A program made the translations under genes and the position numbers. From Salegentibacter sp. R32 (GTDB lineage: Bacteria; Bacteroidota; Bacteroidia; Flavobacteriales; Flavobacteriaceae), in the NCBI RefSeq assembly GCF_008692195.1, contig NZ_RXOM01000060.1:124001-188000 (forward strand): a stretch of 64,000 nt of DNA, written 5' to 3'. Below, piece after piece: positions 1 to 64,000 of the stretch. Below the pieces are notes generated by a model. The model worked only from the letters and a program-made list of their open reading frames with translations. It searched no databases and had not been told where the DNA came from. Position 1 is the stretch's first letter. Each line of letters begins with the position of its first letter.

Positions 1-821
1 TAAAAGAATCCATCCCAATGTCTATTAACTTGGGACTTTCGGGACAACCTTTTAACGGTCCTGATATTGGAGGATTTTCAGGAGATGCCAATCCAGAACT
101 TTTCGGTCAGTGGATTGCGTTGGGAGCGTATTATCCATTTTCCAGAAACCATACTTCAACAGAAACCGTGGCACAAGAACCTTGGGCGTTTGGTGAAGAA
201 ATAGAAAAGGTTTCCAGAACGGCCATTAACAGAAGGTATAAGCTACTTCCTTATTTATATACTTTATTCCGAGAGGCTTCAGTGAATGGAATGCCGGTGA
301 TGCGTCCCATATATTTTGCAGATATAAAAGACAAAACATTAAGGGAGGAAGAACAAGCATTTCTCATTGGAAAAGACTTAATGATTATTCCGCGATGGGC
401 TAAAAATGTCCATGAACCTAAGGGGAATTGGGAAACTATTCCATTTGAAAAAGAAGACGATGGCTACCAATCTATCGTAAAATTAAGACCGGGGGGTGTG
501 GTTCCTATTTCAAAGATTGTTCAAAGTACCGAAGAATATTCAGCAGAAAAAATAACCCTTCTTGTCAATTTAGCTGAAAGAGGAAAAGCTTCAGGAAGTT
601 TGTATGACGATGAAAAAGATGGTTTTGGATATAAAAATGGTGAATTTTCACTATTTGAATTCAAAGCAAAAAGAGTTTCAAAAAATCAAATTAAAGTTAG
701 AATAAAACAAAAAGAAGGAAATAGAAAAATTAAACAACAATATAGAATCGGTTGGGTAAAAGATAATCAAATACACTACAGTGCTTGGTCATATTCTAAT
801 AACATTCACTTGATAATTTAA
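1..821 (+). CDS. GH31 family alpha-glucosidase, C-terminal part (cut by left edge)
   Basis: The reading frame is open from base 3 with no start, so the gene begins upstream of the window; about 270 codons are visible. The segment LGLSGQPFNGPDIGGFSG is the GH31 signature holding the acid/base aspartate (codon 63-65). It is followed by RRYKLLPYLYTLFREA and the usual C-terminal beta-sandwich region. The nucleophile motif must lie outside the window. Family members hydrolyse alpha-glucosidic (sometimes alpha-xylosidic) bonds. The gene is followed by a ROK kinase and two MFS sugar transporters, which fits a small alpha-glucan/maltose-type utilisation cluster. The exact substrate cannot be told from this fragment. 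Confidence 0.9.
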   Translation, partial: KESIPMSINLGLSGQPFNGPDIGGFSGDANPELFGQWIALGAYYPFSRNHTSTETVAQEPWAFGEEIEKVSRTAINRRYKLLPYLYTLFREASVNGMPVMRPIYFADIKDKTLREEEQAFLIGKDLMIIPRWAKNVHEPKGNWETIPFEKEDDGYQSIVKLRPGGVVPISKIVQSTEEYSAEKITLLVNLAERGKASGSLYDDEKDGFGYKNGEFSLFEFKAKRVSKNQIKVRIKQKEGNRKIKQQYRIGWVKDNQIHYSAWSYSNNIHLII

Positions 822-880
822 GTGAATAAATTGCCAAAAAAAGCTAAACCGATTTAGTTATATTTTTTAATATTGTACGC

Positions 881-2038
881 ATGAATATATATGCAGATAA
901 AAGAATTGTTTTGACCTTAGATGCCGGAGGAACAAATTTTGTTTTTTCAGCTTTAAAAGGAGGAGAAGAAATTGTGAAGCCAATTACACTTCCTTCTAAT
1001 TCCCATCATTTAGAAAAATGTTTAAAAACCATCATTGAAGGTTTTAAATTAATTATAAAAGAATTATTGCCTCAAAAACCTATAGCGATAAGTTTTGCTT
1101 TTCCTGGACCTGCAGATTATAAAAACGGAATTATAGGAGACCTTATTAACTTACCTTCTTTTAAAGGAGGAGTGGCACTCGGCCCAATGTTAGAAAATAT
1201 TTTCGAGCTTCCCACTTACATCAATAACGATGGCGACCTTTTTACTTATGGAGAAGCGATTGCAGGGATTTTACAAGAACTAAATGAAGATTTAAAGAAG
1301 AACAAAATTAAAAAACAATTCAATAATCTCTTCGGAATTACTTTAGGAACAGGATTTGGTGGCGGAATTGTCATTAACCAAAATATATTTGAAGGCGATA
1401 ATTCAGCAGCTGGTGAAATTTGGTTAATGCGGGATTTTAAGAATACAAAACTTTTGGTAGAAGAGAGTGTGAGTATTAGGGCCATTCAAAGAGTTTACGG
1501 GGAAATTTCAGGAGATAAACAAACATTAACTCCTCGTGAAATTTATTACATCGCTACTGGGAAGGCAAAAGGGAATCAAGCAGCAGCATTAAAAGCCTTT
1601 AGTGAAATGTCCTTAATGATTGGAGAATCTTTGGCGAATGCTATTACTTTATTAGATGGACCTATTGTAGTAGGTGGTGGAATTTCCGGTGCTTCAGAAT
1701 TAATAGTTCCCGGAGTGGTAAAACACCTAAATGGTTTTATAGAAAATTTAGAAAGTGAAAAAATACCGCGCTTGGTTTCTAAAGTCTATAATATGGATGA
1801 AAAACAATCCTATGAGTCTTTTTTAAATTGGCCAAGTAAGAAAATAAAGATACCCTTTAGCGATAAAGAAATCCGTTATAATCCTGAAAAAAGACTTGCA
1901 ATTGGTCTTTCTAGATTAGGCACAAGTAGAGCAATTTGTTTAGGAGCCTATGCTTTTGCATTGGCAAAGATGAATTCTCAACAACCAAATTCCGATTTAC
2001 CGGCTAATGAAAAAGCGGTAAAACATAATTCCCTTTAA
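881..2038 (+). CDS. ROK-family sugar kinase (glucokinase-like)
   Basis: The 385-residue protein begins with the ATP-binding motif LTLDAGGTNFVFSALKGG and has the second phosphate motif GITLGTGFGGG near residues 152-162, with AGE shortly after. These place it in the ROK (repressor/ORF/kinase) family, which phosphorylates glucose, fructose or amino sugars in the cytoplasm. No helix-turn-helix precedes the kinase, so it is an enzyme rather than a repressor. It lacks the CxCGxxGC zinc motif found in many ROK proteins and is 60-80 residues longer than typical members, with an extra C-terminal region. It lies 59 bases after the GH31 gene and 3 bases before the MFS gene, suggesting phosphorylation of the sugar released by GH31. 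Substrate is inferred from context. Confidence 0.85.
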   Translation: MNIYADKRIVLTLDAGGTNFVFSALKGGEEIVKPITLPSNSHHLEKCLKTIIEGFKLIIKELLPQKPIAISFAFPGPADYKNGIIGDLINLPSFKGGVALGPMLENIFELPTYINNDGDLFTYGEAIAGILQELNEDLKKNKIKKQFNNLFGITLGTGFGGGIVINQNIFEGDNSAAGEIWLMRDFKNTKLLVEESVSIRAIQRVYGEISGDKQTLTPREIYYIATGKAKGNQAAALKAFSEMSLMIGESLANAITLLDGPIVVGGGISGASELIVPGVVKHLNGFIENLESEKIPRLVSKVYNMDEKQSYESFLNWPSKKIKIPFSDKEIRYNPEKRLAIGLSRLGTSRAICLGAYAFALAKMNSQQPNSDLPANEKAVKHNSL

Positions 2039-2041
2039 AAA

Positions 2042-3367
2042 ATGAATCTAAAATTATTCAAAGCAGCCCTAATTGCATCTTTAGGCGGATTATTGTTCGG
2101 CTTTGATACCGCTGTAATTTCAGGAGCAGAACAATCTATTAAAGAAGTTTATGAACTGGATGGATTTTGGCACGGTTTCACCAATTCAATAGCCTTGATA
2201 GGAACCATCATCGGAGCCATGTTTTGCGGAAAACCGGCTGATAGATTTGGAAGAAGAGATACGCTCATAGTTCTTGCTTTATTCTATATGATTTCGGCCA
2301 TAGGATGTGCTTTTGCCGGTTCTTGGTTTTCCTTACTCTTTTTTAGGCTTTTAGGAGGTTTGGGGGTTGGGGCTTCCTCGGTTATTGGTCCTATGTACAT
2401 TTCAGAAATCGCTCCACCAAAATTAAGAGGAAGGTTAGTGGCGATGTTTCAGTTTAATATAGTCTTCGGAATTTTAGTGGCATTTTTTTCAAACTATCTT
2501 TTAAATTTCTATTTAGCTGAAAATGTTTGGCGATGGATGTTAGGAGTAGAAGCAATTCCAGCCTTTTTATTTTTTATGACACTTTTCTTAATCCCAAAAA
2601 GTCCAAGATGGTTAATGCTTCAAAACAGGGATGAAGAAGCAGTTAAGGTGATTGAAAGCTCTGGAATTAAAAATGTACAACAAGTTGTTTTAGAAATAAA
2701 AGAAAGTTTAAAACTAAAACGGGAGAGAAAAACCGAAAAGTTATTTTCGAAGAAATTTAGATTTCCTTTATTGTTAGCTTTTTTATTTGCCACTTTTAAT
2801 CAGTTTTCAGGGATAAATGCAATTATGTATTACGCTCCTAGAATTTTTGAAATGACCGGTTTAGCTAAAGATACAGCCTTATTACAAGTGGTAATTATTG
2901 GAGTAACCAATATGGTTTTCACCATAATCGCGATGTTTTTTATAGATAAATTCGGAAGAAAAACTTTAATGAAAGTAGGTTCTATAGGAATGATTATTTC
3001 TCTTTCATTGGCAGCGTATTCCTTTTATGAAAAGAGCTTTACGGGCTATTCTTTACTAATTTACTTGATTTGTTTTATTGCGTTTTTTGCTTTTTCTCAA
3101 GGAGCTGTAATTTGGGTTTTTCTTTCAGAAGTATTTCCGAACTCAGTACGTGCAAAAGGGCAAGCTTTCGGAAGTTTAACCCATTGGGTTTGGGCGGCCA
3201 TTTTAACTTGGACATTTCCGGTGGTGGCAGAACTTCCTCAGGGTGGGTTTTATGCCTTTGCATTTTTTGCAGTAGCGATGGTTTTTCAATTTATATTTGT
3301 ACAAAAAGTAATGCCTGAAACCAAAGGCAAATCTTTGGAAGAAATTGAAAAAACGATTTTAAAATAA
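2042..3367 (+). CDS. MFS sugar porter (sugar:H+ symporter)
   Basis: The 441-residue protein has 12 predicted membrane segments and the sugar-porter signatures: GxxxDRFGRRD after TM2, PKSPRWL in the central loop, DKFGRKT after TM8 and PETKGKSLEEIE at the C-terminus. These define the XylE/GalP/GLUT family of inner-membrane proton symporters for hexoses or pentoses. It starts 3 bases after the ROK kinase stop, so the two are almost certainly co-transcribed. Which sugar is carried cannot be deduced; a monosaccharide from the neighbouring GH31 enzyme is the obvious inference. Confidence 0.92.
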   Translation: MNLKLFKAALIASLGGLLFGFDTAVISGAEQSIKEVYELDGFWHGFTNSIALIGTIIGAMFCGKPADRFGRRDTLIVLALFYMISAIGCAFAGSWFSLLFFRLLGGLGVGASSVIGPMYISEIAPPKLRGRLVAMFQFNIVFGILVAFFSNYLLNFYLAENVWRWMLGVEAIPAFLFFMTLFLIPKSPRWLMLQNRDEEAVKVIESSGIKNVQQVVLEIKESLKLKRERKTEKLFSKKFRFPLLLAFLFATFNQFSGINAIMYYAPRIFEMTGLAKDTALLQVVIIGVTNMVFTIIAMFFIDKFGRKTLMKVGSIGMIISLSLAAYSFYEKSFTGYSLLIYLICFIAFFAFSQGAVIWVFLSEVFPNSVRAKGQAFGSLTHWVWAAILTWTFPVVAELPQGGFYAFAFFAVAMVFQFIFVQKVMPETKGKSLEEIEKTILK

Positions 3368-3449
3368 ATTTTATCTAATTATATCGATACCTCGTGTACT
3401 TTTTAAAATAAACTTCCGTTAGCCTTTTGGGATAACTAAAAAACATATC

Positions 3450-4775
3450 ATGACAAACACTACTAGCACCAAAACGTCTTACAGGACCGCTTTTATATTT
3501 TTAACGCTTCTATTTTTCTTATGGGGTTTTCTTACCGTAATTGTAGATTCCTTAATTCCTAGATTAAAAGAAGTATTTGAGCTAAGTTACTTTCAAGCCG
3601 GGATGGTACAGTTTGCTTTCTTTGGCGCTTATTTTTTCCTGTCAATTCCGGCGAGTTTTATTCTTTCGAAAATTGGCTATAAAAAAGGAATTATACTTGG
3701 TCTTTTAACCATGGCTGGTGGTTGTCTACTTTTTTATCCGGCTTCTTCGTTGAGAGTTTTTTGGATTTTCATGCTGGGTTATTTTATTTTGGCCGGCGGG
3801 ATCACCATTTTGCAGGTAGCTGCCAATCCTTATGTAACAATTCTTGGGCCTGAAAAAGGAGCTGCAAGCCGATTAAATTTATCACAAGCCTTTAATTCTC
3901 TTGGAACGTCAATCGCACCTATTATTGGAGCACTATTTATTTTGAGTGATAAGATAATGACGTCTCAACAAATTGATGGATTAAGTGAAGCTGAAAAAAC
4001 AAAATATTATGCTGCTGAAGCTTCAGCTGTTCAACTACCATTTCTAACCATTGCCGGTATTTTAATTGCAATTGCCTTGGTTTTTGTATTTGTGAATCTT
4101 CCCAAAGTAATAGGTGAAGGAGAGCAAAAAGGAAGTTACAATTCAGCTTTTAAGAATAAAAACTTGATTTTAGGAGCGATCGGAATTTTCTGTTATGTCG
4201 GGGCCGAAGTAGCTATTGGTAGTTATATGGTAAACTATTTTTTAAAATTAGAATTAGCTGAACTAATAAGAAACACTCCGGTCATGAAAACCATTGCCAA
4301 TTGGTTTTTAACCGACGATTTAAATGCAGTAGATGCCAAAGCGGTTGTAGGGATTTTCGTGACTTTCTATTGGACGGGAGCTATGGTAGGAAGGTTTATT
4401 GGAGCTTATCTAACCAATATTATGAAGCCTGCAAAAGTATTAAGTGTTTTTGCAGTGGTTGCGTTAAGCTTGTTGATAATCTCAACACAAACTGATGGTT
4501 TACTGGCGATGTGGACAATTATCGGAGTAGGGTTATTCAATTCTATTATGTTCCCAACAATTTTTAGTTTAGGTTTAGATGAATTAGGAGAAAGTAAACC
4601 TCAAGGTTCCGGAATAATGTGTACGATGATTGTAGGTGGGGCAGTCATACCGCCAATGTTTGGTTTACTCACTGATAATTTTGGTTTTAGAATAGCTTTA
4701 ATTTTAGTGATGTGCTGTTACTTCTATATTTTCTTTTTCGGTTATAAACACAAAAAGACAGAAGTTACCGTATAA
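3450..4775 (+). CDS. MFS transporter of the FucP/GluP (FHS) type
   Basis: The 441-residue, 12-TM protein has the FHS-family pattern (fucose-galactose-glucose:H+ symporter), including the TM4-5 stretch ILQVAANPYVTILGPE followed by SRLNLSQAFNSLG. It is unrelated in sequence to the MFS sugar porter just upstream, so the cluster has two independent uptake systems. A gap of 82 bases separates them, and a strong terminator follows 5 bases after its stop codon, so it ends the transcription unit. Likely substrates are glucose, galactose or fucose; none can be chosen from sequence. Confidence 0.88.
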   Translation: MTNTTSTKTSYRTAFIFLTLLFFLWGFLTVIVDSLIPRLKEVFELSYFQAGMVQFAFFGAYFFLSIPASFILSKIGYKKGIILGLLTMAGGCLLFYPASSLRVFWIFMLGYFILAGGITILQVAANPYVTILGPEKGAASRLNLSQAFNSLGTSIAPIIGALFILSDKIMTSQQIDGLSEAEKTKYYAAEASAVQLPFLTIAGILIAIALVFVFVNLPKVIGEGEQKGSYNSAFKNKNLILGAIGIFCYVGAEVAIGSYMVNYFLKLELAELIRNTPVMKTIANWFLTDDLNAVDAKAVVGIFVTFYWTGAMVGRFIGAYLTNIMKPAKVLSVFAVVALSLLIISTQTDGLLAMWTIIGVGLFNSIMFPTIFSLGLDELGESKPQGSGIMCTMIVGGAVIPPMFGLLTDNFGFRIALILVMCCYFYIFFFGYKHKKTEVTV

Positions 4776-4780
4776 AATTA

Positions 4781-4811
4781 AAACCCTTTCAATTTTTTGA
4801 AAGGGTTTTTT
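4781..4811 (+). terminator. Rho-independent terminator of the GH31-ROK-MFS cluster
   Basis: A perfect 12-bp inverted repeat (AAACCCTTTCAA / TTGAAAGGGTTT) with a TTTT loop is followed by a T run. It lies 5 bases downstream of the FHS transporter stop. Confidence 0.9.
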
Positions 4812-4841
4812 AGTTGAAGATATGTTCACTAAATTTATAAG

Positions 4842-5468
4842 ATGAAGGAAGAAAAGAATACCAACGAAAACAACGGAATATCAATCCAAATCCCGGTCAA
4901 GATAAAATTAGAAGCCCTAGAAAAAGTGCTTCAGCAGAAGTTGGTCGGATTTAAAATTCAAAAAGAGGAGGGAAGTAGTAAACAATTTGGCGAAATCTTA
5001 TCCTTAAAATTGTTTCCCGGTGAACCGGGTTACGATGTATGTATTCAACAAGAAGTTTTAATGAAAACAGTTTTGTTCAATAATAAAAAAATCAATTTTA
5101 GTTTTCAGTTAAAGTTGGGCTACGAGGAAGAAACACAAGAATTGAAAATTGAAGATTACAAAGTTGACGGCGAACATAAAACCTGGTTAGCCAATAAACT
5201 ACTAAAAATAATCATGACCATACTTTTTAAAAAGAAACTAGGAGGCAACTCCAAATTTCTAGTAACTCCAAAACTTAATGAACTATTAGACCAACTGAAC
5301 AAGAAACTTGAAAATATAATAGAAGTTAAAAAAGGCATACTCCTATTTGGAGCGATAAATAGTTTTCAGATAATTAACCTTTACTTTAAAGAAAACGGAT
5401 TAATAGCATTAGTAAGTTTGAAAGGAGAACTTGCTGCTGAGATTTCTGAAATAGAAATCCCTGATTAG
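4842..5468 (+). CDS. Hypothetical protein, possibly a half-length DUF4403-like protein
   Basis: The 208-residue soluble protein has no signal peptide or membrane segment. It opens with a charged, Asn-rich stretch, then ISIQIPVKIKLEALEKVLQQKL. The alternating beta-rich pattern with repeated ILEL-type segments recalls the N-terminal half of DUF4403 proteins (a lipid-binding-like fold common in Bacteroidota), but it is about half their length. That link is a guess from pattern, not a secure assignment. It stands between the terminator at 4781-4811 and the gene at 5514, transcribed in the same direction, so it probably begins a new unit. No function is proposed. Confidence 0.7.
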   Translation: MKEEKNTNENNGISIQIPVKIKLEALEKVLQQKLVGFKIQKEEGSSKQFGEILSLKLFPGEPGYDVCIQQEVLMKTVLFNNKKINFSFQLKLGYEEETQELKIEDYKVDGEHKTWLANKLLKIIMTILFKKKLGGNSKFLVTPKLNELLDQLNKKLENIIEVKKGILLFGAINSFQIINLYFKENGLIALVSLKGELAAEISEIEIPD

Positions 5469-5513
5469 AAAATTCTACTTATATTTAGAGGTGATTTAAT
5501 CTGAACTTTACTT

Positions 5514-6272
5514 TTGAAATACAAAATCAACATTCCCGAACCCTGTCACGAAGATTGGCAACAAATGACACCTACGCAAAAGGGAAAATTTTGTGCAAGC
5601 TGCCAGAAAGAAGTGATTGATTTCACGAAACTTTCATCTATAGAAATCACTAGAAAAACAAAAAATGCAAAACAGCTATGTGGCAGATTTACTTCAAGCC
5701 AACTTGAACAAGAATACGTTTCTACTTCTCAAAACTCACTTTCCAGATTAGGAATTGCTCTAGGTTTAGGTTCAATAATAGCGGTTGTTCAACCGAGTTT
5801 TGCACAGGAAAAACGGAAAATCCAAAAATCTGTTTTAGATTTTCAAGAAAATATAAAAGATACAGTTGATGAAAAAGTTGATATTAGTAAAATCCTAGAA
5901 AATCGAGCGGCAGTTTGTGGTTTGATGGAGCAAATATCTATAAGTGGTACGGTAACAGATCAGGATGGTTTTCCTATTCCTGGGGTTAATGTTATTAGTC
6001 AAAATTCATCTGAAAGTACGCATACCGACTTTGATGGAAATTTTAAATTTTCTATATATAAACCGTACGATGTTGATACTAATGTAGTGTTAGTTTTCTC
6101 AAGTGTAGGTATGGAAACCGAATTTTTTACGATCAATACTAAAATAAAATCTCATTCTTTAAAGATAAAGATGACAGGATATGTATTAGGCGAATTGATT
6201 GTTCGAAAACCCAACATCTTCCAGCGATTTTTAAATCTCTTCCGAAGTAAAGAAAATAAACGCCATTATTAA
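5514..6272 (+). CDS. Four-cysteine N-terminal domain, one membrane segment and CarboxypepD_reg-like domain
   Basis: The only reasonable start is TTG at 5514, which places the conserved segment INIPEPCHEDWQQMTP at the N-terminus as in relatives. Residues 1-62 have Cys11, Cys27, Cys30 and Cys56 (CxxC plus LCGRF), an arrangement that looks like a metal or Fe-S site. A hydrophobic segment follows around residues 76-96, ending in FAQ. Residues about 143-225 form a carboxypeptidase-regulatory-like beta domain (GTVTDQDGFPIPGVNV..TDFDGNFKF), as found at the start of SusC proteins. Flavobacterial genomes carry many proteins that pair this Cys domain with such a domain or with TonB, with no defined role. 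It is directly followed by the Gfo/Idh gene (stop and ATG adjacent). Confidence 0.75.
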   Translation: MKYKINIPEPCHEDWQQMTPTQKGKFCASCQKEVIDFTKLSSIEITRKTKNAKQLCGRFTSSQLEQEYVSTSQNSLSRLGIALGLGSIIAVVQPSFAQEKRKIQKSVLDFQENIKDTVDEKVDISKILENRAAVCGLMEQISISGTVTDQDGFPIPGVNVISQNSSESTHTDFDGNFKFSIYKPYDVDTNVVLVFSSVGMETEFFTINTKIKSHSLKIKMTGYVLGELIVRKPNIFQRFLNLFRSKENKRHY

Positions 6273-7244
6273 ATGCACAAAATCTCTTGGGGAATAATAG
6301 GCTGTGGCGATGTTGCTGAAGTAAAAAGCGGACCGGCATTTAAAAAATGTGAGCATTCAGAATTATTGAGTGTGATGCGCAGAAATGCAGAAAAAGCGAA
6401 AGACTTTGCAAAAAGACACCAAGTGCCTCACTGGACAACAAATGCTGAGGAGATTTTAGAAAGCCCCAAAATAAATGCGCTGTATATTGCTACGCCGCCA
6501 TCTTCCCATTTAGAATATACCTTAAAAACAATAGCGACCGGAAAGCACATTTACCTCGAAAAACCCATTACTTTAACGGTTGATGAAGCTCTACAAATAA
6601 AAACTGCTTTAAAAAATTCAACCAGTAAATTGGTCGTAGCGCATTATCGAAGAAAACTTCCCGCATTTTTAAAAGTGAAAGAATTGTTACAGGAAAATGC
6701 AATAGGGAATATTCAATTAGCAGAAATCAGAATCATTCAACCCAATAAAAATAAACTAGTTGCACAAACCGATGAAAACTGGCGGTTAACTCCCGAAATT
6801 TCGGGCGGAGGTTATTTTTACGATTTAGCTCCCCATCAATTAGATTTGATGTTGAATTACTTCGGAAAACCCAATCAAATACAAGGTTTTGCAGCCAATC
6901 AATCCAGTTTTTCAAGTGCCAATGATATCGTCAACGGGATTATGACTTTTCCGGGGAAAATTCAGTTTAATGGCATTTGGGCTTTCAACAGCAGTATTTC
7001 CAAAAGAATGGACAGTTGTAAAATTTATGGAGAAAAAGGAATCATTGAATTTTCATTCTTTGGCGATAAGGTTAAACTAACAAAACTTGATGCTGAACAA
7101 ATTTTCAATTTTGAAAAAATACCACACGTTCAACAACCTATGATTCAATCTGCTATTAATTATTATCTTAGCAAAGAAGAAAATCCATGTTCTTTAGAAA
7201 ATGGAATAGAAGTCATGAAAATCATGGAAACTTTTACAAAATAG
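6273..7244 (+). CDS. Gfo/Idh/MocA family NAD(P)-dependent oxidoreductase
   Basis: The 323-residue protein starts with a Rossmann nucleotide-binding motif (GIIGCGDVAE, residues 7-16). The family motif YLEKPITLTVDEAL follows near residue 93, and a C-terminal GFO_IDH_MocA substrate domain has GGGYFYDLAPHQLDLM. Such enzymes oxidise or reduce sugars, inositols or sugar derivatives in the cytoplasm. The start ATG touches the stop of the preceding Cys-domain gene, so the pair is co-transcribed, although no functional link is evident. It lies just upstream of the pectin locus but is separated from it by a regulated promoter, so a uronate role is not implied. Confidence 0.9.
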   Translation: MHKISWGIIGCGDVAEVKSGPAFKKCEHSELLSVMRRNAEKAKDFAKRHQVPHWTTNAEEILESPKINALYIATPPSSHLEYTLKTIATGKHIYLEKPITLTVDEALQIKTALKNSTSKLVVAHYRRKLPAFLKVKELLQENAIGNIQLAEIRIIQPNKNKLVAQTDENWRLTPEISGGGYFYDLAPHQLDLMLNYFGKPNQIQGFAANQSSFSSANDIVNGIMTFPGKIQFNGIWAFNSSISKRMDSCKIYGEKGIIEFSFFGDKVKLTKLDAEQIFNFEKIPHVQQPMIQSAINYYLSKEENPCSLENGIEVMKIMETFTK

Positions 7245-7370
7245 CGTTCATTTTAAAGATTCCGTAACGATTAGAGAATCTTAAATTTACTTAATTAATC
7301 AAATTAATAATTTTTTTACAGGCTAATATTTGTAAATAATTCATTTTTAACACAAAAAAATTGATAAAAA

Positions 7371-7401
7371 TTGAAATCATAAAAAAACATTTATATATTT
7401 G
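7371..7401 (+). promoter_or_regulatory. Promoter of the kduI-uxaA operon
   Basis: TATATTTG (7394-7401) matches the Bacteroidota -7 consensus TAnnTTTG exactly. A TTG at 7371-7373 lies 20 bases upstream as a -33 candidate. The operator palindrome begins at the next base, so repressor binding would cover the start point. The leader to kduI would be about 120 bases. Confidence 0.7.
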
Positions 7402-7415
7402 TGTAATCGATTGCA
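7402..7415 (+). promoter_or_regulatory. LacI-family operator, copy 1 (kduI operon)
   Basis: TGTAATCGATTGCA is a near-perfect palindrome centred on CG, typical of LacI-family operators. The same site in the opposite orientation (TGCAATCGATTACA) occurs before SusC and before the GH28 operon. It abuts the -7 element. The likely binding protein is the LacI regulator encoded at 18444-19499. Confidence 0.8.
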
Positions 7416-7525
7416 TTGCTTGAAAATAGGAAGATGATTTTCAGGTTAGTGCAGGATGCGGTTTCTTTTGAATTATGAGAAATTGTACGCAAAATAATTG
7501 AAGAATCAACTAAAACAATAAAATT

Positions 7526-8359
7526 ATGACAAAATCAGAATTTAGATATGCGCATCATCCCGAAGATGTGAAAAAATATACCACTGAAGAACTTCGAGAG
7601 CATTTTCTAATTCCGGAGTTGTTTGTGAAAAATCAGATTAGTTTAACCTATACGATGTACGACCGCTACATCGCCGGTGGAGCTTTTCCGGTAGATAAAG
7701 CTTTAAAGTTAGAAGCGATTGATGAGTTGAAAGCTGAAAACTTTTTAGACCGTCGTGAGTTAGGAGTGATCAATGTAGGAGGTAAAGGTAAAGTTACCGT
7801 AGATGGTGAAACTTATGAAATTGGTCATCGCGAAGCATTGTATGTAGGTCGAGGAACCAAAGAAGTTGTTTTTGAAGCGACCGATGAGCAGCCTTATTTC
7901 TATATAAATTCGGCTCCGGCACATAAATCTTACCCAACCAAAAAAGTAACCAAAGCAGAAGCTGAGGTGGTAGAGTTGGGAGATACCAAAACATCTAATA
8001 AACGTGTCATCAATAAATTATTGGTCAATAGTGTGATTGATACCTGTCAATTGCAAATGGGAATGACCGAGTTGCAAGAAGGTTGCGTTTGGAACACGAT
8101 GCCACCGCATACGCACGAACGTAGAATGGAGGTTTACTTTTATTTCGATTTAGATGAAGGACAAACCATCAGTCATTTTATGGGTCAGCCGCAAGAAACC
8201 CGTCATATTTTTATGAAAAACCATCAGGCGGTAATTTCACCCGAATGGTCAATTCACGCCGGAGCGGGAACTTCCAACTACACTTTTATTTGGGGGATGG
8301 CCGGAGAAAATTTAGATTATGGCGATATGGACAAAGTAACTCCAGACGAATTAAAATAA
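7526..8359 (+). CDS. kduI: 5-dehydro-4-deoxy-D-glucuronate isomerase KduI
   Basis: This cytoplasmic enzyme isomerises 4-deoxy-L-threo-5-hexosulose uronate (from unsaturated galacturonate) to 3-deoxy-D-glycero-2,5-hexodiulosonate. The 277 residues match the family length. Characteristic stretches are FLDRRELGVINVGG, YEIGHREALYVG, PAHKSYPTKKV, NTMPPHTHERRMEVYFYF and GQPQETRHI. The cupin metal ligands are visible as His195, His197, Glu202 and His244. It is the first gene of the uronate operon, behind an operator-controlled promoter, and is followed 6 bases later by kduD, the next enzyme of the pathway. Confidence 0.98.
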   Translation: MTKSEFRYAHHPEDVKKYTTEELREHFLIPELFVKNQISLTYTMYDRYIAGGAFPVDKALKLEAIDELKAENFLDRRELGVINVGGKGKVTVDGETYEIGHREALYVGRGTKEVVFEATDEQPYFYINSAPAHKSYPTKKVTKAEAEVVELGDTKTSNKRVINKLLVNSVIDTCQLQMGMTELQEGCVWNTMPPHTHERRMEVYFYFDLDEGQTISHFMGQPQETRHIFMKNHQAVISPEWSIHAGAGTSNYTFIWGMAGENLDYGDMDKVTPDELK

Positions 8360-8365
8360 GAGCAA

Positions 8366-9127
8366 ATGAGTTTATTTAGTTTAGAAGGAAAAACAGCTTT
8401 AGTGACCGGATGTAAACGAGGAATCGGTTTTGCAATGGCAGAAGCTTTAGCAGAAGCCGGAGCCAATATTTTAGGCGTTTCAGCTTCCTTAGAAGTTGAA
8501 GGTTCTAAAATTGAAAAAAGAATTAAAGAAATAGGAAAAGATTTTAAAGGATATCAGTGTGATTTTTCAGACCGTAAATCACTTTATGCGTTTATCGAAA
8601 AAGTAAAAGCTGAAAACCCTCAAATCGATATTTTAGTGAATAATGCCGGAACTATTTTAAGAGCTCCTGCAGCAGAACATTCCGATGAATATTGGGATAA
8701 AGTAATTGAAGTCAACCAAAATGCGCAATTCATTCTAACCCGCGAAATTGGGAAAGAAATGTTGAAGCGCGGTCACGGAAAAGTGATTTTTACCGCTTCC
8801 TTATTAACTTTCCAAGGCGGAATTACCGTTCCGGGTTATGCGGCTTCCAAAGGAGCGATTGGTCAGTTAACCATGGCATTTTCTAACGAATGGGCCGGTA
8901 AAGGCGTTCAGGTAAATTCCATCGCGCCGGGTTACATCGCTACCGATAATACGCAGGCTCTACGTGATAACGAAGAACGTAGCGAAGCCATTTTAGCCAG
9001 AATTCCCGCAGGTCGTTGGGGCAAACCAGAAGACTTTAAGGGGCCAATTACCTTTTTAGCTTCCAAAGCCAGCGATTATATGAGCGGAAGCATTCTTACC
9101 GTTGATGGCGGTTGGATGGGACGCTAA
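8366..9127 (+). CDS. kduD: 2-deoxy-D-gluconate 3-dehydrogenase / KDG 5-dehydrogenase KduD
   Basis: This classical short-chain dehydrogenase has 253 residues, the same length as known KduD. It reduces 2,5-diketo-3-deoxygluconate to KDG with NAD(P)H in the cytoplasm. The coenzyme motif TGCKRGIG is at residues 14-21, NNAG at 92-95, and the catalytic residues are Ser145, Tyr158 and Lys162. KduD-type features are the LLTFQGGITVPGYAASK region and the ending ASDYMSGSILTVDGGWMGR. It follows kduI in the order of the pathway. Confidence 0.95.
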   Translation: MSLFSLEGKTALVTGCKRGIGFAMAEALAEAGANILGVSASLEVEGSKIEKRIKEIGKDFKGYQCDFSDRKSLYAFIEKVKAENPQIDILVNNAGTILRAPAAEHSDEYWDKVIEVNQNAQFILTREIGKEMLKRGHGKVIFTASLLTFQGGITVPGYAASKGAIGQLTMAFSNEWAGKGVQVNSIAPGYIATDNTQALRDNEERSEAILARIPAGRWGKPEDFKGPITFLASKASDYMSGSILTVDGGWMGR

Positions 9128-9151
9128 ATTTCTTAAACCGAAACAAACAAA

Positions 9152-10555
9152 ATGAGTAAAAAGACATTTATTACAGATAATTTTTTGTTGGAAAATAAGT
9201 ATGCCGAAGAATTATACCATCAGTATGCGAAAAACCAACCGATTATCGATTACCATAATCACTTGCCTCCGGCGCAAATTGCAGCCGATACACAATTCGA
9301 GAATATTTCCCGTGTTTGGCTAAACGGCGACCATTACAAATGGCGTGCAATGCGTACAATGGGCATAAATGAAAAATTTATCACCGGTAATGCCAGCGAT
9401 AAAGAAAAATTTGAAGCTTGGGGAAAAACCGTTCCGCATACACTTCGTAATCCGCTTTATCACTGGACGCATTTAGAACTGAAACGTTATTTCGGGATCG
9501 ATGAATTGCTGAATGAAAACAACGCTTCTTCCATTTATGAAAATGTAAATGCGCAGCTTCAGCAAAAAGAAAATTCGTGTAGAGGTTTGTTGAAACAAAT
9601 GAATGTGGAAACACTTTGTACGACCGAAGATCCTACTGATACGTTGGAGCATCATCAAGCGATGAAAAAAGAAAATTTCGGAATAAAAGTAAGTACAGCT
9701 TTTCGTCCTGATAAATCCATTTTGATTGATGCGGAAGGTTATACCGATTATTTAAAAGAATTAGGAAAAGTAGCTGAAGTTGATATTCAGAGTTTTCAAG
9801 ATTTAAAAGATGCGCTACTAAAACGAATCGAATATTTTGATGAAAACGGCTGTAAATTATGTGATCACGGATTAAATTCGATGTCTTTTTCAGAATTTAC
9901 CGATGCTGAAGTCGATTTCATCTTAAAAGATAAACTTGCCGGAAAAGAAGTTTCAGTTAAAGATGCTGAAAAATTTAAAACTGCATTATTATTATTTTTA
10001 AGCGAATCTTACCACAAGTTTGGCTGGGTGCAACAATTTCACTTAGGAGCGCTTCGTAACAATAACAAGCGTATGTTGGCGCAATTAGGCCCCGATACCG
10101 GTTGGGATTCGATTGGAGATTATTCCCAAGCTGAAAAACTTTCTCAATTTTTGAATACCTTAGATGGAAAAGATAAATTGACCAAAACCATTTTGTATAA
10201 TTTAAATCCTGCTGATAATGAAGTATTTGCCACAATGATTGGTAACTTTAACGATGGTAGCGTAAAAGGAAAAGTGCAATGGGGTTCCGGTTGGTGGTTT
10301 TTAGACCAAAAAGACGGGATGGAAAAGCAAATGAACGCACTTTCTAATATGGGCTTAATTAGCTGTTTTATTGGAATGTTAACCGATTCTAGAAGTTTCC
10401 TTTCCTTCCCAAGACACGAATATTTTAGAAGAGTGCTTTGTAACCTCTTCGGAAAAGAAATGGCTTCCGGTGAATTACCACAAGATATGGATTTGGTGGG
10501 TAATACCATTTCAAATATCTGCTACGGAAATGCAAAAGACTATTTCAACTTTTAA
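9152..10555 (+). CDS. uxaC: Glucuronate (uronate) isomerase UxaC
   Basis: UxaC converts D-galacturonate to D-tagaturonate and D-glucuronate to D-fructuronate, the first step for saturated uronates. The 467-residue protein has the amidohydrolase-like metal motif IDYHNHLPP (His35, His37), the segment CTTEDPTDTLEHH and the C-terminal LTDSRSFLSFPRHEYFRRVLCNLFG, all typical of the family. It lies 24 bases after kduD and its stop touches the kdgK start. Together with uxaB and uxaA in the same operon, it supplies the full galacturonate branch. Confidence 0.98.
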   Translation: MSKKTFITDNFLLENKYAEELYHQYAKNQPIIDYHNHLPPAQIAADTQFENISRVWLNGDHYKWRAMRTMGINEKFITGNASDKEKFEAWGKTVPHTLRNPLYHWTHLELKRYFGIDELLNENNASSIYENVNAQLQQKENSCRGLLKQMNVETLCTTEDPTDTLEHHQAMKKENFGIKVSTAFRPDKSILIDAEGYTDYLKELGKVAEVDIQSFQDLKDALLKRIEYFDENGCKLCDHGLNSMSFSEFTDAEVDFILKDKLAGKEVSVKDAEKFKTALLLFLSESYHKFGWVQQFHLGALRNNNKRMLAQLGPDTGWDSIGDYSQAEKLSQFLNTLDGKDKLTKTILYNLNPADNEVFATMIGNFNDGSVKGKVQWGSGWWFLDQKDGMEKQMNALSNMGLISCFIGMLTDSRSFLSFPRHEYFRRVLCNLFGKEMASGELPQDMDLVGNTISNICYGNAKDYFNF

Positions 10556-11578
10556 ATGAAAGATTCAAAACAACATAAAAAAATCGTTTCCTTCGGAGAA
10601 GTGCTCATGCGTTTATCTCCTGCTGAAAACAGAAAACTTCCGCAGGCAAAAACCATAGATTTCTATTTTGGGGGAACCGAAATGAACGTTGCAGCTTCCT
10701 TAGCTTATTTTGGAGAGCAAACCCAGCAAATTACCAACGTTTCTAACGATTTGGTTGGCGATGCAGCCATTGCTGCAATGCGTCAGTTTGGGATCGATGT
10801 TTCCGCAGTTAATAAAGTAAATCATCCGCTAGGACTTTATTTTTTAGAAGTAGGTTCTGGGCTTCGCGCCAGTAAAATTGCTTACAATCGTTTACACGGA
10901 AGTTTTGCGAATATTATACCAGAAAGTGTAAATTGGGAAGAAGTTTTAGAAGGAGCCGGTTTTTTACATTGGACGGGGATTTCTCCTGCTATTTCAGAAG
11001 GTGCTTATCAAACTTTAAAAGAAGGCTTGCAAGTTGCCAAGCAAAAAGGAATTGCCGTAACCGCAGATCCTGCTTATCGAAGTAATCTTTGGCAATATGG
11101 CAAAGATGGTCACGAAGTTTTAAAAGAATTGGTTGGTTTATCGACCATTTTTATTGGTGGCGTTAACGAAATTAATGAGATTTTAAAAACTGATTTCGAT
11201 TTTTCTAAAGAAGGTTTTGTGGCGGCAAGTAAAGCATTGATAGAAGAATGCCCTTCTATCGAAAAAGTTTTTGATAAGATAAGAGACGGTGTTAGCGCTT
11301 CTTGGCAAAAAGTCTATGGTCGCGCGTGGACGGGTTCAAAATATATTGAAACCGAGCAATTGGAAATCACGAATGTAGTCGATCGAATTGGTACCGGAGA
11401 TGCTTATGCTGCCGGACTTATTTACGGTTTAATTCATTTCGACGATCAAAAAGCCTTGGAGTTTGCCAACGCAGCTTGCGCATTAAAACATACCATTTTA
11501 GGCGATGCCAATTTGGTAAGCCCGGAAGAAGTCTTAGAAGTGATCGAAGGAAGCACCGGCGGAAGGATAAAACGATAG
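10556..11578 (+). CDS. kdgK: 2-keto-3-deoxygluconate kinase KdgK
   Basis: This PfkB-family kinase has 340 residues. It phosphorylates KDG to KDPG, the point where both uronate branches meet. The N-terminal GGTEMNVAASLAYFG and the C-terminal PfkB signature VDRIGTGDAYAAGLIYG carry the substrate-binding region and the catalytic base (Asp282). ATG follows the uxaC stop with no gap. Family assignment is firm. KDG specificity rests on context (pathway operon with aldolase, kduID and uxaABC). A 295-base repeat-bearing gap follows. Confidence 0.93.
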   Translation: MKDSKQHKKIVSFGEVLMRLSPAENRKLPQAKTIDFYFGGTEMNVAASLAYFGEQTQQITNVSNDLVGDAAIAAMRQFGIDVSAVNKVNHPLGLYFLEVGSGLRASKIAYNRLHGSFANIIPESVNWEEVLEGAGFLHWTGISPAISEGAYQTLKEGLQVAKQKGIAVTADPAYRSNLWQYGKDGHEVLKELVGLSTIFIGGVNEINEILKTDFDFSKEGFVAASKALIEECPSIEKVFDKIRDGVSASWQKVYGRAWTGSKYIETEQLEITNVVDRIGTGDAYAAGLIYGLIHFDDQKALEFANAACALKHTILGDANLVSPEEVLEVIEGSTGGRIKR

Positions 11579-11873
11579 CGAACGGCGGCTGAGTGATTGC
11601 GACGCAGGAGCAATAGTATCGAAGACAAAGTGGGATTGAAGTTAGGATATAGAAGGTAGAAAAGAGATACGAGAATATAGAGAATAGACGTAAGGTTTTA
11701 GAGTCTTGAGTCTGGAAGTAAGAGACAAGAAGCAAGAACCAAGATGTTACGTCATCCCGGACTTGATCCGGGATCTCATCAAATTGAGAAAAGGATGGGG
11801 TTCTGAATCAGGTTCAGAATAAACAATCTTAATAATATAAATAGTAGAAAAATTAATTTATAACCATTATTAA
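11579..11873 (+). repeat. Mosaic intergenic repeat region between kdgK and kdgA
   Basis: This is the largest gap in the uronate operon and holds no plausible gene. It contains a GC-rich stretch (11579-11640) unlike the surroundings, a low-complexity purine-rich tract with repeated GAGTCTTGAGTC/AAGAAGCAAGAACCAAGA-like units (11700-11745), and two hairpins. The first is ATCCCGGA-cttga-TCCGGGAT (11754-11774) and the second is TTCTGAA-tcagg-TTCAGAA (11801-11819). The paired GTCATCCCGGACTTGATCC / TTCTGAATCAGGTTCAGAAT layout resembles dispersed intergenic palindromes seen in flavobacterial and other genomes (from memory, not searched). Whether it carries a promoter or a processing site for kdgA is unknown. 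Confidence 0.65.
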
Positions 11874-12545
11874 ATGGCACAATATTCAAGAATAGCAGTA
11901 GCACAACAGATGAAAGAAACCGGGATTGTTCCTGTTTTTTATCACGCAGATGTGCAAACCTGTAAAGATATTTTAAAAGCGTGCTACAACGGTGGCGCTC
12001 GTGTATTTGAGTTTACCAATCGTGGTGATTTTGCACATGAAGTTTTTGCTGAATTAGTAAAATACGCTAACAAAGAATTACCAGGAATGATGCTTGGTGT
12101 AGGTTCGGTGATCGATGCAGGAACTACTGCGCTTTACCTTCAGTTGGGGGCAAATTTTATTGTTTCTCCGTTAATTAATGCTGAAATGGCGAAAACCTGT
12201 AATCGCAGAAAAATAGCTTGGATGCCGGGTTGTGGTTCGGTTACAGAAATTAATTATGCGGAAGAACTTGGCGCAGAAGTCGTGAAGATTTTCCCGGGAT
12301 CTCAAGTCGGCGGACCTTCATTTGTAAAAGCCGTAAAAGGGCCTTTACCTTGGTCGAGCATTATGCCAACCGGCGGAGTTTCACCAACCGAAGAAAACTT
12401 GAAAGAATGGTTTGAAGCAGGCGTACATTGTGTAGGTATCGGCTCAAAATTGTTCCTGAAAAATGCAGACGGTAGCTTCGGTTTAGAAAAAGTTAAAGAA
12501 AAAGTGAGCGAGGCTATTCAAATTGTAGAAAGCTTAAAGAAATGA
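11874..12545 (+). CDS. kdgA: KDPG aldolase (bifunctional KHG/KDPG aldolase)
   Basis: This 223-residue class I aldolase cleaves 2-keto-3-deoxy-6-phosphogluconate to pyruvate and glyceraldehyde-3-phosphate, completing uronate breakdown. Visible features are Glu46 in FEFTNRG, the GVGSV turn, MPGCGS, the Schiff-base lysine Lys138 in EVVKIFPGSQVGG, and the phosphate-binding MPTGGVSPTEEN. The stop overlaps the start of the TRAP binding protein by 4 bases (ATGA), so it is translationally linked to the transporter genes. Confidence 0.96.
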   Translation: MAQYSRIAVAQQMKETGIVPVFYHADVQTCKDILKACYNGGARVFEFTNRGDFAHEVFAELVKYANKELPGMMLGVGSVIDAGTTALYLQLGANFIVSPLINAEMAKTCNRRKIAWMPGCGSVTEINYAEELGAEVVKIFPGSQVGGPSFVKAVKGPLPWSSIMPTGGVSPTEENLKEWFEAGVHCVGIGSKLFLKNADGSFGLEKVKEKVSEAIQIVESLKK

Positions 12546-13528
12546 ATTTATTCAGAAGTAAAATAACTTTAGGAGTGCTTTTGGCGTTTACCTTAGTTTT
12601 TTCAGCTTGTAAAAAAGAAGAGAAAACTAAAGTTATTCGGTTAGGGCATGCGTTAGATGTTTCGCATCCGGTACATAAAGCCATGAAATTTATGGCCAAT
12701 CGTATTGAAGAAAAATCTAACGGACAATTAAAAGTAGATATTTATCCGAGTCAGCAACTAGGTTCAGAACGTGAGTTAATCGAACTGTTGCAAATAGGAA
12801 GTTTAGGAATGACCAAAGTTTCAACAGGAACCTTAGAGAATTTCGCTCCGGAGTTAAGAGTATTTGGTTTACCGTTTTTATTTAAAGATCGTCAACATCG
12901 TTTCGATGTTTTAGAGAGTGAAATAGGAGAAAAACTTTTAGAGGCTAGTGTACGAAATCGATTGAAGGGATTAACTTTTTACGATGCCGGAAGTAGAAGT
13001 TTTTACAGCACGCAACCGCTAAATTCTCCTTCAGATTTAAAAGGTCAAAAAATTCGTGTGATGGAAAGTCAAACCGCCATCAATATGGTGAAATATTTAG
13101 GCGGTTCTCCAACTCCAGTAAGTTGGGGAGAATTATACACTGCTCTTCAACAAGGAATTGTAGATGGAGCTGAAAATAACTTGCCAAGTTTCTATTTATC
13201 TTATCATTATGAAGTTTGTAAATACTACATGGTCGATGAGCACACGGCACTTCCAGATGAACTTCTAATAAGTACCGTAGTTTGGGATAAGCTTTCTAAA
13301 GAAGAACAAAAGTGGGTGAAAGATGCTGCGATGGAATCTTCAGAATATGAAAAAGGTATTTGGAGAGAAGCAGAACTTCACGCCTTAGAAGAAATTAAAA
13401 AAGCAGGAGTAAAAGTTACATATCCTGAAAAAGAACAATTTAGAGAAATGGTGCAACCGATGTATGACGAGTTTAAGAAAGATGAAGAGATGAAGAAAAC
13501 CATTGAAGCCATTCAGGCCGTAAAATAA
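12542..13528 (+). CDS. dctP: TRAP transporter substrate-binding protein DctP (lipoprotein)
   Basis: The 328-residue periplasmic binding protein of the TRAP family captures organic acids for the DctQM permease. It has the family hallmarks VSHPVHKAMKFMANRIEEKSNG, IYPSQQLGSERELIELLQIG, and KGQKIRVMES with the carboxylate-binding arginine (Arg172). The N-terminus MNLFRSKITLGVLLAFTLVFSAC ends in a lipobox (FSAC, Cys23), so it should be membrane-anchored, whereas most TRAP binding proteins are free. The operon context (uxaCBA, kduID) points to galacturonate or unsaturated uronates as ligand; this is inferred. Confidence 0.95.
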   Translation: MNLFRSKITLGVLLAFTLVFSACKKEEKTKVIRLGHALDVSHPVHKAMKFMANRIEEKSNGQLKVDIYPSQQLGSERELIELLQIGSLGMTKVSTGTLENFAPELRVFGLPFLFKDRQHRFDVLESEIGEKLLEASVRNRLKGLTFYDAGSRSFYSTQPLNSPSDLKGQKIRVMESQTAINMVKYLGGSPTPVSWGELYTALQQGIVDGAENNLPSFYLSYHYEVCKYYMVDEHTALPDELLISTVVWDKLSKEEQKWVKDAAMESSEYEKGIWREAELHALEEIKKAGVKVTYPEKEQFREMVQPMYDEFKKDEEMKKTIEAIQAVK

Positions 13529-13537
13529 TCGAGATTC

Positions 13538-14005
13538 ATGAAAAAAAGTTTAGATAAAGTTTTGGGAACAATTTTAGTCTTTTTGATGGCTTTAATTGTG
13601 ATCGCCATTTTATGGCAGGTCTTTTCTCGTTACGTTATGCAAAATCCAAGTTCGGTAACCGAAGAGATCGCACGTTACTTAATGATCTGGATCGGTATTT
13701 TGGGAGCAGCTTACGCTTCCGGACAGCAAGAACATTTAGCAATTAATATACTTCCACCTAAGTTAAATGAACGAAATCGTATTCGTTTGCGCATTGGGAT
13801 CAATATTTTAATTATTCTATTCTCTTTATGTGCTTTAATTATTGGTGGTGGTAATTTGGTTTACATTAGTTATTTGTTGGGGCAAACTTCAGCAGCTTTG
13901 CATTTACCATTATCTGTGGTTTATGCGGTACTGCCAATAAGTGGTTTGCTTATCATTATTTATAAATTAAATGAAGTGTTTAACAGTAAAAAGTATTTGG
14001 TATGA
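13538..14005 (+). CDS. dctQ: TRAP transporter small permease subunit DctQ
   Basis: The 155-residue protein has four hydrophobic segments and the DctQ pattern VFSRYVMQNPSSVTEEIARYLMIWIG followed by AAYASGQQEHLAI. It is the small inner-membrane subunit that pairs with DctM. It sits 9 bases after dctP, and its last 4 bases overlap dctM (ATGA), the usual arrangement for a stoichiometric complex. Confidence 0.94.
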   Translation: MKKSLDKVLGTILVFLMALIVIAILWQVFSRYVMQNPSSVTEEIARYLMIWIGILGAAYASGQQEHLAINILPPKLNERNRIRLRIGINILIILFSLCALIIGGGNLVYISYLLGQTSAALHLPLSVVYAVLPISGLLIIIYKLNEVFNSKKYLV

Positions 14006-15291
14006 TTGCAGAAATATTATTGTTAGTCATTTCGTTTTTAATCTTATTAAGCCTCGGGGTTCCCGTGGCTTGGTCTATCGGTATTTCTTGCTTGTTAACT
14101 TTAGCGGTTTCTATCGATTCGATTGCAGCGTTCACTACTATGGCGCAACGAATGGCCACCGGTTTAGATAGTTTCTCCTTACTGGCAATTCCGTTTTTTA
14201 TTCTCGCCGGGCAAATTATGAATCAGGGTGGGATCGCGCATCGACTCATTAATTTTGCGAAAGCCCTCATTGGCTCCTTGCCGGGAGGTTTAATATATGT
14301 GAATGTAATTGCAGCGATGCTTTTTGGAGCCATTTCTGGTTCTGCCGTAGCAGCAGCTTCAGCTATCGGTGGGATTTTAGGTCCGCCGATGGAAAAAGAA
14401 AATTATTCCAAAGAATTTGGAGCAGCGATTAACGTAACTGCTTCCACCACCGGTTTGATTATTCCACCTTCAAATGTGTTAATTGTTTATTCATTAGCAA
14501 GTGGTGGGGTTTCTATCGCAAGTTTATTTTTAGCAGGTTACATCCCTGGGATTTTAATGGGATTGGCGTTAATGTTAGTAGCAGCCGTTTGGATTAAAAA
14601 GAAAAAATATCCACCGGGAGAAAAAACAAATGTAAAACGTATCGCTACTTCATTTTTAGATGCTTTACCAAGTTTATTATTATTAGTAGTCGTTATTGGA
14701 GGAATTGTTTCCGGGATTTTTACTGCGACAGAAGCTTCAGGGATTGCTGTACTTTACACCTTAGTTTTAGCAGCGATCTATAGAGAAATCAATTTAAAGA
14801 AATTACACTCCATATTTTTGAGCTCTGTAGTAACTACTGCAATTGTATTGTTATTAATTGCGACTTCTATGGGAATGTCTTGGGTAATGTCTTTCGAAAA
14901 TATTCCGCAGACAGTAAGTGATGCACTTTTAGGATTAAGTGAAAATAAATATGTAATCCTTATCATCATCAACTTACTCTTACTTTTTGTAGGAACTTTT
15001 ATGGATATGACGCCGGCCATCTTAATTTTTACCCCCATATTCTTACCAATTATGCAGAATTTAGGGGTAGATCCCGTGCATTTTGGGATGATTATGGTGA
15101 TGAATTTATGTGTAGGACTTTGTACTCCGCCGGTAGGTTCGGTACTCTTTATTGGAGTAGGAGTGGCCAAGACTACTATTCAAAAAGTAATAAAACCATT
15201 ATTGCCATTGTATGTAGTGATGGCAATTATACTACTATTAGTAACCTATGTGCCACAAGTAAGTCTGTGGTTACCAAGTTTATTTGAATAA
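14002..15291 (+). CDS. dctM: TRAP transporter large permease subunit DctM
   Basis: The 429-residue integral membrane protein has about 12 segments. It carries the DctM motifs GLDSFSLLAIPFFILAGQIMNQGGIA, AMLFGAISGSAVAAASAIGGI and FVGTFMDMTPAILIFTPIFLP. It forms the Na+-driven inner-membrane channel of the TRAP system with DctQ. The operon places it between kdgA and uxaB, so it is most likely the uronate importer of this locus in place of an ExuT-type MFS protein. Confidence 0.95.
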   Translation: MIAEILLLVISFLILLSLGVPVAWSIGISCLLTLAVSIDSIAAFTTMAQRMATGLDSFSLLAIPFFILAGQIMNQGGIAHRLINFAKALIGSLPGGLIYVNVIAAMLFGAISGSAVAAASAIGGILGPPMEKENYSKEFGAAINVTASTTGLIIPPSNVLIVYSLASGGVSIASLFLAGYIPGILMGLALMLVAAVWIKKKKYPPGEKTNVKRIATSFLDALPSLLLLVVVIGGIVSGIFTATEASGIAVLYTLVLAAIYREINLKKLHSIFLSSVVTTAIVLLLIATSMGMSWVMSFENIPQTVSDALLGLSENKYVILIIINLLLLFVGTFMDMTPAILIFTPIFLPIMQNLGVDPVHFGMIMVMNLCVGLCTPPVGSVLFIGVGVAKTTIQKVIKPLLPLYVVMAIILLLVTYVPQVSLWLPSLFE

Positions 15292-15311
15292 AAATTTTTA
15301 GCATTAATAAA

Positions 15312-16766
15312 ATGAAAAGATTAACCAGAGAAAACGCCAATATCACAGAAACTTTACCTATAAAAGTTGTTCAGTTTGGAGAAGGAAACTTTTTAAGGGC
15401 CTTTGTAGATTTTGTGATCGATAAATTAAATAAAGAAGCCAATTTTAATGCTGGAGTAGCTGTTGTTCAACCGCTGGCAAAAGGTTTAATAGATATGTTA
15501 GACGAACAAGATGGTTTGTATAACTTATTTATGAAAGGCGTAAAGCAAGGAAAAGAAATTCAGGAACAACGAACCATTTCTTGTATTCAAAAAGGAATTA
15601 ATCCTTATTTTGATTATAATGAATATTTACAATTGGCAGAAGAAGAAAGCTTAGAATTCATTATTTCGAATACTACTGAAGCTGGAATTGCTTACGATAA
15701 AACAGATACCTTAGAAGGTGCGCCACACAATAGTTTTCCGGCGAAATTAACGGCTTTGCTATACAGACGGTTTAAACATTTTACCGGAGATTCAGCAAAG
15801 GGCTTAACTATTATTCCTTGTGAATTAATTAATTATAATGCTGATACGTTAAAGAAAATAATTCTTCAGTATGCTGAATTATGGGAGCTGGAAGCAGATT
15901 TTGTATCGTGGATTAATAACAGCAATAGTTTTCATAATACCTTAGTCGATCGTATTGTCCCGGGATACCCAAAAGACGATATCAAATCTTACCAAAGCAA
16001 GTTAGAATTAGAAGATAAATTAATTGTTTCCGCAGAAGTATTTTTACTTTGGGTAATCGAAGGTGGAGAAGCTCTAAAAGCGAAAATCCCTTTCGGTAAA
16101 ATAGATGAAAACATTTTAGTGGTTGAAGATATGCAACCTTACCGAACCCGAAAAGTTCGTATTTTAAATGGCGCGCATACAACCATGGTTCCTTTCTCTT
16201 TACTCTTCGGAAATGAAACTGTAAAAGAGACCGTAGATCACAAGTTTACAGGAACTTTCGTAAAAGAAGCGATTTTTGATGAAATTATCCCAACCCTTTC
16301 TTTACCAGAAGAAGAATTAAAAACTTTTGCAGAAGAGGTATTGGACCGTTTCAGAAATCCATTCATAAAACACCAATTGGCAAGTATTGCTTTAAATTCA
16401 GTTTCAAAATTTAAAGTAAGAGTATTACCAAGTTTGCTTGCTTTTCAAAAAGAAAACAATCGATTGCCTTTACATTTAACTTTTGCATTTGCCTGTTTAA
16501 TTCGTTTTTACCGAGGAGAATGGAATAATCATACGCTTCCTGTTAATGATGACGATGCGGTAGTGGCAGAGTTAAAAAGAATTTGGGAGTCGCATAGCTA
16601 CCAAGAAATTAGCGCGCAAGCCTTGAAAAATGAAAAATTCTGGGATCAAGATTTAACACAAATCCCAGAGTTAAAAGAACAAGTAGCGGTTGCTTTAGAA
16701 CTTATTGAAACTAAAGGAATAGAAGAAGGTTACAAGCAATTTGCTTCAAAAGTAGCTGTAGAATAG
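15312..16766 (+). CDS. uxaB: Tagaturonate reductase UxaB (altronate oxidoreductase)
   Basis: UxaB reduces D-tagaturonate to D-altronate with NADH. The 484-residue protein belongs to the mannitol/polyol dehydrogenase long-chain family. It shows the N-terminal Rossmann start VVQFGEGNFLRAFVDFVID and the segment RKVRILNGAHTTMVPFSLLFG with the family Lys-x-x-x-x-Asn active-site region. Fructuronate reductase UxuB is closely related, but the FGEGNFLRAF start and the uxaA gene immediately downstream favour UxaB. It lies 20 bases after dctM. Confidence 0.94.
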   Translation: MKRLTRENANITETLPIKVVQFGEGNFLRAFVDFVIDKLNKEANFNAGVAVVQPLAKGLIDMLDEQDGLYNLFMKGVKQGKEIQEQRTISCIQKGINPYFDYNEYLQLAEEESLEFIISNTTEAGIAYDKTDTLEGAPHNSFPAKLTALLYRRFKHFTGDSAKGLTIIPCELINYNADTLKKIILQYAELWELEADFVSWINNSNSFHNTLVDRIVPGYPKDDIKSYQSKLELEDKLIVSAEVFLLWVIEGGEALKAKIPFGKIDENILVVEDMQPYRTRKVRILNGAHTTMVPFSLLFGNETVKETVDHKFTGTFVKEAIFDEIIPTLSLPEEELKTFAEEVLDRFRNPFIKHQLASIALNSVSKFKVRVLPSLLAFQKENNRLPLHLTFAFACLIRFYRGEWNNHTLPVNDDDAVVAELKRIWESHSYQEISAQALKNEKFWDQDLTQIPELKEQVAVALELIETKGIEEGYKQFASKVAVE

Positions 16767-16858
16767 CAAATGAAGAATGAAAATTTTCCTGCAAGATTTT
16801 ATTCAAAAAATGAAGCCTAAAAATTGAAAAGACGTTGCAGGATTAAATATTGAAGAAG

Positions 16859-18475
16859 ATGAAAAATAAACTAATAAAAGTACATCCAGAAGATAATGTA
16901 GCCATTGCGTTAACCGATTTATGGCAAGGAGATAAACTTGATTTTGAAGGAGAAGAAGTTATCATTCTATCAGATGTAAAAGCAAAACATAAAATCACAA
17001 TGGTTGATTTACAACCAGAAGATAAGATTTTTATGTATGGGGTTTTGGTAGGAAAAGCTACCGAAAACATTAAGCGTGGCGATGTACTTACCGTAGACAA
17101 TGTAAAACATCAAGCCAGTACGACTTCTACAAAAACCGAAACCACAAGCTGGGAAGCACCTGATATTTCAAAGTGGAAAGACCGTACCTTTATGGGCTAT
17201 CACCGTAATGACGGTCAAGTAGGAACGCAAAATGTATGGTTGTTTTTTCCGTTGGTTTTTTGTGAAAACAGAAATGTAGAATTACTGAAAGATGTATTTG
17301 AAAAAGAACTCTCTTTTCATAAATCTAGCAAGCAGCGAAAGTTACTTCGGAATTTAATTAGCGGAGAAAATATTGAATTAAGCGAAGACAAAACACCAGA
17401 TGAAGAGCCAATTTTCGATAATGTAGAAGTACGTTTTATTACGCATCAAGGAGGTTGTGGAGGTATTCGTCAAGATTCGGTTGCTTTATCAAAATTGTTG
17501 GCCGGTTATGTAAACAATCCAAACGTAGCGGGTGCAACTGTATTAAGTTTAGGTTGTCAGAATTTACAAATCGATATTTTTCAGAATGCGTTAGATGCGA
17601 TTAATCCAGGTTTAGATAAGCCTGTTTTGATTTACGAACAGCAACAAGAAGGAACAATTGACGATATGTTGAACAAAATCATCAGGGATTCTTTCGACGG
17701 CATTAAAAAAGCAAATGAAATTCAGCGAAAGCCGGCACCATTATCAAAACTGAAGTTAGGTTTAGAATGTGGAGGTTCTGATGGTTTTTCAGGAATTTCA
17801 GCAAATCCATCATTAGGTTATGCTTCCGATTTGCTTTCAGCCTTAGGAGGTTCACCAATATTATCTGAATTTCCGGAGTTATGTGGAGTAGAGCAGGAGT
17901 TGGTGAATCGTTGTGTAGATGAAGAAAAAGCGAAACGTTTCTTAGAGTTGATGCGTGCTTATGAAGATTCTGCAGAGGCAGCCGGTTCAGGTTTCGATAT
18001 GAATCCTTCTCCCGGAAACATCAAAGATGGATTAATTACCGATGCGATGAAGTCAGCCGGAGCTGCTAAAAAAGGAGGAACTTCACCTATTCAAGATATT
18101 TTAGATTATGGTGAATATGTGACCAAACCGGGCTTAAACTTGTTGTGCACACCGGGGAATGATGTAGAAAGTACCACAGCAATGGTGGGTTCAGGGGCAA
18201 ATATGGTAGTTTTTACCACCGGATTGGGAACACCAACAGGAAATCCGATTGCCCCGGTAATAAAAGTAGCTTCCAATTCAATTTTAGCCGGAAGAATGCC
18301 CGATATTATTGATATTGATAGCGGAGCCGTAATTAAAGGCGAGAAAACTATTGAAGAAATGGGAGAAGAAATCCTTGAATATATTATTGATGTGGCCAGC
18401 GGAACTAAAACCGCTAAAGCCGATCAAAATGATCAAAACGATTTTATTCCTTGGAAACGAGGGGTTTCTCTATAG
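16859..18475 (+). CDS. uxaA: Altronate dehydratase UxaA
   Basis: UxaA dehydrates D-altronate to KDG and closes the galacturonate branch. I place the start at ATG 16859, giving KNKLIKVHPEDNVAIAL; the frame runs 9 bases further upstream to a TTG that is less likely. The 538-residue protein has an N-terminal SAF domain (about residues 5-90). A large UxaA domain follows with THQGGCGGIRQD, SLGCQNLQID and LGLECGGSDGFSGISANP, whose cysteines are the probable metal ligands. The conserved tail ends IPWKRGVSL. Its last 32 bases overlap the 3' end of the convergent LacI gene. Confidence 0.97.
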   Translation: MKNKLIKVHPEDNVAIALTDLWQGDKLDFEGEEVIILSDVKAKHKITMVDLQPEDKIFMYGVLVGKATENIKRGDVLTVDNVKHQASTTSTKTETTSWEAPDISKWKDRTFMGYHRNDGQVGTQNVWLFFPLVFCENRNVELLKDVFEKELSFHKSSKQRKLLRNLISGENIELSEDKTPDEEPIFDNVEVRFITHQGGCGGIRQDSVALSKLLAGYVNNPNVAGATVLSLGCQNLQIDIFQNALDAINPGLDKPVLIYEQQQEGTIDDMLNKIIRDSFDGIKKANEIQRKPAPLSKLKLGLECGGSDGFSGISANPSLGYASDLLSALGGSPILSEFPELCGVEQELVNRCVDEEKAKRFLELMRAYEDSAEAAGSGFDMNPSPGNIKDGLITDAMKSAGAAKKGGTSPIQDILDYGEYVTKPGLNLLCTPGNDVESTTAMVGSGANMVVFTTGLGTPTGNPIAPVIKVASNSILAGRMPDIIDIDSGAVIKGEKTIEEMGEEILEYIIDVASGTKTAKADQNDQNDFIPWKRGVSL

Positions 18476-19499
18476 TTTCACGATTAGAAGAATCTCTAAT
18501 ATAAAGTTCGGGAGCAAGTACTACTTTCTTTTCTATAGTAAGTGTCTTGCTCCCTTGTATTTGTTCTAAAAATACTTTTGCTGCATTTCTTCCCATATCT
18601 ACCGGAGTTTGATCTACGGAAGTGATAGGTAATTCCATGTATTTGGTAAAGGGTTCATTACTAAAACCAACTACACAAACTTCATCTGGGATTTTAACCC
18701 CCATTTTTTTCAACTCTTGAATTGCACCTAAAGCTGCATAATCACTAGCAGAAAATATAGCATCAGGTTTTATGCGGTGATTCCATAAATCTCTAACCGC
18801 TGAAGCTCCAGACTCTAATTTACTATTTACCTGTAGGCTGAATTCTTTTATGGCTTCAATGCCATAGTCTTTCATAGCAGCAATATAACCTTCATATCGA
18901 TTTTTATAAATTTCTAAGTTTAAATCACCTGAAAAATGGGCAATCTTCTTACACCCCTGTTTTATTAAATGTTCAGTGGCTAAATATCCTCCCCGGAAAT
19001 CATCTATAGTAACAGAACTTAAACCTGCAACATCTTTTTTACGGTCAAAAAATACCAGAGGAGTATTCTCACTTAATACTTTTTCGATATGATCGGTCTT
19101 TTGCGTTGTTTTTGCCACTGACATAAAAATACCATCTACTTGAGTATTTAATAAAGTATTGATTTGGTTGATTTCATTATTAACATCTTCGTGACTTTGG
19201 CAAATAATTACATGATACCCGTGCGGAGAAAGCTCCTCTTCAATCCCACGAATAACGGAAGAGAAAAAATTACGGTTAATATAGGGGACAATAACCCCTA
19301 CATTATGAGTTTTTCCACTTTTAAGTGCTTGCGCTAATTTATTCTGCTTATAATTCATTTTAGCTGCTGTTTTCATCACCAGCTTTCTTGTTTTTAAGCT
19401 AATTTTTGGGTTATTATTTAACGCTCTTGAAACGGTAGCAGCACTAATATTTAGTTTTTTTGAAATATCGTAAATTGTAACTTTCTCTTTTTCTGCCAT
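18444..19499 (-). CDS. LacI-family transcriptional regulator of the pectin locus
   Basis: The 351-residue protein has an N-terminal helix-turn-helix (VTIYDISKKLNISAATVSRALN, residues 6-27), a hinge helix region (MNYKQNKLAQALKSG), and a periplasmic-binding-like sensor domain (VGVIVPYINRNFFSSVIRGIEE). It lies between the uronate operon and the divergent SusCD operon. A palindrome of LacI type occurs before its own gene and before the three pectin units, so it is most likely their repressor. The inducer is probably KDG or a related uronate intermediate (inference). Its 3' end overlaps uxaA by 32 bases. Confidence 0.92.
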   Translation of the reverse strand: MAEKEKVTIYDISKKLNISAATVSRALNNNPKISLKTRKLVMKTAAKMNYKQNKLAQALKSGKTHNVGVIVPYINRNFFSSVIRGIEEELSPHGYHVIICQSHEDVNNEINQINTLLNTQVDGIFMSVAKTTQKTDHIEKVLSENTPLVFFDRKKDVAGLSSVTIDDFRGGYLATEHLIKQGCKKIAHFSGDLNLEIYKNRYEGYIAAMKDYGIEAIKEFSLQVNSKLESGASAVRDLWNHRIKPDAIFSASDYAALGAIQELKKMGVKIPDEVCVVGFSNEPFTKYMELPITSVDQTPVDMGRNAAKVFLEQIQGSKTLTIEKKVVLAPELYIRDSSNRETIEKPLVSKE

Positions 19500-19520
19500 T
19501 TAAGTAGTAATTCAATTAAA

Positions 19521-19534
19521 TGTAATCGATTGAA
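19521..19534 (-). promoter_or_regulatory. LacI-family operator, copy 2 (before the regulator gene)
   Basis: TGTAATCGATTGAA on the + strand differs by one base from copy 1. It lies 22-35 bases upstream of the LacI start codon, where binding would repress the regulator's own gene. No clear TAnnTTTG element abuts it, unlike the other three copies. Its centre is 196 bases from the copy before SusC, so looping between the two is possible. Confidence 0.65.
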
Positions 19535-19684
19535 ATTTGATGATTAAATCAGTCTCCTATTGGCTCAAGATACTATTTATTTTTATTTTATACTTATTAT
19601 AATGACAAATTTATACCATGAATTGTATATTATTCATACTTTAAAAACTTGTAATTAACTTTTTATTAATTTTTATAACATTTT

Positions 19685-19716
19685 TTTTGCATATTGATAA
19701 TAAATATTTACTTTAG
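19685..19716 (+). promoter_or_regulatory. Promoter of the SusC-SusD operon
   Basis: TTTTG (19685-19689), a 19-base spacer and TACTTTAG (19709-19716) give a Bacteroidota-type -33/-7 promoter, one base off TAnnTTTG. The operator starts at the next base. Confidence 0.6.
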
Positions 19717-19730
19717 TGCAATCGATTACA
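19717..19730 (+). promoter_or_regulatory. LacI-family operator, copy 3 (SusC operon)
   Basis: TGCAATCGATTACA is the exact reverse complement of copy 1 and is identical to copy 4. It touches the -7 element and lies 49 bases before the SusC start codon. Confidence 0.8.
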
Positions 19731-19779
19731 AAAATTATTTTTAATTGAATTATTAAGAGTATATAACCAAATACAAATT

Positions 19780-22700
19780 ATGAACAGAAAGTTTACAATT
19801 CTTTATTTTTATGGGATGCTATTGGCATTCATGATTAGCCCACATATAGGATATTCCTATAGTGGGGAAAAAGATTTTGAAAAAACAGATCGCAACGAAA
19901 AAAATCAACAGGAAGTCCGGGTTCGGGGTGTGGTTTTAGATGACCAAGGTGTTCCATTGGTAGGAGTTACTGTTATGGAGGAAGGTACTTCTAATGGAAC
20001 AACAACTGATTTTGATGGTAATTACGAAATCGTTGTAGCTGATAATGAGAGCGTTTTGAAATTTTCATATGTAGGATTTCAAACGATTTCGCAACCGGTA
20101 GGAGAAAAAAGAAATATTGATATTACCCTTGAGCCAAGTACCAATGAGTTGGAAGAATTGGTGATTGTGGGGTATTCTAAAGTTTCTAGAGAAGAGTTAA
20201 CTTCAGCGGTGGCTACAGTAAAAGCGGAACAAATTAAGGATATGCCGGTAAATAGTGCTGCAGAAGCAATTCAGGGTCGTTTGGCCGGGGTTCGGGTAAC
20301 TCAATCTGAAGGAGCTCCTGGAGCAGATGTGAGTATTCGAGTTCGTGGAGGAACTTCAATTACTCAAGATAATAGTCCGTTATTTATCGTAGATGGTATT
20401 CAGGTAGAAAACGCATTGTCGATACTTTCGCCACAAGAGATTGAATCTATAGATGTTTTAAAAGATGCGGCGTCTACTTCTATTTACGGTGCGCGTGGTG
20501 CGAATGGGGTAGTTTTAATTACCACTAAAGGAGGAAAGGCTATGCCTACTCAGGTAACTTATAATGGTTATACAGGTTTTAGGAAAATAGTGAATAAATT
20601 AGATGTAATGAATCCTTATGATTTTGTGCAATATCAATATGAATTGTACAATTTTCCTGAAGATGAACAATTAGCAAATACTTTTATGGAAAGATACGGT
20701 AGATATCAAGATCTTGATATCTATAGAAGTGTAGAAGAAAGAGATTGGCAAGATGAAATATTTGGAAGGGAAGCACTTAACCAAACTCATAACTTGACAG
20801 TTACAGGTGGAGATGCTAAAACTACCTTCAGTCTTAGTTTGAACCACGTGGAAGAAGAGGGAATTATGCTGAATTCTGGATATAAAAGGAGTTTAGCTAA
20901 CTTTAAAATGGATCATAAATTAAGTGATAAAATTAAATTTGGTATAAACTCCAGATATAGTAGAAGAAAAATAACCGGAGCGGGAACATCTTCTTCAGGA
21001 TCTCAAAAATCTAACAGATTGCGTAATGCGGTAAGGTATCAACCTTTTGTAGGTCCTAATAATCAGAGTTTTGTAGATGTGTTTGATCCTAATTATGCAA
21101 CTTTGACTAACTTAGTGAATCCATTAATGTTGGTGAATGATGAGATTAAAAGAGATTATAGAAACGATTTAATTTTAAACAGTTATGTCTCTTTTGAGGT
21201 TTTAGATAACCTTACGTTTAAAACAGTAGCTGGTTATGTACAACAGGATAGAAAGGAAAATGAGTTTATGGGAACGGTAACAAGTGTAGCAAGATCTAAT
21301 GCAAATTTACCTGTGGTTGACTTAAATAGGAGTCAATCTAGAAGGGTTACCAATTCTAATACGTTAAATTATAGTAATAATTTTGGGGATCACAGTATAG
21401 ATTTGCTGGTTGGGCAAGAAACCGTTAGAACAGAAAATGAGTCGGAGAGAATTTATGTGAAGTGGTTGCCGGAAAATATAACGCCGGATAAAGCTTTTGC
21501 AAATATACAGAGTGCCGTTCCTCCGGAAGGTATGGTTCAGGATGCTCCAAGTAGCTCTATGTTACCAGACCGTTTAGCTTCATTTTTTGGTAGAGCGCAT
21601 TATTCTTACAAAAAGAAATATTTAGCTACTTTTTCAGTAAGACGTGATGGTTCAAGTGTATTTGGGCCAAAAAATCGTTTTTCTACTTTCCCATCGGTAT
21701 CTTTAGCATGGAATGTGTATAAAGAAAACTTTATGCAAAGTGCTGATTGGTTATCTAACCTAAAATTAAGATTTAGTTATGGTGAGGTAGGAAACAATAG
21801 AATTCCAGCATTTTTATATAATACATATTTCAACTCTTCTAGTGATAATGGCTATGCTTTCGGGCAATCGGTACAACCGGGCTCTGCACCGCCATCAGAA
21901 TTAGCTAATCCAAATGTAAAATGGGAATCTACTATTTCTAAAAACCTTGGTATAGATTTTGGTTTTTTTGACAACAGAGTGTATGGTAGTTTAGATGCCT
22001 ATATTACAGATACAGAAGATTTATTGTTAAGAGCTAAAATTCCTCAAACCAGTGGTTATGATTATCAATATCAAAACTCAGGAAAAACAAGAAATAAAGG
22101 ATTGGAATTAGCTTTGGGGGCAACGATTGTTGATACTGACGATTTTACTTGGCAAGCTAATTTTAATATCTCTACCAATGAAAATAGAATAATTAGTTTA
22201 GGAAGAAATACCACGGGAGAAGATTTAGAATTTTACTATGAAAGTTCAGGATGGGTAAATGATATTAGAGATTTTAAGGTAGAAGTAGGAGCTCCGGTTG
22301 GTCAATACTATGGTTATGTGACTGATGGTTTTTATGATTTAGACGATTTTACGTATGATGCAACGACACAAGAATATACATTAAGAGATGATGTGCCTAG
22401 TTCTAGCGCAGTAGCGTTGGGATCAAAAGGGGTTAATCCTGGAGATTTGAAGTTAAAAGATTTGAATGGCGATGGGATCATTGATGATAATGATAAAAAA
22501 GTACTTGGTGATGCTCAGCCAGATTTCTTCGGAGGCTTAAATCAACAATTTAGATACAAAAATTTTGATTTAAGTATGTTCTTTAATTTCTCTGTAGGAA
22601 ACGATGTATATAACGCCAATAAAGTTGAATTTACTACACAGTATCTTTATAGAGATAACAATATGTTAGAAGTAATGAATAACCGTTGGAAATGGTTTGA

Positions 22701-23064
22701 TACAAATGGAAATAAAGTTACAGATCCTCAAGCCTTAGCAGATTTAAACCAGAATACAACTATATGGACCCCATCTAGCGGTCAATATATTTTACACTCT
22801 TATGCTATTGAAGACGGATCTTTCTTAAGATTGAGTAACCTTACTTTTGGTTATTCACTTCCGGATAGTGTATTAGAAAAGATAGGATTTATTTCAAACT
22901 TTAGAATTTATGGTACCGTAAATAATGTATTTACGTTAACAAATTACACAGGATATGATCCTGAAGCAAATACAAGAAGAAGTAATCCGTTAACTCCCGG
23001 TGTAGATTATGCAGCATATCCGAGAAGTAGGTTCTACTTAGCCGGAGTAAACGTAACATTTTAA
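19780..23064 (+). CDS. SusC/RagA-type TonB-dependent outer-membrane transporter
   Basis: The 1094-residue protein has a signal peptide (residues 1-26). A CarboxypepD_reg-like domain (VRVRGVVLDDQGVPLVGVTV..GTTTDFDGNYEI) follows, then a TonB plug with the SusC motif SIRVRGGTSITQDNSPLFIVDG and KDAASTSIYGARGANGVV. A 22-strand barrel ends in an aromatic-Phe terminus (LAGVNVTF). It imports oligosaccharides bound by the partner SusD across the outer membrane. As the only SusC in the pectin locus, it is the probable importer of oligogalacturonides. An operator-controlled promoter precedes it, and SusD follows after 14 bases. Confidence 0.97.
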   Translation: MNRKFTILYFYGMLLAFMISPHIGYSYSGEKDFEKTDRNEKNQQEVRVRGVVLDDQGVPLVGVTVMEEGTSNGTTTDFDGNYEIVVADNESVLKFSYVGFQTISQPVGEKRNIDITLEPSTNELEELVIVGYSKVSREELTSAVATVKAEQIKDMPVNSAAEAIQGRLAGVRVTQSEGAPGADVSIRVRGGTSITQDNSPLFIVDGIQVENALSILSPQEIESIDVLKDAASTSIYGARGANGVVLITTKGGKAMPTQVTYNGYTGFRKIVNKLDVMNPYDFVQYQYELYNFPEDEQLANTFMERYGRYQDLDIYRSVEERDWQDEIFGREALNQTHNLTVTGGDAKTTFSLSLNHVEEEGIMLNSGYKRSLANFKMDHKLSDKIKFGINSRYSRRKITGAGTSSSGSQKSNRLRNAVRYQPFVGPNNQSFVDVFDPNYATLTNLVNPLMLVNDEIKRDYRNDLILNSYVSFEVLDNLTFKTVAGYVQQDRKENEFMGTVTSVARSNANLPVVDLNRSQSRRVTNSNTLNYSNNFGDHSIDLLVGQETVRTENESERIYVKWLPENITPDKAFANIQSAVPPEGMVQDAPSSSMLPDRLASFFGRAHYSYKKKYLATFSVRRDGSSVFGPKNRFSTFPSVSLAWNVYKENFMQSADWLSNLKLRFSYGEVGNNRIPAFLYNTYFNSSSDNGYAFGQSVQPGSAPPSELANPNVKWESTISKNLGIDFGFFDNRVYGSLDAYITDTEDLLLRAKIPQTSGYDYQYQNSGKTRNKGLELALGATIVDTDDFTWQANFNISTNENRIISLGRNTTGEDLEFYYESSGWVNDIRDFKVEVGAPVGQYYGYVTDGFYDLDDFTYDATTQEYTLRDDVPSSSAVALGSKGVNPGDLKLKDLNGDGIIDDNDKKVLGDAQPDFFGGLNQQFRYKNFDLSMFFNFSVGNDVYNANKVEFTTQYLYRDNNMLEVMNNRWKWFDTNGNKVTDPQALADLNQNTTIWTPSSGQYILHSYAIEDGSFLRLSNLTFGYSLPDSVLEKIGFISNFRIYGTVNNVFTLTNYTGYDPEANTRRSNPLTPGVDYAAYPRSRFYLAGVNVTF

Positions 23065-23078
23065 AAAATTACAAACAC

Positions 23079-24902
23079 ATGAAAATGAAAACTAGATTTA
23101 TTTTATTCACATTGTTAATGGGGTTTACCCTTATTTCCTGTGAAGATTATTTAGACACAAAGAGTCTTTCAAAAGATTCTCAAGAAGATGTTTTTAACGA
23201 TGTTTCCAATACCTCTTCCGTAGTCGTAGCAATGTATGGAGAACTTATTGGAGATAATGGTTATGGTAATAGGTTGAGTGAAATATTACCCATGGCCGCA
23301 GATGATTTTGAAACTTCAGGAGATTACAATTGTAATGATAGAAGAGGGATAAGCATGTATGCTGCTTGTTCTTCTAATCCTGATTTAGATGATCCATTTA
23401 GACAGCTTTATAGCGGTATAGAGAGAGCTAATCTTTGTATTAAATACATTCCCACTTCAACCGTTTATCAAAATGGTTCACAAAGTGATAAAGATATGAT
23501 GGATCGTTATTTGGGAGAGGCTTTAACCTTAAGAGCACAATTTTATTACGAGCTTATTAGAAACTGGGGAGATGTACCTTTTCAAAACAAACCAGCTTCA
23601 GATTATGACAACCTGTTTTTAGCAAAAACAGATCGTGACGTTATCTATGAGCAATTGTTAGCAGATTTAGAAACCGCAGCTCAATATGTGCCTTGGAGAA
23701 CAGAAGCAAACATTCCACCTACACGATTAGATAAAGCAGCTGTAAAAGCTTTACGGGCAAGAATTGCAATGGCTAGAGCAGGATACTCTTTACGAAGAGA
23801 ATCTCAACAGATGGAACAAGGTTCTAACCCAGAAACTTATTACCAGATTGCCAGACAAGAATGTGCTGAAGTTATGGAACGTCGTGGAGATCACGATTTA
23901 AATCCGGATTTTGAAGATATTTTCCGTTCACTTCACGAAGGAAGAGCAGATAATACCAACGAAATTATTTTTGAAGTTGGAGCCTTTGGAGGTAACTCTA
24001 AAACCGATAGTAAATTAGGATATTATAATGGATTGGAACACGATAGAGCTTCCCAGTGGAATGGAGGAGGAGGTGTAAATGCCATCCCGGTATATTTCTA
24101 TGAGTTTGATAGAGATGATCAGAGAAGAGATGTAACTATCAATATTTTTGAAGTAAATGCAGATGAAATGACAGAAGTAGCAAGAGCTAATAGCTGGACA
24201 GATGGAAAATTCAGAAAATCTTGGACAAGTATTACCGGACCTTCACAAAACCTAGGAGTAAACTGGCCGATTATTCGTTTTTCAGATGTGCTATTAATGT
24301 TCGCTGAAGCAGATAACGAATTAAACAATGGTCCTTCAAATGAAGCTATAAGTGCTTTACAAGAAGTGAGAGCAAGGGCGTTTATCAATAATCCGGATGC
24401 AATGGATCCTATTCCAACCGGTCAGCAAGAATTTTTTGATGCAATCGTTCATGAAAGATACCTTGAGTTTGGAGGAGAAAGTATAAGAAAATACGACTTG
24501 ATTAGATGGAATTTATTAAATGAAAAATTCCAAGAAACTAGACAAGAATTAACCGACTTTATGAATGGTACTGGTGATTATTCAAACGTACCAGAGTATA
24601 TTTACTATGATGTAGCACCTTACGATCCTTCCTTATCAGCTCAAGAAGTTGTTGAAAGTTTAAATATTTTCTTTACCGGTAATGATGAATCTACTGTATT
24701 TTACAATCCTGCTCCAGATCCATCTCAAGTCCCTTCAGGATATTCTCAAGCCAGATGGAGAAGTGGTATCGAAGAGGAATATATTGATAGTGAGCGAAAA
24801 GGATTTATGCAATATTTTGAACCTAATAGAAAGGAACTATTACCGCTCTACGATGATATTGTGAATACAAACTATAACCTAACACAAGATTACGGTTACT
24901 AA
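23079..24902 (+). CDS. SusD/RagB-type surface glycan-binding lipoprotein
   Basis: The 607-residue protein has the lipoprotein signal FTLLMGFTLISC (lipidated Cys21) and the SusD/RagB fold. Visible are an N-terminal TPR-like region (LGEALTLRAQFYYELIRNWGDVPF), the internal KAAVKALRARIAMARAGYS, NWPIIRFSDVLLMFAEADNEL and the C-terminal HERYLEFGGESIRKYDLIRW. It sits on the cell surface as the lid of SusC and delivers the pectic oligosaccharide. It is longer than many SusD proteins (about 500-550 residues). Confidence 0.96.
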   Translation: MKMKTRFILFTLLMGFTLISCEDYLDTKSLSKDSQEDVFNDVSNTSSVVVAMYGELIGDNGYGNRLSEILPMAADDFETSGDYNCNDRRGISMYAACSSNPDLDDPFRQLYSGIERANLCIKYIPTSTVYQNGSQSDKDMMDRYLGEALTLRAQFYYELIRNWGDVPFQNKPASDYDNLFLAKTDRDVIYEQLLADLETAAQYVPWRTEANIPPTRLDKAAVKALRARIAMARAGYSLRRESQQMEQGSNPETYYQIARQECAEVMERRGDHDLNPDFEDIFRSLHEGRADNTNEIIFEVGAFGGNSKTDSKLGYYNGLEHDRASQWNGGGGVNAIPVYFYEFDRDDQRRDVTINIFEVNADEMTEVARANSWTDGKFRKSWTSITGPSQNLGVNWPIIRFSDVLLMFAEADNELNNGPSNEAISALQEVRARAFINNPDAMDPIPTGQQEFFDAIVHERYLEFGGESIRKYDLIRWNLLNEKFQETRQELTDFMNGTGDYSNVPEYIYYDVAPYDPSLSAQEVVESLNIFFTGNDESTVFYNPAPDPSQVPSGYSQARWRSGIEEEYIDSERKGFMQYFEPNRKELLPLYDDIVNTNYNLTQDYGY

Positions 24903-24913
24903 AAATTATAACA

Positions 24914-26626
24914 ATGAATATTTATAAATCAAATAAAACCATTTTTAGCAGAATTTTTATAGCACTGCTAGGCGTATTGGCGATATGGTCGTGCGAGAAA
25001 GACGATGATTATACGCCAGAGGGCGAAACTAGAATGTTTACCCCGGTAGAAATTAGTTCTCAAAGTTTTGAAGATCGAGTAGAGTTAACTTGGAGTCCTT
25101 CACTTTTTACAGATGGAATAAATGAAACCTATACAACCCAAGTATCAGAAGATTCTTTATTTTCAGATGAAAGTGAGGTAGTCTTAGAAAAAGTTACCGA
25201 TACTTCAGGAGTTGTTTTTACCGATCAAGAATTAGAAGTAAGAACAGATTATTTTATAAGAGTTAAAGCAAATTCTATAGATGACAGGCCAGAATCTAAA
25301 TGGAGTACCAGTACAGGTTTTTCCATTAGAGGAGTTCAAAAATTATATCCTATTTTAAGTCCTTCTATATTAGCGACCATGGTAAAATTAGAATGGGAAT
25401 ATACAGAAGGGGTTACAGAATTTAGATTTCAAGAATATACACAGGATGAAACAGATCCAACTTCAGAGCCTGTGTTAGTAGGTGATCCTATAGTCTTCCC
25501 TATTTCTGCTGAAGAAGAACAAAATGCAATGAAAACGGTGGAAGGTTTAGAACCTAATACAAAGTATTTTGTAGACTTATACAAAGGTCCGGTTAGTATT
25601 GGTTATAGAAGTTTTAAAACTAAAGAAGAAAGTGATTACGCTGTTGTACTGTCACCGGGTGACGATATCGTAACAACCGTAAACAATAGTCAAGATGGAG
25701 ATGTTATTGGTCTTGAGCCGGGACTATATGATGCAGAAGGCGATAGATTTCAAATTGATGGAAAAACCATTACAATAGAATCTATCTCTAACGATCCTAA
25801 TGATACAAAAATTAATTTTGAGGAATTTACCTTAAATGATAGTGGAGCAGGTATTACGTTAAGAGGCTTAGAGCTCGATGGTCAAAACGATGCCTTATAT
25901 CTTATTAACTTAACCAGTAGTAATGGTAATGGAGATCCTGCAGATTATACCGATGTCATGATAGATAATTGTATTGTTCATGATGTAGAAACAAGTGCAT
26001 TTAGAGCAAATAGAGGATCAGATGGAGCTTATTCTATGAATACTTTTACTATTCAATATTCTACCTTTTATAATTTTGCTCCTAATAGTTATGCATTTAT
26101 ACACGCAGAAGAGTTAGTGTTTAATGAATTGAAGTTATCCAACTCAACTTTCTATAAAGCAGGAGATATCTTTATACGTTATAGAAAAGATTTTGATAGT
26201 CCAATCCCAAATCCACTATTTACAATAGAATATTGTACTATTAATAGTATAGGTTTTAGTAACAATTATACATTGTTAGATTTAAACGATAAGCAAGCAA
26301 CTCTTAATTTTAGAAATAGCATTTTAGCTAATATTCCAAGAGAAGGAGGTACAGCTGAAACAGATTTGGTAAGAATGGATAATGAAACATCGGCGGCTTC
26401 TTTTTCTTTCAGTAATTTCTTCAACCTAACCAACGGAGATTTAGATGAACCTGAAGAAGTAATTATTCCAGAACCTGAAGAAGGATATATTACTTCTCAA
26501 AATATGTACAATATAGATTTAGGTTGGGATAACAATACCACAGATTTTACACTTCCTGCAGATTCAGAATTGCAAAATGCATCATCGACAGGAGGCGCAA
26601 TAGGAGATCCTAAATGGTGGTACTAA
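24914..26626 (+). CDS. SusE/F-like surface lipoprotein with FN3 and DUF4957/DUF5123 beta-helix
   Basis: The 570-residue lipoprotein (GVLAIWSC) follows SusD by 11 bases. Residues about 40-235 look like two fibronectin-III domains (SFEDRVELTWSPS; MVKLEWEYTEGVTEF). Residues about 240-500 form a right-handed beta-helix of the DUF4957 type (GDVIGLEPGLYDAEGDRFQIDGKTI is its first turn), and the end (STGGAIGDPKWWY) is a DUF5123-like cap. Proteins of this layout accompany SusCD pairs of pectin loci in Bacteroidota and are thought to bind glycan at the surface. No lyase catalytic residues are recognisable, so binding rather than cleavage is inferred. A terminator follows. Confidence 0.85.
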   Translation: MNIYKSNKTIFSRIFIALLGVLAIWSCEKDDDYTPEGETRMFTPVEISSQSFEDRVELTWSPSLFTDGINETYTTQVSEDSLFSDESEVVLEKVTDTSGVVFTDQELEVRTDYFIRVKANSIDDRPESKWSTSTGFSIRGVQKLYPILSPSILATMVKLEWEYTEGVTEFRFQEYTQDETDPTSEPVLVGDPIVFPISAEEEQNAMKTVEGLEPNTKYFVDLYKGPVSIGYRSFKTKEESDYAVVLSPGDDIVTTVNNSQDGDVIGLEPGLYDAEGDRFQIDGKTITIESISNDPNDTKINFEEFTLNDSGAGITLRGLELDGQNDALYLINLTSSNGNGDPADYTDVMIDNCIVHDVETSAFRANRGSDGAYSMNTFTIQYSTFYNFAPNSYAFIHAEELVFNELKLSNSTFYKAGDIFIRYRKDFDSPIPNPLFTIEYCTINSIGFSNNYTLLDLNDKQATLNFRNSILANIPREGGTAETDLVRMDNETSAASFSFSNFFNLTNGDLDEPEEVIIPEPEEGYITSQNMYNIDLGWDNNTTDFTLPADSELQNASSTGGAIGDPKWWY

Positions 26627-26688
26627 TCAAATTGTTTATTTAGAAATAGCCTTTAAGAAAGTGAAAGCTTTCAAAATAAACTAAACTT

Positions 26689-26740
26689 TGCCCTCTGAAT
26701 ATCTTTTGTGCAAGAATTGAATATTCAGGGGCATTTTTTT
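26689..26740 (+). terminator. Stem-loop terminator after the SusE/F-like gene
   Basis: TGCCC-t-CTGAATAT (26689-26702) pairs with ATATTCAGGGGCA (26721-26733) with one bulged T, and seven T follow. It lies 63 bases after the SusE/F-like stop and only 13 bases before the PL1-CE8 start codon, leaving no space for a separate promoter. It may act as a partial terminator or RNA-stabilising end for the SusCDE message. Confidence 0.75.
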
Positions 26741-26753
26741 AAAAACCTTGAGA

Positions 26754-28964
26754 ATGCTAAAAACAAAAAAAAATATCAGTCTATTCTTATTTTTAATAAT
26801 AAATATTCTGTGGTCTTATTCTCAAACGCTATCCTTTCCCGGAGCAGAAGGTTTTGGTAGATATACCACCGGAGGTCGTGGCGGAATTATTTATACCGTC
26901 ACCAATTTGAATGACGATGGAGAGGGAAGTTTGCGAAAAGGAATAGTGAAACATGAAAAAAGAACCATTGTTTTTGCAGTTTCCGGAACTATTAATTTAA
27001 AATCATCATTAGATATTAACCAAGGTGATCTCACCATTGCCGGACAAACTGCGCCCGGTGGCGGAATTACCTTAAAAGGATACCCATTAAAAGTAAAAGC
27101 AGATAACGTAATTATTCGTTATATACGTTGCAGGATGGGCGATATAAATGAAGTAGAAGACGATGCTTTTGGTGGTCGGGATCAAAAAGATATTATTTTA
27201 GACCATTGCTCCATTAGTTGGGCAACCGATGAAAACGCCTCTTTCTATTGGAACAAAAACTTCACGATGCAATGGTGTATTATTTCAGAAGCATTAAACC
27301 GCTCCGTACATCATAAAGGAGCTCATGGTTATGGAGGAATTTGGGGAGGTGAAAATGCAAGTTTCCATCATAATCTCTTTGTTAGTAATAACAGCAGAAA
27401 TCCACGTTTCGGAGGTTCTAAAACCGTTCCTAATCCACCAAGTGAATTTGTAGATTTTAGGAATAATGTAATTTTCAATTGGGGCGATAACAGTATTTAT
27501 GGAGGAGAAAAAGGAAATTATAATATGGTAAATAACTATTTTAAAGCAGGGCCTGCCACTACTTCCTCTAAATTAGATAGAATTGTAAGTCCATCTACAC
27601 CTTATGGGAAATTCTATATCAACGGAAATTATGTTGAAGGGTTTCCAGAAATATCTCAAGACAATTGGAATGGCGGAGTACAATGTGAAAATCCTTTACA
27701 AACCAAACAGGATGAAGAATTTCCTATCAATAATAATATAAAAACAGAAACTGCAGAAGAAGCTTATAATAGTGTACTTCAAAAAGCAGGATTGAGTACT
27801 GTTAGGGATGAAGTAGATAAAAGAATTATATATGAAGTAAGGTCAGGAAAAACAACTTTTGAAGATGGGATTATAGATTCTCAAGAAGATGTTGGGGGTT
27901 GGCCAAAGCTAAGAAAAGGAAAAAGCCTAAAAGATACCGATGAAGACGGAATGCCAGATAAATGGGAAAAAGAAAAAGGTTTGTCTCCTTCTAAAAACGA
28001 TGCAAACAATTTTGATTTAAATAAAGACTACACCAATATAGAAGTATATTTTAATCAGTTAGTAGCTTCCGAAGAAACTTCAGTAGTAAAAGGTTATGAT
28101 TTTGTCGTCGCACAGGATGGAAGCGGTGATTTTAATAAAATTTCAGAGCTTATAAACAACCTGCCCAATTTCAGAAGTAAAGAGACCAAGGTTTATATAA
28201 AAAAAGGGGTTTACAAAGAAAAACTGGTACTTCCTTCCTCTAAAACCAATATCACTTTTGTAGGTGAAGAAAAAGATAGTACCATCATAACTTACGATGA
28301 CTATGCAAGAGAACTAAATGGGTTTGGAGAAGAAATAGGAACAACAGGTTCTACTTCCTTTTTTGTTTTAGCCAATCATTTTAAAGCTGAAAACTTAACT
28401 TTTGAAAATAGTTCTGCTCCAGTAGCACAAGCAGTTGCAGTAAGGGTTGATGGCGATCAAGTGATTTTTAAAAATTGTAACTTTCTAGGAAACCAAGATA
28501 CTTTATACTTACACGGAAAAAATAGCAGGCAATATTATAAAAATTGTTACATAGAAGGAACAGTCGATTTTATTTTCGGTTGGTCTACCGCTTTATTTGA
28601 AAACTGTCAAATTCACAGTAAATCTCCGGGATACGTTACCGCAGCATCCACAGAAAAAGGCGCTGAATTCGGTATGGTGTTTAAAAACTGCAATTTCACC
28701 GGTGATACTAAAAAAAATAGTGTGTATTTAGGGAGACCTTGGCGGGATTATGCACAAACCGTTTTAATTAATTGTGAATTAGGAGACCATATAAAACCCG
28801 AAGGATGGCATAATTGGAATAAACCAGAAGCAGAGAAAACAACCCTTTATGCTGAATATGAATCTACTGGAGAAGGTGCTTCGGGTAAAAGGGTTAAATG
28901 GGCTAAAAAATTACATAAAAAACAAATAGAAAAATATAATTTATTTAATATTATCGGAATATAA
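26754..28964 (+). CDS. PL1 pectate lyase fused to CE8 pectin methylesterase
   Basis: I choose ATG 26754 (a TTG lies 6 bases upstream); it gives a signal peptide ending YSQ. Residues about 20-330 are a PL1 pectate lyase beta-helix (LSFPGAEGFGRYTTGGRGG; DHCSISWATDENAS; SRNPRFGG with the likely catalytic Arg). Residues about 390-425 hold a Ca-binding-like DTDEDGMPDKWE segment. Residues about 440-736 are a CE8 methylesterase with QDTLY, DFIFGW and YLGRPWRDY. The fused protein could de-methylate and cleave homogalacturonan in one polypeptide, secreted or surface-exposed. A terminator precedes it; an operator-controlled unit follows. Confidence 0.93.
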   Translation: MLKTKKNISLFLFLIINILWSYSQTLSFPGAEGFGRYTTGGRGGIIYTVTNLNDDGEGSLRKGIVKHEKRTIVFAVSGTINLKSSLDINQGDLTIAGQTAPGGGITLKGYPLKVKADNVIIRYIRCRMGDINEVEDDAFGGRDQKDIILDHCSISWATDENASFYWNKNFTMQWCIISEALNRSVHHKGAHGYGGIWGGENASFHHNLFVSNNSRNPRFGGSKTVPNPPSEFVDFRNNVIFNWGDNSIYGGEKGNYNMVNNYFKAGPATTSSKLDRIVSPSTPYGKFYINGNYVEGFPEISQDNWNGGVQCENPLQTKQDEEFPINNNIKTETAEEAYNSVLQKAGLSTVRDEVDKRIIYEVRSGKTTFEDGIIDSQEDVGGWPKLRKGKSLKDTDEDGMPDKWEKEKGLSPSKNDANNFDLNKDYTNIEVYFNQLVASEETSVVKGYDFVVAQDGSGDFNKISELINNLPNFRSKETKVYIKKGVYKEKLVLPSSKTNITFVGEEKDSTIITYDDYARELNGFGEEIGTTGSTSFFVLANHFKAENLTFENSSAPVAQAVAVRVDGDQVIFKNCNFLGNQDTLYLHGKNSRQYYKNCYIEGTVDFIFGWSTALFENCQIHSKSPGYVTAASTEKGAEFGMVFKNCNFTGDTKKNSVYLGRPWRDYAQTVLINCELGDHIKPEGWHNWNKPEAEKTTLYAEYESTGEGASGKRVKWAKKLHKKQIEKYNLFNIIGI

Positions 28965-29050
28965 CTTTCTTAAAATCATTAGGTCAAAAATCATAGTTTA
29001 CTATATTTTAAGCTGATAAATTAATATATTATCAATTTTAAGAGTCAAAA

Positions 29051-29082
29051 TTATGTTAATTGATAAAGGTTTTATACATTAG
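29051..29082 (+). promoter_or_regulatory. Promoter of the GH28-to-uxaE operon
   Basis: TTATG (29051-29055), a 19-base spacer and TACATTAG (29075-29082) form a -33/-7 pair like the one before SusC. The operator starts at 29083. The leader to the ATG would be about 25 bases. Confidence 0.5.
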
Positions 29083-29096
29083 TGCAATCGATTACA
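29083..29096 (+). promoter_or_regulatory. LacI-family operator, copy 4 (GH28 operon)
   Basis: TGCAATCGATTACA is identical to the copy before SusC and again abuts the -7 element. A GTG start in frame at 29082 would lie inside the operator, so the GH28 gene must start later, at ATG 29112. Confidence 0.8.
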
Positions 29097-29111
29097 ATTA
29101 ATTATCTGTTT

Positions 29112-30575
29112 ATGAAAAAATTAAAAAATTATACCTACTTAACATTATTGTTTATTTCTTGTACACTTGTTTCTTGCAAGCAAAATCATTCAAAAGAAAA
29201 TAGTGATACAGCAGAAAGTACCGAAAAATCAAGTACTAAAGATACGATCTGGAGTCGGGCAGATAAGATAATAGCAGATATAACCGTACCAAAATTTCAA
29301 GATAAAGAATTCAATATAAAAGATTACGGAGCAGTAAGCGACGGAAGTACTAACAATTCAGAAGCCTTTAAAAAAGCCATTGCTGCTTGTAACAAAGCAG
29401 GTGGAGGTAAAGTAATTGTACCTGAAGGAAAATTTCTTACCGGACCAATACATTTAAAAACTAATGTAAATCTTCATTTAGTTGAAGGTGCTGAAGTGCT
29501 TTTTAGTAAAAATAAACAAGACTATTTACCAGTAGTCCATACATCTTATGAAGGAGTTGAGTTGATGAACTATTCACCTTTAATTTATGCAAAAGGTCAA
29601 AAAAATATAGCTGTCACCGGTAAAGGTACTTTAAATGGTCAAGCAGGAAAAAGCAATTGGTGGCCTTGGTGTGGAGCAGAGCGCTATGGTCACGTAGAAG
29701 GAGAACCCAAACAAAAAGATGAGCATAATTTACCTACGTTGAGAAAAATGAACGAAAATGGTACTCCAGTAGAAGAAAGAATTTTTGGAGAAGGACATCA
29801 GCTAAGACCACTGTTTTTTGAAACGCTTGAATGTGAAAACGTTTTAGTTTCTGGAGTAACCTTTGTAAATGCTCCTTTTTGGGTGATGCATCCATTAAAA
29901 TCCAATAATATTACTGTCGATGGTGTAACTGTAAATAGTCATGGACCCAACAATGATGGTTGTGACCCAGAATATTCTAAAAATGTACATATTACTAATT
30001 GTAGATTTAATACCGGAGATGACTGTATCGCTATAAAATCTGGAAGAAATGAAGATGGTCGTCGAGTAAATATTCCCAGTGAAAACATAGTGGTAGAAAA
30101 TTGTGAAATGAAAGATGGTCATGGCGGAGTCGTGATGGGTAGCGAAATTTCAGCAGGGGTTAGAAATGTATATGTTAGAAACTGTAAAATGGACAGTCCT
30201 AACTTAGATCGTGTTATTAGAATTAAGACCAACACCTTACGAGGTGGTTTTGTAGATGGAGTATATGTGAAAAACGTAGAAGTTGGCTCAGTGAAGGAAG
30301 CGGTATTAAAAATAAATACCCACTATGGTATATATGCAAACCAAGAAGGAGAATTTATCCCGTCCATTAAAAATGTGTACTTAGAAGATATTACCGTAGA
30401 AAATGGCGGTGAATATGGAATTTTAATTAAAGGAAGGGAGCAATCTCCGGTAGAAAATATCAATCTTACCAACGTAACTATAAAAGGAGTAGAAAAGCCG
30501 GAATCAGTTGAAAATTCAGCACCTGTAAACTATTCAAATACCATAATAAATAATATAAAAATGGAAAGTAAATAA
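29112..30575 (+). CDS. GH28 polygalacturonase (lipoprotein)
   Basis: ATG 29112 gives a 487-residue protein with the lipobox LVSC. The GH28 beta-helix has all catalytic signatures: NNDGCDPE (Asp282), TGDDCIAIKSG (Asp303, Asp304), GHGGVVMGSE (His337) and VIRIKTNTLRGG. It hydrolyses alpha-1,4 bonds between galacturonic acids, probably at the periplasmic face of a membrane, releasing galacturonate from oligomers. The intact motif set suggests a normally active enzyme, unlike the altered second GH28 at 38908. It is the first gene of an operator-controlled unit. Confidence 0.95.
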   Translation: MKKLKNYTYLTLLFISCTLVSCKQNHSKENSDTAESTEKSSTKDTIWSRADKIIADITVPKFQDKEFNIKDYGAVSDGSTNNSEAFKKAIAACNKAGGGKVIVPEGKFLTGPIHLKTNVNLHLVEGAEVLFSKNKQDYLPVVHTSYEGVELMNYSPLIYAKGQKNIAVTGKGTLNGQAGKSNWWPWCGAERYGHVEGEPKQKDEHNLPTLRKMNENGTPVEERIFGEGHQLRPLFFETLECENVLVSGVTFVNAPFWVMHPLKSNNITVDGVTVNSHGPNNDGCDPEYSKNVHITNCRFNTGDDCIAIKSGRNEDGRRVNIPSENIVVENCEMKDGHGGVVMGSEISAGVRNVYVRNCKMDSPNLDRVIRIKTNTLRGGFVDGVYVKNVEVGSVKEAVLKINTHYGIYANQEGEFIPSIKNVYLEDITVENGGEYGILIKGREQSPVENINLTNVTIKGVEKPESVENSAPVNYSNTIINNIKMESK

Positions 30576-30628
30576 TTAAAGTTATTTTCTCTTCAACCCT
30601 TTTTTTACAAACAACACACAACAAAACA

Positions 30629-31666
30629 ATGAAAAAAATTATTATCCCACTTTTTGTTTCTGCAGCATTCATTTTTACAGGCTGTAAAGAAGAAAAGAAA
30701 GAAACCGAAAAAAAAGAAGTTGAACCCATAGAAGAAGTTCAAGACAAAGAAACTTGGCAAAAACCAGATAAAAACGCTAAAACTTATGCGGAACTTTCTA
30801 TAAGAAAAGGCGACAATTGGGAGCCCAAAAAATTTGGTGGTGGTGAATTTATGAATGTAGATTCCCTTCAACTTCCCGAAGGTCATTCAGATCACGCCTA
30901 TTACATTCGTTACGAAGGGCCGGGTTGGGAAAACAGCCAGGTAGGTTACCGTTTTTATTTAGATTGGAGAAATGCCATCGATATTTGGGGTAAAAAAACA
31001 GATACTATCGTACTTCCTTACGTGGGGCAAGATAATTACGAAGATTATCATCACGATTCTACTTGGGGTCAAGATATCTTAAAAGCCGGTAAATCATTAG
31101 GACTTGGCGGTTATGGCAGATACGTGCAAGATTCCGTAGCGCATTTTAGAAATGTAGAAAAAACTATTGCTTCAGTAGAAAATTCAGAAAATAGTTCTTC
31201 CGTAATTATAGATTATGATGGATGGAAAACAGGAGATGCCACTATCGATTTAGATGCACAATTCAGTATTTATCTATCAGATCGTTTTTCAAAAATTACC
31301 TTATCACCTTCACAAGAAATCAAAGGACTTTGTACGGGAATAGTTAAAAATGAATCCATTTCTGCCATAGAAAAGAAAAGTGAAAATGGAGAATGGGGCT
31401 ATGTCGCTACCTATGGTACACAAACTTTGGTGAGTGAAGATGATAAATTAGGAATGGCAATTCTTTATAAAACTTCTGAAGTTGAAAAAGTAATGGAAGG
31501 TGAACACGACCATTTAGTGATTTTTAAACCCACTAGTCAAAAGGTTGCTTATTACATATTAGCAGCTTGGGAACAAGAGAAAAATGGCATTACCACACAA
31601 GAAGATTTTATAAAAGATTTAGATACAAAGTTGAATAGCCTTCAACAAAATGGAAAATTAGAATAG
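30629..31666 (+). CDS. DUF4861 family lipoprotein
   Basis: The 345-residue protein has a lipobox (FIFTGC, Cys19), then a Glu/Lys-rich linker and a globular domain. Distinctive stretches are SDHAYYIRYEGPGWENSQVGYRFYLDWRN, DNYEDYHHDSTWGQDILKAGKSLGLGGYG and the mixed-beta region DLDAQFSIYLSDRFSKITLSP. This matches the DUF4861 family, which recurs beside GH105 and other pectin genes in Bacteroidota and whose biochemical role I do not know. It is 53 bases after GH28 and abuts GH105, so it probably acts on the same uronate oligosaccharides. An accessory sugar-binding or lyase-like role is possible; none is assigned. Confidence 0.85.
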   Translation: MKKIIIPLFVSAAFIFTGCKEEKKETEKKEVEPIEEVQDKETWQKPDKNAKTYAELSIRKGDNWEPKKFGGGEFMNVDSLQLPEGHSDHAYYIRYEGPGWENSQVGYRFYLDWRNAIDIWGKKTDTIVLPYVGQDNYEDYHHDSTWGQDILKAGKSLGLGGYGRYVQDSVAHFRNVEKTIASVENSENSSSVIIDYDGWKTGDATIDLDAQFSIYLSDRFSKITLSPSQEIKGLCTGIVKNESISAIEKKSENGEWGYVATYGTQTLVSEDDKLGMAILYKTSEVEKVMEGEHDHLVIFKPTSQKVAYYILAAWEQEKNGITTQEDFIKDLDTKLNSLQQNGKLE

Positions 31667-31667
31667 A

Positions 31668-32939
31668 ATGAAAAGAAGAGAATTTAGTCTTATAGCAAGT
31701 TCTATAATCGTTATTGCTGCGGTTTTGGTGATTTTTGCCTGCAAAGATAAAAAGGATAAAGAAGAAAAATCTGCAGAAGCAACAGTGGCCGAAACATCTA
31801 CCAAAGAAATGGCAATTCCTGAAGATTTGAAATGGTCAGAGCGGATGATGCTTTCAGAAATAAAGCGTTTCCCGGAAGCCTCCAAATTAGATTTTAATGA
31901 TAAGCCTAAATGGAGCTATACCAACGGATTGGTGTTAACGGCTGCTAAACGGGTTTATGAGCAAACCCAGAAAGAAAAATACTATGAGTATATCTACGAT
32001 TATGCCGATACAATGATTACCGATCAAGGTGAAATAAGAACTTATAAGTTAGAAAAGCAAAACTTAGATATGCTGAAGTCGGGAGATGTTCTTTTGTATT
32101 TGTATCCAAAAACCAAAGAAGAACGCTTTCTAACTGCTCTAAAAACCTTGAGAAGCCAAATAGACTCTCAACCAAAAACTTCAGATGGAGGATTTTGGCA
32201 TAAAAAACGTTATACACATCAAATGTGGTTGGACGGTTTATATATGGCAGAACCTTTCTATGCACATTATACAAAAATGTTTAGCGAAGGAGAAGAAGCT
32301 AAAAAAGCCTATGACGAAATTGTACGTCAGTTTGATTTAATTCAGGAGCACACTCAAGATGAAGAAACTGGATTATTATACCACGGTTGGGATGAAAGCA
32401 AAGAGCAAAAATGGGCCGATAATGAAACCGGAACTTCACCTAATTTTTGGTCTCGAGCAATGGGCTGGTACGGTATGGCGATGGTTGATGTTTTAGATTA
32501 CTTACCCGAAGACCATCCCGGAAGAGAGAAAATAATCAAGTATCTAAATCAATATGCTGAAGCTTTAATGAAAGTCCAGGATAAAGAAAGTAAACTGTGG
32601 TATCAAGTGCTAGATAAAGCTGATAAAGAAGGAAATTATCTAGAAGCTACAGGCTCTTCTATGTTTGCCTATACGTTTGCAAAGGGAGCTAAAAAAGGTT
32701 ATTTACCAAAAAAATATTTAAAAGAAGCAGAAAAAACTTACCAAGGAATTTTAGATAATTTAATTACGGTGGAAGAAGATGGTACGGTAAACCTAAACCA
32801 ATGCTGTGCCGTTGCAGGCCTTGGCGGAGATCCTTATCGGGATGCTTCATTTGAATATTATGTAAATGAAGAAATCCGCTCTAACGATCCTAAAGGCACA
32901 GGACCTTTCATCTTAGCAAGTTTAGAATTAAATAAATAA
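31668..32939 (+). CDS. GH105 unsaturated uronyl hydrolase (lipoprotein)
   Basis: The 423-residue protein (lipobox VIFAC) is an (alpha/alpha)6-barrel hydrolase. It removes the 4,5-unsaturated uronic acid left by lyases at the non-reducing end of oligogalacturonides or rhamnogalacturonan. Conserved features are WSYTNGLVLTAAKRVYEQT, THQMWLDGLYMAEPFYAHY with the catalytic Asp189, DESKEQKWADNETGTSPNFWSRAMGWYGMA and the ending DPKGTGPFILASLEL. Its product feeds KdgF/KduI/KduD. It lies 1 base after the DUF4861 gene. Confidence 0.95.
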   Translation: MKRREFSLIASSIIVIAAVLVIFACKDKKDKEEKSAEATVAETSTKEMAIPEDLKWSERMMLSEIKRFPEASKLDFNDKPKWSYTNGLVLTAAKRVYEQTQKEKYYEYIYDYADTMITDQGEIRTYKLEKQNLDMLKSGDVLLYLYPKTKEERFLTALKTLRSQIDSQPKTSDGGFWHKKRYTHQMWLDGLYMAEPFYAHYTKMFSEGEEAKKAYDEIVRQFDLIQEHTQDEETGLLYHGWDESKEQKWADNETGTSPNFWSRAMGWYGMAMVDVLDYLPEDHPGREKIIKYLNQYAEALMKVQDKESKLWYQVLDKADKEGNYLEATGSSMFAYTFAKGAKKGYLPKKYLKEAEKTYQGILDNLITVEEDGTVNLNQCCAVAGLGGDPYRDASFEYYVNEEIRSNDPKGTGPFILASLELNK

Positions 32940-32942
32940 TAG

Positions 32943-34577
32943 TTGAAGTTAACGAATATCATAGCTGTTTTTTGTTTCAGTCTAACTTGTTTGGTGCAAG
33001 CACAGACTGAAAGTAGTTATGTCTCTGAAGTTTGGGTAGCAGATCAAGGTGACGGCACGTATAAAAACCCGATTTTACACGCAGATTATTCAGATCCAGA
33101 TGTAACTCGTGCCAGCGATGATTATTACATGACCGCTTCTAGTTTTAATGCAGCACCAGGCTTACCAATTCTACATTCCAAAGATTTGGTGAATTGGGAG
33201 CTAATTAATTATGCTTTACCAAAACAAGTTCCAGTTGAACATTTTAATACACCACAACATGGGAATGGTGTTTGGGCTCCCGCTATTCGTTTTCATAATA
33301 ACGAATTTTACATTTATTGGGGCGATCCCGACTTTGGGATTTATATGGTAAAAACAGACGATCCTGCTGGAGATTGGTCAGCGCCGGTTTTGGTTATGGA
33401 GGCCAAAGGAGCTATCGATCCTTGTCCGCTTTGGGATGACGATGGAAAAGCTTATTTAGTTCATGCTTGGGCAGGAAGTCGTGCCGGTGTAAAAAGCTTA
33501 TTAACCGTTCATAAAATGTCTCCGGATGGAACGAAAGTCTTAGATGAAGGAAGACACGTTTTCGACGGTCACGAAAATCATCCTACCGTGGAAGGATCCA
33601 AGTTTTATAAACGTAATAGCTACTATTATATTTTCGCTCCTGCAGGCGGAGTTTCAACCGGATGGCAGCTCATTCTTCGTTCAAAAAATGCGTATGGCCC
33701 CTATGAAGAAAAAGTGGTTTTAGAACAGGGAAGTACAGAAATTAACGGACCGCATCAAGGCGCTTGGGTAGAAACTCCCCAAGATGAAGATTGGTTTTTT
33801 CATTTTCAGGATAAAGATGCCTACGGAAGAATTGTGCATTTGCAACCCATGAGTTGGAAAAACAATTGGCCGGTAATGGGAGAAGATAAAGATGGAAACG
33901 GAATTGGAGAACCTGTACTTCAGCATAAAAAGCCGAAGGCTGGTAAATCATATCCTATAGTCACTCCAAAAGAAACGGATGAATTTACGGGTGACAGCTT
34001 GGGAATTCAATGGCAATGGAACGCTAATCCAAGTGTTTTATGGCATGCTAAATTACCGGGGAACAACTATTTAAGACTATTTAGTATAGCTCAACCCGAA
34101 GAAGCTAAAAACCTGTGGAAAGTTCCTAATTTACTCTTGCAGAAATTTCCAGCACCGGAGTTTACGGCAAGCTCTAAAATTAGCTTAGTTCCTGAAGATG
34201 CCGATAGGCAACGTAAAGCAGGATTTATCGTAATGGGAAGGGATTATTTCACCTTAACCATTACGGAAAAAAATGGAGACTTTTATTTGCAACAAACTGA
34301 AGCTACAAATGCAGATAAAGGAGCAGAAGAACAAATACTAGAAGAGAAGAAGCTGGAGTCAAATACCGTTTATGTAAAAGTAGAAGTTTCAGCACCCGAA
34401 GCGAGCTGTCAATTTATGTACAGTAAAAACGGGAAAAAATATAAAGAAATAGGAGAACCTTTTAAAGCACGTGTAGGAAAATGGATTGGTGCGAAAGTTG
34501 GATTGTTCAGTATAAGTCCGGCAGGAGCTAAAAGAGGTGGGTATGCTGATATAGAATATTTTAGAATTGAAAAATAA
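32943..34577 (+). CDS. GH43 glycosidase (arabinofuranosidase/xylosidase type)
   Basis: The only start giving a signal peptide (LTNIIAVFCFSLTCLVQAQ) is TTG at 32943, 3 bases after the GH105 stop. The 544-residue protein has an N-terminal five-bladed propeller with the GH43 triad Asp51 (HADYSDPDVTR), Asp159 (GAIDPCPLWDDDGK) and Glu217 (HPTVEGSKFYK). A C-terminal beta-sandwich (about 350-544) resembles the concanavalin-like domain seen in long GH43 members. It likely removes arabinose or xylose side chains from pectin; the precise substrate is not readable. Confidence 0.93.
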   Translation: MKLTNIIAVFCFSLTCLVQAQTESSYVSEVWVADQGDGTYKNPILHADYSDPDVTRASDDYYMTASSFNAAPGLPILHSKDLVNWELINYALPKQVPVEHFNTPQHGNGVWAPAIRFHNNEFYIYWGDPDFGIYMVKTDDPAGDWSAPVLVMEAKGAIDPCPLWDDDGKAYLVHAWAGSRAGVKSLLTVHKMSPDGTKVLDEGRHVFDGHENHPTVEGSKFYKRNSYYYIFAPAGGVSTGWQLILRSKNAYGPYEEKVVLEQGSTEINGPHQGAWVETPQDEDWFFHFQDKDAYGRIVHLQPMSWKNNWPVMGEDKDGNGIGEPVLQHKKPKAGKSYPIVTPKETDEFTGDSLGIQWQWNANPSVLWHAKLPGNNYLRLFSIAQPEEAKNLWKVPNLLLQKFPAPEFTASSKISLVPEDADRQRKAGFIVMGRDYFTLTITEKNGDFYLQQTEATNADKGAEEQILEEKKLESNTVYVKVEVSAPEASCQFMYSKNGKKYKEIGEPFKARVGKWIGAKVGLFSISPAGAKRGGYADIEYFRIEK

Positions 34578-34578
34578 A

Positions 34579-35523
34579 ATGTTAGAAAGATATTTCATTG
34601 TTGTGTTTGTAACTTTGGTAATGGGGTTCAGTACTTTTGCCCAAAAGGCAGAAGTACGCCCCTATACCATTGCTACTACCGTAAAAAAATATCAGAAAAA
34701 ATATCCTTTCATTAAACCTATTCAGCCCTTAACATCTGAAAATATAATAGCTGAAGAAAATATTCCTTATAAAGAAACATCAACTTCCGTATTAAAATTA
34801 GATGTGTATTATCCTAAAAATTCTTCGGAAGAAAAATGTCCCGCAGTATTATTAATTCACGGGGGCGGATGGATTTCAGGAAGTAGGGAAAATCAACGCG
34901 TAATGGCGCAACATTTAGCAGATAAAGGATTTGTAGCAGTAACCGCCTCGTATAGATTAAGTCCTGAAGCACAATATCCCGCAGCAGTAATCGATTTGAA
35001 AGATGCGCTTAGATGGATGAAAAAGAATGCTGAAAAATATAAATTGAATGAAAATCAAATTGCAGTTCTTGGTACTTCAGCCGGAGCACAATTAGCAACT
35101 TTAGTGGGAGTAACCCCTAATTCTGAATTGTACGAAGAAGAAAATGAATCAATTTCTTCAGAAGTTCAAGCCATAGTAAATATCGACGGGATTGCATCTT
35201 TTATTCATCCTGAAGCTGATGCAGAAGGCAAAGTTGCAGGTTTATGGTTAGGCGGGCTGCGAGATGAAAATTTTAAAAACTGGAAAGAAGCTTCCCCATT
35301 AGAGTATGTAGGGGAGAATACACCTCCAACTTTGTTTATTAATAGTTCTCGCCCTAGATTTCACGCCGGTCGTGACGATATGGTTAAAATACTAAATGAA
35401 AACAGAATTTATTCTGAAATACATACTTTAGAAGACTCTCCACATTCATTTTGGTTGCTAGAACCTTGGTTTCAACCTACGTTGGATTATACAGTTTCAT
35501 TCCTAAATAAAATTTTTAACTAA
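34579..35523 (+). CDS. Secreted alpha/beta-hydrolase (BD-FAE-like carbohydrate esterase)
   Basis: ATG 34579, one base after the GH43 stop, gives a signal peptide ending FSTFAQ (a TTG 12 bases upstream overlaps GH43 and is less likely). The 314-residue protein has the oxyanion motif LLIHGGGW (94-98), the nucleophile elbow GTSAGAQLA (Ser167) and a C-terminal DSPHSFW carrying the catalytic His. This is the esterase/lipase layout close to hormone-sensitive-lipase and BD-FAE types. In the pectin operon it probably removes acetyl or other acyl groups. Confidence 0.88.
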   Translation: MLERYFIVVFVTLVMGFSTFAQKAEVRPYTIATTVKKYQKKYPFIKPIQPLTSENIIAEENIPYKETSTSVLKLDVYYPKNSSEEKCPAVLLIHGGGWISGSRENQRVMAQHLADKGFVAVTASYRLSPEAQYPAAVIDLKDALRWMKKNAEKYKLNENQIAVLGTSAGAQLATLVGVTPNSELYEEENESISSEVQAIVNIDGIASFIHPEADAEGKVAGLWLGGLRDENFKNWKEASPLEYVGENTPPTLFINSSRPRFHAGRDDMVKILNENRIYSEIHTLEDSPHSFWLLEPWFQPTLDYTVSFLNKIFN

Positions 35524-35528
35524 TAAAA

Positions 35529-36515
35529 ATGAAGAAATTTTTCAACATACTTTTTATAATTTTATTTTTTCAATCTGTTTCTGCACAAGTACCGTATTTA
35601 AAAATTACTGTTGCTCAAGATGGTAATGCAGATTTTAAAACTATTCAAGAAGCCATTAATTCTACTCGTGATTTAGGTCCGGGAGAAGTTGAAATTTTTA
35701 TCAAAGATGGAGTTTATAAAGAAAAAATAGTTATTCCTACGTGGAAACATCTGTTGACATTAGTTGGTGAAAGTAAAGAAAACACAATTATACAGGGGAA
35801 TGATTATTCCGGTAAAATTGATTCGGTTACCGGTAAAGAATTATCAACTTTTACTTCTTATACAGTTTTGGTACAAGGTGATGATATTCATTTTAAAAAT
35901 CTAAGTATTCAGAATACTTGGTGTGAAAAAGGACAAGCAGTTGCTTTGCACGTAGAAGGAGATCGCTTTATTGCTGAAAACTGTAATTTGTTAGGTTGTC
36001 AAGATACGCTGTATACTGCTACCGAAGGAAGTCGGCAATATTATAAAAATTGTTACATAGAAGGAACAACCGATTTTATTTTTGGCGAAGCCACCTGTGT
36101 TTTTGAAGATTGTACCATTAAAAGTTTGAAAAATTCGTATGTAACGGCAGCGGCAACTCCGCAAAATCAAGAATTTGGTTATGTGTTTTTCAATTGTGAA
36201 TTAATAGCTGAAAAAGGATTGGATGAAGTTTATCTAGGAAGGCCTTGGCGTTCTTATGCACAAACTGTTTTTATCAATTCTACGTTAGGAGATCATATTG
36301 TTGAAGAAGGTTGGAATCCTTGGAAGGGAGATAAAATGTTTCCGCAGAAAGAAAAAACAACCTATTACGCGGAATATAAAAGTAAAGGCGAAGGAGCATC
36401 GCCTCAAACACGTGTAAGTTGGTCACATCAACTCACACAACAAGAAGCTCAAAAATATACATTAGAACAAATCTTTTCAGGAAAATGTGAGCCCTGGAAT
36501 CCAAATATTAAATAA
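35529..36515 (+). CDS. CE8 pectin methylesterase
   Basis: The 328-residue protein has a signal peptide ending VSAQ. The CE8 beta-helix shows NADFKTIQEAINSTR, GQAVALHVEGDR, CQDTLYT (first catalytic Asp), EGTTDFIFGEA (second Asp) and YLGRPWRSYAQTVF (substrate Arg). It de-methylates homogalacturonan, probably in the periplasm. It is a stand-alone paralogue of the CE8 half of the fusion at 26754; a 35-base stretch around the DFIFG motif is identical in the two genes. It starts 5 bases after the esterase. Confidence 0.96.
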   Translation: MKKFFNILFIILFFQSVSAQVPYLKITVAQDGNADFKTIQEAINSTRDLGPGEVEIFIKDGVYKEKIVIPTWKHLLTLVGESKENTIIQGNDYSGKIDSVTGKELSTFTSYTVLVQGDDIHFKNLSIQNTWCEKGQAVALHVEGDRFIAENCNLLGCQDTLYTATEGSRQYYKNCYIEGTTDFIFGEATCVFEDCTIKSLKNSYVTAAATPQNQEFGYVFFNCELIAEKGLDEVYLGRPWRSYAQTVFINSTLGDHIVEEGWNPWKGDKMFPQKEKTTYYAEYKSKGEGASPQTRVSWSHQLTQQEAQKYTLEQIFSGKCEPWNPNIK

Positions 36516-36535
36516 ACACAAAAATTAAATTTATC

Positions 36536-37801
36536 ATGAAACTATTTCAATTTATTAAATTAAAATTTGGCTTGGTGGCAGTTTTAGCCGTATTGATTTC
36601 CTGTGATTCTGTTGACGATAACTTTCGGGATGGTACTATTTGGTCAGGTTATGACGATGAGCCGGAAAATCCAGAAAATCCTGGAACTCCTTTAGTAGCG
36701 AATGTAGAAACGGCAGAAGGTTTAAGAGAAGCTTTGCTTGCTGCAGCTGCAGGAGATTCTATTATTGTGGCCGCAGGAGAATATAATTTTGATACACCAT
36801 TAAATATTTCCAATTCGGGAACTAGTGACGATCCTATTGTGGTTATTGCTCAAGACGAAAGACCGGTAATAGATTTTTCAGCGATGGAAGAAGATAGTTC
36901 CAATAAAGGCTTAATTATCGATCAGGATTATTGGAAAATAAAAGGATTTATTTTTCAAAGAGCAGGAGATAATGGAATGCAAGTAAGAGGAAAGGATAAC
37001 ATTATCGAATTTTGTGATTTTAGACATAACTCAGATACCGGTTTGCAAATAGATAATGGAGGTTCCAACAATTTGGTATTAAATTGTGACTCATACTATA
37101 ATGCAGATTCTAGTATAGAAAATGCTGATGGTTTTGCTTGTAAATTAACTGCCGGTACAGGAAATAGATTTGAAGGGTGCCGTGCATGGAATAACCTTGA
37201 TGATGGTTGGGATGGATATCTTAGAGATAACGATAATATTTCTACCACTTATGTAAATTGTTGGGCCATCAAAAACGGATACCTCGAAGACGGAACTGAA
37301 GGAAACGGTGATGGGAATGGTTTTAAAACCGGAGGTAGTGATGATAAAGACTTAAAGCATAATGCCACTTATATTAGATGTTTAGCGGTAGGTAATGTTT
37401 ATGATGGTTTTGATCATAACAGTAACAGAGGGACAGTAACTATCTATAATTGTTCAGCCTATATGAATGGAAGAAACTATGCTTTCAGTAATACAAATCC
37501 TCTTGAAGAATTAATTATTAAAAACTCAGTTTCTCTAAATGCGTCTAATAGTTTTGATGCTACTTCAACTGATATTTCAAGTAATACTTGGATGGAAGGA
37601 TTCTCAGTTTCACAAGACGATTTTGAAAGTCTAATGATTGAAGAATTAACAACAGCAAGACAAGAAGACGGAAGCTTGCCAGAAATAAGTTTTATGCATT
37701 TAGTTTCCGGTAGCGAATTAATTGATGCAGGAGAAGAAGTAGAAGGAGTTGATTTTAATGGAACCGCTCCAGATTTAGGAGCTTTTGAATTTGAAAACTA
37801 A
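36536..37801 (+). CDS. PL9 pectate lyase (lipoprotein)
   Basis: The 421-residue lipoprotein (VLISC) has a right-handed beta-helix of the PL9 family. The Ca-binding aspartates known from the Dickeya enzyme Pel9A are visible with the same spacing: Asp198 (ENADGFACKLT), Asp222, Asp223 and Asp226 (NNLDDGWDGY). The likely Bronsted base is Lys264 (GNGFKTGG). PL9 enzymes cleave polygalacturonate or rhamnogalacturonan by beta-elimination, producing the unsaturated ends that GH105 removes. Its stop overlaps the next start by one base (TAATG). Confidence 0.93.
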   Translation: MKLFQFIKLKFGLVAVLAVLISCDSVDDNFRDGTIWSGYDDEPENPENPGTPLVANVETAEGLREALLAAAAGDSIIVAAGEYNFDTPLNISNSGTSDDPIVVIAQDERPVIDFSAMEEDSSNKGLIIDQDYWKIKGFIFQRAGDNGMQVRGKDNIIEFCDFRHNSDTGLQIDNGGSNNLVLNCDSYYNADSSIENADGFACKLTAGTGNRFEGCRAWNNLDDGWDGYLRDNDNISTTYVNCWAIKNGYLEDGTEGNGDGNGFKTGGSDDKDLKHNATYIRCLAVGNVYDGFDHNSNRGTVTIYNCSAYMNGRNYAFSNTNPLEELIIKNSVSLNASNSFDATSTDISSNTWMEGFSVSQDDFESLMIEELTTARQEDGSLPEISFMHLVSGSELIDAGEEVEGVDFNGTAPDLGAFEFEN

Positions 37802-38571
37802 TGAAGTTGAAATTTATAGCTACTTATTTTTTAATACTATTTAGTTGCGTAATTTATGCCCAAGAATTTCCTACACTATATTTAGTAGGAGATTCTACAA
37901 TGGCAGATAAGAAAAATCCTGAAGAAAACCCGGAACACGGTTGGGGACAAATGCTTCCTGAGTTAATGACCAATAATATTACTATTGAAAACCATGCGGT
38001 AAATGGTCGTAGTTCCAAAAGTTTTATTGGGCAGGGGAGATGGCAAAAAGTTTATGATCAATTACAACCGGGTGATTTTGTGATTATTCAGTTTGGACAT
38101 AACGACCAAAAAATAAAGTCACCAGATCGATATACCAATCCATTTACCGAATATCGATATAATCTAGAAAAATACGTAAAAGAAACGCGGGAAAAAGGCG
38201 CTACTCCCATATTAATGAGCTCCATTGTTCGTAGAAATTTTAATGAACATGGAACCTTGGTTGATACGCACGGAGAATATCCATTAGTTGTACGAATGGT
38301 CGCTAAAGATCTAGATGTTGCTTTTATTGATATGCAATGGCTTACCGAACAATTAGAAGTAAAATATGGTCCGGAAGATTCGGCCAATTTACATTTGCAT
38401 TTTCAACCTGGAGAAGTGGCTTATTATCCTGATGGAAAAGATGACAATACCCATTTATCTGAAAAAGGAGCTACTTTGGTAGCAAGTCTAGCATTACAGG
38501 AAATTGCTAAAAAAGATTTAGATTTGAAGTATTATATAAAACAGTCAACACTTCAAAAAGAAATTCTATAA
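37801..38571 (+). CDS. CE12 rhamnogalacturonan acetylesterase (SGNH hydrolase)
   Basis: The 256-residue protein has a signal peptide (ending IYAQ). The SGNH blocks are LYLVGDSTMADK (nucleophile Ser32), NHAVNGRSSKSF, QFGHNDQK and the C-terminal DDNTHLSEKGA carrying Asp and His. The family removes acetyl groups from galacturonic acid in rhamnogalacturonan I. It is coupled to both neighbours by TAATG overlaps. Confidence 0.93.
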   Translation: MKLKFIATYFLILFSCVIYAQEFPTLYLVGDSTMADKKNPEENPEHGWGQMLPELMTNNITIENHAVNGRSSKSFIGQGRWQKVYDQLQPGDFVIIQFGHNDQKIKSPDRYTNPFTEYRYNLEKYVKETREKGATPILMSSIVRRNFNEHGTLVDTHGEYPLVVRMVAKDLDVAFIDMQWLTEQLEVKYGPEDSANLHLHFQPGEVAYYPDGKDDNTHLSEKGATLVASLALQEIAKKDLDLKYYIKQSTLQKEIL

Positions 38572-38918
38572 TGTACACACCACCAATTTTTTTCAAAGAC
38601 AACGAGAGCGAATGGGAACATGCAGCCGAAGGAATTACTAGAAAATTCATCGGTTACAATCCACAATTAATGTTAGTAAAAGTGAAATTTGAAAAAGGAG
38701 CGATTGGAGATTTACACGATCACTTTCACACACAAGGATCGTATGTAGCTTCAGGGAAATTTAAAATCACCATTAATGGCGAATCTAAAGTTCTGGAAAC
38801 CGGCGATGGATTTTTCGTGATGCCAAATACTGAACACGGTGCAGAATGCCTAGAACCTGGCGTGCTGATTGATGTCTTCAATCCTATTCGTGAAGATTTT
38901 TTAGAAGATGAAGAATAA
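38571..38918 (+). CDS. kdgF: KdgF-type cupin, unsaturated uronate ring-opening protein
   Basis: This small single-domain cupin has 115 residues and no signal peptide. KdgF converts 4,5-unsaturated galacturonate to the linear ketone (5-keto-4-deoxyuronate), the substrate of KduI. The metal-binding cluster LHDHFHTQ (His49, His51, His53, Gln55) and His89 in MPNTEHG are present. It overlaps CE12 by 1 base and the following GH28 by 11 bases. It supplies the step between GH105 and KduI. Confidence 0.93.
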   Translation: MYTPPIFFKDNESEWEHAAEGITRKFIGYNPQLMLVKVKFEKGAIGDLHDHFHTQGSYVASGKFKITINGESKVLETGDGFFVMPNTEHGAECLEPGVLIDVFNPIREDFLEDEE

Positions 38919-40281
38919 AAGTTGGCTTTTTCTACTGATTTTATTTCCCGTACTGAGTTTCGCTCAGCTTACTTCTGAAGAAAAACAAGAACGAATTGAT
39001 GAAATCGTCAACCGAATTCAGCTACCTGAAATTCCAAATTATCAAGTTTCAGTGTTAGATTTTGGAGCAAAACCAAATTCAGCAAAAGATAGTAAAAAGG
39101 CTTTCGATAAAGCGATAAAAGCTTTAAAGAAGAAAGGCGGGGGGAAATTAATTATTCCAAAAGGAGCTTATTTAGTAGACGGTCCCATTCATCTCATCAG
39201 CAATATAGAACTACATTTAGCTGATGGGGCGTTGCTTAATTTTGGTACCAATCCAAAAGATTATCCAATGGTGCTTACCAGTTGGGAAGGAACAATGCTC
39301 TACAATTATAGTCCGCTAATTTATGGTAAAGATTTAAAGAATGTTGCCATTACCGGTAATGGAACCATCAATGGTTCTGGAAAAGAATTTTGGCAAAGTT
39401 GGAAAGCAAAAGAAGATCCTGCCAAGCAAAGAAGCCGGGAAATGAATCATAATTCTATTCCCATTGAAGATAGAAAATTCGGAGAAGGCAGTTATCTTCG
39501 GCCACAATTGGTACAATTAGTAAATTCAGAGAATATTTTAATTGAAGATATTCATATTGAAAATGCTCCGTTTTGGTGTGTTCATCTATTAAAGTGTAAA
39601 AGCGCTACTTTACGCGGACTTTCATACAACTCGCATAATAGCAATAACGATGGAATTGACTTGGAATATACCAGCGATGTACTTATCGAAAATATAACTT
39701 TTGATAACAGTGATGATAATGTCGCTATCAAAGCTGGTCGTGATGATGAAGGAAGAGCAAATTCTGCCACACCTTCAGAAAATATCGTGATGCGAAACTG
39801 TCGGTTAAAAGGTTTACACGCTTTTGTAATCGGTAGTGAAATGAGTGCTGGTGTTCGAAATGTTTTTGTGCAGAATTGTAAAGCGCACGGCTATCTTAAA
39901 CGCGGTATTTATTTTAAAACCAATCCTGATCGCGGCGGTTACATCAAAGATATTTACATAGATAATATTGAATTAAACAAAACCGAAGATCTTTTCTATA
40001 TCACTTCTTTTTATCACGGAGAAGGAGAGGGGCATAATTCCAAGATATCAGATATCTACATCAATAATATTAAATGCGAAGAAGCAACTGGAACAGCAGT
40101 GGTCATTCAAGGATTTGAAGAAAGTAAGGTAGAAAATGTTCAGTTGAATAACATCAAAGTAAAAAAAGCCCATAACGGAACTTCGATTACCAACACCAAA
40201 AATGTAGTCGTTGATAATTTGATTATAGGAGAAGAAGCCGGCATTCCAACTGCAGCCGGAAAAGAGGTAGGGAAAAAATAA
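38908..40281 (+). CDS. GH28 family protein, second copy with altered active-site motifs
   Basis: The 457-residue protein has a signal peptide (VLSFAQ) and the GH28 beta-helix. The three catalytic aspartates remain (NNDGIDLE; NSDDNVAIKAG), as does the His (GLHAFVIGSE). However, GDDC has become SDDN, HGG has become HAF, and RIKT has become YFKT. Its N-terminal half aligns well with the GH28 at 29112. Such changes are common in exo-acting or rhamnogalacturonan/xylogalacturonan-specific members, so it may act on a different linkage or chain end. It overlaps kdgF by 11 bases. Confidence 0.9.
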   Translation: MKNKSWLFLLILFPVLSFAQLTSEEKQERIDEIVNRIQLPEIPNYQVSVLDFGAKPNSAKDSKKAFDKAIKALKKKGGGKLIIPKGAYLVDGPIHLISNIELHLADGALLNFGTNPKDYPMVLTSWEGTMLYNYSPLIYGKDLKNVAITGNGTINGSGKEFWQSWKAKEDPAKQRSREMNHNSIPIEDRKFGEGSYLRPQLVQLVNSENILIEDIHIENAPFWCVHLLKCKSATLRGLSYNSHNSNNDGIDLEYTSDVLIENITFDNSDDNVAIKAGRDDEGRANSATPSENIVMRNCRLKGLHAFVIGSEMSAGVRNVFVQNCKAHGYLKRGIYFKTNPDRGGYIKDIYIDNIELNKTEDLFYITSFYHGEGEGHNSKISDIYINNIKCEEATGTAVVIQGFEESKVENVQLNNIKVKKAHNGTSITNTKNVVVDNLIIGEEAGIPTAAGKEVGKK

Positions 40282-40352
40282 TTGCTAAAGGGTTAAAAGA
40301 ACCTAAAAACTTCGCACAAATAAATAGTTCTTCATAACTTAAAGAAAAAAAT

Positions 40353-41159
40353 ATGAACCGATTAAAAGGTAAAGTTGCCATTGTTACTGGTGGAAATGGA
40401 GTTTTAGGCGGCGCTATAGCCAAAGGTTTTGCTGCACAAGGAGCAAAAGTTGGTATTATGGGAAGGACTGAAGCTACTGTTCAAGAAAAGGTAGAAGAAA
40501 TAAATGCTACAAGTGGAGAAGCATTTCCTTTAGTAGCTGATGTACTTGATCGAGACCAATTAGAAGCTTGTAAAGACAGCATACTTCAAGAATATGGAAA
40601 AATAGATATTTTGGTAAATGCAGCCGGTGGAAATGTAAAAGGTGCGGTAATCACCCCGGATCAAACTATTTTCGATTTAAACCTAAACGATTTTGATAAA
40701 GTAAATAATCTAAATTTTAAAGGAACTTTGTTACCTACTTTAGTATTTGCCAAAGAAATGGTTCAGCAGAAAAAAGGAAGTATTGTGAATATCTCTTCCA
40801 TGGCCGCTCAACGAGCATTAACTCGTGGATTAGGATATGGCGCTGCCAAAGCTGCAGTAGATAATTTTACTAAATGGCTAGCGGTAGAAATGAACCATAA
40901 ATACGGTGATGGCATTCGTGTAAATGCCATTGCTCCGGGATTCTTTATAGGGGAACAAAATCGTGAATTATTATTAAATGAAGATGAGAGTTTAACCGCT
41001 AGAGGACAAACGATTGTCAATCAAACGCCTATGAGACGATTTGGAAAACCCGAAGAATTACAAGGTGTTGCCAATTGGTTAGCGAGTGATGAAGCTTCCT
41101 TTGTAACAGGAATTGTAGTTCCTGTAGATGGTGGTTTTGGAGCTTTTAGTGGAGTATAA
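40353..41159 (+). CDS. SDR oxidoreductase, probable D-mannonate oxidoreductase / fructuronate reductase
   Basis: The 268-residue short-chain dehydrogenase has TGGNGVLGG (residues 12-20), NAAGGN, a Ser148/Ser149-Tyr162-Lys166 catalytic set and the ending FVTGIVVPVDGGFGAFSGV. It resembles the SDR-type mannonate oxidoreductases of Firmicutes (UxuB/YjmF), which reduce D-fructuronate to D-mannonate. The next gene is uxaE, which makes fructuronate from tagaturonate, and this strongly supports the assignment. No uxuA follows in the window. A generic sugar-alcohol dehydrogenase is the alternative. Confidence 0.8.
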   Translation: MNRLKGKVAIVTGGNGVLGGAIAKGFAAQGAKVGIMGRTEATVQEKVEEINATSGEAFPLVADVLDRDQLEACKDSILQEYGKIDILVNAAGGNVKGAVITPDQTIFDLNLNDFDKVNNLNFKGTLLPTLVFAKEMVQQKKGSIVNISSMAAQRALTRGLGYGAAKAAVDNFTKWLAVEMNHKYGDGIRVNAIAPGFFIGEQNRELLLNEDESLTARGQTIVNQTPMRRFGKPEELQGVANWLASDEASFVTGIVVPVDGGFGAFSGV

Positions 41160-41186
41160 ATATAAATTGAATAAATGTAGAAAGTT

Positions 41187-42422
41187 ATGGCGGAGTTAGG
41201 AAAATATTCATTTGGAACTGGAGACCGGTTCGGAAAAGAAGGAAAGGCACAATTACAATCAATCATAAAAATTGAAAATGACGGGGTAGCAGTGACACCG
41301 GTATGGAATAAATCTAACCGGGAACATCAAACTGTAAACACGCAACCTGAGAGTGTTTTAGAAGAAGCAAAACAAGCTATTCATGATTTGCAATTTACGG
41401 AAGATTTTTTCGTAGATGCCGATCATATCAATAAAAAAACAGTAGAGCCTTTTCTTTCAAACAGTAATTTTTTTACCATCGATGTGGCTCAGTATATCGG
41501 AAAAGCATCAGATCATGAAGAAATAGAAAGTTTTATTGAATTTTTTAAAAAGTATCTCTTTCCTTTTAAAATTGAAGGAATTGAAAAAGAAATTGATATT
41601 TCAGAAGCTGATTTTGAAGAGATGATTTCTACCTTTCTTTTTGCGATGAAAAAAGCTTCAGAAGTTTATTTTTATATTGCCTCAAAAAAAGAGGACAATT
41701 TTTATACAGAAGTTTCTATTGATGAGGTAGAAAATCCGCAAACACCTACCGAGTTATTTTTTGTACTTGCGGCGTTGGCTTATTATCAAGTCCCAGTGAC
41801 GACTATAGCACCAAAATTTACCGGTAATTTTTATAAAGGAATTGATTATGAAGGAGATTTGAGTAAGTTCAGCAAAGAGTTTGAAGACGACCTTTGTGTT
41901 CTAAAATTTGTAAAAAAAGAATTCGGTTTACCGGAAGAATTGAAATTAAGTGTACATAGTGGCAGCGATAAGTTTTCTATTTACCCTATTATCAATAAGC
42001 TTATTAAAAAACACGATAGCGGATTGCATTTAAAAACCGCCGGAACTACTTGGTTGGAAGAGGCGATAGGACTTGCCGAAAGTGAAGGGGAAGCCTTTAA
42101 TTTTATCAGTAAGATTTATCAAGAAGCTTTAAATCGTTATGATGAATTAACTGAAAATTATACCGAAGTCTTGTCAATTGATAAAACTAAACTTCCGTCA
42201 GTAGATTCATTGGCTACGGGTGAAGAATTTGCGAATGCTTTACGGCATGAGACTGAAAGTGAAAAGTATAATCCACATTTTAGGCAATTAATGCACTGTG
42301 CTTATAAAATTGCAGGAGAAAAAGATGAATTTTATGAGCTTTTAAATAAACATCGAAACCAAATAGAGAAAAATGTTACCTATAATCTCTATGAACGGCA
42401 TCTAAAGCCATTGTTCTTATAA
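41187..42422 (+). CDS. uxaE: Tagaturonate epimerase UxaE
   Basis: The 411-residue protein has motifs I recognise from the Thermotoga UxaE family: YSFGTGDRFG at the N-terminus, FVDADHINKKTV, GIDYEGDLSKF, SVHSGSDKFSIYP and LKTAGTTWLEEAI. UxaE interconverts D-tagaturonate and D-fructuronate, linking the galacturonate and glucuronate routes. The protein begins almost at SFGTGDR, so it lacks the roughly 90-100 residue N-terminal part I remember in the Thermotoga enzyme. It is the last gene of the unit, 27 bases after the SDR that would use its product. Its stop lies 1 base from the convergent heme oxygenase stop. Confidence 0.87.
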   Translation: MAELGKYSFGTGDRFGKEGKAQLQSIIKIENDGVAVTPVWNKSNREHQTVNTQPESVLEEAKQAIHDLQFTEDFFVDADHINKKTVEPFLSNSNFFTIDVAQYIGKASDHEEIESFIEFFKKYLFPFKIEGIEKEIDISEADFEEMISTFLFAMKKASEVYFYIASKKEDNFYTEVSIDEVENPQTPTELFFVLAALAYYQVPVTTIAPKFTGNFYKGIDYEGDLSKFSKEFEDDLCVLKFVKKEFGLPEELKLSVHSGSDKFSIYPIINKLIKKHDSGLHLKTAGTTWLEEAIGLAESEGEAFNFISKIYQEALNRYDELTENYTEVLSIDKTKLPSVDSLATGEEFANALRHETESEKYNPHFRQLMHCAYKIAGEKDEFYELLNKHRNQIEKNVTYNLYERHLKPLFL

Positions 42423-42423
42423 A

Positions 42424-42969
42424 TTAAATTTCGCGAAATACTTTACCGAAAAACTTAAAGGTCTCTTTAGCTTTTTCAATAGCTTGATTTTCTTCTTCGT
42501 CAGAAAATTTTTTCTTCTTTAAGTCTTTCGTGAATTGTCGCCATCCATTTACACTTTGGCGTTTTCCGTTAAAAAAGTGATGGGTTTTAATAGTGGCAAG
42601 TTGCTCACATTCTTCAATGTTTTTTGCAATGAGCATTCCGCCTAAAGAAGAACCTTCAACTACATACCAAGCTCCCCAAGCTTCTGCTGTAGTATCTATT
42701 TTAAAATAATGCTGATAATTTTTAGCAATAGATTCATTCACATTCAATTCAACTAAATCCTTTGCTAGATTTTCAGTTTTATCTGAAGTGTATTCAGGAA
42801 GTTGAGTTTTAATTTCTTCTTCCGTTATTTTATAGGCCACGTAATTTTGAAGCAATAATTTTTTGTATTCTTCTAAAGAAATACTGTGCTTCATAATTAA
42901 GTCGGCGGTATTTTCACCTTCAATTTGTTGATGAAGTTCTTGGGTTGAGGTTCTTAATTTTTCTAACAT
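42424..42969 (-). CDS. bphO: Heme oxygenase (biliverdin-producing, BphO type)
   Basis: The 181-residue alpha-helical protein starts MLEKLRTSTQELHQQIEG, with the proximal heme-ligand His in the ELHQQIE helix. The distal helix has the glycine-rich YVVEGSSLGGMLIAKNI typical of heme oxygenases. It opens heme to biliverdin, the chromophore of bacteriophytochromes. It lies 1 base after the response regulator gene and in the same unit as the phytochrome, so chromophore supply is its likely purpose. Confidence 0.92.
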   Translation of the reverse strand: MLEKLRTSTQELHQQIEGENTADLIMKHSISLEEYKKLLLQNYVAYKITEEEIKTQLPEYTSDKTENLAKDLVELNVNESIAKNYQHYFKIDTTAEAWGAWYVVEGSSLGGMLIAKNIEECEQLATIKTHHFFNGKRQSVNGWRQFTKDLKKKKFSDEEENQAIEKAKETFKFFGKVFREI

Positions 42970-42970
42970 T

Positions 42971-43537
42971 TTATTGGTTCTTGTTCTTCTCCTTTTCCAT
43001 CTGGATGAGATCGATGTTTTTTCGAATCTTGCTAAGGTTAAGCCTTTGTTCTTCTGTATCTACATTAATCTTATCTAAATAATCGTAGATTTGATTGACC
43101 GCAATTTTATTCTTTCTAATTTTTTCCCTTAGTTCATCCTGTTTAATCATCTTGAACACTACTTGCTTAAACAACGGTTCTAGTTTTTCAGCAAGGTTAT
43201 TCATATGTTTTTTTAAAATGAATCCGGAAGCTCCAGAGAGAATAGTATTGGCAGCCATCTCATCATCATCAATCGTTCCTGTGATAAAAATAAACGGAAT
43301 AGTAGCATCGTGAACTTTAGCTTCTTCTAAAATATCGAGACCGGTACAAGTTGGCAGATTGTAATCTGAAAGGATGACGTCTGGTACAAAATTTTGCAAT
43401 TCTTTGCTAAAATCAGGTAGATTGTCTACAACTTTAATTTCGTAATTTTCAACAAACTGTTGAATTTGAGCTTCAATTAATTCGGCATCTGTCTTGTAAT
43501 CTTCTATTAATAAGATTCTAAGTTTCGTTGTAATCAT
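42971..43537 (-). CDS. Stand-alone response regulator (receiver domain, no output domain)
   Basis: The 188-residue protein has one receiver domain: LRILLIEDYKTDAELIEAQ (acidic pair), DVILSDYNLPTCTGLDIL (phospho-acceptor Asp), FIFITGT (Thr) and FILKKHMNNL (Lys). It ends with a helical tail of about 55 residues, with no DNA-binding or enzymatic domain. It sits between heme oxygenase and phytochrome genes, so the phytochrome kinase is its likely phosphodonor, as in other BphP-response regulator pairs. Confidence 0.92.
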   Translation of the reverse strand: MITTKLRILLIEDYKTDAELIEAQIQQFVENYEIKVVDNLPDFSKELQNFVPDVILSDYNLPTCTGLDILEEAKVHDATIPFIFITGTIDDDEMAANTILSGASGFILKKHMNNLAEKLEPLFKQVVFKMIKQDELREKIRKNKIAVNQIYDYLDKINVDTEEQRLNLSKIRKNIDLIQMEKEKNKNQ

Positions 43538-43562
43538 AGCTTTTTTTTAAATAGCAAAAAAA

Positions 43563-45779
43563 TTACTTTTCACTAATGTCAATGTAAAAATAGAATGTAG
43601 CACCTTCATTTAATTGGGATTCTGCCCAAATTTCTCCTTCGTGCTTATCTATAACTTTCTTAACAGTTGCAAGCCCTATGCCAGATCCTGAAAAATCTTT
43701 ACTAGAGTTAGCTCGCGAAAATACATCGAAAATTTCATTTTTAAAACTAGGATCAAATCCTACGCCATTATCCTTAATGAAAAATACAGTTTTATTATTC
43801 TCGTGTGTTGTTCCTATTTCAATTTTAGGATTTTCTGTCTTAGAAGAATATTTTACAGCGTTTGAAATAAGGTTACCAAATGCTTGAGAAATCATTCGTT
43901 TATCTGCGGTAATTTCCGGTAGATTTTCTTCTATGATAATGCCTGTTGAGGGATAATCACTTTTAATGTTTTGCGATGAAATTATATTTTCAACGAGTTT
44001 TTTAGATGAAAAAGTAGTTAGGTTAAGATTGTTTTGCCCAACTTTTGCATAAGTCAAAATATCCTCAATTAATAAATCCATTTCTTCCGCAGAACTCAAG
44101 ATGGTTTTTAAGGCATTTTGCCCGTATTCATCTAAATTGTCTAGGTAATTATTAATTAAGATTCTGGAATAGCCATCAATACCTCTTAACGGAGCTCTTA
44201 AATCGTGAGAAACGCTATAACTAAAGGTTTCCAACTCTTTATTTACTTCAACTAAACTATCGTTAAGGTTTTTAATTTCGTCTTTTTGTTTCCGTACTAA
44301 AACGTGGGTAATGGTGTCTTGTAGATTAGCAGCTGCTTCTATATCGTAGCTTTTCCAAGGATTGGAAATACCTGATACCTCTTCCGTCCATTTTTCAAAA
44401 GATTTTCTAGGGTGTAAATATTGAATCCCATCTTTTACGTAGCCTTGTTTTTCAGGTTTGCCCCCCCAATCTACGGTAGTGGAAGCTTCGGGTCTAAACC
44501 ACAGCACATAATTGTGTTCGTTACCAATACGAATGCTTAATACTCCAGAGGCGGTCTCTGTAAAGTGAGCAGCCTTATCATAATAACGGCTTATCTGTTT
44601 GGTTTGAAAAACACTTTCCGGCTGTCGTTTAATAACTTTTGAAATTAATTTTTTTACCTGTTTTTCAGAAGGCGTTTTGCCTACTAAGGTTATTCTTTTT
44701 TCATTATAAATAGCTCCTCCTGAACAACCTATAAGATCGGTGAATTTTGGAGTGAATTTACTTAAAGCTTGCGTACTATCATCAATTGAATTCATTTGGA
44801 TAAGAAGTTTCTTTCTTATTTTTTCAGATGAATTCATTTTTTCTAAAAAGGTATTACTTTCTTTTAAAGCCAATTTATTGGAGAAAACCTGAGCAAGAAA
44901 TTTACATGATTGCCGTTGGTGGTAATTAATAAATTTTGGTTGATAATGATGACAAGCAATTAGTCCCCAAAGCTCTCCATTAAGAATTACTGCAGCGGTA
45001 AGTGAAGCGCCCACATTCATATTTTTTAAATATTCAATGTGAATGGGGGAAACCCCTCGCAACTCGCTTTTAGAAAGATTAATTTTTTTGTTTAATTCTG
45101 GTAACAAAGGCGCCGGTTGATAATTTACGTCGCTAATCATTCTTACGCCTTGTTTCAAAAATATTTGCCTGGCAGGTTTAGGAATGTCGGTTGCGGGATA
45201 ATGAAGTCCGAGCCAGCTTTCCAGCTTTTCTTCTTTTACTTCAGCAATTACTTCTCCATTCCATTCTTCATCAAAGCGATACATCATCACCCGGTCATAA
45301 TCATAAAGATCTTTAATGAGTGAAACCGCTTGATGGCACATCACATTCACTGGATCTGTATCTTTTATTTCTTTCAGGATTTTAGTGAGTTCTTCCTGAA
45401 ATAAAATAGGATTAACAGTTTCCCCAAAAGGCTCAATATCAATAATGAGTTCTTGATTATCGGTTAAATGAGGAATAGCTAAAAACTTTTGGTTTTTAAA
45501 GCTAAGTTCGTGCGGATATAAGCTCTGTTGCGTTTTAATTTTATTAAAAATGGTTTCGCTAATTTCTTGAGGAAACACATTTTCTAGGGGTTTACCCACA
45601 ATTTGCTCAACAGTTAAATTTAATAAATTGCTGCAATTGTTACTGGCTTGCAGTACTTGATTATTTTTATAATCAACGATTAGGATGACGCCGTGTTGTT
45701 GAGCTTGCTCAATTATGTGTATAGGCTCCCTATCACAATTTGTTATATCAACAGCTTGTTGCTTGGAGGTTATGTTCAT
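43563..45779 (-). CDS. bphP: Bacteriophytochrome histidine kinase
   Basis: The 738-residue photoreceptor has PAS (about 15-120), GAF (about 130-300), PHY (about 310-500), HisKA and HATPase domains. The biliverdin-attaching cysteine is Cys15 (ITNCDREPIHIIEQAQQHG). Chromophore-pocket motifs are YDRVMMYRFDEEWNGEVIAE (161-180), PATDIP (195-200), SPIHIEYL (His247) and ACHHYQP. The PHY tongue has HPRKSFEKW. The kinase has FSYSVSHDLRAPLRG (phospho-His525) and NAVKYS, DNGVGFD and GSGIGLA. It senses red/far-red light and signals through the adjacent response regulator. It overlaps the upstream gene's stop by 1 base. Confidence 0.96.
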   Translation of the reverse strand: MNITSKQQAVDITNCDREPIHIIEQAQQHGVILIVDYKNNQVLQASNNCSNLLNLTVEQIVGKPLENVFPQEISETIFNKIKTQQSLYPHELSFKNQKFLAIPHLTDNQELIIDIEPFGETVNPILFQEELTKILKEIKDTDPVNVMCHQAVSLIKDLYDYDRVMMYRFDEEWNGEVIAEVKEEKLESWLGLHYPATDIPKPARQIFLKQGVRMISDVNYQPAPLLPELNKKINLSKSELRGVSPIHIEYLKNMNVGASLTAAVILNGELWGLIACHHYQPKFINYHQRQSCKFLAQVFSNKLALKESNTFLEKMNSSEKIRKKLLIQMNSIDDSTQALSKFTPKFTDLIGCSGGAIYNEKRITLVGKTPSEKQVKKLISKVIKRQPESVFQTKQISRYYDKAAHFTETASGVLSIRIGNEHNYVLWFRPEASTTVDWGGKPEKQGYVKDGIQYLHPRKSFEKWTEEVSGISNPWKSYDIEAAANLQDTITHVLVRKQKDEIKNLNDSLVEVNKELETFSYSVSHDLRAPLRGIDGYSRILINNYLDNLDEYGQNALKTILSSAEEMDLLIEDILTYAKVGQNNLNLTTFSSKKLVENIISSQNIKSDYPSTGIIIEENLPEITADKRMISQAFGNLISNAVKYSSKTENPKIEIGTTHENNKTVFFIKDNGVGFDPSFKNEIFDVFSRANSSKDFSGSGIGLATVKKVIDKHEGEIWAESQLNEGATFYFYIDISEK

Positions 45780-48700
45780 TAATTTGCCTTAATTTTAAAA
45801 TAGAAAGTACTTCCTACACCTTTTTGAGAATCTACCCAAATAGTTCCTTCGTGCAGTTGAACAATTTTTTCTACGTGAGCTAATCCAACTCCTGTACCTT
45901 CATACTTTTCTTTTGTTCTCACTCGGCTAAAAATGGTAAAAATATTTTTTTGGTCTTCTTCAGAAATACCAATACCATTATCCATCACAGAAAAAACCCA
46001 ATAGCCACTCTCTTTATACGAAGAAATCCTGATTTCTGGTTTTCTATTTTTATCGATATATTTTAAAGCGTTGCTTAATAAGTTTTGAAATAATAACCTC
46101 AATTCAACTTTATAGGCTTTTACTTTTGGTAAAGATCCTATACTTACTTTAGCATTGGTGTCTTTAATTCTTTTGGTTAAATCGTATTTTACAACTTCTG
46201 CCAGTTCTTTGGTATCTACAAGTGTTTTCTTGGTGTTTCTACCAATTCTGGAATGTTCCAACAATGCTTTGATTTGGTTAGATAATCTATCGGAAGCTTC
46301 ATCTATATAAGAAATATAATTTTTTCCTTTATCATCTAATTTATCGCCATACAATTTTCCTAATACATCACTACCAAATTTGATGGTGGCAAGCGGTTCT
46401 TGTAAATCGTGCGAACAGATGGAAACAAATTGTTCTAAATCATTATTAGCACGTTCTAAATCTGCTTTTTGCTCTTTTAGTTTTTCTTGAGCTTCTTTGA
46501 CTTCAGAAATATCTACACAAGTAAACCTATGGGTAACTGCTTCTTTTTTCTCGTTATATTCCACATTAGAATAAAGAATTATGGGGATTTTTTCTCCTTT
46601 TTTACTGAGCATTTGTAACTCAACATTTTTGAGTTCTCCTTCATCTTTAAAAACTTTGTTGAGTTGAACTGCCTTAATTTTGGTTTCATCATCATAAAGT
46701 TCAAAAATGGGTTTTCCTATAATTTCTTCTTTTTCATCGTAACCTAACCTAAAAATCGACTCTTGGTTACATTGTAAAATTTCGGAAGTGTTGGGGTCTA
46801 TGCTAAAGTGCATAACTGGGTCTTCTTCATAAAAAGATTTATACCTTTTTTCACTGGCAATAAGCTTTTCTTTGGCTCTTTGTAACGATTCTATGTCTAC
46901 GAAAGTAATAACAACGCCGTCAATTTTATCTTCAGAATTTACAAAAGGAGAAATCCTTCTTAAATAATTTCTACCTTCTTTAGAAGTGATATTTCTTTCT
47001 AACGTTTTCCCGGTCTCAATAGCCTTTTTACAACGATGAACTAAACCTCGTCCTCTGTTTTTACCAAAGTTGGTTACAAAATTGTCGATGGGCCTACCCA
47101 CATCTGAATTAAGTAAACTAAAATGTTTTTTAATGGCCGGAGTAAATTTTCTGATTCTTAAATTACCGTCTAAGAAAATAACACCTATTTCTGTACTTTC
47201 CAATAGGTTGTTCATATCGGCATTTAATGCGGAAAGGTCATCCATTTTTTGGATGTTTTCTGCATTTACCGTATTAATCTCTTCGTTAACACTTTGTAAT
47301 TCTTCGTTGGTGCTTTGTAACTCTTCGTTGGAAGCCAATAATTCTTCATTGGCTGCCTGAAGCTCTTCGTTACTGGTTTCTATTTCTTCCAGTGAAGTAT
47401 GTAGCTCTTCTTTTGTTTTTTTAAGCTCACTTTCTAATTCTCTGATGTATTCTTGAGAGCGGTTATCTACCGTTATTTTTTCAGAAACTTTTATGTTATC
47501 AAGATTTATTTCTTTTTCAATAAAAGTAACTACGAAATTAATCTCATTGTCTAGATTGTTTTGCCTGAAAAGTTTAACGATAATATCCAATCCTTTTTCC
47601 TCACCATTTTCTTCAAACTTGGCGTCTTTGTAAAGAATTTTTTCGTTTTTCTTTTTAGCGTTTTTAATGGTGGCTTGAAGAATGTGTTGCAATTCTTCTT
47701 CCAGCATTTCATAAAGATTGGTGGTAAAGCCTTTTACCGGTAAATTGGCATATTTTCTAAATTCACCAATGGCTTCTAAAATATTACCATCTTCGTCAAT
47801 AAAAACACTAGCACCTCCAAACTGCTCTAAGATAGCTTCATTTAATTCTGAAGTAAACTGCTGTTTAGGTGAACTTTCTTTTTTCTCGATTCTCTTTCGT
47901 CGAAGGGAGTCGGCTCTTTTTAAGTGACTTGATGGTTTTAAATTATTGTTTTCTAGTCGTGTACGCGGAGAAACGTTTTTGTAGATTTTCCACTTTCTGC
48001 TAATTTCTTCAAAATGTTCTCTATGTGAATTTACCGTTTCACTGGTTCCTAATACAAGATAACCGTCTTCCTTTAAAGCATAATGCAATACATTTAAAGC
48101 TTTGTGCTGAATGCTTTGTTGGAAATAGATGAGTAGGTTTCGGCATAAAATCATATCCATATTACTAAATGGCGGATTTTTAATGATGTTATGCTGAGAG
48201 AAAATAACCATTCTTCTAATTTTCTCAATTACCTGATAGCCATCGCCATTTTTAATGAAGTATTTCCGAAGCAAATCGTTACCGATATCGGCCACCATAC
48301 TTTCTGAATATACGCCATTACCGCCTACATCTAAATGTTGTTTGGCAATATCTGTAGCAAATATTTTGACCTCTATTTTTTTATCGTGTTTTTCCAATTC
48401 TTTATGAATGTACATCGCTAAAGAGTAGGCCTCTTCGCCCGTGCTACAAGCGACATCCCAAATTTTTAAAACTTCGCCATCCTGTTTCTTTTCAATGATA
48501 TTCGGGATAAGGTCGTCTTCAATAATATCCCAAACTCTTGGATCTCTAAAAAATTTAGTGACCCCAATCAAGAATTCTTTAAATAGAACAGAAACTTCAT
48601 TTGGATTGGTTTGTAAATATCTGTAGTATTCTTTTAGAGACTCACATTTACAAACGTTAACTCTTCTGGCAACCCTTCTTCCTAAAGTAGAAGTTTTGTA

Positions 48701-49420
48701 TTCTGTAAAGTCTAATCCTGTATTTTCGTTGATGTAACTTAGTATTTTAGAAAGAACTTGTTCATCTAAATCTTCTAATTCACCATTTAATTCAATAGCT
48801 TCCGATGCTTTTATGAAGCGATTTAATTCACTTCCCATTTCTTCTACAGGCAAAATATAATCTACCATTCCAGAATTAATGGCACTTTTGGGCATTCCAT
48901 CAAATTTTGCTTCTTCAGGATCTTGCACCATCACCATTCCATCTAATTCTTTAATGGCTTTAATTCCGCGTGTACCATCACTTCCCGTTCCACTTAAAAT
49001 AATGGCAATAGCTTGATCTTTTTTATAATCTGCAAGGGAATCTAAAAATAGATCTATAGGTAAGTTAAGTTTTTGGTTTTTAGGTTTTTCATATAAATGA
49101 AGTATCCCATCTTCGATAGTTAAGTTATTTACCGGTGGAATTAGGTATATTTTCCCGGATTCAACCTCTGAGTTATCTGAAATTTGCTCAATAGGTAGTT
49201 TGGCTGTTTTTGCCAAAAGTTCTCCCATCATACTTTTATAGTCGGGTGAGAGATGTTGTATTACTATATAAGAGTTTTGATCATTATCGGGTAAGTTACT
49301 AAAAAAAGCTTTCAACGCTTCTAAGCCTCCTGCACTTGCTCCCACTGCTATTAATCTTGACTGTATCTTCTTCTTCTTCTTAGAAGTTTGAATAGTTTTT
49401 GTTTCTTTGGTTTTTGTCAT
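45779..49420 (-). CDS. CheB-CheR-PAS hybrid sensor histidine kinase
   Basis: The 1213-residue cytoplasmic protein has, in order: a CheB methylesterase domain (about 20-210; GASAGG with Ser29, IQHLSPD with His56, LSGTGSDGTRG), a CheR methyltransferase domain (about 215-500; WDVACSTGEEAYSLAM), a coiled coil of repeated EELQ-type heptads (about 655-735), two PAS domains (about 740-985), HisKA (ICSHDLQEPLATIKFG) and HATPase_c (NALKYI, DNGIGIS, GTGVGLAHVEKIV). No chemotaxis genes are nearby and many flavobacteria lack flagella, so the che domains probably act in non-motility signalling. It is overlapped by bphP by 1 base, pointing to a shared pathway. Confidence 0.94.
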   Translation of the reverse strand: MTKTKETKTIQTSKKKKKIQSRLIAVGASAGGLEALKAFFSNLPDNDQNSYIVIQHLSPDYKSMMGELLAKTAKLPIEQISDNSEVESGKIYLIPPVNNLTIEDGILHLYEKPKNQKLNLPIDLFLDSLADYKKDQAIAIILSGTGSDGTRGIKAIKELDGMVMVQDPEEAKFDGMPKSAINSGMVDYILPVEEMGSELNRFIKASEAIELNGELEDLDEQVLSKILSYINENTGLDFTEYKTSTLGRRVARRVNVCKCESLKEYYRYLQTNPNEVSVLFKEFLIGVTKFFRDPRVWDIIEDDLIPNIIEKKQDGEVLKIWDVACSTGEEAYSLAMYIHKELEKHDKKIEVKIFATDIAKQHLDVGGNGVYSESMVADIGNDLLRKYFIKNGDGYQVIEKIRRMVIFSQHNIIKNPPFSNMDMILCRNLLIYFQQSIQHKALNVLHYALKEDGYLVLGTSETVNSHREHFEEISRKWKIYKNVSPRTRLENNNLKPSSHLKRADSLRRKRIEKKESSPKQQFTSELNEAILEQFGGASVFIDEDGNILEAIGEFRKYANLPVKGFTTNLYEMLEEELQHILQATIKNAKKKNEKILYKDAKFEENGEEKGLDIIVKLFRQNNLDNEINFVVTFIEKEINLDNIKVSEKITVDNRSQEYIRELESELKKTKEELHTSLEEIETSNEELQAANEELLASNEELQSTNEELQSVNEEINTVNAENIQKMDDLSALNADMNNLLESTEIGVIFLDGNLRIRKFTPAIKKHFSLLNSDVGRPIDNFVTNFGKNRGRGLVHRCKKAIETGKTLERNITSKEGRNYLRRISPFVNSEDKIDGVVITFVDIESLQRAKEKLIASEKRYKSFYEEDPVMHFSIDPNTSEILQCNQESIFRLGYDEKEEIIGKPIFELYDDETKIKAVQLNKVFKDEGELKNVELQMLSKKGEKIPIILYSNVEYNEKKEAVTHRFTCVDISEVKEAQEKLKEQKADLERANNDLEQFVSICSHDLQEPLATIKFGSDVLGKLYGDKLDDKGKNYISYIDEASDRLSNQIKALLEHSRIGRNTKKTLVDTKELAEVVKYDLTKRIKDTNAKVSIGSLPKVKAYKVELRLLFQNLLSNALKYIDKNRKPEIRISSYKESGYWVFSVMDNGIGISEEDQKNIFTIFSRVRTKEKYEGTGVGLAHVEKIVQLHEGTIWVDSQKGVGSTFYFKIKAN

Positions 49421-49573
49421 TTCTTTAAAAATGGCGGTATAGTAGGTATACTAGTACGATTAAATGTAAAAATAGTAATTTTTAAATATACTTATATACG
49501 GTATTTCCATGTTAAAGTAACACATTTAACATATTTAACTAAATTATGTCCTAATTCAAATTAGTTTTAAATA

Positions 49574-51718
49574 ATGAAACGAAAAATTTTTACTTATCTA
49601 TTGGTTGCAGCCACACTAGGAAGCTGTAAACAAGAAAATGAAAACAAAGAGGTTATGATGAATAAAAATACAGAAAATGTATTCTTACAAAAATGGGAGG
49701 GAGACTATAATGGTGTTCCAGCATTCAATAAAATGGATTTATCTCAGCTAAAACCTGCCTTGCGGAAAGCTATGAAAATGCATTTAGAGCAGATAGATAG
49801 TATCGCTAACCAAAAGAGTGAACCTACTTTTGAAAATACCATTGTGGCGATGGAAAAATCAGGTAGTGAAATAGATCGGGTTTTCACTTATTACGGAATT
49901 TACAGTAGTAATATTTCTAGCGAAAAATTTAGAAGCATTCAACAAGAATTAGCGCCAGAAATTTCTAATTATCGTTCGCAAATTTCTCAAAACGAAAAAC
50001 TATTTCAACGTATTAAAAAAGTTTATCATGATTCTCAAAAAGAGGAGCTTCCCGCCCAACAACAGCGAGTAATTGAACTTATTTATAAGAATTTTGAAAT
50101 GGATGGCGCCAATCTTAACAAAGAAAAGAAGAAGCGCTATGCGGAGATTGAAAAACAACTTTCAGAATTGCACACCCAGTTTTCAAATAATGTACTTGCC
50201 GATGAAGAAGGTTATGTAACTTATTTTTCTGAAGAACAAGCCCAAGGTTTACCGGAGTTTTATTTAAAATCGGCTAAAGCTACCGCAGCAGAAAACGGAA
50301 AAGAAGGAATGTACGCCGTTACCAATACCCGTTCCTCTATGGATCCTTTTTTAACCTACGCAGAAAATCGTGAGTTAAGAAAAGAAGTTTGGGAAAAATA
50401 TTATGCCCGTGGAAATAATGGAGATGAACACGACAACAATCAAATTATAATAGATATTCTCAAATTAAGAGATGAGCGCGTTGCCTTAATGGGATATGAC
50501 AATTATGCCCAATGGAGATTACAAGATAGAATGGCCAAAAATCCTGAAAACGCAATGGATTTAATGATGAAAGTCTGGCCGGCCGCCTTGGCAAGAGTTG
50601 AAGAAGAGGTGAATGAAATGGAAGCATTTGCCCAAAAAGAAGGACAAGATATTACTATACAACCTTGGGATTATCGCTTTTATATGGAAAAAGTGCGCCA
50701 AGAAAAATATAATCTTGATAGTGAAGAAGTAAAACAGTATTTAGAATTAAATAACCTAAGAAAAGCTATTTTTTACGTAGCAGGAGAGTTGTTTGATTAT
50801 GAATTTAAACCCGTGAAAGAAGGAAGCGTTCCCGTTTTTCACGAAGACGTAAAGGTTTGGGAAGTAAGTGATAGAAATTCAGGCAAAATTATAGGTCTAT
50901 GGTATTTAGATCCTTACGCCAGAAAAGGCAAACGCTCCGGCGCTTGGGCTACCACTTATAGGAGCCGGACGGATTTAGAAAGCAATCAACCTGTGTTGGC
51001 TTCTAATAATTCTAACTTTGTAGAACCTGCAAAAGGCGAACCTATATTAGTGAGTTGGGACGATGCCGAAACATTTTTCCACGAATTTGGTCACGCTTTG
51101 CATTACCTTTCAGCAGATGTAAAATACCCAACATTAAACGGAGGAGTTCGGGATTATACTGAGTTTCAATCACAATTATTGGAGCGTTGGTTATCTACCG
51201 ATACTGTAATTAATAAATTTTTAAAACATCACAAAACCGGAAAACCCATGCCGGCAGAATTAGTGGCGAAAATTAAAAAAGCTTCTACATTTAATCAAGG
51301 TTTTGCCACTACAGAATATCTGGCTTCTGCCTTGATGGATATGAAATACCACACCACTGACCCAAGTAAAATAAAAGACATTCAAGAATTTGAAAGGCAA
51401 CAATTAAAAGAGCTGGGAATGCCAGAAGAAATCCCAATGCGTCACCGTTCTACCCAATTTGGTCACGTATTTTCAGGTGAAGGTTATGCCACCGGCTATT
51501 ACGGTTACCTTTGGGCAGATGTACTTACCTCAGATGCGGCAGAAGCGTTTGCTGAAGCTCCAGGAGGTTTTTACGATAAAGAAACTGCACATAAGTTAAA
51601 GCGATTTTTATTTGAACCCAGAAATGCAGTAGACCCGGCCGAAGCCTATCGTAATTTCAGGGGACGCGATGCCAATATCGATGCTCTCATGCGTGATAGA
51701 GGATTTCCTGTTCAGTAA
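49574..51718 (+). CDS. dcp: M3 family peptidyl-dipeptidase Dcp (lipoprotein)
   Basis: The 714-residue protein has a lipobox (AATLGSC) and the M3 zinc motif FFHEFGHALHYL (His503, His507), with a downstream Glu in the M3 pattern and the C-terminal FSGEGYATGYYGYLWADVL. M3 enzymes of this type remove dipeptides from peptide C-termini. The lipid anchor places it in the periplasm, whereas enterobacterial Dcp is soluble. It stands alone, divergent from the signalling cluster, and is followed by a terminator. Confidence 0.95.
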   Translation: MKRKIFTYLLVAATLGSCKQENENKEVMMNKNTENVFLQKWEGDYNGVPAFNKMDLSQLKPALRKAMKMHLEQIDSIANQKSEPTFENTIVAMEKSGSEIDRVFTYYGIYSSNISSEKFRSIQQELAPEISNYRSQISQNEKLFQRIKKVYHDSQKEELPAQQQRVIELIYKNFEMDGANLNKEKKKRYAEIEKQLSELHTQFSNNVLADEEGYVTYFSEEQAQGLPEFYLKSAKATAAENGKEGMYAVTNTRSSMDPFLTYAENRELRKEVWEKYYARGNNGDEHDNNQIIIDILKLRDERVALMGYDNYAQWRLQDRMAKNPENAMDLMMKVWPAALARVEEEVNEMEAFAQKEGQDITIQPWDYRFYMEKVRQEKYNLDSEEVKQYLELNNLRKAIFYVAGELFDYEFKPVKEGSVPVFHEDVKVWEVSDRNSGKIIGLWYLDPYARKGKRSGAWATTYRSRTDLESNQPVLASNNSNFVEPAKGEPILVSWDDAETFFHEFGHALHYLSADVKYPTLNGGVRDYTEFQSQLLERWLSTDTVINKFLKHHKTGKPMPAELVAKIKKASTFNQGFATTEYLASALMDMKYHTTDPSKIKDIQEFERQQLKELGMPEEIPMRHRSTQFGHVFSGEGYATGYYGYLWADVLTSDAAEAFAEAPGGFYDKETAHKLKRFLFEPRNAVDPAEAYRNFRGRDANIDALMRDRGFPVQ

Positions 51719-51989
51719 TAAGTAGTTGTGGGCGCTCAAGCGGGCTATCCGTTACAAGTACGCAACCTCAACCTTAAAAATAATAAATCTCAAAAAAGCT
51801 TCTTTCAGTCGCTTCTTTGAGGTTTTTATTTTATTAAGTTGTAGGTTTTACGGTCTTTTCACTACTATCCCTGGCGCATTAATTAGGTTTTAGGAAATAG
51901 TGAAAAGGTTAGACGTAAAGAAGCGGCGTTCTTTTGAAATTTATTTTTTTACAAATTTTATGTAGTAAAAAATTCAAAATTTCTAACAT
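51719..51989. repeat. Degenerate Flavobacteriaceae-type intergenic repeat with long inverted arms
   Basis: No gene is visible here. The stretch contains GGGCGCTCAAGCGGGCTATCCG (51729-51750) and CTACTATCCCTGGCGCA (51862-51878), which resemble the conserved ends of a dispersed repeat I recall from Flavobacteriaceae intergenic regions. The second part lies in the loop of a long stem: CTTTTCACTA (51855-51864) pairs with TAGTGAAAAG (51898-51907), extended by TTTACG (51847-51852) with CGTAAA (51914-51919). The function of such repeats is unknown; terminator or structured-RNA roles are possible. Confidence 0.55.
51789..51832 (+). terminator. Stem-loop terminator after the M3 peptidase gene
   Basis: CTCAAA-a-AAGC pairs with GCTT-c-TTTGAG around an 11-base loop, followed by GTTTTTATTTTA. 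It lies 71 bases after the stop of the M3 gene. Confidence 0.7.
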
Positions 51990-52265
51990 CTAATCAGTGA
52001 TGTATTTATTTACCAACTCTATATATTTTCTCTTAGCATCTTCTTTGGAAAGTCCCCTAATTTGAAACATGGCATTCATCTTAAAAGCACCAATTAGTCT
52101 GTGGTCTAAGCTTTCTTCTTGATGAATAAAATTATCATCAGTAGCTCTTTTGTAATAGGCGTAAAAATGTAAACGCACATCTGGCGGAAATCTTAATTCT
52201 GTGGTAGAAGCTTTTTGATAAGCTTTTTCAAACTCCATGTCTAACTTACTCTTGGTAGGTTTCAT
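51990..52265 (-). CDS. Acyl-CoA-binding protein (ACBP)
   Basis: The 91-residue helical protein matches the ACBP family in length and pattern: MEFEKAYQKAST near the N-terminus, then LHFYAYYKRATDDN (the usual L-x-F/L-Y-x-Y/L-Y-K-Q-A-T motif), and a final helix AKRKYIELVNKYI. ACBPs buffer long-chain acyl-CoA in the cytoplasm. The gene overlaps the end of psd by one base, in a block of phospholipid-synthesis genes, which agrees with a lipid role. ACBP is rare in bacteria but common in Flavobacteriia. Confidence 0.9.
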   Translation of the reverse strand: MKPTKSKLDMEFEKAYQKASTTELRFPPDVRLHFYAYYKRATDDNFIHQEESLDHRLIGAFKMNAMFQIRGLSKEDAKRKYIELVNKYITD

Positions 52266-52915
52266 TAAACTTTTGCAATTACGGTTAGACCACCTTTTAC
52301 TTTTTGGTTAAGCTCAACTTCTAGTTCGGTGCCTAAGGGTAAGAAAACATCTACGCGTGAACCAAATTTTATAAATCCGCTGTCGCTTCCTTGTACCACT
52401 TCTTGGCCAACTTCAGCATAATTCACAATACGTTTTGCCATTGCTCCCGCAATTTGTCTGTAAAGAATTTCTCCAGCGTTTTCGTTTTTCACTACCACGG
52501 TAGTTCGCTCGTTCTCTTCACTAGATTTTGGATGCCAAGCAACTAAATATTTCCCTGCATGGTATTTGCTATAAACCACTTCGCCATTTATAGGATGGCG
52601 GGTAACGTGCACATTTATGGGTGACATAAATACGGAAACCTGTAAGCGTTTATCTTTAAAGTATTCTTTTTCTTCAACTTCTTCAATAACCACAACTTTT
52701 CCATCTACCGGAGCTACAATGTGTTTATCGTTCACTACCGTTTGACGTTTTGGGTTCCTGAAAAATTGTAGAATAAGCAAAAACATGATGATACTTGCTC
52801 CTAAAATGAGTTGATTAATCCATCTAATTTCAATGAATACATAGGATAGCACATTTATTAAAATGCAAATAGCAATTGTGATTCCTAATATTTTATGTCC
52901 TTCTTTATGAAACAT
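52265..52915 (-). CDS. psd: Phosphatidylserine decarboxylase
   Basis: The 216-residue protein has two membrane segments near the N-terminus (about 9-29 and 34-52). The archaeal/short-type Psd core follows: APVDGKVVVIEEV, SVFMSPINVHVTRHP and the self-cleavage site KFGSRVDVFLP, where Ser186 would become the pyruvoyl group. It converts phosphatidylserine to phosphatidylethanolamine, the main Bacteroidota phospholipid. It lies 8 bases downstream of cdsA. Confidence 0.95.
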   Translation of the reverse strand: MFHKEGHKILGITIAICILINVLSYVFIEIRWINQLILGASIIMFLLILQFFRNPKRQTVVNDKHIVAPVDGKVVVIEEVEEKEYFKDKRLQVSVFMSPINVHVTRHPINGEVVYSKYHAGKYLVAWHPKSSEENERTTVVVKNENAGEILYRQIAGAMAKRIVNYAEVGQEVVQGSDSGFIKFGSRVDVFLPLGTELEVELNQKVKGGLTVIAKV

Positions 52916-52923
52916 AGCTTTTT

Positions 52924-53715
52924 TTAAATGATGAGAAGATAAGCATATATAAATGTTCCTGCAAATAGAATACTATCTAACCTGTCCAACAAGCCACCGT
53001 GACCTGGCATAATAGTACCACTATCTTTTACATTGGCTTGCCTTTTAAGTTTAGATTGAATTAAATCTCCAAAGGTACCAAACACACTTGTTAAAATAGC
53101 AATAATTATCCAAGTTGGGAAGTCTAATGTTTGTGTAAAGTAAGCTACGCCAAAACTGGCAGCTATGCAAAATACAAGTCCACCTAAGAATCCTTCCACG
53201 GTTTTATTGGGAGAAATCCTTTCGTACAATTTACGTTTCCCGAAATTTTTACCTACCAAATAGGCAAATGAATCGTTAAACCAGACCAGGAAGAAAATTC
53301 CTATTAAGATATAAGGTGAATATTCTCCATCTTCATAAGGGATAAGCGTTAAAAAGAGGATGGAAGAAATTAAATAAAAAAGAGTAAGAATGTACTTTTT
53401 ACCTTCAAAAATGGGTATTTTATGAATAATCAGTAAATCTTTAATCAATAAGATTTTTACAAATAAGGTGATAATGAGTAATAACCAAATAGAGTAGGTG
53501 TCTATTTTTAAGATGCCGAAAAAAATAAGGGCGGCCAATAAAACGATGTAGTTAAGATAGCTATTTAATTTGAGAAGTTTTTGTAGTTCGTATAGACCTA
53601 CTAAACCAAAAACAAAAAATAATCCCAAGAAGGAATATTCTGAAATTAATATTGCTGAAACTAAAATAACAACATATAAAGCTCCCGATAAGGTTCTTTT
53701 TAAAAGTTCACTCAT
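52924..53715 (-). CDS. cdsA: Phosphatidate cytidylyltransferase
   Basis: The 263-residue integral membrane protein has about 8 segments and the CTP-transferase signature near the C-terminus (FGTFGDLIQSKLKRQANVKD then MPGHGGLLDRLDSILFAG). It makes CDP-diacylglycerol, precursor of the psd substrate. It is co-oriented with psd and ACBP behind it and the LUD gene 3 bases before it. Confidence 0.96.
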   Translation of the reverse strand: MSELLKRTLSGALYVVILVSAILISEYSFLGLFFVFGLVGLYELQKLLKLNSYLNYIVLLAALIFFGILKIDTYSIWLLLIITLFVKILLIKDLLIIHKIPIFEGKKYILTLFYLISSILFLTLIPYEDGEYSPYILIGIFFLVWFNDSFAYLVGKNFGKRKLYERISPNKTVEGFLGGLVFCIAASFGVAYFTQTLDFPTWIIIAILTSVFGTFGDLIQSKLKRQANVKDSGTIMPGHGGLLDRLDSILFAGTFIYAYLLII

Positions 53716-53718
53716 AAA

Positions 53719-54333
53719 TTATAGGTCTTCCAATAGGAGCAAATATACATTTTTGGAGGTACTCCCATAACTCATGAAGTCACTTTCTTCTTTATTTTCA
53801 AAAGTCTTAATGGTGGTTATATTAGAAGGAATTCTCTTTTTACTTTTAGATTTTATTCCTCTTAATCCTTCCCCAATAGTATCTACTAGCTGGCTGGTTC
53901 CTGCCAAAATAACGAAATTGTGAGGGATTTCGGCTAATTTTTTCTCTTTTATTTGATTAGAACTTACCAACAAAGCACCTGTGTTGGCTACTAAATATTC
54001 ACATGTAGATAAAAAGAATTCTGCTTGACTGCTAAAAGAAAAATCCAATTTAAAATCTTTAAAAGTTTCTTTTAGGTTCTCATCAAAGCAACAACATTCT
54101 TTACCATCCCAATCGTTTTCCTCTAAAATTTTTCCGAAAATATCCAATACTTCATTTTTGTCTTGACAGTAGAGGAATTTTCCTCCATTTTCTTTGAAAT
54201 TTTTTACAAAATTCTCGTCTGTCGGAAGCGTGGGCTCCGGTGTATATTTACTTAAATCACTGTCTCTTAAATCCTCTTCCTTTTCTTTGTCTGATTTAGA
54301 TTTGGATGAAAATAATTTTCTAAATAGACTCAT
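53719..54333 (-). CDS. LUD domain protein (LutC/YkgG-like)
   Basis: The 204-residue cytoplasmic protein has a lysine/acid-rich N-terminus and a LUD domain: CEYLVANTGALLVSSNQIKEKKLAEIPHNFVILAGTSQLVDTIGEGL. The family includes LutC, part of the L-lactate dehydrogenase complex LutABC, but no lutA or lutB is present here. Flavobacteria often carry this gene beside ftsH, so the role may be different from lactate use. Confidence 0.85.
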   Translation of the reverse strand: MSLFRKLFSSKSKSDKEKEEDLRDSDLSKYTPEPTLPTDENFVKNFKENGGKFLYCQDKNEVLDIFGKILEENDWDGKECCCFDENLKETFKDFKLDFSFSSQAEFFLSTCEYLVANTGALLVSSNQIKEKKLAEIPHNFVILAGTSQLVDTIGEGLRGIKSKSKKRIPSNITTIKTFENKEESDFMSYGSTSKNVYLLLLEDL

Positions 54334-54378
54334 ATATTAAGTTGGGGTAGTTAATAATTTCATTTTATTACTAAAATA

Positions 54379-54419
54379 TAAAAAATCTTGACCATACTTT
54401 CGCATAACCAAGATTTTTT
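54379..54419 (-). terminator. Stem-loop terminator after ftsH
   Basis: Read on the - strand, AAAAATCTTG (54418-54409) pairs with CAAGATTTTT (54390-54381) around an 18-base loop, with further A-T pairs and a T-rich tail. It lies about 10 bases after the ftsH stop and before the LUD gene, so rsfS-ftsH and LUD-cdsA-psd-ACBP may be separate transcripts. Confidence 0.75.
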
Positions 54420-54428
54420 AAGCTTTTA

Positions 54429-56468
54429 TTAGTAATTATTTGTCGGATTTGCAGAGTCTTCAGAAGTTTCTTCTTCTGTAGGTTTAGATTTTTCTTCTAC
54501 TTCTTCCGGAGTTTGGTCGGTAAGCTTTTTTTCTTCTTCATTTTTGTGATGTGGACGATTACCGAAAATTCGCTGTAAATCGTCTTTGAAAATCACTTCC
54601 TTGTCTAATAAAATTTCAGCAAGTTCAGTCAGTTTATCTTTATGCTCCGTAAGTAATTCAATAGCTCGCTGATATTGCTCCTCAATAATATTGGAAATCT
54701 CTTTATCTATTAACTCTGAAGTCTTTTCACTATAAGGTTTGGTGAAGTTATATTCTCCTTGTCCACTAGAATCGTAATAGGTTAAATTTCCAATTTTATC
54801 ATTCAATCCGTAGATAGTTACCATTGCTTTTGCTTGTTTGGTGACTTTCTCTAAATCGCTCAGCGCTCCGGTAGATATTTTATTGAAAATTACTTTCTCG
54901 GCAGCGCGGCCACCCATAGTGGCGCACATTTCATCTAACATTTGTTCAGGACGAACAATTAAACGCTCTTCAGGTAAATACCAAGCTGCTCCTAAAGATT
55001 GACCTCTCGGTACAATCGTAACTTTTACTAATGGTGCAGCGTGTTCTAGCATCCAACTTACTGTGGCGTGACCGGCTTCGTGAAAAGCAATGGCTTTCTT
55101 TTCTTCTGGAGTGATGATTTTATTTTTCTTCTCTAGACCACCCACGATTCTATCTACCGCATCTAAGAAATCTTGTTTGCCAACTGCTTTGTTCCCTTTA
55201 CGGGCAGCAATTAATGCAGCTTCGTTACAAACATTGGCAATATCTGCTCCAGAGAATCCCGGGGTTTGTTTCGCTAAAAATTCAGTATCTAATTCGTCGG
55301 CCACTTTTTTAAGTGGACGTAAGTGTACTTCAAATATTTCTTTACGCTCCCTCACATCGGGAAGGTCTACATAAATTTGCCTGTCAAAACGTCCGGCACG
55401 CATCAATGCTTTATCTAACACATCTGCACGGTTGGTAGCGGCTACCACAATTACGTTGGTGTTGGTGCCAAAACCATCCATTTCGGTTAATAATTGGTTT
55501 AACGTATTTTCACGTTCATCGTTAGACCCCGAGAAATTACTTTTTCCACGTGCTCTACCAATCGCATCAATTTCATCTATAAAGATAATGGATGGAGATT
55601 TTTCTTTGGCTTGTTTAAATAAATCCCGTACACGTGAAGCACCCACTCCTACAAACATCTCTACAAAATCTGAACCTGAGAGTGAAAAGAAAGGTACTTT
55701 TGCTTCTCCGGCTACCGCTTTTGCCAATAAAGTTTTACCGGTTCCCGGAGGGCCTACCAATAAAGCTCCTTTAGGAATTTTACCACCAAGTGAAGTATAT
55801 TTTTCAGGTTGTTTTAAGAAATCTACAATTTCCTGTACTTCTTCTTTTGCGCCTTCAAGCCCCGCAACATCTTTAAAAGAAGTTTTTACATCGGTATTTT
55901 GGTCAAAAAGTTTCGCTTTAGATTTACCAATATTGAAGATTTGACCTCCGGCACCTCCACCGGCTCCGCCACTCATTCTTCTCATAATGAAAATCCAAAT
56001 ACCAAATAGTAGAATAAAAGGAAGTAGGGTAAGTAAGATATCTCCCCAATAGTTTTGATGGGTTTCAAATTCAATATCGGTAGCTAAATTATTTTCCTCT
56101 TTAATGTCATTAAAATTCTTTTGAAAATTTTCTAAGCTACCTATTTCAAAAGTATAAGCAGGCGTATCTCCTGCCGGAAGAAATTCTTTTTCCTGAGTTT
56201 TTTCATGAACAGGCTTTTGTTTTGCTTCATCGGTTAAATATACGTTTGCCTGTTTGTGGTTAACAACAATAACCTTTTTTACATCACCTTCTTTAAGAAA
56301 ATTTTGAAATTGACTAATATTGGTTTTTGCAGGTTCATTGAAGCCCATGCTTCCTCCAAAAAAATTAAGTCCTAAGAAGATAAGGACAATTCCAATATAA
56401 ATCCAATACGAGTTAAATTTAGGTTTTTTATTGTCGGGTCTTTTTTTATTGTTCTGCTCGTTGGCCAT
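54429..56468 (-). CDS. ftsH: ATP-dependent zinc metalloprotease FtsH
   Basis: The 679-residue membrane protease has two segments (about 21-37 and 144-162), an AAA domain with Walker A GPPGTGKT (239-246), Walker [12 protein letters not shown] and the second region of homology [23 protein letters not shown]-terminal peptidase domain has the zinc site HEAGH (463-467). It degrades membrane and short-lived cytoplasmic proteins. The tail is acidic and Thr/Glu-rich. It lies 21 bases after rsfS. Confidence 0.98.
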
Positions 56469-56489
56469 TTTAATTCTTTCTAGTAAATT

Positions 56490-56861
56490 TTAATAATCGG
56501 TTTCAATAGTAGTGGTTTTTGCGTCTCCCCACAAACTTTCAATATCATAATATTCCCTAACGTGTTTTTGGAAAACGTGTACTACTACATTTACGTAGTC
56601 CATAAGTACCCATTCTGCATTTTCGGTACCTTCTACGTGCCAAGGCTTGTCTTTGATTGCCTTGCTAACAGTTTTTTGGATAGAGTTTACAATAGCATTT
56701 ACTTGAGTGTTTGATGTACCATTGCAAATAATGAAATAGTCACAAACCGTATTCTCAATTTCCCTAAGGTCCAAGATTTGTATATTTTTCCCTTTTACCT
56801 CTTCAATCCCCTGCAATATATGTGTTATAAGTTGGTCTGTGTTATTTTCTTTGTTTACCAT
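56490..56861 (-). CDS. rsfS: Ribosome silencing factor RsfS
   Basis: The 123-residue protein has the family features VCDYFIICNGTSNTQVNAI, WVLMDYVNVVVHVF and REYYDIESLWGDA. It binds ribosomal protein L14 and blocks subunit joining when nutrients are short. rsfS directly before ftsH is a standard flavobacterial gene order. Confidence 0.96.
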   Translation of the reverse strand: MVNKENNTDQLITHILQGIEEVKGKNIQILDLREIENTVCDYFIICNGTSNTQVNAIVNSIQKTVSKAIKDKPWHVEGTENAEWVLMDYVNVVVHVFQKHVREYYDIESLWGDAKTTTIETDY

Positions 56862-56881
56862 TAAAATTTAATTGTTTTGCG

Positions 56882-56889
56882 CAAAGTTA
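56882..56889 (-). promoter_or_regulatory. Putative -7 element for rsfS-ftsH
   Basis: On the - strand the sequence reads TAACTTTG, an exact TAnnTTTG match, 20 bases before the rsfS start codon. No convincing -33 element was seen. Confidence 0.4.
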
Positions 56890-56944
56890 TTATTTTTTAA
56901 GCTTTTTTTGTATCCTAATTTAAACATTCTTTCATTAAGTCTCC

Positions 56945-57676
56945 ATGCGAAGTATCAAAGTCCTTGCCACCGATTCTACCAACCTGTTTTTAAGAGAGCT
57001 TTTCAGGGAAGAACCTGACATCGAAAATTGCTATGTAGTGACCGAAGAACAGACCAAAGGAAAAGGACAGATGGGTGCAGGCTGGGCTTCTGAAAAAGGC
57101 AAAAACCTTACGTTTAGCTTGCTGTTGAATGATTTGAATTTAAAGATCGATGAGCAGTTTAAGCTGAGTGCTATCGTAGCAATGAGTATTATTGAAGTGT
57201 TGAAAAAGCTTCAAATTCCTAAAATGAAGATAAAATGGCCAAACGACATATTGGCAGAAAATTTGAAAATCTGTGGAATTTTAATTGAAAACATTCTCGT
57301 AAGTGGCAGGGTAGGAAGTACAATTATTGGGATTGGCTTAAATGTAAATCAATTGGAATTTGAAAATTTACCACAGGCAGCTTCCCTAAAAAAACTAACC
57401 GGAGTTCATTTTGATTTGGATTATTTATTGAAATTGTTGGTAAATACCATTGAGAAAAATATTTATGAAAAAAAAGATTGGAAAATAGAAGCTGTTTTAA
57501 ATGAATATTATTCACATCTTTTTAGGTTAAATAAAGCTTCAACTTTTGAATTTCCTCACGGCGAAAGAAAAACAGGAATCATAAAAAAAGTCTCCAAACA
57601 AGGACGATTAATCATTTTGTTTGAAGACCATATCGAACAAGAATTTGATATTAAGGAAATAAAATTGCTTTACTAA
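56945..57676 (+). CDS. birA: Biotin--[acetyl-CoA-carboxylase] ligase BirA (no DNA-binding domain)
   Basis: The 243-residue cytoplasmic enzyme activates biotin with ATP and transfers it to the acetyl-CoA carboxylase carrier. It shows LATDSTNLFLREL, the biotinyl-AMP loop TKGKGQMGAGWASEKGKNLTFSLLL, KIKWPNDILAENLKICGILIEN and IGIGLNVNQ. There is no N-terminal helix-turn-helix, so it is the monofunctional type. It is divergent from rsfS with an 83-base gap. Its last 4 bases overlap the convergent SRPBCC gene. Confidence 0.96.
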   Translation: MRSIKVLATDSTNLFLRELFREEPDIENCYVVTEEQTKGKGQMGAGWASEKGKNLTFSLLLNDLNLKIDEQFKLSAIVAMSIIEVLKKLQIPKMKIKWPNDILAENLKICGILIENILVSGRVGSTIIGIGLNVNQLEFENLPQAASLKKLTGVHFDLDYLLKLLVNTIEKNIYEKKDWKIEAVLNEYYSHLFRLNKASTFEFPHGERKTGIIKKVSKQGRLIILFEDHIEQEFDIKEIKLLY

Positions 57677-58065
57677 AGCTTCCCTAAATTCTCGCTTAAG
57701 GTATTGATGAATTTTTTTAACGGAGATTTAATCATCATCGCCATCATCGAGTTAAATTCCCCATCAAAAATTAGCTGAACTTTACTGGTTTCAGCATCTA
57801 TTTCTTCTATTTCTGCTTTTAAAGTGAAAGGAAATTTATCACTTGCCGAACCTAAAACCGCAGTTTTATACGGGACTTTCTCCTGCATTTTCAGTTTAAT
57901 TTCCGGCATTCCTTTCAATTGGAAAAGAAAACTTTCTTCTCCTTTAATTTCAAACTTCTGAATACTCTCAGGCATAATTTTCTCATAATTATGCACGTCG
58001 GTTAAAAATTCAAAAACCTGTTGTTGAGTTTTATTTACTTGGGCTGTGTTGCTTTCTAAATGCAT
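57673..58065 (-). CDS. SRPBCC family protein (START-like lipid/ligand-binding fold)
   Basis: The 130-residue soluble protein has the helix-grip pattern: VNKTQQQVFEFLTDVHNYEKIMPESI at the N-terminus, beta strands with LFQLKGMPEIKLKMQEKV, and a C-terminal helix SPLKKFINTLSENL. The fold binds hydrophobic ligands; no ligand or partner can be read. It is 6 bases downstream of pyrE, an arrangement frequent in flavobacteria. Confidence 0.85.
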   Translation of the reverse strand: MHLESNTAQVNKTQQQVFEFLTDVHNYEKIMPESIQKFEIKGEESFLFQLKGMPEIKLKMQEKVPYKTAVLGSASDKFPFTLKAEIEEIDAETSKVQLIFDGEFNSMMAMMIKSPLKKFINTLSENLGKL

Positions 58066-58071
58066 GTTGTT

Positions 58072-58716
58072 TTATTTTGGTGACCAATTTGCAGGGTCTT
58101 GACGCCATTTTCTTAACGTACCTGCTTCTTCTTTATTTAAATAACTGGTTTCAAAGGCTTGTTCAATTAAATGCTCGTAATTACTAAGCACATTTACATG
58201 AACATGTTCTTTTTCGAAGTTTTCTTCAGCAATATCAAAACCATACGAGAAAATAGCAATCATTCCTTTTACGGTTGCATTGGCTTCTTTTAAAGCTTTC
58301 ACCGCATTTAAACTACTTTTTCCGGTACTAATTAAATCTTCAATCACGACAACGTGCTGGCCGCTCTCCAGATGACCTTCAATTTGGTTTTTTCTACCGT
58401 GTTTTTTCGCTTCGGGCCTTACATAAACAAAAGGTAAGCCTAAATACTCGGCTACCAACATTCCAATACCAATTGCTCCGGTAGCTACGCCGGCAATCAC
58501 ATCGGGCTTTCCGTAAATTTGCTCTACGTGTTTGGCCATATGTTCCCGAATGTAATTTCTAATAGGTGGATAGGAAAGTACAACGCGGTTATCACAATAA
58601 ATTGGAGACTTCCAACCGCTTGCCCATGTAAAAGGTTCTTGCGGATTTAATTTTATTGCTTTAATTTGCAATAAAAGTTCGGCTGTTTTTTTAGCTGTTT
58701 CTTTATCTAAAATCAT
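58072..58716 (-). CDS. pyrE: Orotate phosphoribosyltransferase
   Basis: PyrE joins orotate to PRPP in pyrimidine synthesis. I choose the ATG at 58716 (ILDKETAKKTAELLLQ) rather than a further upstream start at 58755, because it matches family N-termini and because a -7 element lies just before it. The 214-residue protein has WASGWKSPIYCDNR, GVATGAIGIGMLVAEYLG, the flexible loop PEAKKHGRKNQIEG and the PRPP motif VVVIEDLISTGKSS. Its start codon is only 8 bases from the divergent NUDIX start. Confidence 0.95.
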   Translation of the reverse strand: MILDKETAKKTAELLLQIKAIKLNPQEPFTWASGWKSPIYCDNRVVLSYPPIRNYIREHMAKHVEQIYGKPDVIAGVATGAIGIGMLVAEYLGLPFVYVRPEAKKHGRKNQIEGHLESGQHVVVIEDLISTGKSSLNAVKALKEANATVKGMIAIFSYGFDIAEENFEKEHVHVNVLSNYEHLIEQAFETSYLNKEEAGTLRKWRQDPANWSPK

Positions 58717-58721
58717 ACCTG

Positions 58722-58729
58722 CAAATGTA
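58722..58729 (-). promoter_or_regulatory. Putative -7 element of pyrE, overlapping the NUDIX start codon
   Basis: On the - strand the sequence is TACATTTG, an exact TAnnTTTG match, ending 5 bases before the pyrE ATG. Transcription would start at or next to the start codon, giving a leaderless or nearly leaderless message. The element covers the ATG of the divergent NUDIX gene (58725-58727). Confidence 0.5.
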
Positions 58730-59348
58730 TAAAGTTTTTGTGAAAGATATACCAATAATTCTTTCTACCAAAAAAGAAATTGGAGATAAATACACTTCTA
58801 TACCTATAAAAAAAGTGAAGCTGAAAAAGCTTATCAAGAAGATTTTAAAAGGTGAAATTTTATACGTGAACCTATACCACAAGAAGGAAGAAAAGCTATT
58901 AAAGCATTTACGAAAAAAAATTAAACCTATTGTAGCAGGCGGTGGTTTAGTGTATAACCCGAAAGGGGAAATTCTTTTTATTTACAGAAATAACAGATGG
59001 GATTTACCCAAAGGGAAAGCTGAAAAAAACGAAACCATTGAAGAAACTTCCATTCGTGAAGTAGAGGAAGAAACCATGGTGGAAGGTTTGCGGATTACTG
59101 AATTTTTGCAAACTACATATCATGTAATGAGGCGTAAGGGGAAATTTAGGCTGAAGGAAACCCATTGGTTTGAAATGAAAACTGATTTTGACGGCGAATT
59201 GATTCCGCAGGAAAATGAAGGAATTACTAAAGTAGAGTGGAAAAATTTTGAAAAAACACAAGAAGCTTTAAAAGAATCTTACGAGAATATAAAACTCCTT
59301 TTTCCGAAGGAATATTTAATTCAGCATCCTAAAAATAGGGTATCGTAA
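58725..59348 (+). CDS. NUDIX hydrolase
   Basis: The 207-residue protein starts MYKVFVKDIPIILSTKK. It has an N-terminal domain of about 65 residues, then a NUDIX domain with the box GKAEKNETIEETSIREVEEET (Gx5Ex7REUxEE intact; the usual final Gly is Met). NUDIX enzymes hydrolyse nucleoside diphosphates linked to another group; this substrate is unknown. The gene is divergent from pyrE and overlaps the convergent M14 gene by 33 bases. Confidence 0.92.
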   Translation: MYKVFVKDIPIILSTKKEIGDKYTSIPIKKVKLKKLIKKILKGEILYVNLYHKKEEKLLKHLRKKIKPIVAGGGLVYNPKGEILFIYRNNRWDLPKGKAEKNETIEETSIREVEEETMVEGLRITEFLQTTYHVMRRKGKFRLKETHWFEMKTDFDGELIPQENEGITKVEWKNFEKTQEALKESYENIKLLFPKEYLIQHPKNRVS

Positions 59349-61073
59349 ATGTTCTTTTTCATAATTTTCAGAATGTTTGTAAATCCAATCTAATTGGGAA
59401 TACCAATTTTTCCTGAATTTTTTATCGGCTTTTTTAATAGAATCAAATTCCTTTTTTAGTAAAGTGTCATTTTCTATCATTTGAAGCGCTTTATCTTCAA
59501 AAACATAAGGAGAGAAATGTTCTTTTTGCTGAAGAACAGTGTCAAAGAAATTCCAATTAAAAAATGAATCTTCAGCGATAGGCTCTAAGGTTTCCATTAA
59601 ATACCTAATGCCTTTTTGTTCAGTAGAAACGATAAAGTCTCCTTTTCTAAGTCGAAGGCTATCATTGTAAGTTTCCACTTCAGTATTAAAATGAGAATAA
59701 TGTCCTTCGTAAGCTTGATTTCGAGTTTCGTAATCTTTAATACGATAAATTTCCACTTCCAGTAAAGTGTCTTTTTCAAGAGGCTGCATTTCAATATGAT
59801 TCAATTTTAATAAATCAACTACTTGCCACCATCCTTGTGGTACGATATAAGCTTTAGGAATGGAAACAGTATCACTAGGCTTAAAATAATTATAATAGGG
59901 AATGCTATCTTTTGTATAGGGTTGGTCTCTATTATATTTTAATCTATCTAAACCAGTTACTTCACTTTTTACAATCGTATCTTGAAAACCTTTAAACTGA
60001 AGTGTAGAGTTTTTTGAACTATCTATTTTATAATTAAGATAATACTCCTTTTTAGTTGAAAAATAATCTTTATTGACCGCTCTTGCCCCAATAATTTTTG
60101 TTGAATTTTTATCGATAATATTAATGGTTGTCAACATAAATTGATAAGTACCTCTCACTCTTTGCGCGTAAGGTTTTAACATATGAGTTTCCAACATCAT
60201 TCCCATCGTATTAAAGAGTGTTGTATATCCTGTTGAATATCTTGGAGAATCATTGAATTGAGAAAATCCCGCTTTTGGACTTTGGTTAAAAACATTTACA
60301 TAAGGAGTAATGGGCCAATCTTTTTTAGCTAAACTATCTTCCAGTGCCGGCATAAATTCATGATGAATATATTTTCCCAATTCACTATTCAATTTGTCAT
60401 GCTGTGTGAGTAAATGCGTAAGTGTGTATTGATAATCGGCCCCATTACTTACATGATTATCAATAAAAACATCAGGGTTTAAATAATGAAAAATCTCATA
60501 AAAAGCTCTTGTATTTTTGGTATCGGCTTTTATAAAATCACGATTAAGATCATAGTTTCTAGCATTTCCTCTAAAACCATAAGACTCCGGGCCATTTTGA
60601 TTGGCTCTGGAAGTTGAATTTCGGTTAAGTGCACCGCCAATATTATAAACCGGGATGGTAGCAATAATTGTATTTTCAGGAATCGAAATAGAATCTTGCG
60701 CTAAATCACGGAACAATAACATCGTAGCATCAATACCATCGCTTTCCCCCGGATGAATTCCGTTGTTGATTAAGAGTACTTGTTTTTCTTGCGGAAAATT
60801 TTCTGGATCAAACTCACTATCAGGATTAAAAATAGCTAAGTGAAGCGGTTCTCCACTATCAGTTTTTCCAAATTCTTCCAAAGAAACGCTCGAATAAGCA
60901 TCATCCAATTCATTGTAAAAATCGATAACCTCTTCATAAGTAGCTGTTTCTTTCCCATTAGATTTTTCAAATCGTGTAGAAAGATCGTATTCCTTTACGA
61001 GTTTATATTTAGAAAGGTCACAAGAATAAAATAAGAAAGAAAAAATATATAAAAGTAAAATTACTTTTTTCAT
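59316..61073 (-). CDS. M14 family zinc carboxypeptidase-like lipoprotein
   Basis: The 585-residue protein has a lipobox (FLFYSC). The M14 domain shows the zinc motif GIHPGESDG (His107, Glu110), the third ligand region FIDNHVSNGADYQY and the catalytic Glu segment GMMLETHMLKPYAQRV. A C-terminal region of about 250 residues without recognisable domain follows. It should be a membrane-anchored periplasmic metallocarboxypeptidase. It overlaps the convergent NUDIX gene by 33 bases. Confidence 0.92.
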   Translation of the reverse strand: MKKVILLLYIFSFLFYSCDLSKYKLVKEYDLSTRFEKSNGKETATYEEVIDFYNELDDAYSSVSLEEFGKTDSGEPLHLAIFNPDSEFDPENFPQEKQVLLINNGIHPGESDGIDATMLLFRDLAQDSISIPENTIIATIPVYNIGGALNRNSTSRANQNGPESYGFRGNARNYDLNRDFIKADTKNTRAFYEIFHYLNPDVFIDNHVSNGADYQYTLTHLLTQHDKLNSELGKYIHHEFMPALEDSLAKKDWPITPYVNVFNQSPKAGFSQFNDSPRYSTGYTTLFNTMGMMLETHMLKPYAQRVRGTYQFMLTTINIIDKNSTKIIGARAVNKDYFSTKKEYYLNYKIDSSKNSTLQFKGFQDTIVKSEVTGLDRLKYNRDQPYTKDSIPYYNYFKPSDTVSIPKAYIVPQGWWQVVDLLKLNHIEMQPLEKDTLLEVEIYRIKDYETRNQAYEGHYSHFNTEVETYNDSLRLRKGDFIVSTEQKGIRYLMETLEPIAEDSFFNWNFFDTVLQQKEHFSPYVFEDKALQMIENDTLLKKEFDSIKKADKKFRKNWYSQLDWIYKHSENYEKEHLRYPIFRMLN

Positions 61074-61093
61074 ACTCAGAATAATTTGATATA

Positions 61094-61101
61094 CAAATTT
61101 A
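61094..61101 (-). promoter_or_regulatory. Putative -7 element of the M14 peptidase gene
   Basis: On the - strand the sequence is TAAATTTG, an exact TAnnTTTG match 20 bases before the M14 start codon. The surroundings are AT-rich and no -33 element was seen, so chance is possible. Confidence 0.35.
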
Positions 61102-61219
61102 CTAATAATCTAAAATACCTTTATTTATTCTAATTTAAGTTGTTAAATAAATATTAATACAAAGCTGAGGTTTTAGGTTGGAGTATTTATAAATTAAATT
61201 GGTGCAAAAATTAGCAACT

Positions 61220-62524
61220 ATGAACGTTTCAAAAAACTACACTTTTTTATTAGGGATATTTTTTTTGAATTTTCTCCTGATTGGTTGTATGGGAGAAAAA
61301 AAAGCTTCTTTAAGTGAAAAAGAAAGAGCACAAGTTAAGGAAGATAGTACAACAACTACCGTAAAAACTGCTGTAGGAGATTTAGTACTTCCTCCTCCTT
61401 ACGCTACAGAATCTGTTAGAAATACTAGTAAAATAATAGGTTGGGATGTTCGTGAATCTCCCGTAGTTCCTAATGACTTTACAGTAAGCAGATTTGCCGA
61501 TAATCTAGATCATCCCCGCTGGATGTACATTGGGCCTAATGGAGATATTTTTGTGGCTGAAAGTAATGATGCAAGTTCAAGTCCCAACAAAATAAAACTA
61601 CTGAGGGATACTGATAATAATAATGTGGTAAATGAAGAACACATTTTTCTTGATGATCTTAATCAACCTTTTGGAATGTTGATTATTGGTGATTACTTCT
61701 ATGTAGCCAATGTAGATGCTTTAGTAAGATACCCTTACAAAGCAGGACAAACAAAAATCACAGCCGAACCAGAAGTAATTAAAGAGTTACCCGCAGGAGG
61801 TTATAATCACCATTGGACGAGAAACATAATTGCCAATAAATACAATTCAAAAATTTACATCACGGTCGGTTCTTCGTCGAACGTTGGGGAACATGGTATG
61901 GAAAAAGAAGAACGAAGAGCAAATATTTTAGAAATAAATCCTGATGGTTCAGGTGAAAAAGTTTATGCTGCCGGAATTAGAAATCCTATTGGGATGGATT
62001 GGAATCCCATTACAGGAGAATTATGGACAGCAGTAAACGAACGCGATAAATTAGGAGATAACTTAGTGCCAGATTATGCCACGAGTGTAGAAGAAGATGG
62101 TTGGTATGGTTGGCCTTATTCTTATTATGGGCAAATTAGGGATCCAAGATGGAAAGACGATCCGCATCCAAAAATGGTAGAAAAAGCAATAGTGCCCGAT
62201 GTGCCACTAGGTTCTCATACCGCCTCTATTGGACTTACTTTTTATACCGAAAATAAATTTCCGCAGAAATACAGAAATGGAGCGTTCATAGGGCAACACG
62301 GTTCTTGGAACAGATCAAAATTAGCTGGATATAAAATTGTTTTTATTCCTTTTGATGAAAATGGAAACCCACAACAGCCCGAAGATTTTATGACAGGCTT
62401 TATAGCAAATGAAGACGGAACAGAAGTGCACGGAAGACCGGTGGGAGTAACACAAACGCCAGATGGAGATTTATTAGTTACCGATGATGATGGTGGCGTA
62501 ATTTGGGTAGTTTCAGCTCAATAA
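61220..62524 (+). CDS. PQQ-dependent sugar (sorbosone-type) dehydrogenase homologue, lipoprotein
   Basis: ATG 61220 gives a clean lipoprotein signal (FLNFLLIGC); an in-frame TTG 21 bases upstream is less likely. The 434-residue protein is a beta-propeller of the soluble glucose/sorbosone dehydrogenase type: FADNLDHPRWMYIGPNGDIFVAES, YNHHWTRNIIAN, AAGIRNPIGMDWNP, GWYGWPYSYYGQ, FIGQHGSWNRS and VTDDDGGVIWVV. Family members oxidise aldoses using PQQ in the periplasm. No PQQ synthesis genes are in the window. It lies 22 bases before a TonB receptor, probably in one operon. Confidence 0.88.
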   Translation: MNVSKNYTFLLGIFFLNFLLIGCMGEKKASLSEKERAQVKEDSTTTTVKTAVGDLVLPPPYATESVRNTSKIIGWDVRESPVVPNDFTVSRFADNLDHPRWMYIGPNGDIFVAESNDASSSPNKIKLLRDTDNNNVVNEEHIFLDDLNQPFGMLIIGDYFYVANVDALVRYPYKAGQTKITAEPEVIKELPAGGYNHHWTRNIIANKYNSKIYITVGSSSNVGEHGMEKEERRANILEINPDGSGEKVYAAGIRNPIGMDWNPITGELWTAVNERDKLGDNLVPDYATSVEEDGWYGWPYSYYGQIRDPRWKDDPHPKMVEKAIVPDVPLGSHTASIGLTFYTENKFPQKYRNGAFIGQHGSWNRSKLAGYKIVFIPFDENGNPQQPEDFMTGFIANEDGTEVHGRPVGVTQTPDGDLLVTDDDGGVIWVVSAQ

Positions 62525-62546
62525 TAATTTAAAAATAATATTTTTT

Positions 62547-64000
62547 TTGAAAATTTCAACTTATCTCTTAGCAGCGCTAAGTATATGTTGTACAACTTTT
62601 ACACAGGCTCAGGAAAAACAAACTGAGCCTGTTTTAGATAGTACAACATTACCACAAGTTTTATTAAAAGGAACCGGCATCCAATCAGAATTAAAGAAAA
62701 CCCCGGCTGCTGTAAATTTACTGGATAATACAGAACTTAATCGAAGTACACCAACACTTTTAACCGCCTCTTTTAATCGAATTCCCGGAGTTTACACACA
62801 AGAAGGAGCTTTAAATACCAATCGTATCACTATTCGTGGGATTGGTGCCCGGGCGCAATACGGAACCAACCGACTCAAGGCCTATTTTAATGAAATCCCA
62901 ATCACAACAGGCGATGGACAAACCGCCATAAACGATATTGATTTGGAAGCGATTGAAAGTGTAGAAATTATTAAAGGCACCAATTCCAGTTTGTACGGTT
63001 CCGGTTTAGGAGGTGTGTTACATTTATTTGCTTATGAACCGGGTGAAGAACGATCTTTCGCTAAAGTCTCCAGTAATTTTGGAAGTTATCAAATGCTTAA
63101 AAATACAGCAAGCGTAGGCTATTCAGATTCAAAAAAATCGCTTTTTGCCACTTACAATCATTTGCAAAGTGAAGGCTATCGGGAAAATTCAGATTACGAT
63201 CGAAAATCTTTCAATTTTAATGGAACTTTATATTCAGGAGAAAATTCAGCATTCAGTTTTATAGGAAATTTTACGAGATTAAAAGCTGAAATTCCTAGTT
63301 CTATTAGTAAAACAGATTTTAAAGAAAATCCTGAAGCTGCAGCTTATACTTGGAATGCTGCAAATGGTTATGAGTCTTATGACCGTTTTTTAATGGGAGT
63401 TTCCTACACACAGCATTTTACTGAAAACTTTAAAAACACCACTAGTGTTTTCATCAATAGTAGAGATGCTTATGAACCTCGACCTTTTGATATTTTGAAA
63501 GAAAATAGCTTCAGTATGGGGGCAAGAACACGTTTTAATTATACAACCAATTTATTTTCTTTTCCTGCGGAAGCAAGTCTGGGGGGAGAATATTTAAATG
63601 AAAATTACGATGGAAGCAAGTACGAAAACCTTTATGAAGATTTCCCAAATCAAGGAAGCGTTCGCGGAAGCCAAATTGCCAATTTTGAACAGGACCGAAA
63701 TTATTACAATCTTTTCGCACAACTGAATTTGCAACTCTTTCCAAAGCTAAAATTAGTCGGCGGACTTAATGTCAACATAACCGATTATGCATTAACAGAT
63801 TTGTATGCTGAAGATAATATCGACCAAACCGGTGATTTCCAATTTGAAACCATTTGGTCACCAAGAATTGCAGCTTTATATGAATTGACTTCAACTAAAA
63901 ATTTGTACATCAATATTTCCAAAGGTTTTTCAACGCCAACAGTCGATGAAACTTTAACACCTGAAGGATTAATTAATACCAGTTTAAAACCAGAAATAGG
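62547..64000 (+). CDS. TonB-dependent outer-membrane receptor (cut by right edge)
   Basis: The frame starts at TTG 62547, the only start giving a signal peptide (KISTYLLAALSICCTTFTQAQ); 484 codons are visible and the frame is open at the window end. It has no CarboxypepD_reg domain. The plug has LPQVLLKGTG, ATTP-like KKTPAAVNLL, IRGIGARAQYGTNR, VEIIKGTNSSLYGSGLGGVL, followed by barrel strands. This is the FecA/siderophore-type layout rather than SusC. The substrate is unknown; the upstream PQQ-type dehydrogenase gene suggests a possible cofactor or metal-linked role. Confidence 0.88.
   Translation, partial: MKISTYLLAALSICCTTFTQAQEKQTEPVLDSTTLPQVLLKGTGIQSELKKTPAAVNLLDNTELNRSTPTLLTASFNRIPGVYTQEGALNTNRITIRGIGARAQYGTNRLKAYFNEIPITTGDGQTAINDIDLEAIESVEIIKGTNSSLYGSGLGGVLHLFAYEPGEERSFAKVSSNFGSYQMLKNTASVGYSDSKKSLFATYNHLQSEGYRENSDYDRKSFNFNGTLYSGENSAFSFIGNFTRLKAEIPSSISKTDFKENPEAAAYTWNAANGYESYDRFLMGVSYTQHFTENFKNTTSVFINSRDAYEPRPFDILKENSFSMGARTRFNYTTNLFSFPAEASLGGEYLNENYDGSKYENLYEDFPNQGSVRGSQIANFEQDRNYYNLFAQLNLQLFPKLKLVGGLNVNITDYALTDLYAEDNIDQTGDFQFETIWSPRIAALYELTSTKNLYINISKGFSTPTVDETLTPEGLINTSLKPEI

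Follow-up and report, generated by a model that had tools for sequence, protein, structure and literature searches.

The window, that is, the whole 64,000-nt stretch of DNA from a marine bacterium that was analysed, holds three groups of genes whose functions all fit pectin use, together with a gene for a LacI-family regulator on the opposite strand. Copies of the palindrome TGYAATCGATTRCA precede the three groups. The features are as follows.

7394..7401, + strand: putative -7 box TATATTTG of the kduI unit, abutting the operator (promoter predicted)
7402..7415, no strand: operator TGTAATCGATTGCA of the kduI unit, predicted start 7406
7526..18475, + strand: hexuronate unit (domain and profile matches; presumed single transcription unit)
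18444..19499, - strand: LacI-family regulator, 351 aa, with PF00356 and Peripla_BP domains and orthologs in relatives
19521..19534, no strand: putative auxiliary operator O2 TGTAATCGATTGAA, 21 bp before the lacI start codon
19565-19572: second candidate lacI -7 box TATCTTGA (pattern scan)
19606..19613, - strand: candidate lacI -7 box TAAATTTG (pattern scan; weak)
19686..19689, + strand: candidate -33 element TTTG of the susC promoter, 19 bases before the -7 box
19709..19716, + strand: putative -7 box TACTTTAG of the susC unit, abutting the operator
19717..19730, no strand: operator O1 TGCAATCGATTACA of the susC unit, predicted start 19721, conserved in relatives
19780..28964, + strand: susC, susD, DUF4957 protein and 738-aa pectinesterase (presumed single unit)
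29075..29082, + strand: putative -7 box TACATTAG of the GH28 unit, abutting the operator
29083..29096, no strand: operator TGCAATCGATTACA of the GH28 unit, predicted start 29087, conserved before GH28 in G002 and G004
29112..42422, + strand: GH28 unit (domain matches; presumed single unit)

The hexuronate unit comprises kduI, a kduD-like gene, uxaC, a kdgK-like kinase gene, eda, the TRAP transporter genes dctPQM, uxaB and a uxaA-like gene. The GH28 unit starts with genes for GH28, DUF4861, GH88, GH43, esterase, pectinesterase and Pel9A-like lyase proteins, and continues with a GDSL hydrolase, a cupin, a second GH28, an SDR dehydrogenase and UxaE.

The 18444-19499 protein has both the HTH and the periplasmic-binding-protein-like core by which the LacI/GalR family is recognised: PF00356 scored 44.2 bits against a cut-off of 27, and PF00532, PF13377 and PF13407 were also above their cut-offs. 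None of the 23 NCBIfam LacI equivalog families listed (RbsR, CytR, PurR, CcpA and others) was reached, the best score being 216.8 bits against a cut-off of 382. No C-terminal tetramerisation tail was found; 11 aligned orthologs stop 3-15 residues past the last shared block, and the match of the regulator to E. coli LacI stops at E. coli residue 311. Section 9 of PMC4052901 describes LacI/GalR operators as even palindromes with a central CG pair and lists lengths of 16-22. TGYAATCGATTRCA is likewise even and CG-centred; its 14 bases, counted without flanks, fall below that range.

A scan of the window found TGYAATCGATTRCA exactly at 7402-7415, 19717-19730 and 29083-29096 and with one mismatch at 19521-19534, which agrees with the positions given by the sequence-only reading. 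No further site with 0-1 mismatches lies elsewhere in the 64,000 nt, and almost none would be expected: 60 windows simulated with a first-order Markov model had on average 0.000 exact sites, and 0.05 sites with at most one mismatch and a TCGA core. At up to three mismatches the window held 17 matches against a chance mean of 10, a marginal excess. Because this total barely exceeds chance, the 13 matches with 2-3 mismatches were set aside as background; the sole 2-mismatch site, at 10883, is within the kdgK-like gene.

The genome-wide scan which that reading had proposed as a check gave five exact copies in the 4.08-Mb genome of this bacterium (68 contigs), against none for the pattern read backwards, which had one site with at most one mismatch. 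The two exact copies beyond the window share another contig and flank a gene, unlinked to the window, for a secreted protein of 434 aa. This protein has no Pfam match and does not resemble the pectinesterase of the window (best E 0.24). The motif connects this secreted protein family to pectin use. The regulon had been drawn around the pectin units of the window; the three units stand, and the unlinked gene, also with an operator, goes beyond that claim. Four one-mismatch sites outside the window were excluded from the regulon, and none of the four has an abutting -7 box.

C1: excluded site, outside ORFs of at least 120 aa
C11 and C14: excluded sites, within ORFs
C33: excluded site at an ORF end, ahead of a 2-oxoglutarate dehydrogenase gene

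Directly ahead of the three exact sites in the window lie the 8-mers TATATTTG, TACTTTAG and TACATTAG, with zero bases between box and operator, as had been claimed for all three. We infer from sequence that these are the -7 elements, and the start points of the three units are assigned in the same way. The same box and operator occur ahead of kduI in G002, G004, G010, G030, G045 and G055. More widely, a TAnnTTNR box abuts 69 of 105 oriented exact sites in relatives, compared with a mean of 0.96 at other upstream offsets; the orientation is ambiguous for 49 of the 105, and counts at downstream offsets reach 9, as expected from wrongly oriented sites. Many of the 36 sites lacking the box are in Chryseobacterium and other Weeksellaceae. 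A TTG peak is also seen at spacer 12 (13/69). A published map for Flavobacterium psychrophilum (PMC9723704) places the -7 box at -12 to -5. An operator directly after the box would therefore cover about -4 to +10, in line with the earlier proposal of a repressor seated on the start point.

The palindrome follows the regulator across the family. Among 397 Flavobacteriaceae genomes it is present in 48 of the 54 with an ortholog of the regulator (E 1e-105 or better), the other six having no exact copy, compared with 16 of the 343 without an ortholog (Fisher p 4e-41, with species treated as independent). Ortholog genomes carry 150 copies and ortholog-free genomes 16, a single copy in each. At genus level, four of 16 genomes have a close ortholog, and these are the same four that carry the palindrome. 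Operators in relatives were found at kduI, susC and GH28. The co-occurrence, these placements and the recurring abutting box support the proposal that a single LacI regulon joins SusCD import, depolymerisation and cytoplasmic hexuronate catabolism. Of 134 distinct ortholog regions, 72 have a site with at most one change in the 500 bp upstream of lacI. The 44 Chryseobacterium-type orthologs have no site within that distance, a set that includes Empedobacter, a Flavobacterium and a Weeksellaceae MAG and was separated by hand after the absence of upstream sites had been noticed.

With a probability of roughly 0.87, we read the 18444-19499 protein as a local LacI-family repressor of pectin use that acts at TGYAATCGATTRCA operators. 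A repressor dimer would bind the CG-centred palindrome, which spans about -4 to +10, and would obstruct polymerase at the start points of all three units and, likewise, of the unlinked secreted-protein gene. Judging from the pathway only, the releasing ligand may be a product of pectin breakdown, for example KDG, 5-keto-4-deoxyuronate or a hexuronate. At the lacI-susC divergon, O1 and the weaker site 196 bp further upstream would probably act as a pair, forming a repression loop that also damps lacI.

It is improbable that another of the six LacI-type proteins encoded in this genome binds the palindrome and that its closeness to this lacI is a coincidence. Similar CG-centred palindromes with two changes do occur upstream of five of the 24 LacI genes taken as controls, which leaves room for cross-reaction by related regulators. 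However, no site with at most one change precedes any of the 24, which include the other five of this genome, and the palindrome both tracks orthologs of the 18444-19499 protein and adjoins its gene. We consider it still less probable, indeed very improbable, that the regulator activates its promoters. Activation is known for some LacI-family members. The part of PMC5306329 available on the Gramella flava pectin PUL describes hexuronate genes that are induced by pectin, which is compatible with either sign, and a susCD pair that is not. That non-induction would count against the regulon reading if the strain has this regulator. A site that follows the -7 box and spans roughly -4 to +10 would however occupy a blocking position, as expected of a repressor.

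The site at 19521 had been counted as the fourth of a four-site regulon, and this part of the claim needs revision. It lies upstream of O1, 196 bp from centre to centre. Since no -7 box abuts it, reading it as an auxiliary operator is preferable to counting it as another unit promoter, and it does look like an auxiliary operator, a point missed in the sequence-only reading. Spacings between O1 and O2 in relatives, taken over the ortholog matches listed (372 further confirmed relatives lie outside the comparison), are mostly 142-144, 164, 173-174, 183-186 and 194-198 bp, with about one helical turn between classes. Similarly spaced pairs also occur at susC promoters without lacI. The helical steps and the pairs away from lacI together suggest DNA looping, and the repressor may thus also fold DNA by means of this second site. 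On balance we lean very slightly towards a tail-less LacI-type pectin repressor that, in many Flavobacteriaceae genera, loops DNA between a weaker operator upstream and one fused to the -7 box (-4 to +10) at SusCD promoters, at lacI and unlinked promoters alike, with a spacing of about n + 0.6 turns (10.5 bp/turn) over 12 to 18 turns.

Quite possibly, though we hold it more tentatively, 19521 is instead a plain lacI operator (autoregulation or roadblock) without a loop, the spacing pattern having arisen from shared ancestry and the choice of rows. The site is only 21 bp ahead of the lacI start, as that explanation would have it, but the distance from O2 to the lacI start is unphased (R 0.19, p 0.5, 20 groups), and the pairs at susC promoters lacking lacI also argue against it. 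The phase bias at lacI loci has p = 2e-5 to 0.01 depending on the rows kept, and several other tests were not significant. It was p = 4e-4 without three lacI groups (84, 262 and 308 bp, all out of phase) and 0.0056 with them; group spacings are medians or circular-safe splits entered by hand, and genus labels mix names and g codes, so that two labels could be one genus. The bias outlasts simulated drift on the tree (p = 2.5e-5 with 37 tips, 6e-4 with 39 and 0.01 with all 42), where the 39-tip tests include L106 (3 mismatches, outside the pair rule) and omit four pairs and the 42-tip test takes all. Independent contrasts on the tree were weak (4/9 within 0.15 turn of a whole number), and the weighted tree test fits any period from 10 to 13 bp. 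Away from lacI, the phase p ranged from 1.6e-4 to 0.23 depending on class, 11 'class A' pairs and a set of eight pairs having been selected after the distances were known; all 20 pairs (p = 0.23) and the 15 script-classed one-promoter pairs (p = 0.094) were unphased. All 27 lacI groups and all 20 others together gave p = 0.0018.

Polysaccharide utilisation loci of Bacteroidota are best known under hybrid two-component systems, ECF pairs and SusR-like activators. Part of these control types is covered in PMC3878776. That paper and PMC4052901, in the portions available, predict LacI-family hexuronate regulons of Bacteroides UxaR, KdgR and UxuR by comparative genomics. These regulators, represented by BT0824, BT0487 and BT1434, resemble the present system: they are local regulators of the LacI family, again in Bacteroidota, with the catabolism of galacturonate, glucuronate and KDG as their assigned pathways. 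In contrast, going by published description only, Bacteroides pectin polysaccharide genes are under hybrid two-component systems (PMC3878776, PMC4052901), whereas here susCD and depolymerase genes, too, have this LacI operator in front of them. Here, one repressor seems to govern the path from the outer membrane to central metabolism. The available parts of PMC12125979 and PMC5334617 contain nothing on a pectin LacI regulator. A literature search with 12-base parts of the palindrome gave mostly E. coli or S. aureus titles, including S. aureus CcpA (LacI-family), and one for DNA looping by Bacteroidota regulators, judged by titles, gave none.

E. coli LacI is a tetramer through its C-terminal tail, which is absent from the pectin LacI orthologs here. 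E. coli GalR, at the gal operon, shows that LacI-family dimers without the tail loop DNA; gal looping requires an architectural protein, and gal has two promoters. The regulator here is like GalR in having no tail. The lac O1/O3 arrangement has a primary operator over the start point and, next to the regulator gene, a weaker upstream operator that favours one helical phase (PMC1762422, for part of these details), much as is proposed here, but its spacing is 92 bp, compared with about 134-198 bp here. Section 9 of PMC4052901 describes comparable pairs, tandem LacI-family sites separated by 22 and 32 bp, multiples of the helical turn, and reads them as cooperative binding of two dimers. Those sites are neighbours, whereas the pairs here span 12-18 turns, a distance over which cooperation would require a loop. 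If the loop reading is true, spacing statistics alone would have pointed to looping in Bacteroidota. The promoter-operator layout is regular enough for pattern-based prediction of start points and regulon members. LacI-type hexuronate regulons are already known from Bacteroides; what is new is the fixed operator placement and the long, apparently phased pairs.

The 14-base palindrome, a putative operator, occurs in exact form at 7402, 19717 and 29083 and with one change at 19521, just where the sequence-only reading had placed it, and the 64-kb window holds no further copy with up to one change. Sixty simulated windows gave means of 0.000 exact and 0.05 near palindromes. A genome-wide motif scan, which that reading had proposed, returned five exact copies in the 4.08-Mb genome: the three of the window and two on another contig, at C64:11264 and C64:12624.

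Predicted operators, regulator and genes of the window
Operator 7402, kduI unit: kduI, kduD-like, uxaC, kdgK-like kinase gene, eda, TRAP transporter, uxaB, uxaA-like
18444-19499, minus strand: LacI gene, between the kduI and susC units
19521-19534: one-change site (O2)
Operator 19717 (O1), susC unit: susC, susD, DUF4957 protein, pectinesterase
Operator 29083, GH28 unit: GH28, DUF4861, GH88, GH43, esterase-type hydrolases; then second pectinesterase, Pel9A-like lyase, second GH28, UxaE

The 3' ends of the convergent lacI and uxaA-like ORFs overlap by 32 bp (18444-18475). In the 738-aa pectinesterase (26748-28100), the Pfam domain covers residues 451-732 only, and the roughly 450 N-terminal residues outside the pectinesterase model may form another pectin-active domain.

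The three exact palindromes lie directly 3' of TATATTTG, TACTTTAG and TACATTAG, the inferred -7 boxes, with zero bases between. For 105 distinct exact sites, orientation was taken from whichever ORF start lay closest downstream, and the box played no part in this; 49 had ORFs on both sides, and 8 further exact sites, either internal to an ORF or with no ORF start within 300 bp, were excluded. The pattern TAnnTTNR directly abutted 69/105 sites (other upstream offsets: mean 0.96, maximum 5) and 30 of the 56 with a one-sided ORF (mean 0.64, maximum 4). Of the 69 boxed sites, 35 carry TTG at a distance of 19 or 20 bases upstream of the box and a further 13 at 12 bases. In a start-site map of Flavobacterium psychrophilum the TAnnTTTG box runs from -12 to -5 (PMC9723704), which would set the operator at -4 to +10 and the starts at 7406, 19721 and 29087. 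The idea of a repressor on the start point thereby stands as a prediction, and a dimeric repressor would most likely block polymerase there at each unit.

The palindrome at C64:12624 lies upstream of a gene for a 434-aa protein, directly after the box TATATTTA. Its sequence reads as a signal peptide, a repeated domain and a type IX-like C-terminus; a Pfam search gave no match. In G002, a genome of the same genus, both palindromes sit at the same gene, which is flanked by exact operators, one before and one after, in two species of this genus (own genome, L011 11264-12637; L073 5676-7046). This secreted repeat protein may be an uncharacterised pectin-use protein. In another genus, a similar protein begins, by reading, 24 bp from a near-exact operator (L241 643-1511). 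The second palindrome of the locus (in L011 11207-11277) lacks a -7 box; a terminator-like hairpin with a T run comes after it, and the 434-aa gene and an M1-peptidase-like gene lie on either side. The sixth exact palindrome of G002 (L072 7415-7428) is unlinked and has no -7 box of the TAnnTTNR form.

A LacI ortholog (match E 1e-105 or better) was found in 54/397 Flavobacteriaceae genomes. The exact palindrome occurred in 48/54 of these versus 16/343 genomes without an ortholog (Fisher p 4e-41, species counted as independent), with 150 versus 16 copies, the latter each single. As a control, the pattern read backwards was found in 16/397 genomes (hand count of table), so that 16 is about the chance level. 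Within the window's genus, close orthologs (83-100% identity) occurred in 4/16 genomes, the very four that had the palindrome. Of the named matches listed, the closest ortholog came from Mesonia sp. (87%), ahead of Zunongwangia (82-84%), with Salegentibacter and Christiangramia next at 72-75%. In 72/134 distinct ortholog regions among the matches listed, the 500 bp before the regulator held a site with at most one change; with Chryseobacterium-type regions set apart, that list gave 72/90 versus 0/44. Control LacI genes had such a site within 500 bp upstream in 0/24 cases, and a two-change site in 5/24. From the co-occurrence and the upstream sites we infer that the palindrome belongs to the regulator encoded at 18444-19499. 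The proposal of a pectin regulon under one LacI is largely supported by ortholog co-occurrence and the three pectin units. Partly against coordinate control, a study of Gramella flava reports hexuronate genes up on pectin and the susCD pair of the same PUL not (PMC5306329). G. echinicola DSM 19838, which encodes a 73% ortholog of the regulator, is named there as having a PUL like that of G. flava (PMC5306329).

In Chryseobacterium panacisoli (L126 5306-19710), a 66% ortholog lies between an xylB-xylA-xylE cluster and a hexuronate cluster, with similar loci elsewhere; the palindrome TGCAATCGATTGCA stands upstream of xylA with no abutting -7 box, and the ortholog may have a different or broader role. 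Sister palindromes accompany LacI paralogs of 43-44% identity: TTCAATCGATTGAA in two copies at L035 (1306 and 1464, 158 bp apart) and L040 (1362 and 1465, 103 bp apart), and TACAATCGATTGTA upstream of lacI in L039 and L041. A recognition helix-operator code among the paralogs is possible.

No box abuts O2, and O1 of susC follows 196 bp downstream. At O2 a second dimer may aid repression at susC via a DNA loop; being 21 bp before lacI, O2 could also add autoregulation. Under a rule that ignored spacing (two sites within 450 bp upstream of lacI), pairs occurred in 42/134 distinct upstream regions among the matches listed. Spacings of 142-144, 164, 173-174, 183-186 or 194-198 bp with intact cores accounted for 33/42; the remainder had other spacings or a degenerate core and included 84, 148, 180, 183, 201, 244, 262 and 308 bp. 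Related species differed by about one turn (Galbibacter, 185-186 and 195-196 bp). With the helical repeat set at 10.5 bp per turn, lacI-locus phase gave p 2e-5 for the 22 groups with spacings up to 200 bp, 1.4e-4 for 23 groups at 130-210 bp and 0.0056 for all 27 groups. Simulated spacing drift on the lacI tree gave p 2.5e-5 (37 tips, two degenerate sites left out), 6e-4 (39 tips) and 0.01 (all 42). The spacing between O2 and the start of lacI, taken as a control, had no phasing (R 0.19, p 0.5, 20 groups). Independent contrasts on spacing were weak, with 4/9 close to a whole number of turns (within 0.15 turn), and a weighted tree test did not sharply fix the period.

When 57 genomes were scanned with gapped patterns over 121-244 bp, pairs away from lacI emerged at 134, 153, 164 (two genera), 184-186, 195 and 196 bp; one more pair, at 176 bp, faces lacI from a distance. 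As read from the translations, O1 is followed by susC in five of these groups (134, 153, 184-186 and both at 164 bp); in the two at 195 and 196 bp the gene there probably encodes a secreted protein. Further pairs from these scans were mostly off-phase (152, 156, 160, 177, 201, 203, 211, 213, 224, 234 and 249 bp); at 201 and 211 bp the other site lies 23-24 bp from the start of a second gene, so the two sites may act on separate genes. Phase in non-lacI pairs gave p 0.23 (all 20), 0.094 (15 in the script's class), and 0.025 (11) and 1.6e-4 (8) in subsets picked after the distances were seen. Overall, we lean slightly towards looping between O1 and O2.

Predictions of LacI-family hexuronate regulons (UxaR, KdgR, UxuR) exist for Bacteroides (PMC3878776, PMC4052901), tandem LacI-family sites at 22 and 32 bp have been described and taken as cooperative (PMC4052901), and Lac repression is sensitive to operator phase (PMC1762422). 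A literature search, with most subscription journals outside its coverage, found no account of this LacI pectin regulon in the titles and passages covered. The system here would be a LacI hexuronate regulon that reaches as far as surface import, with a fixed fusion of box and operator and possibly a long-range phased auxiliary operator. Across 11 aligned LacI orthologs, the C-terminal end lies 3-15 residues past the last shared block, and the alignment to E. coli LacI ends at E. coli residue 311, so any dimer-dimer contact would not be of the lac type.
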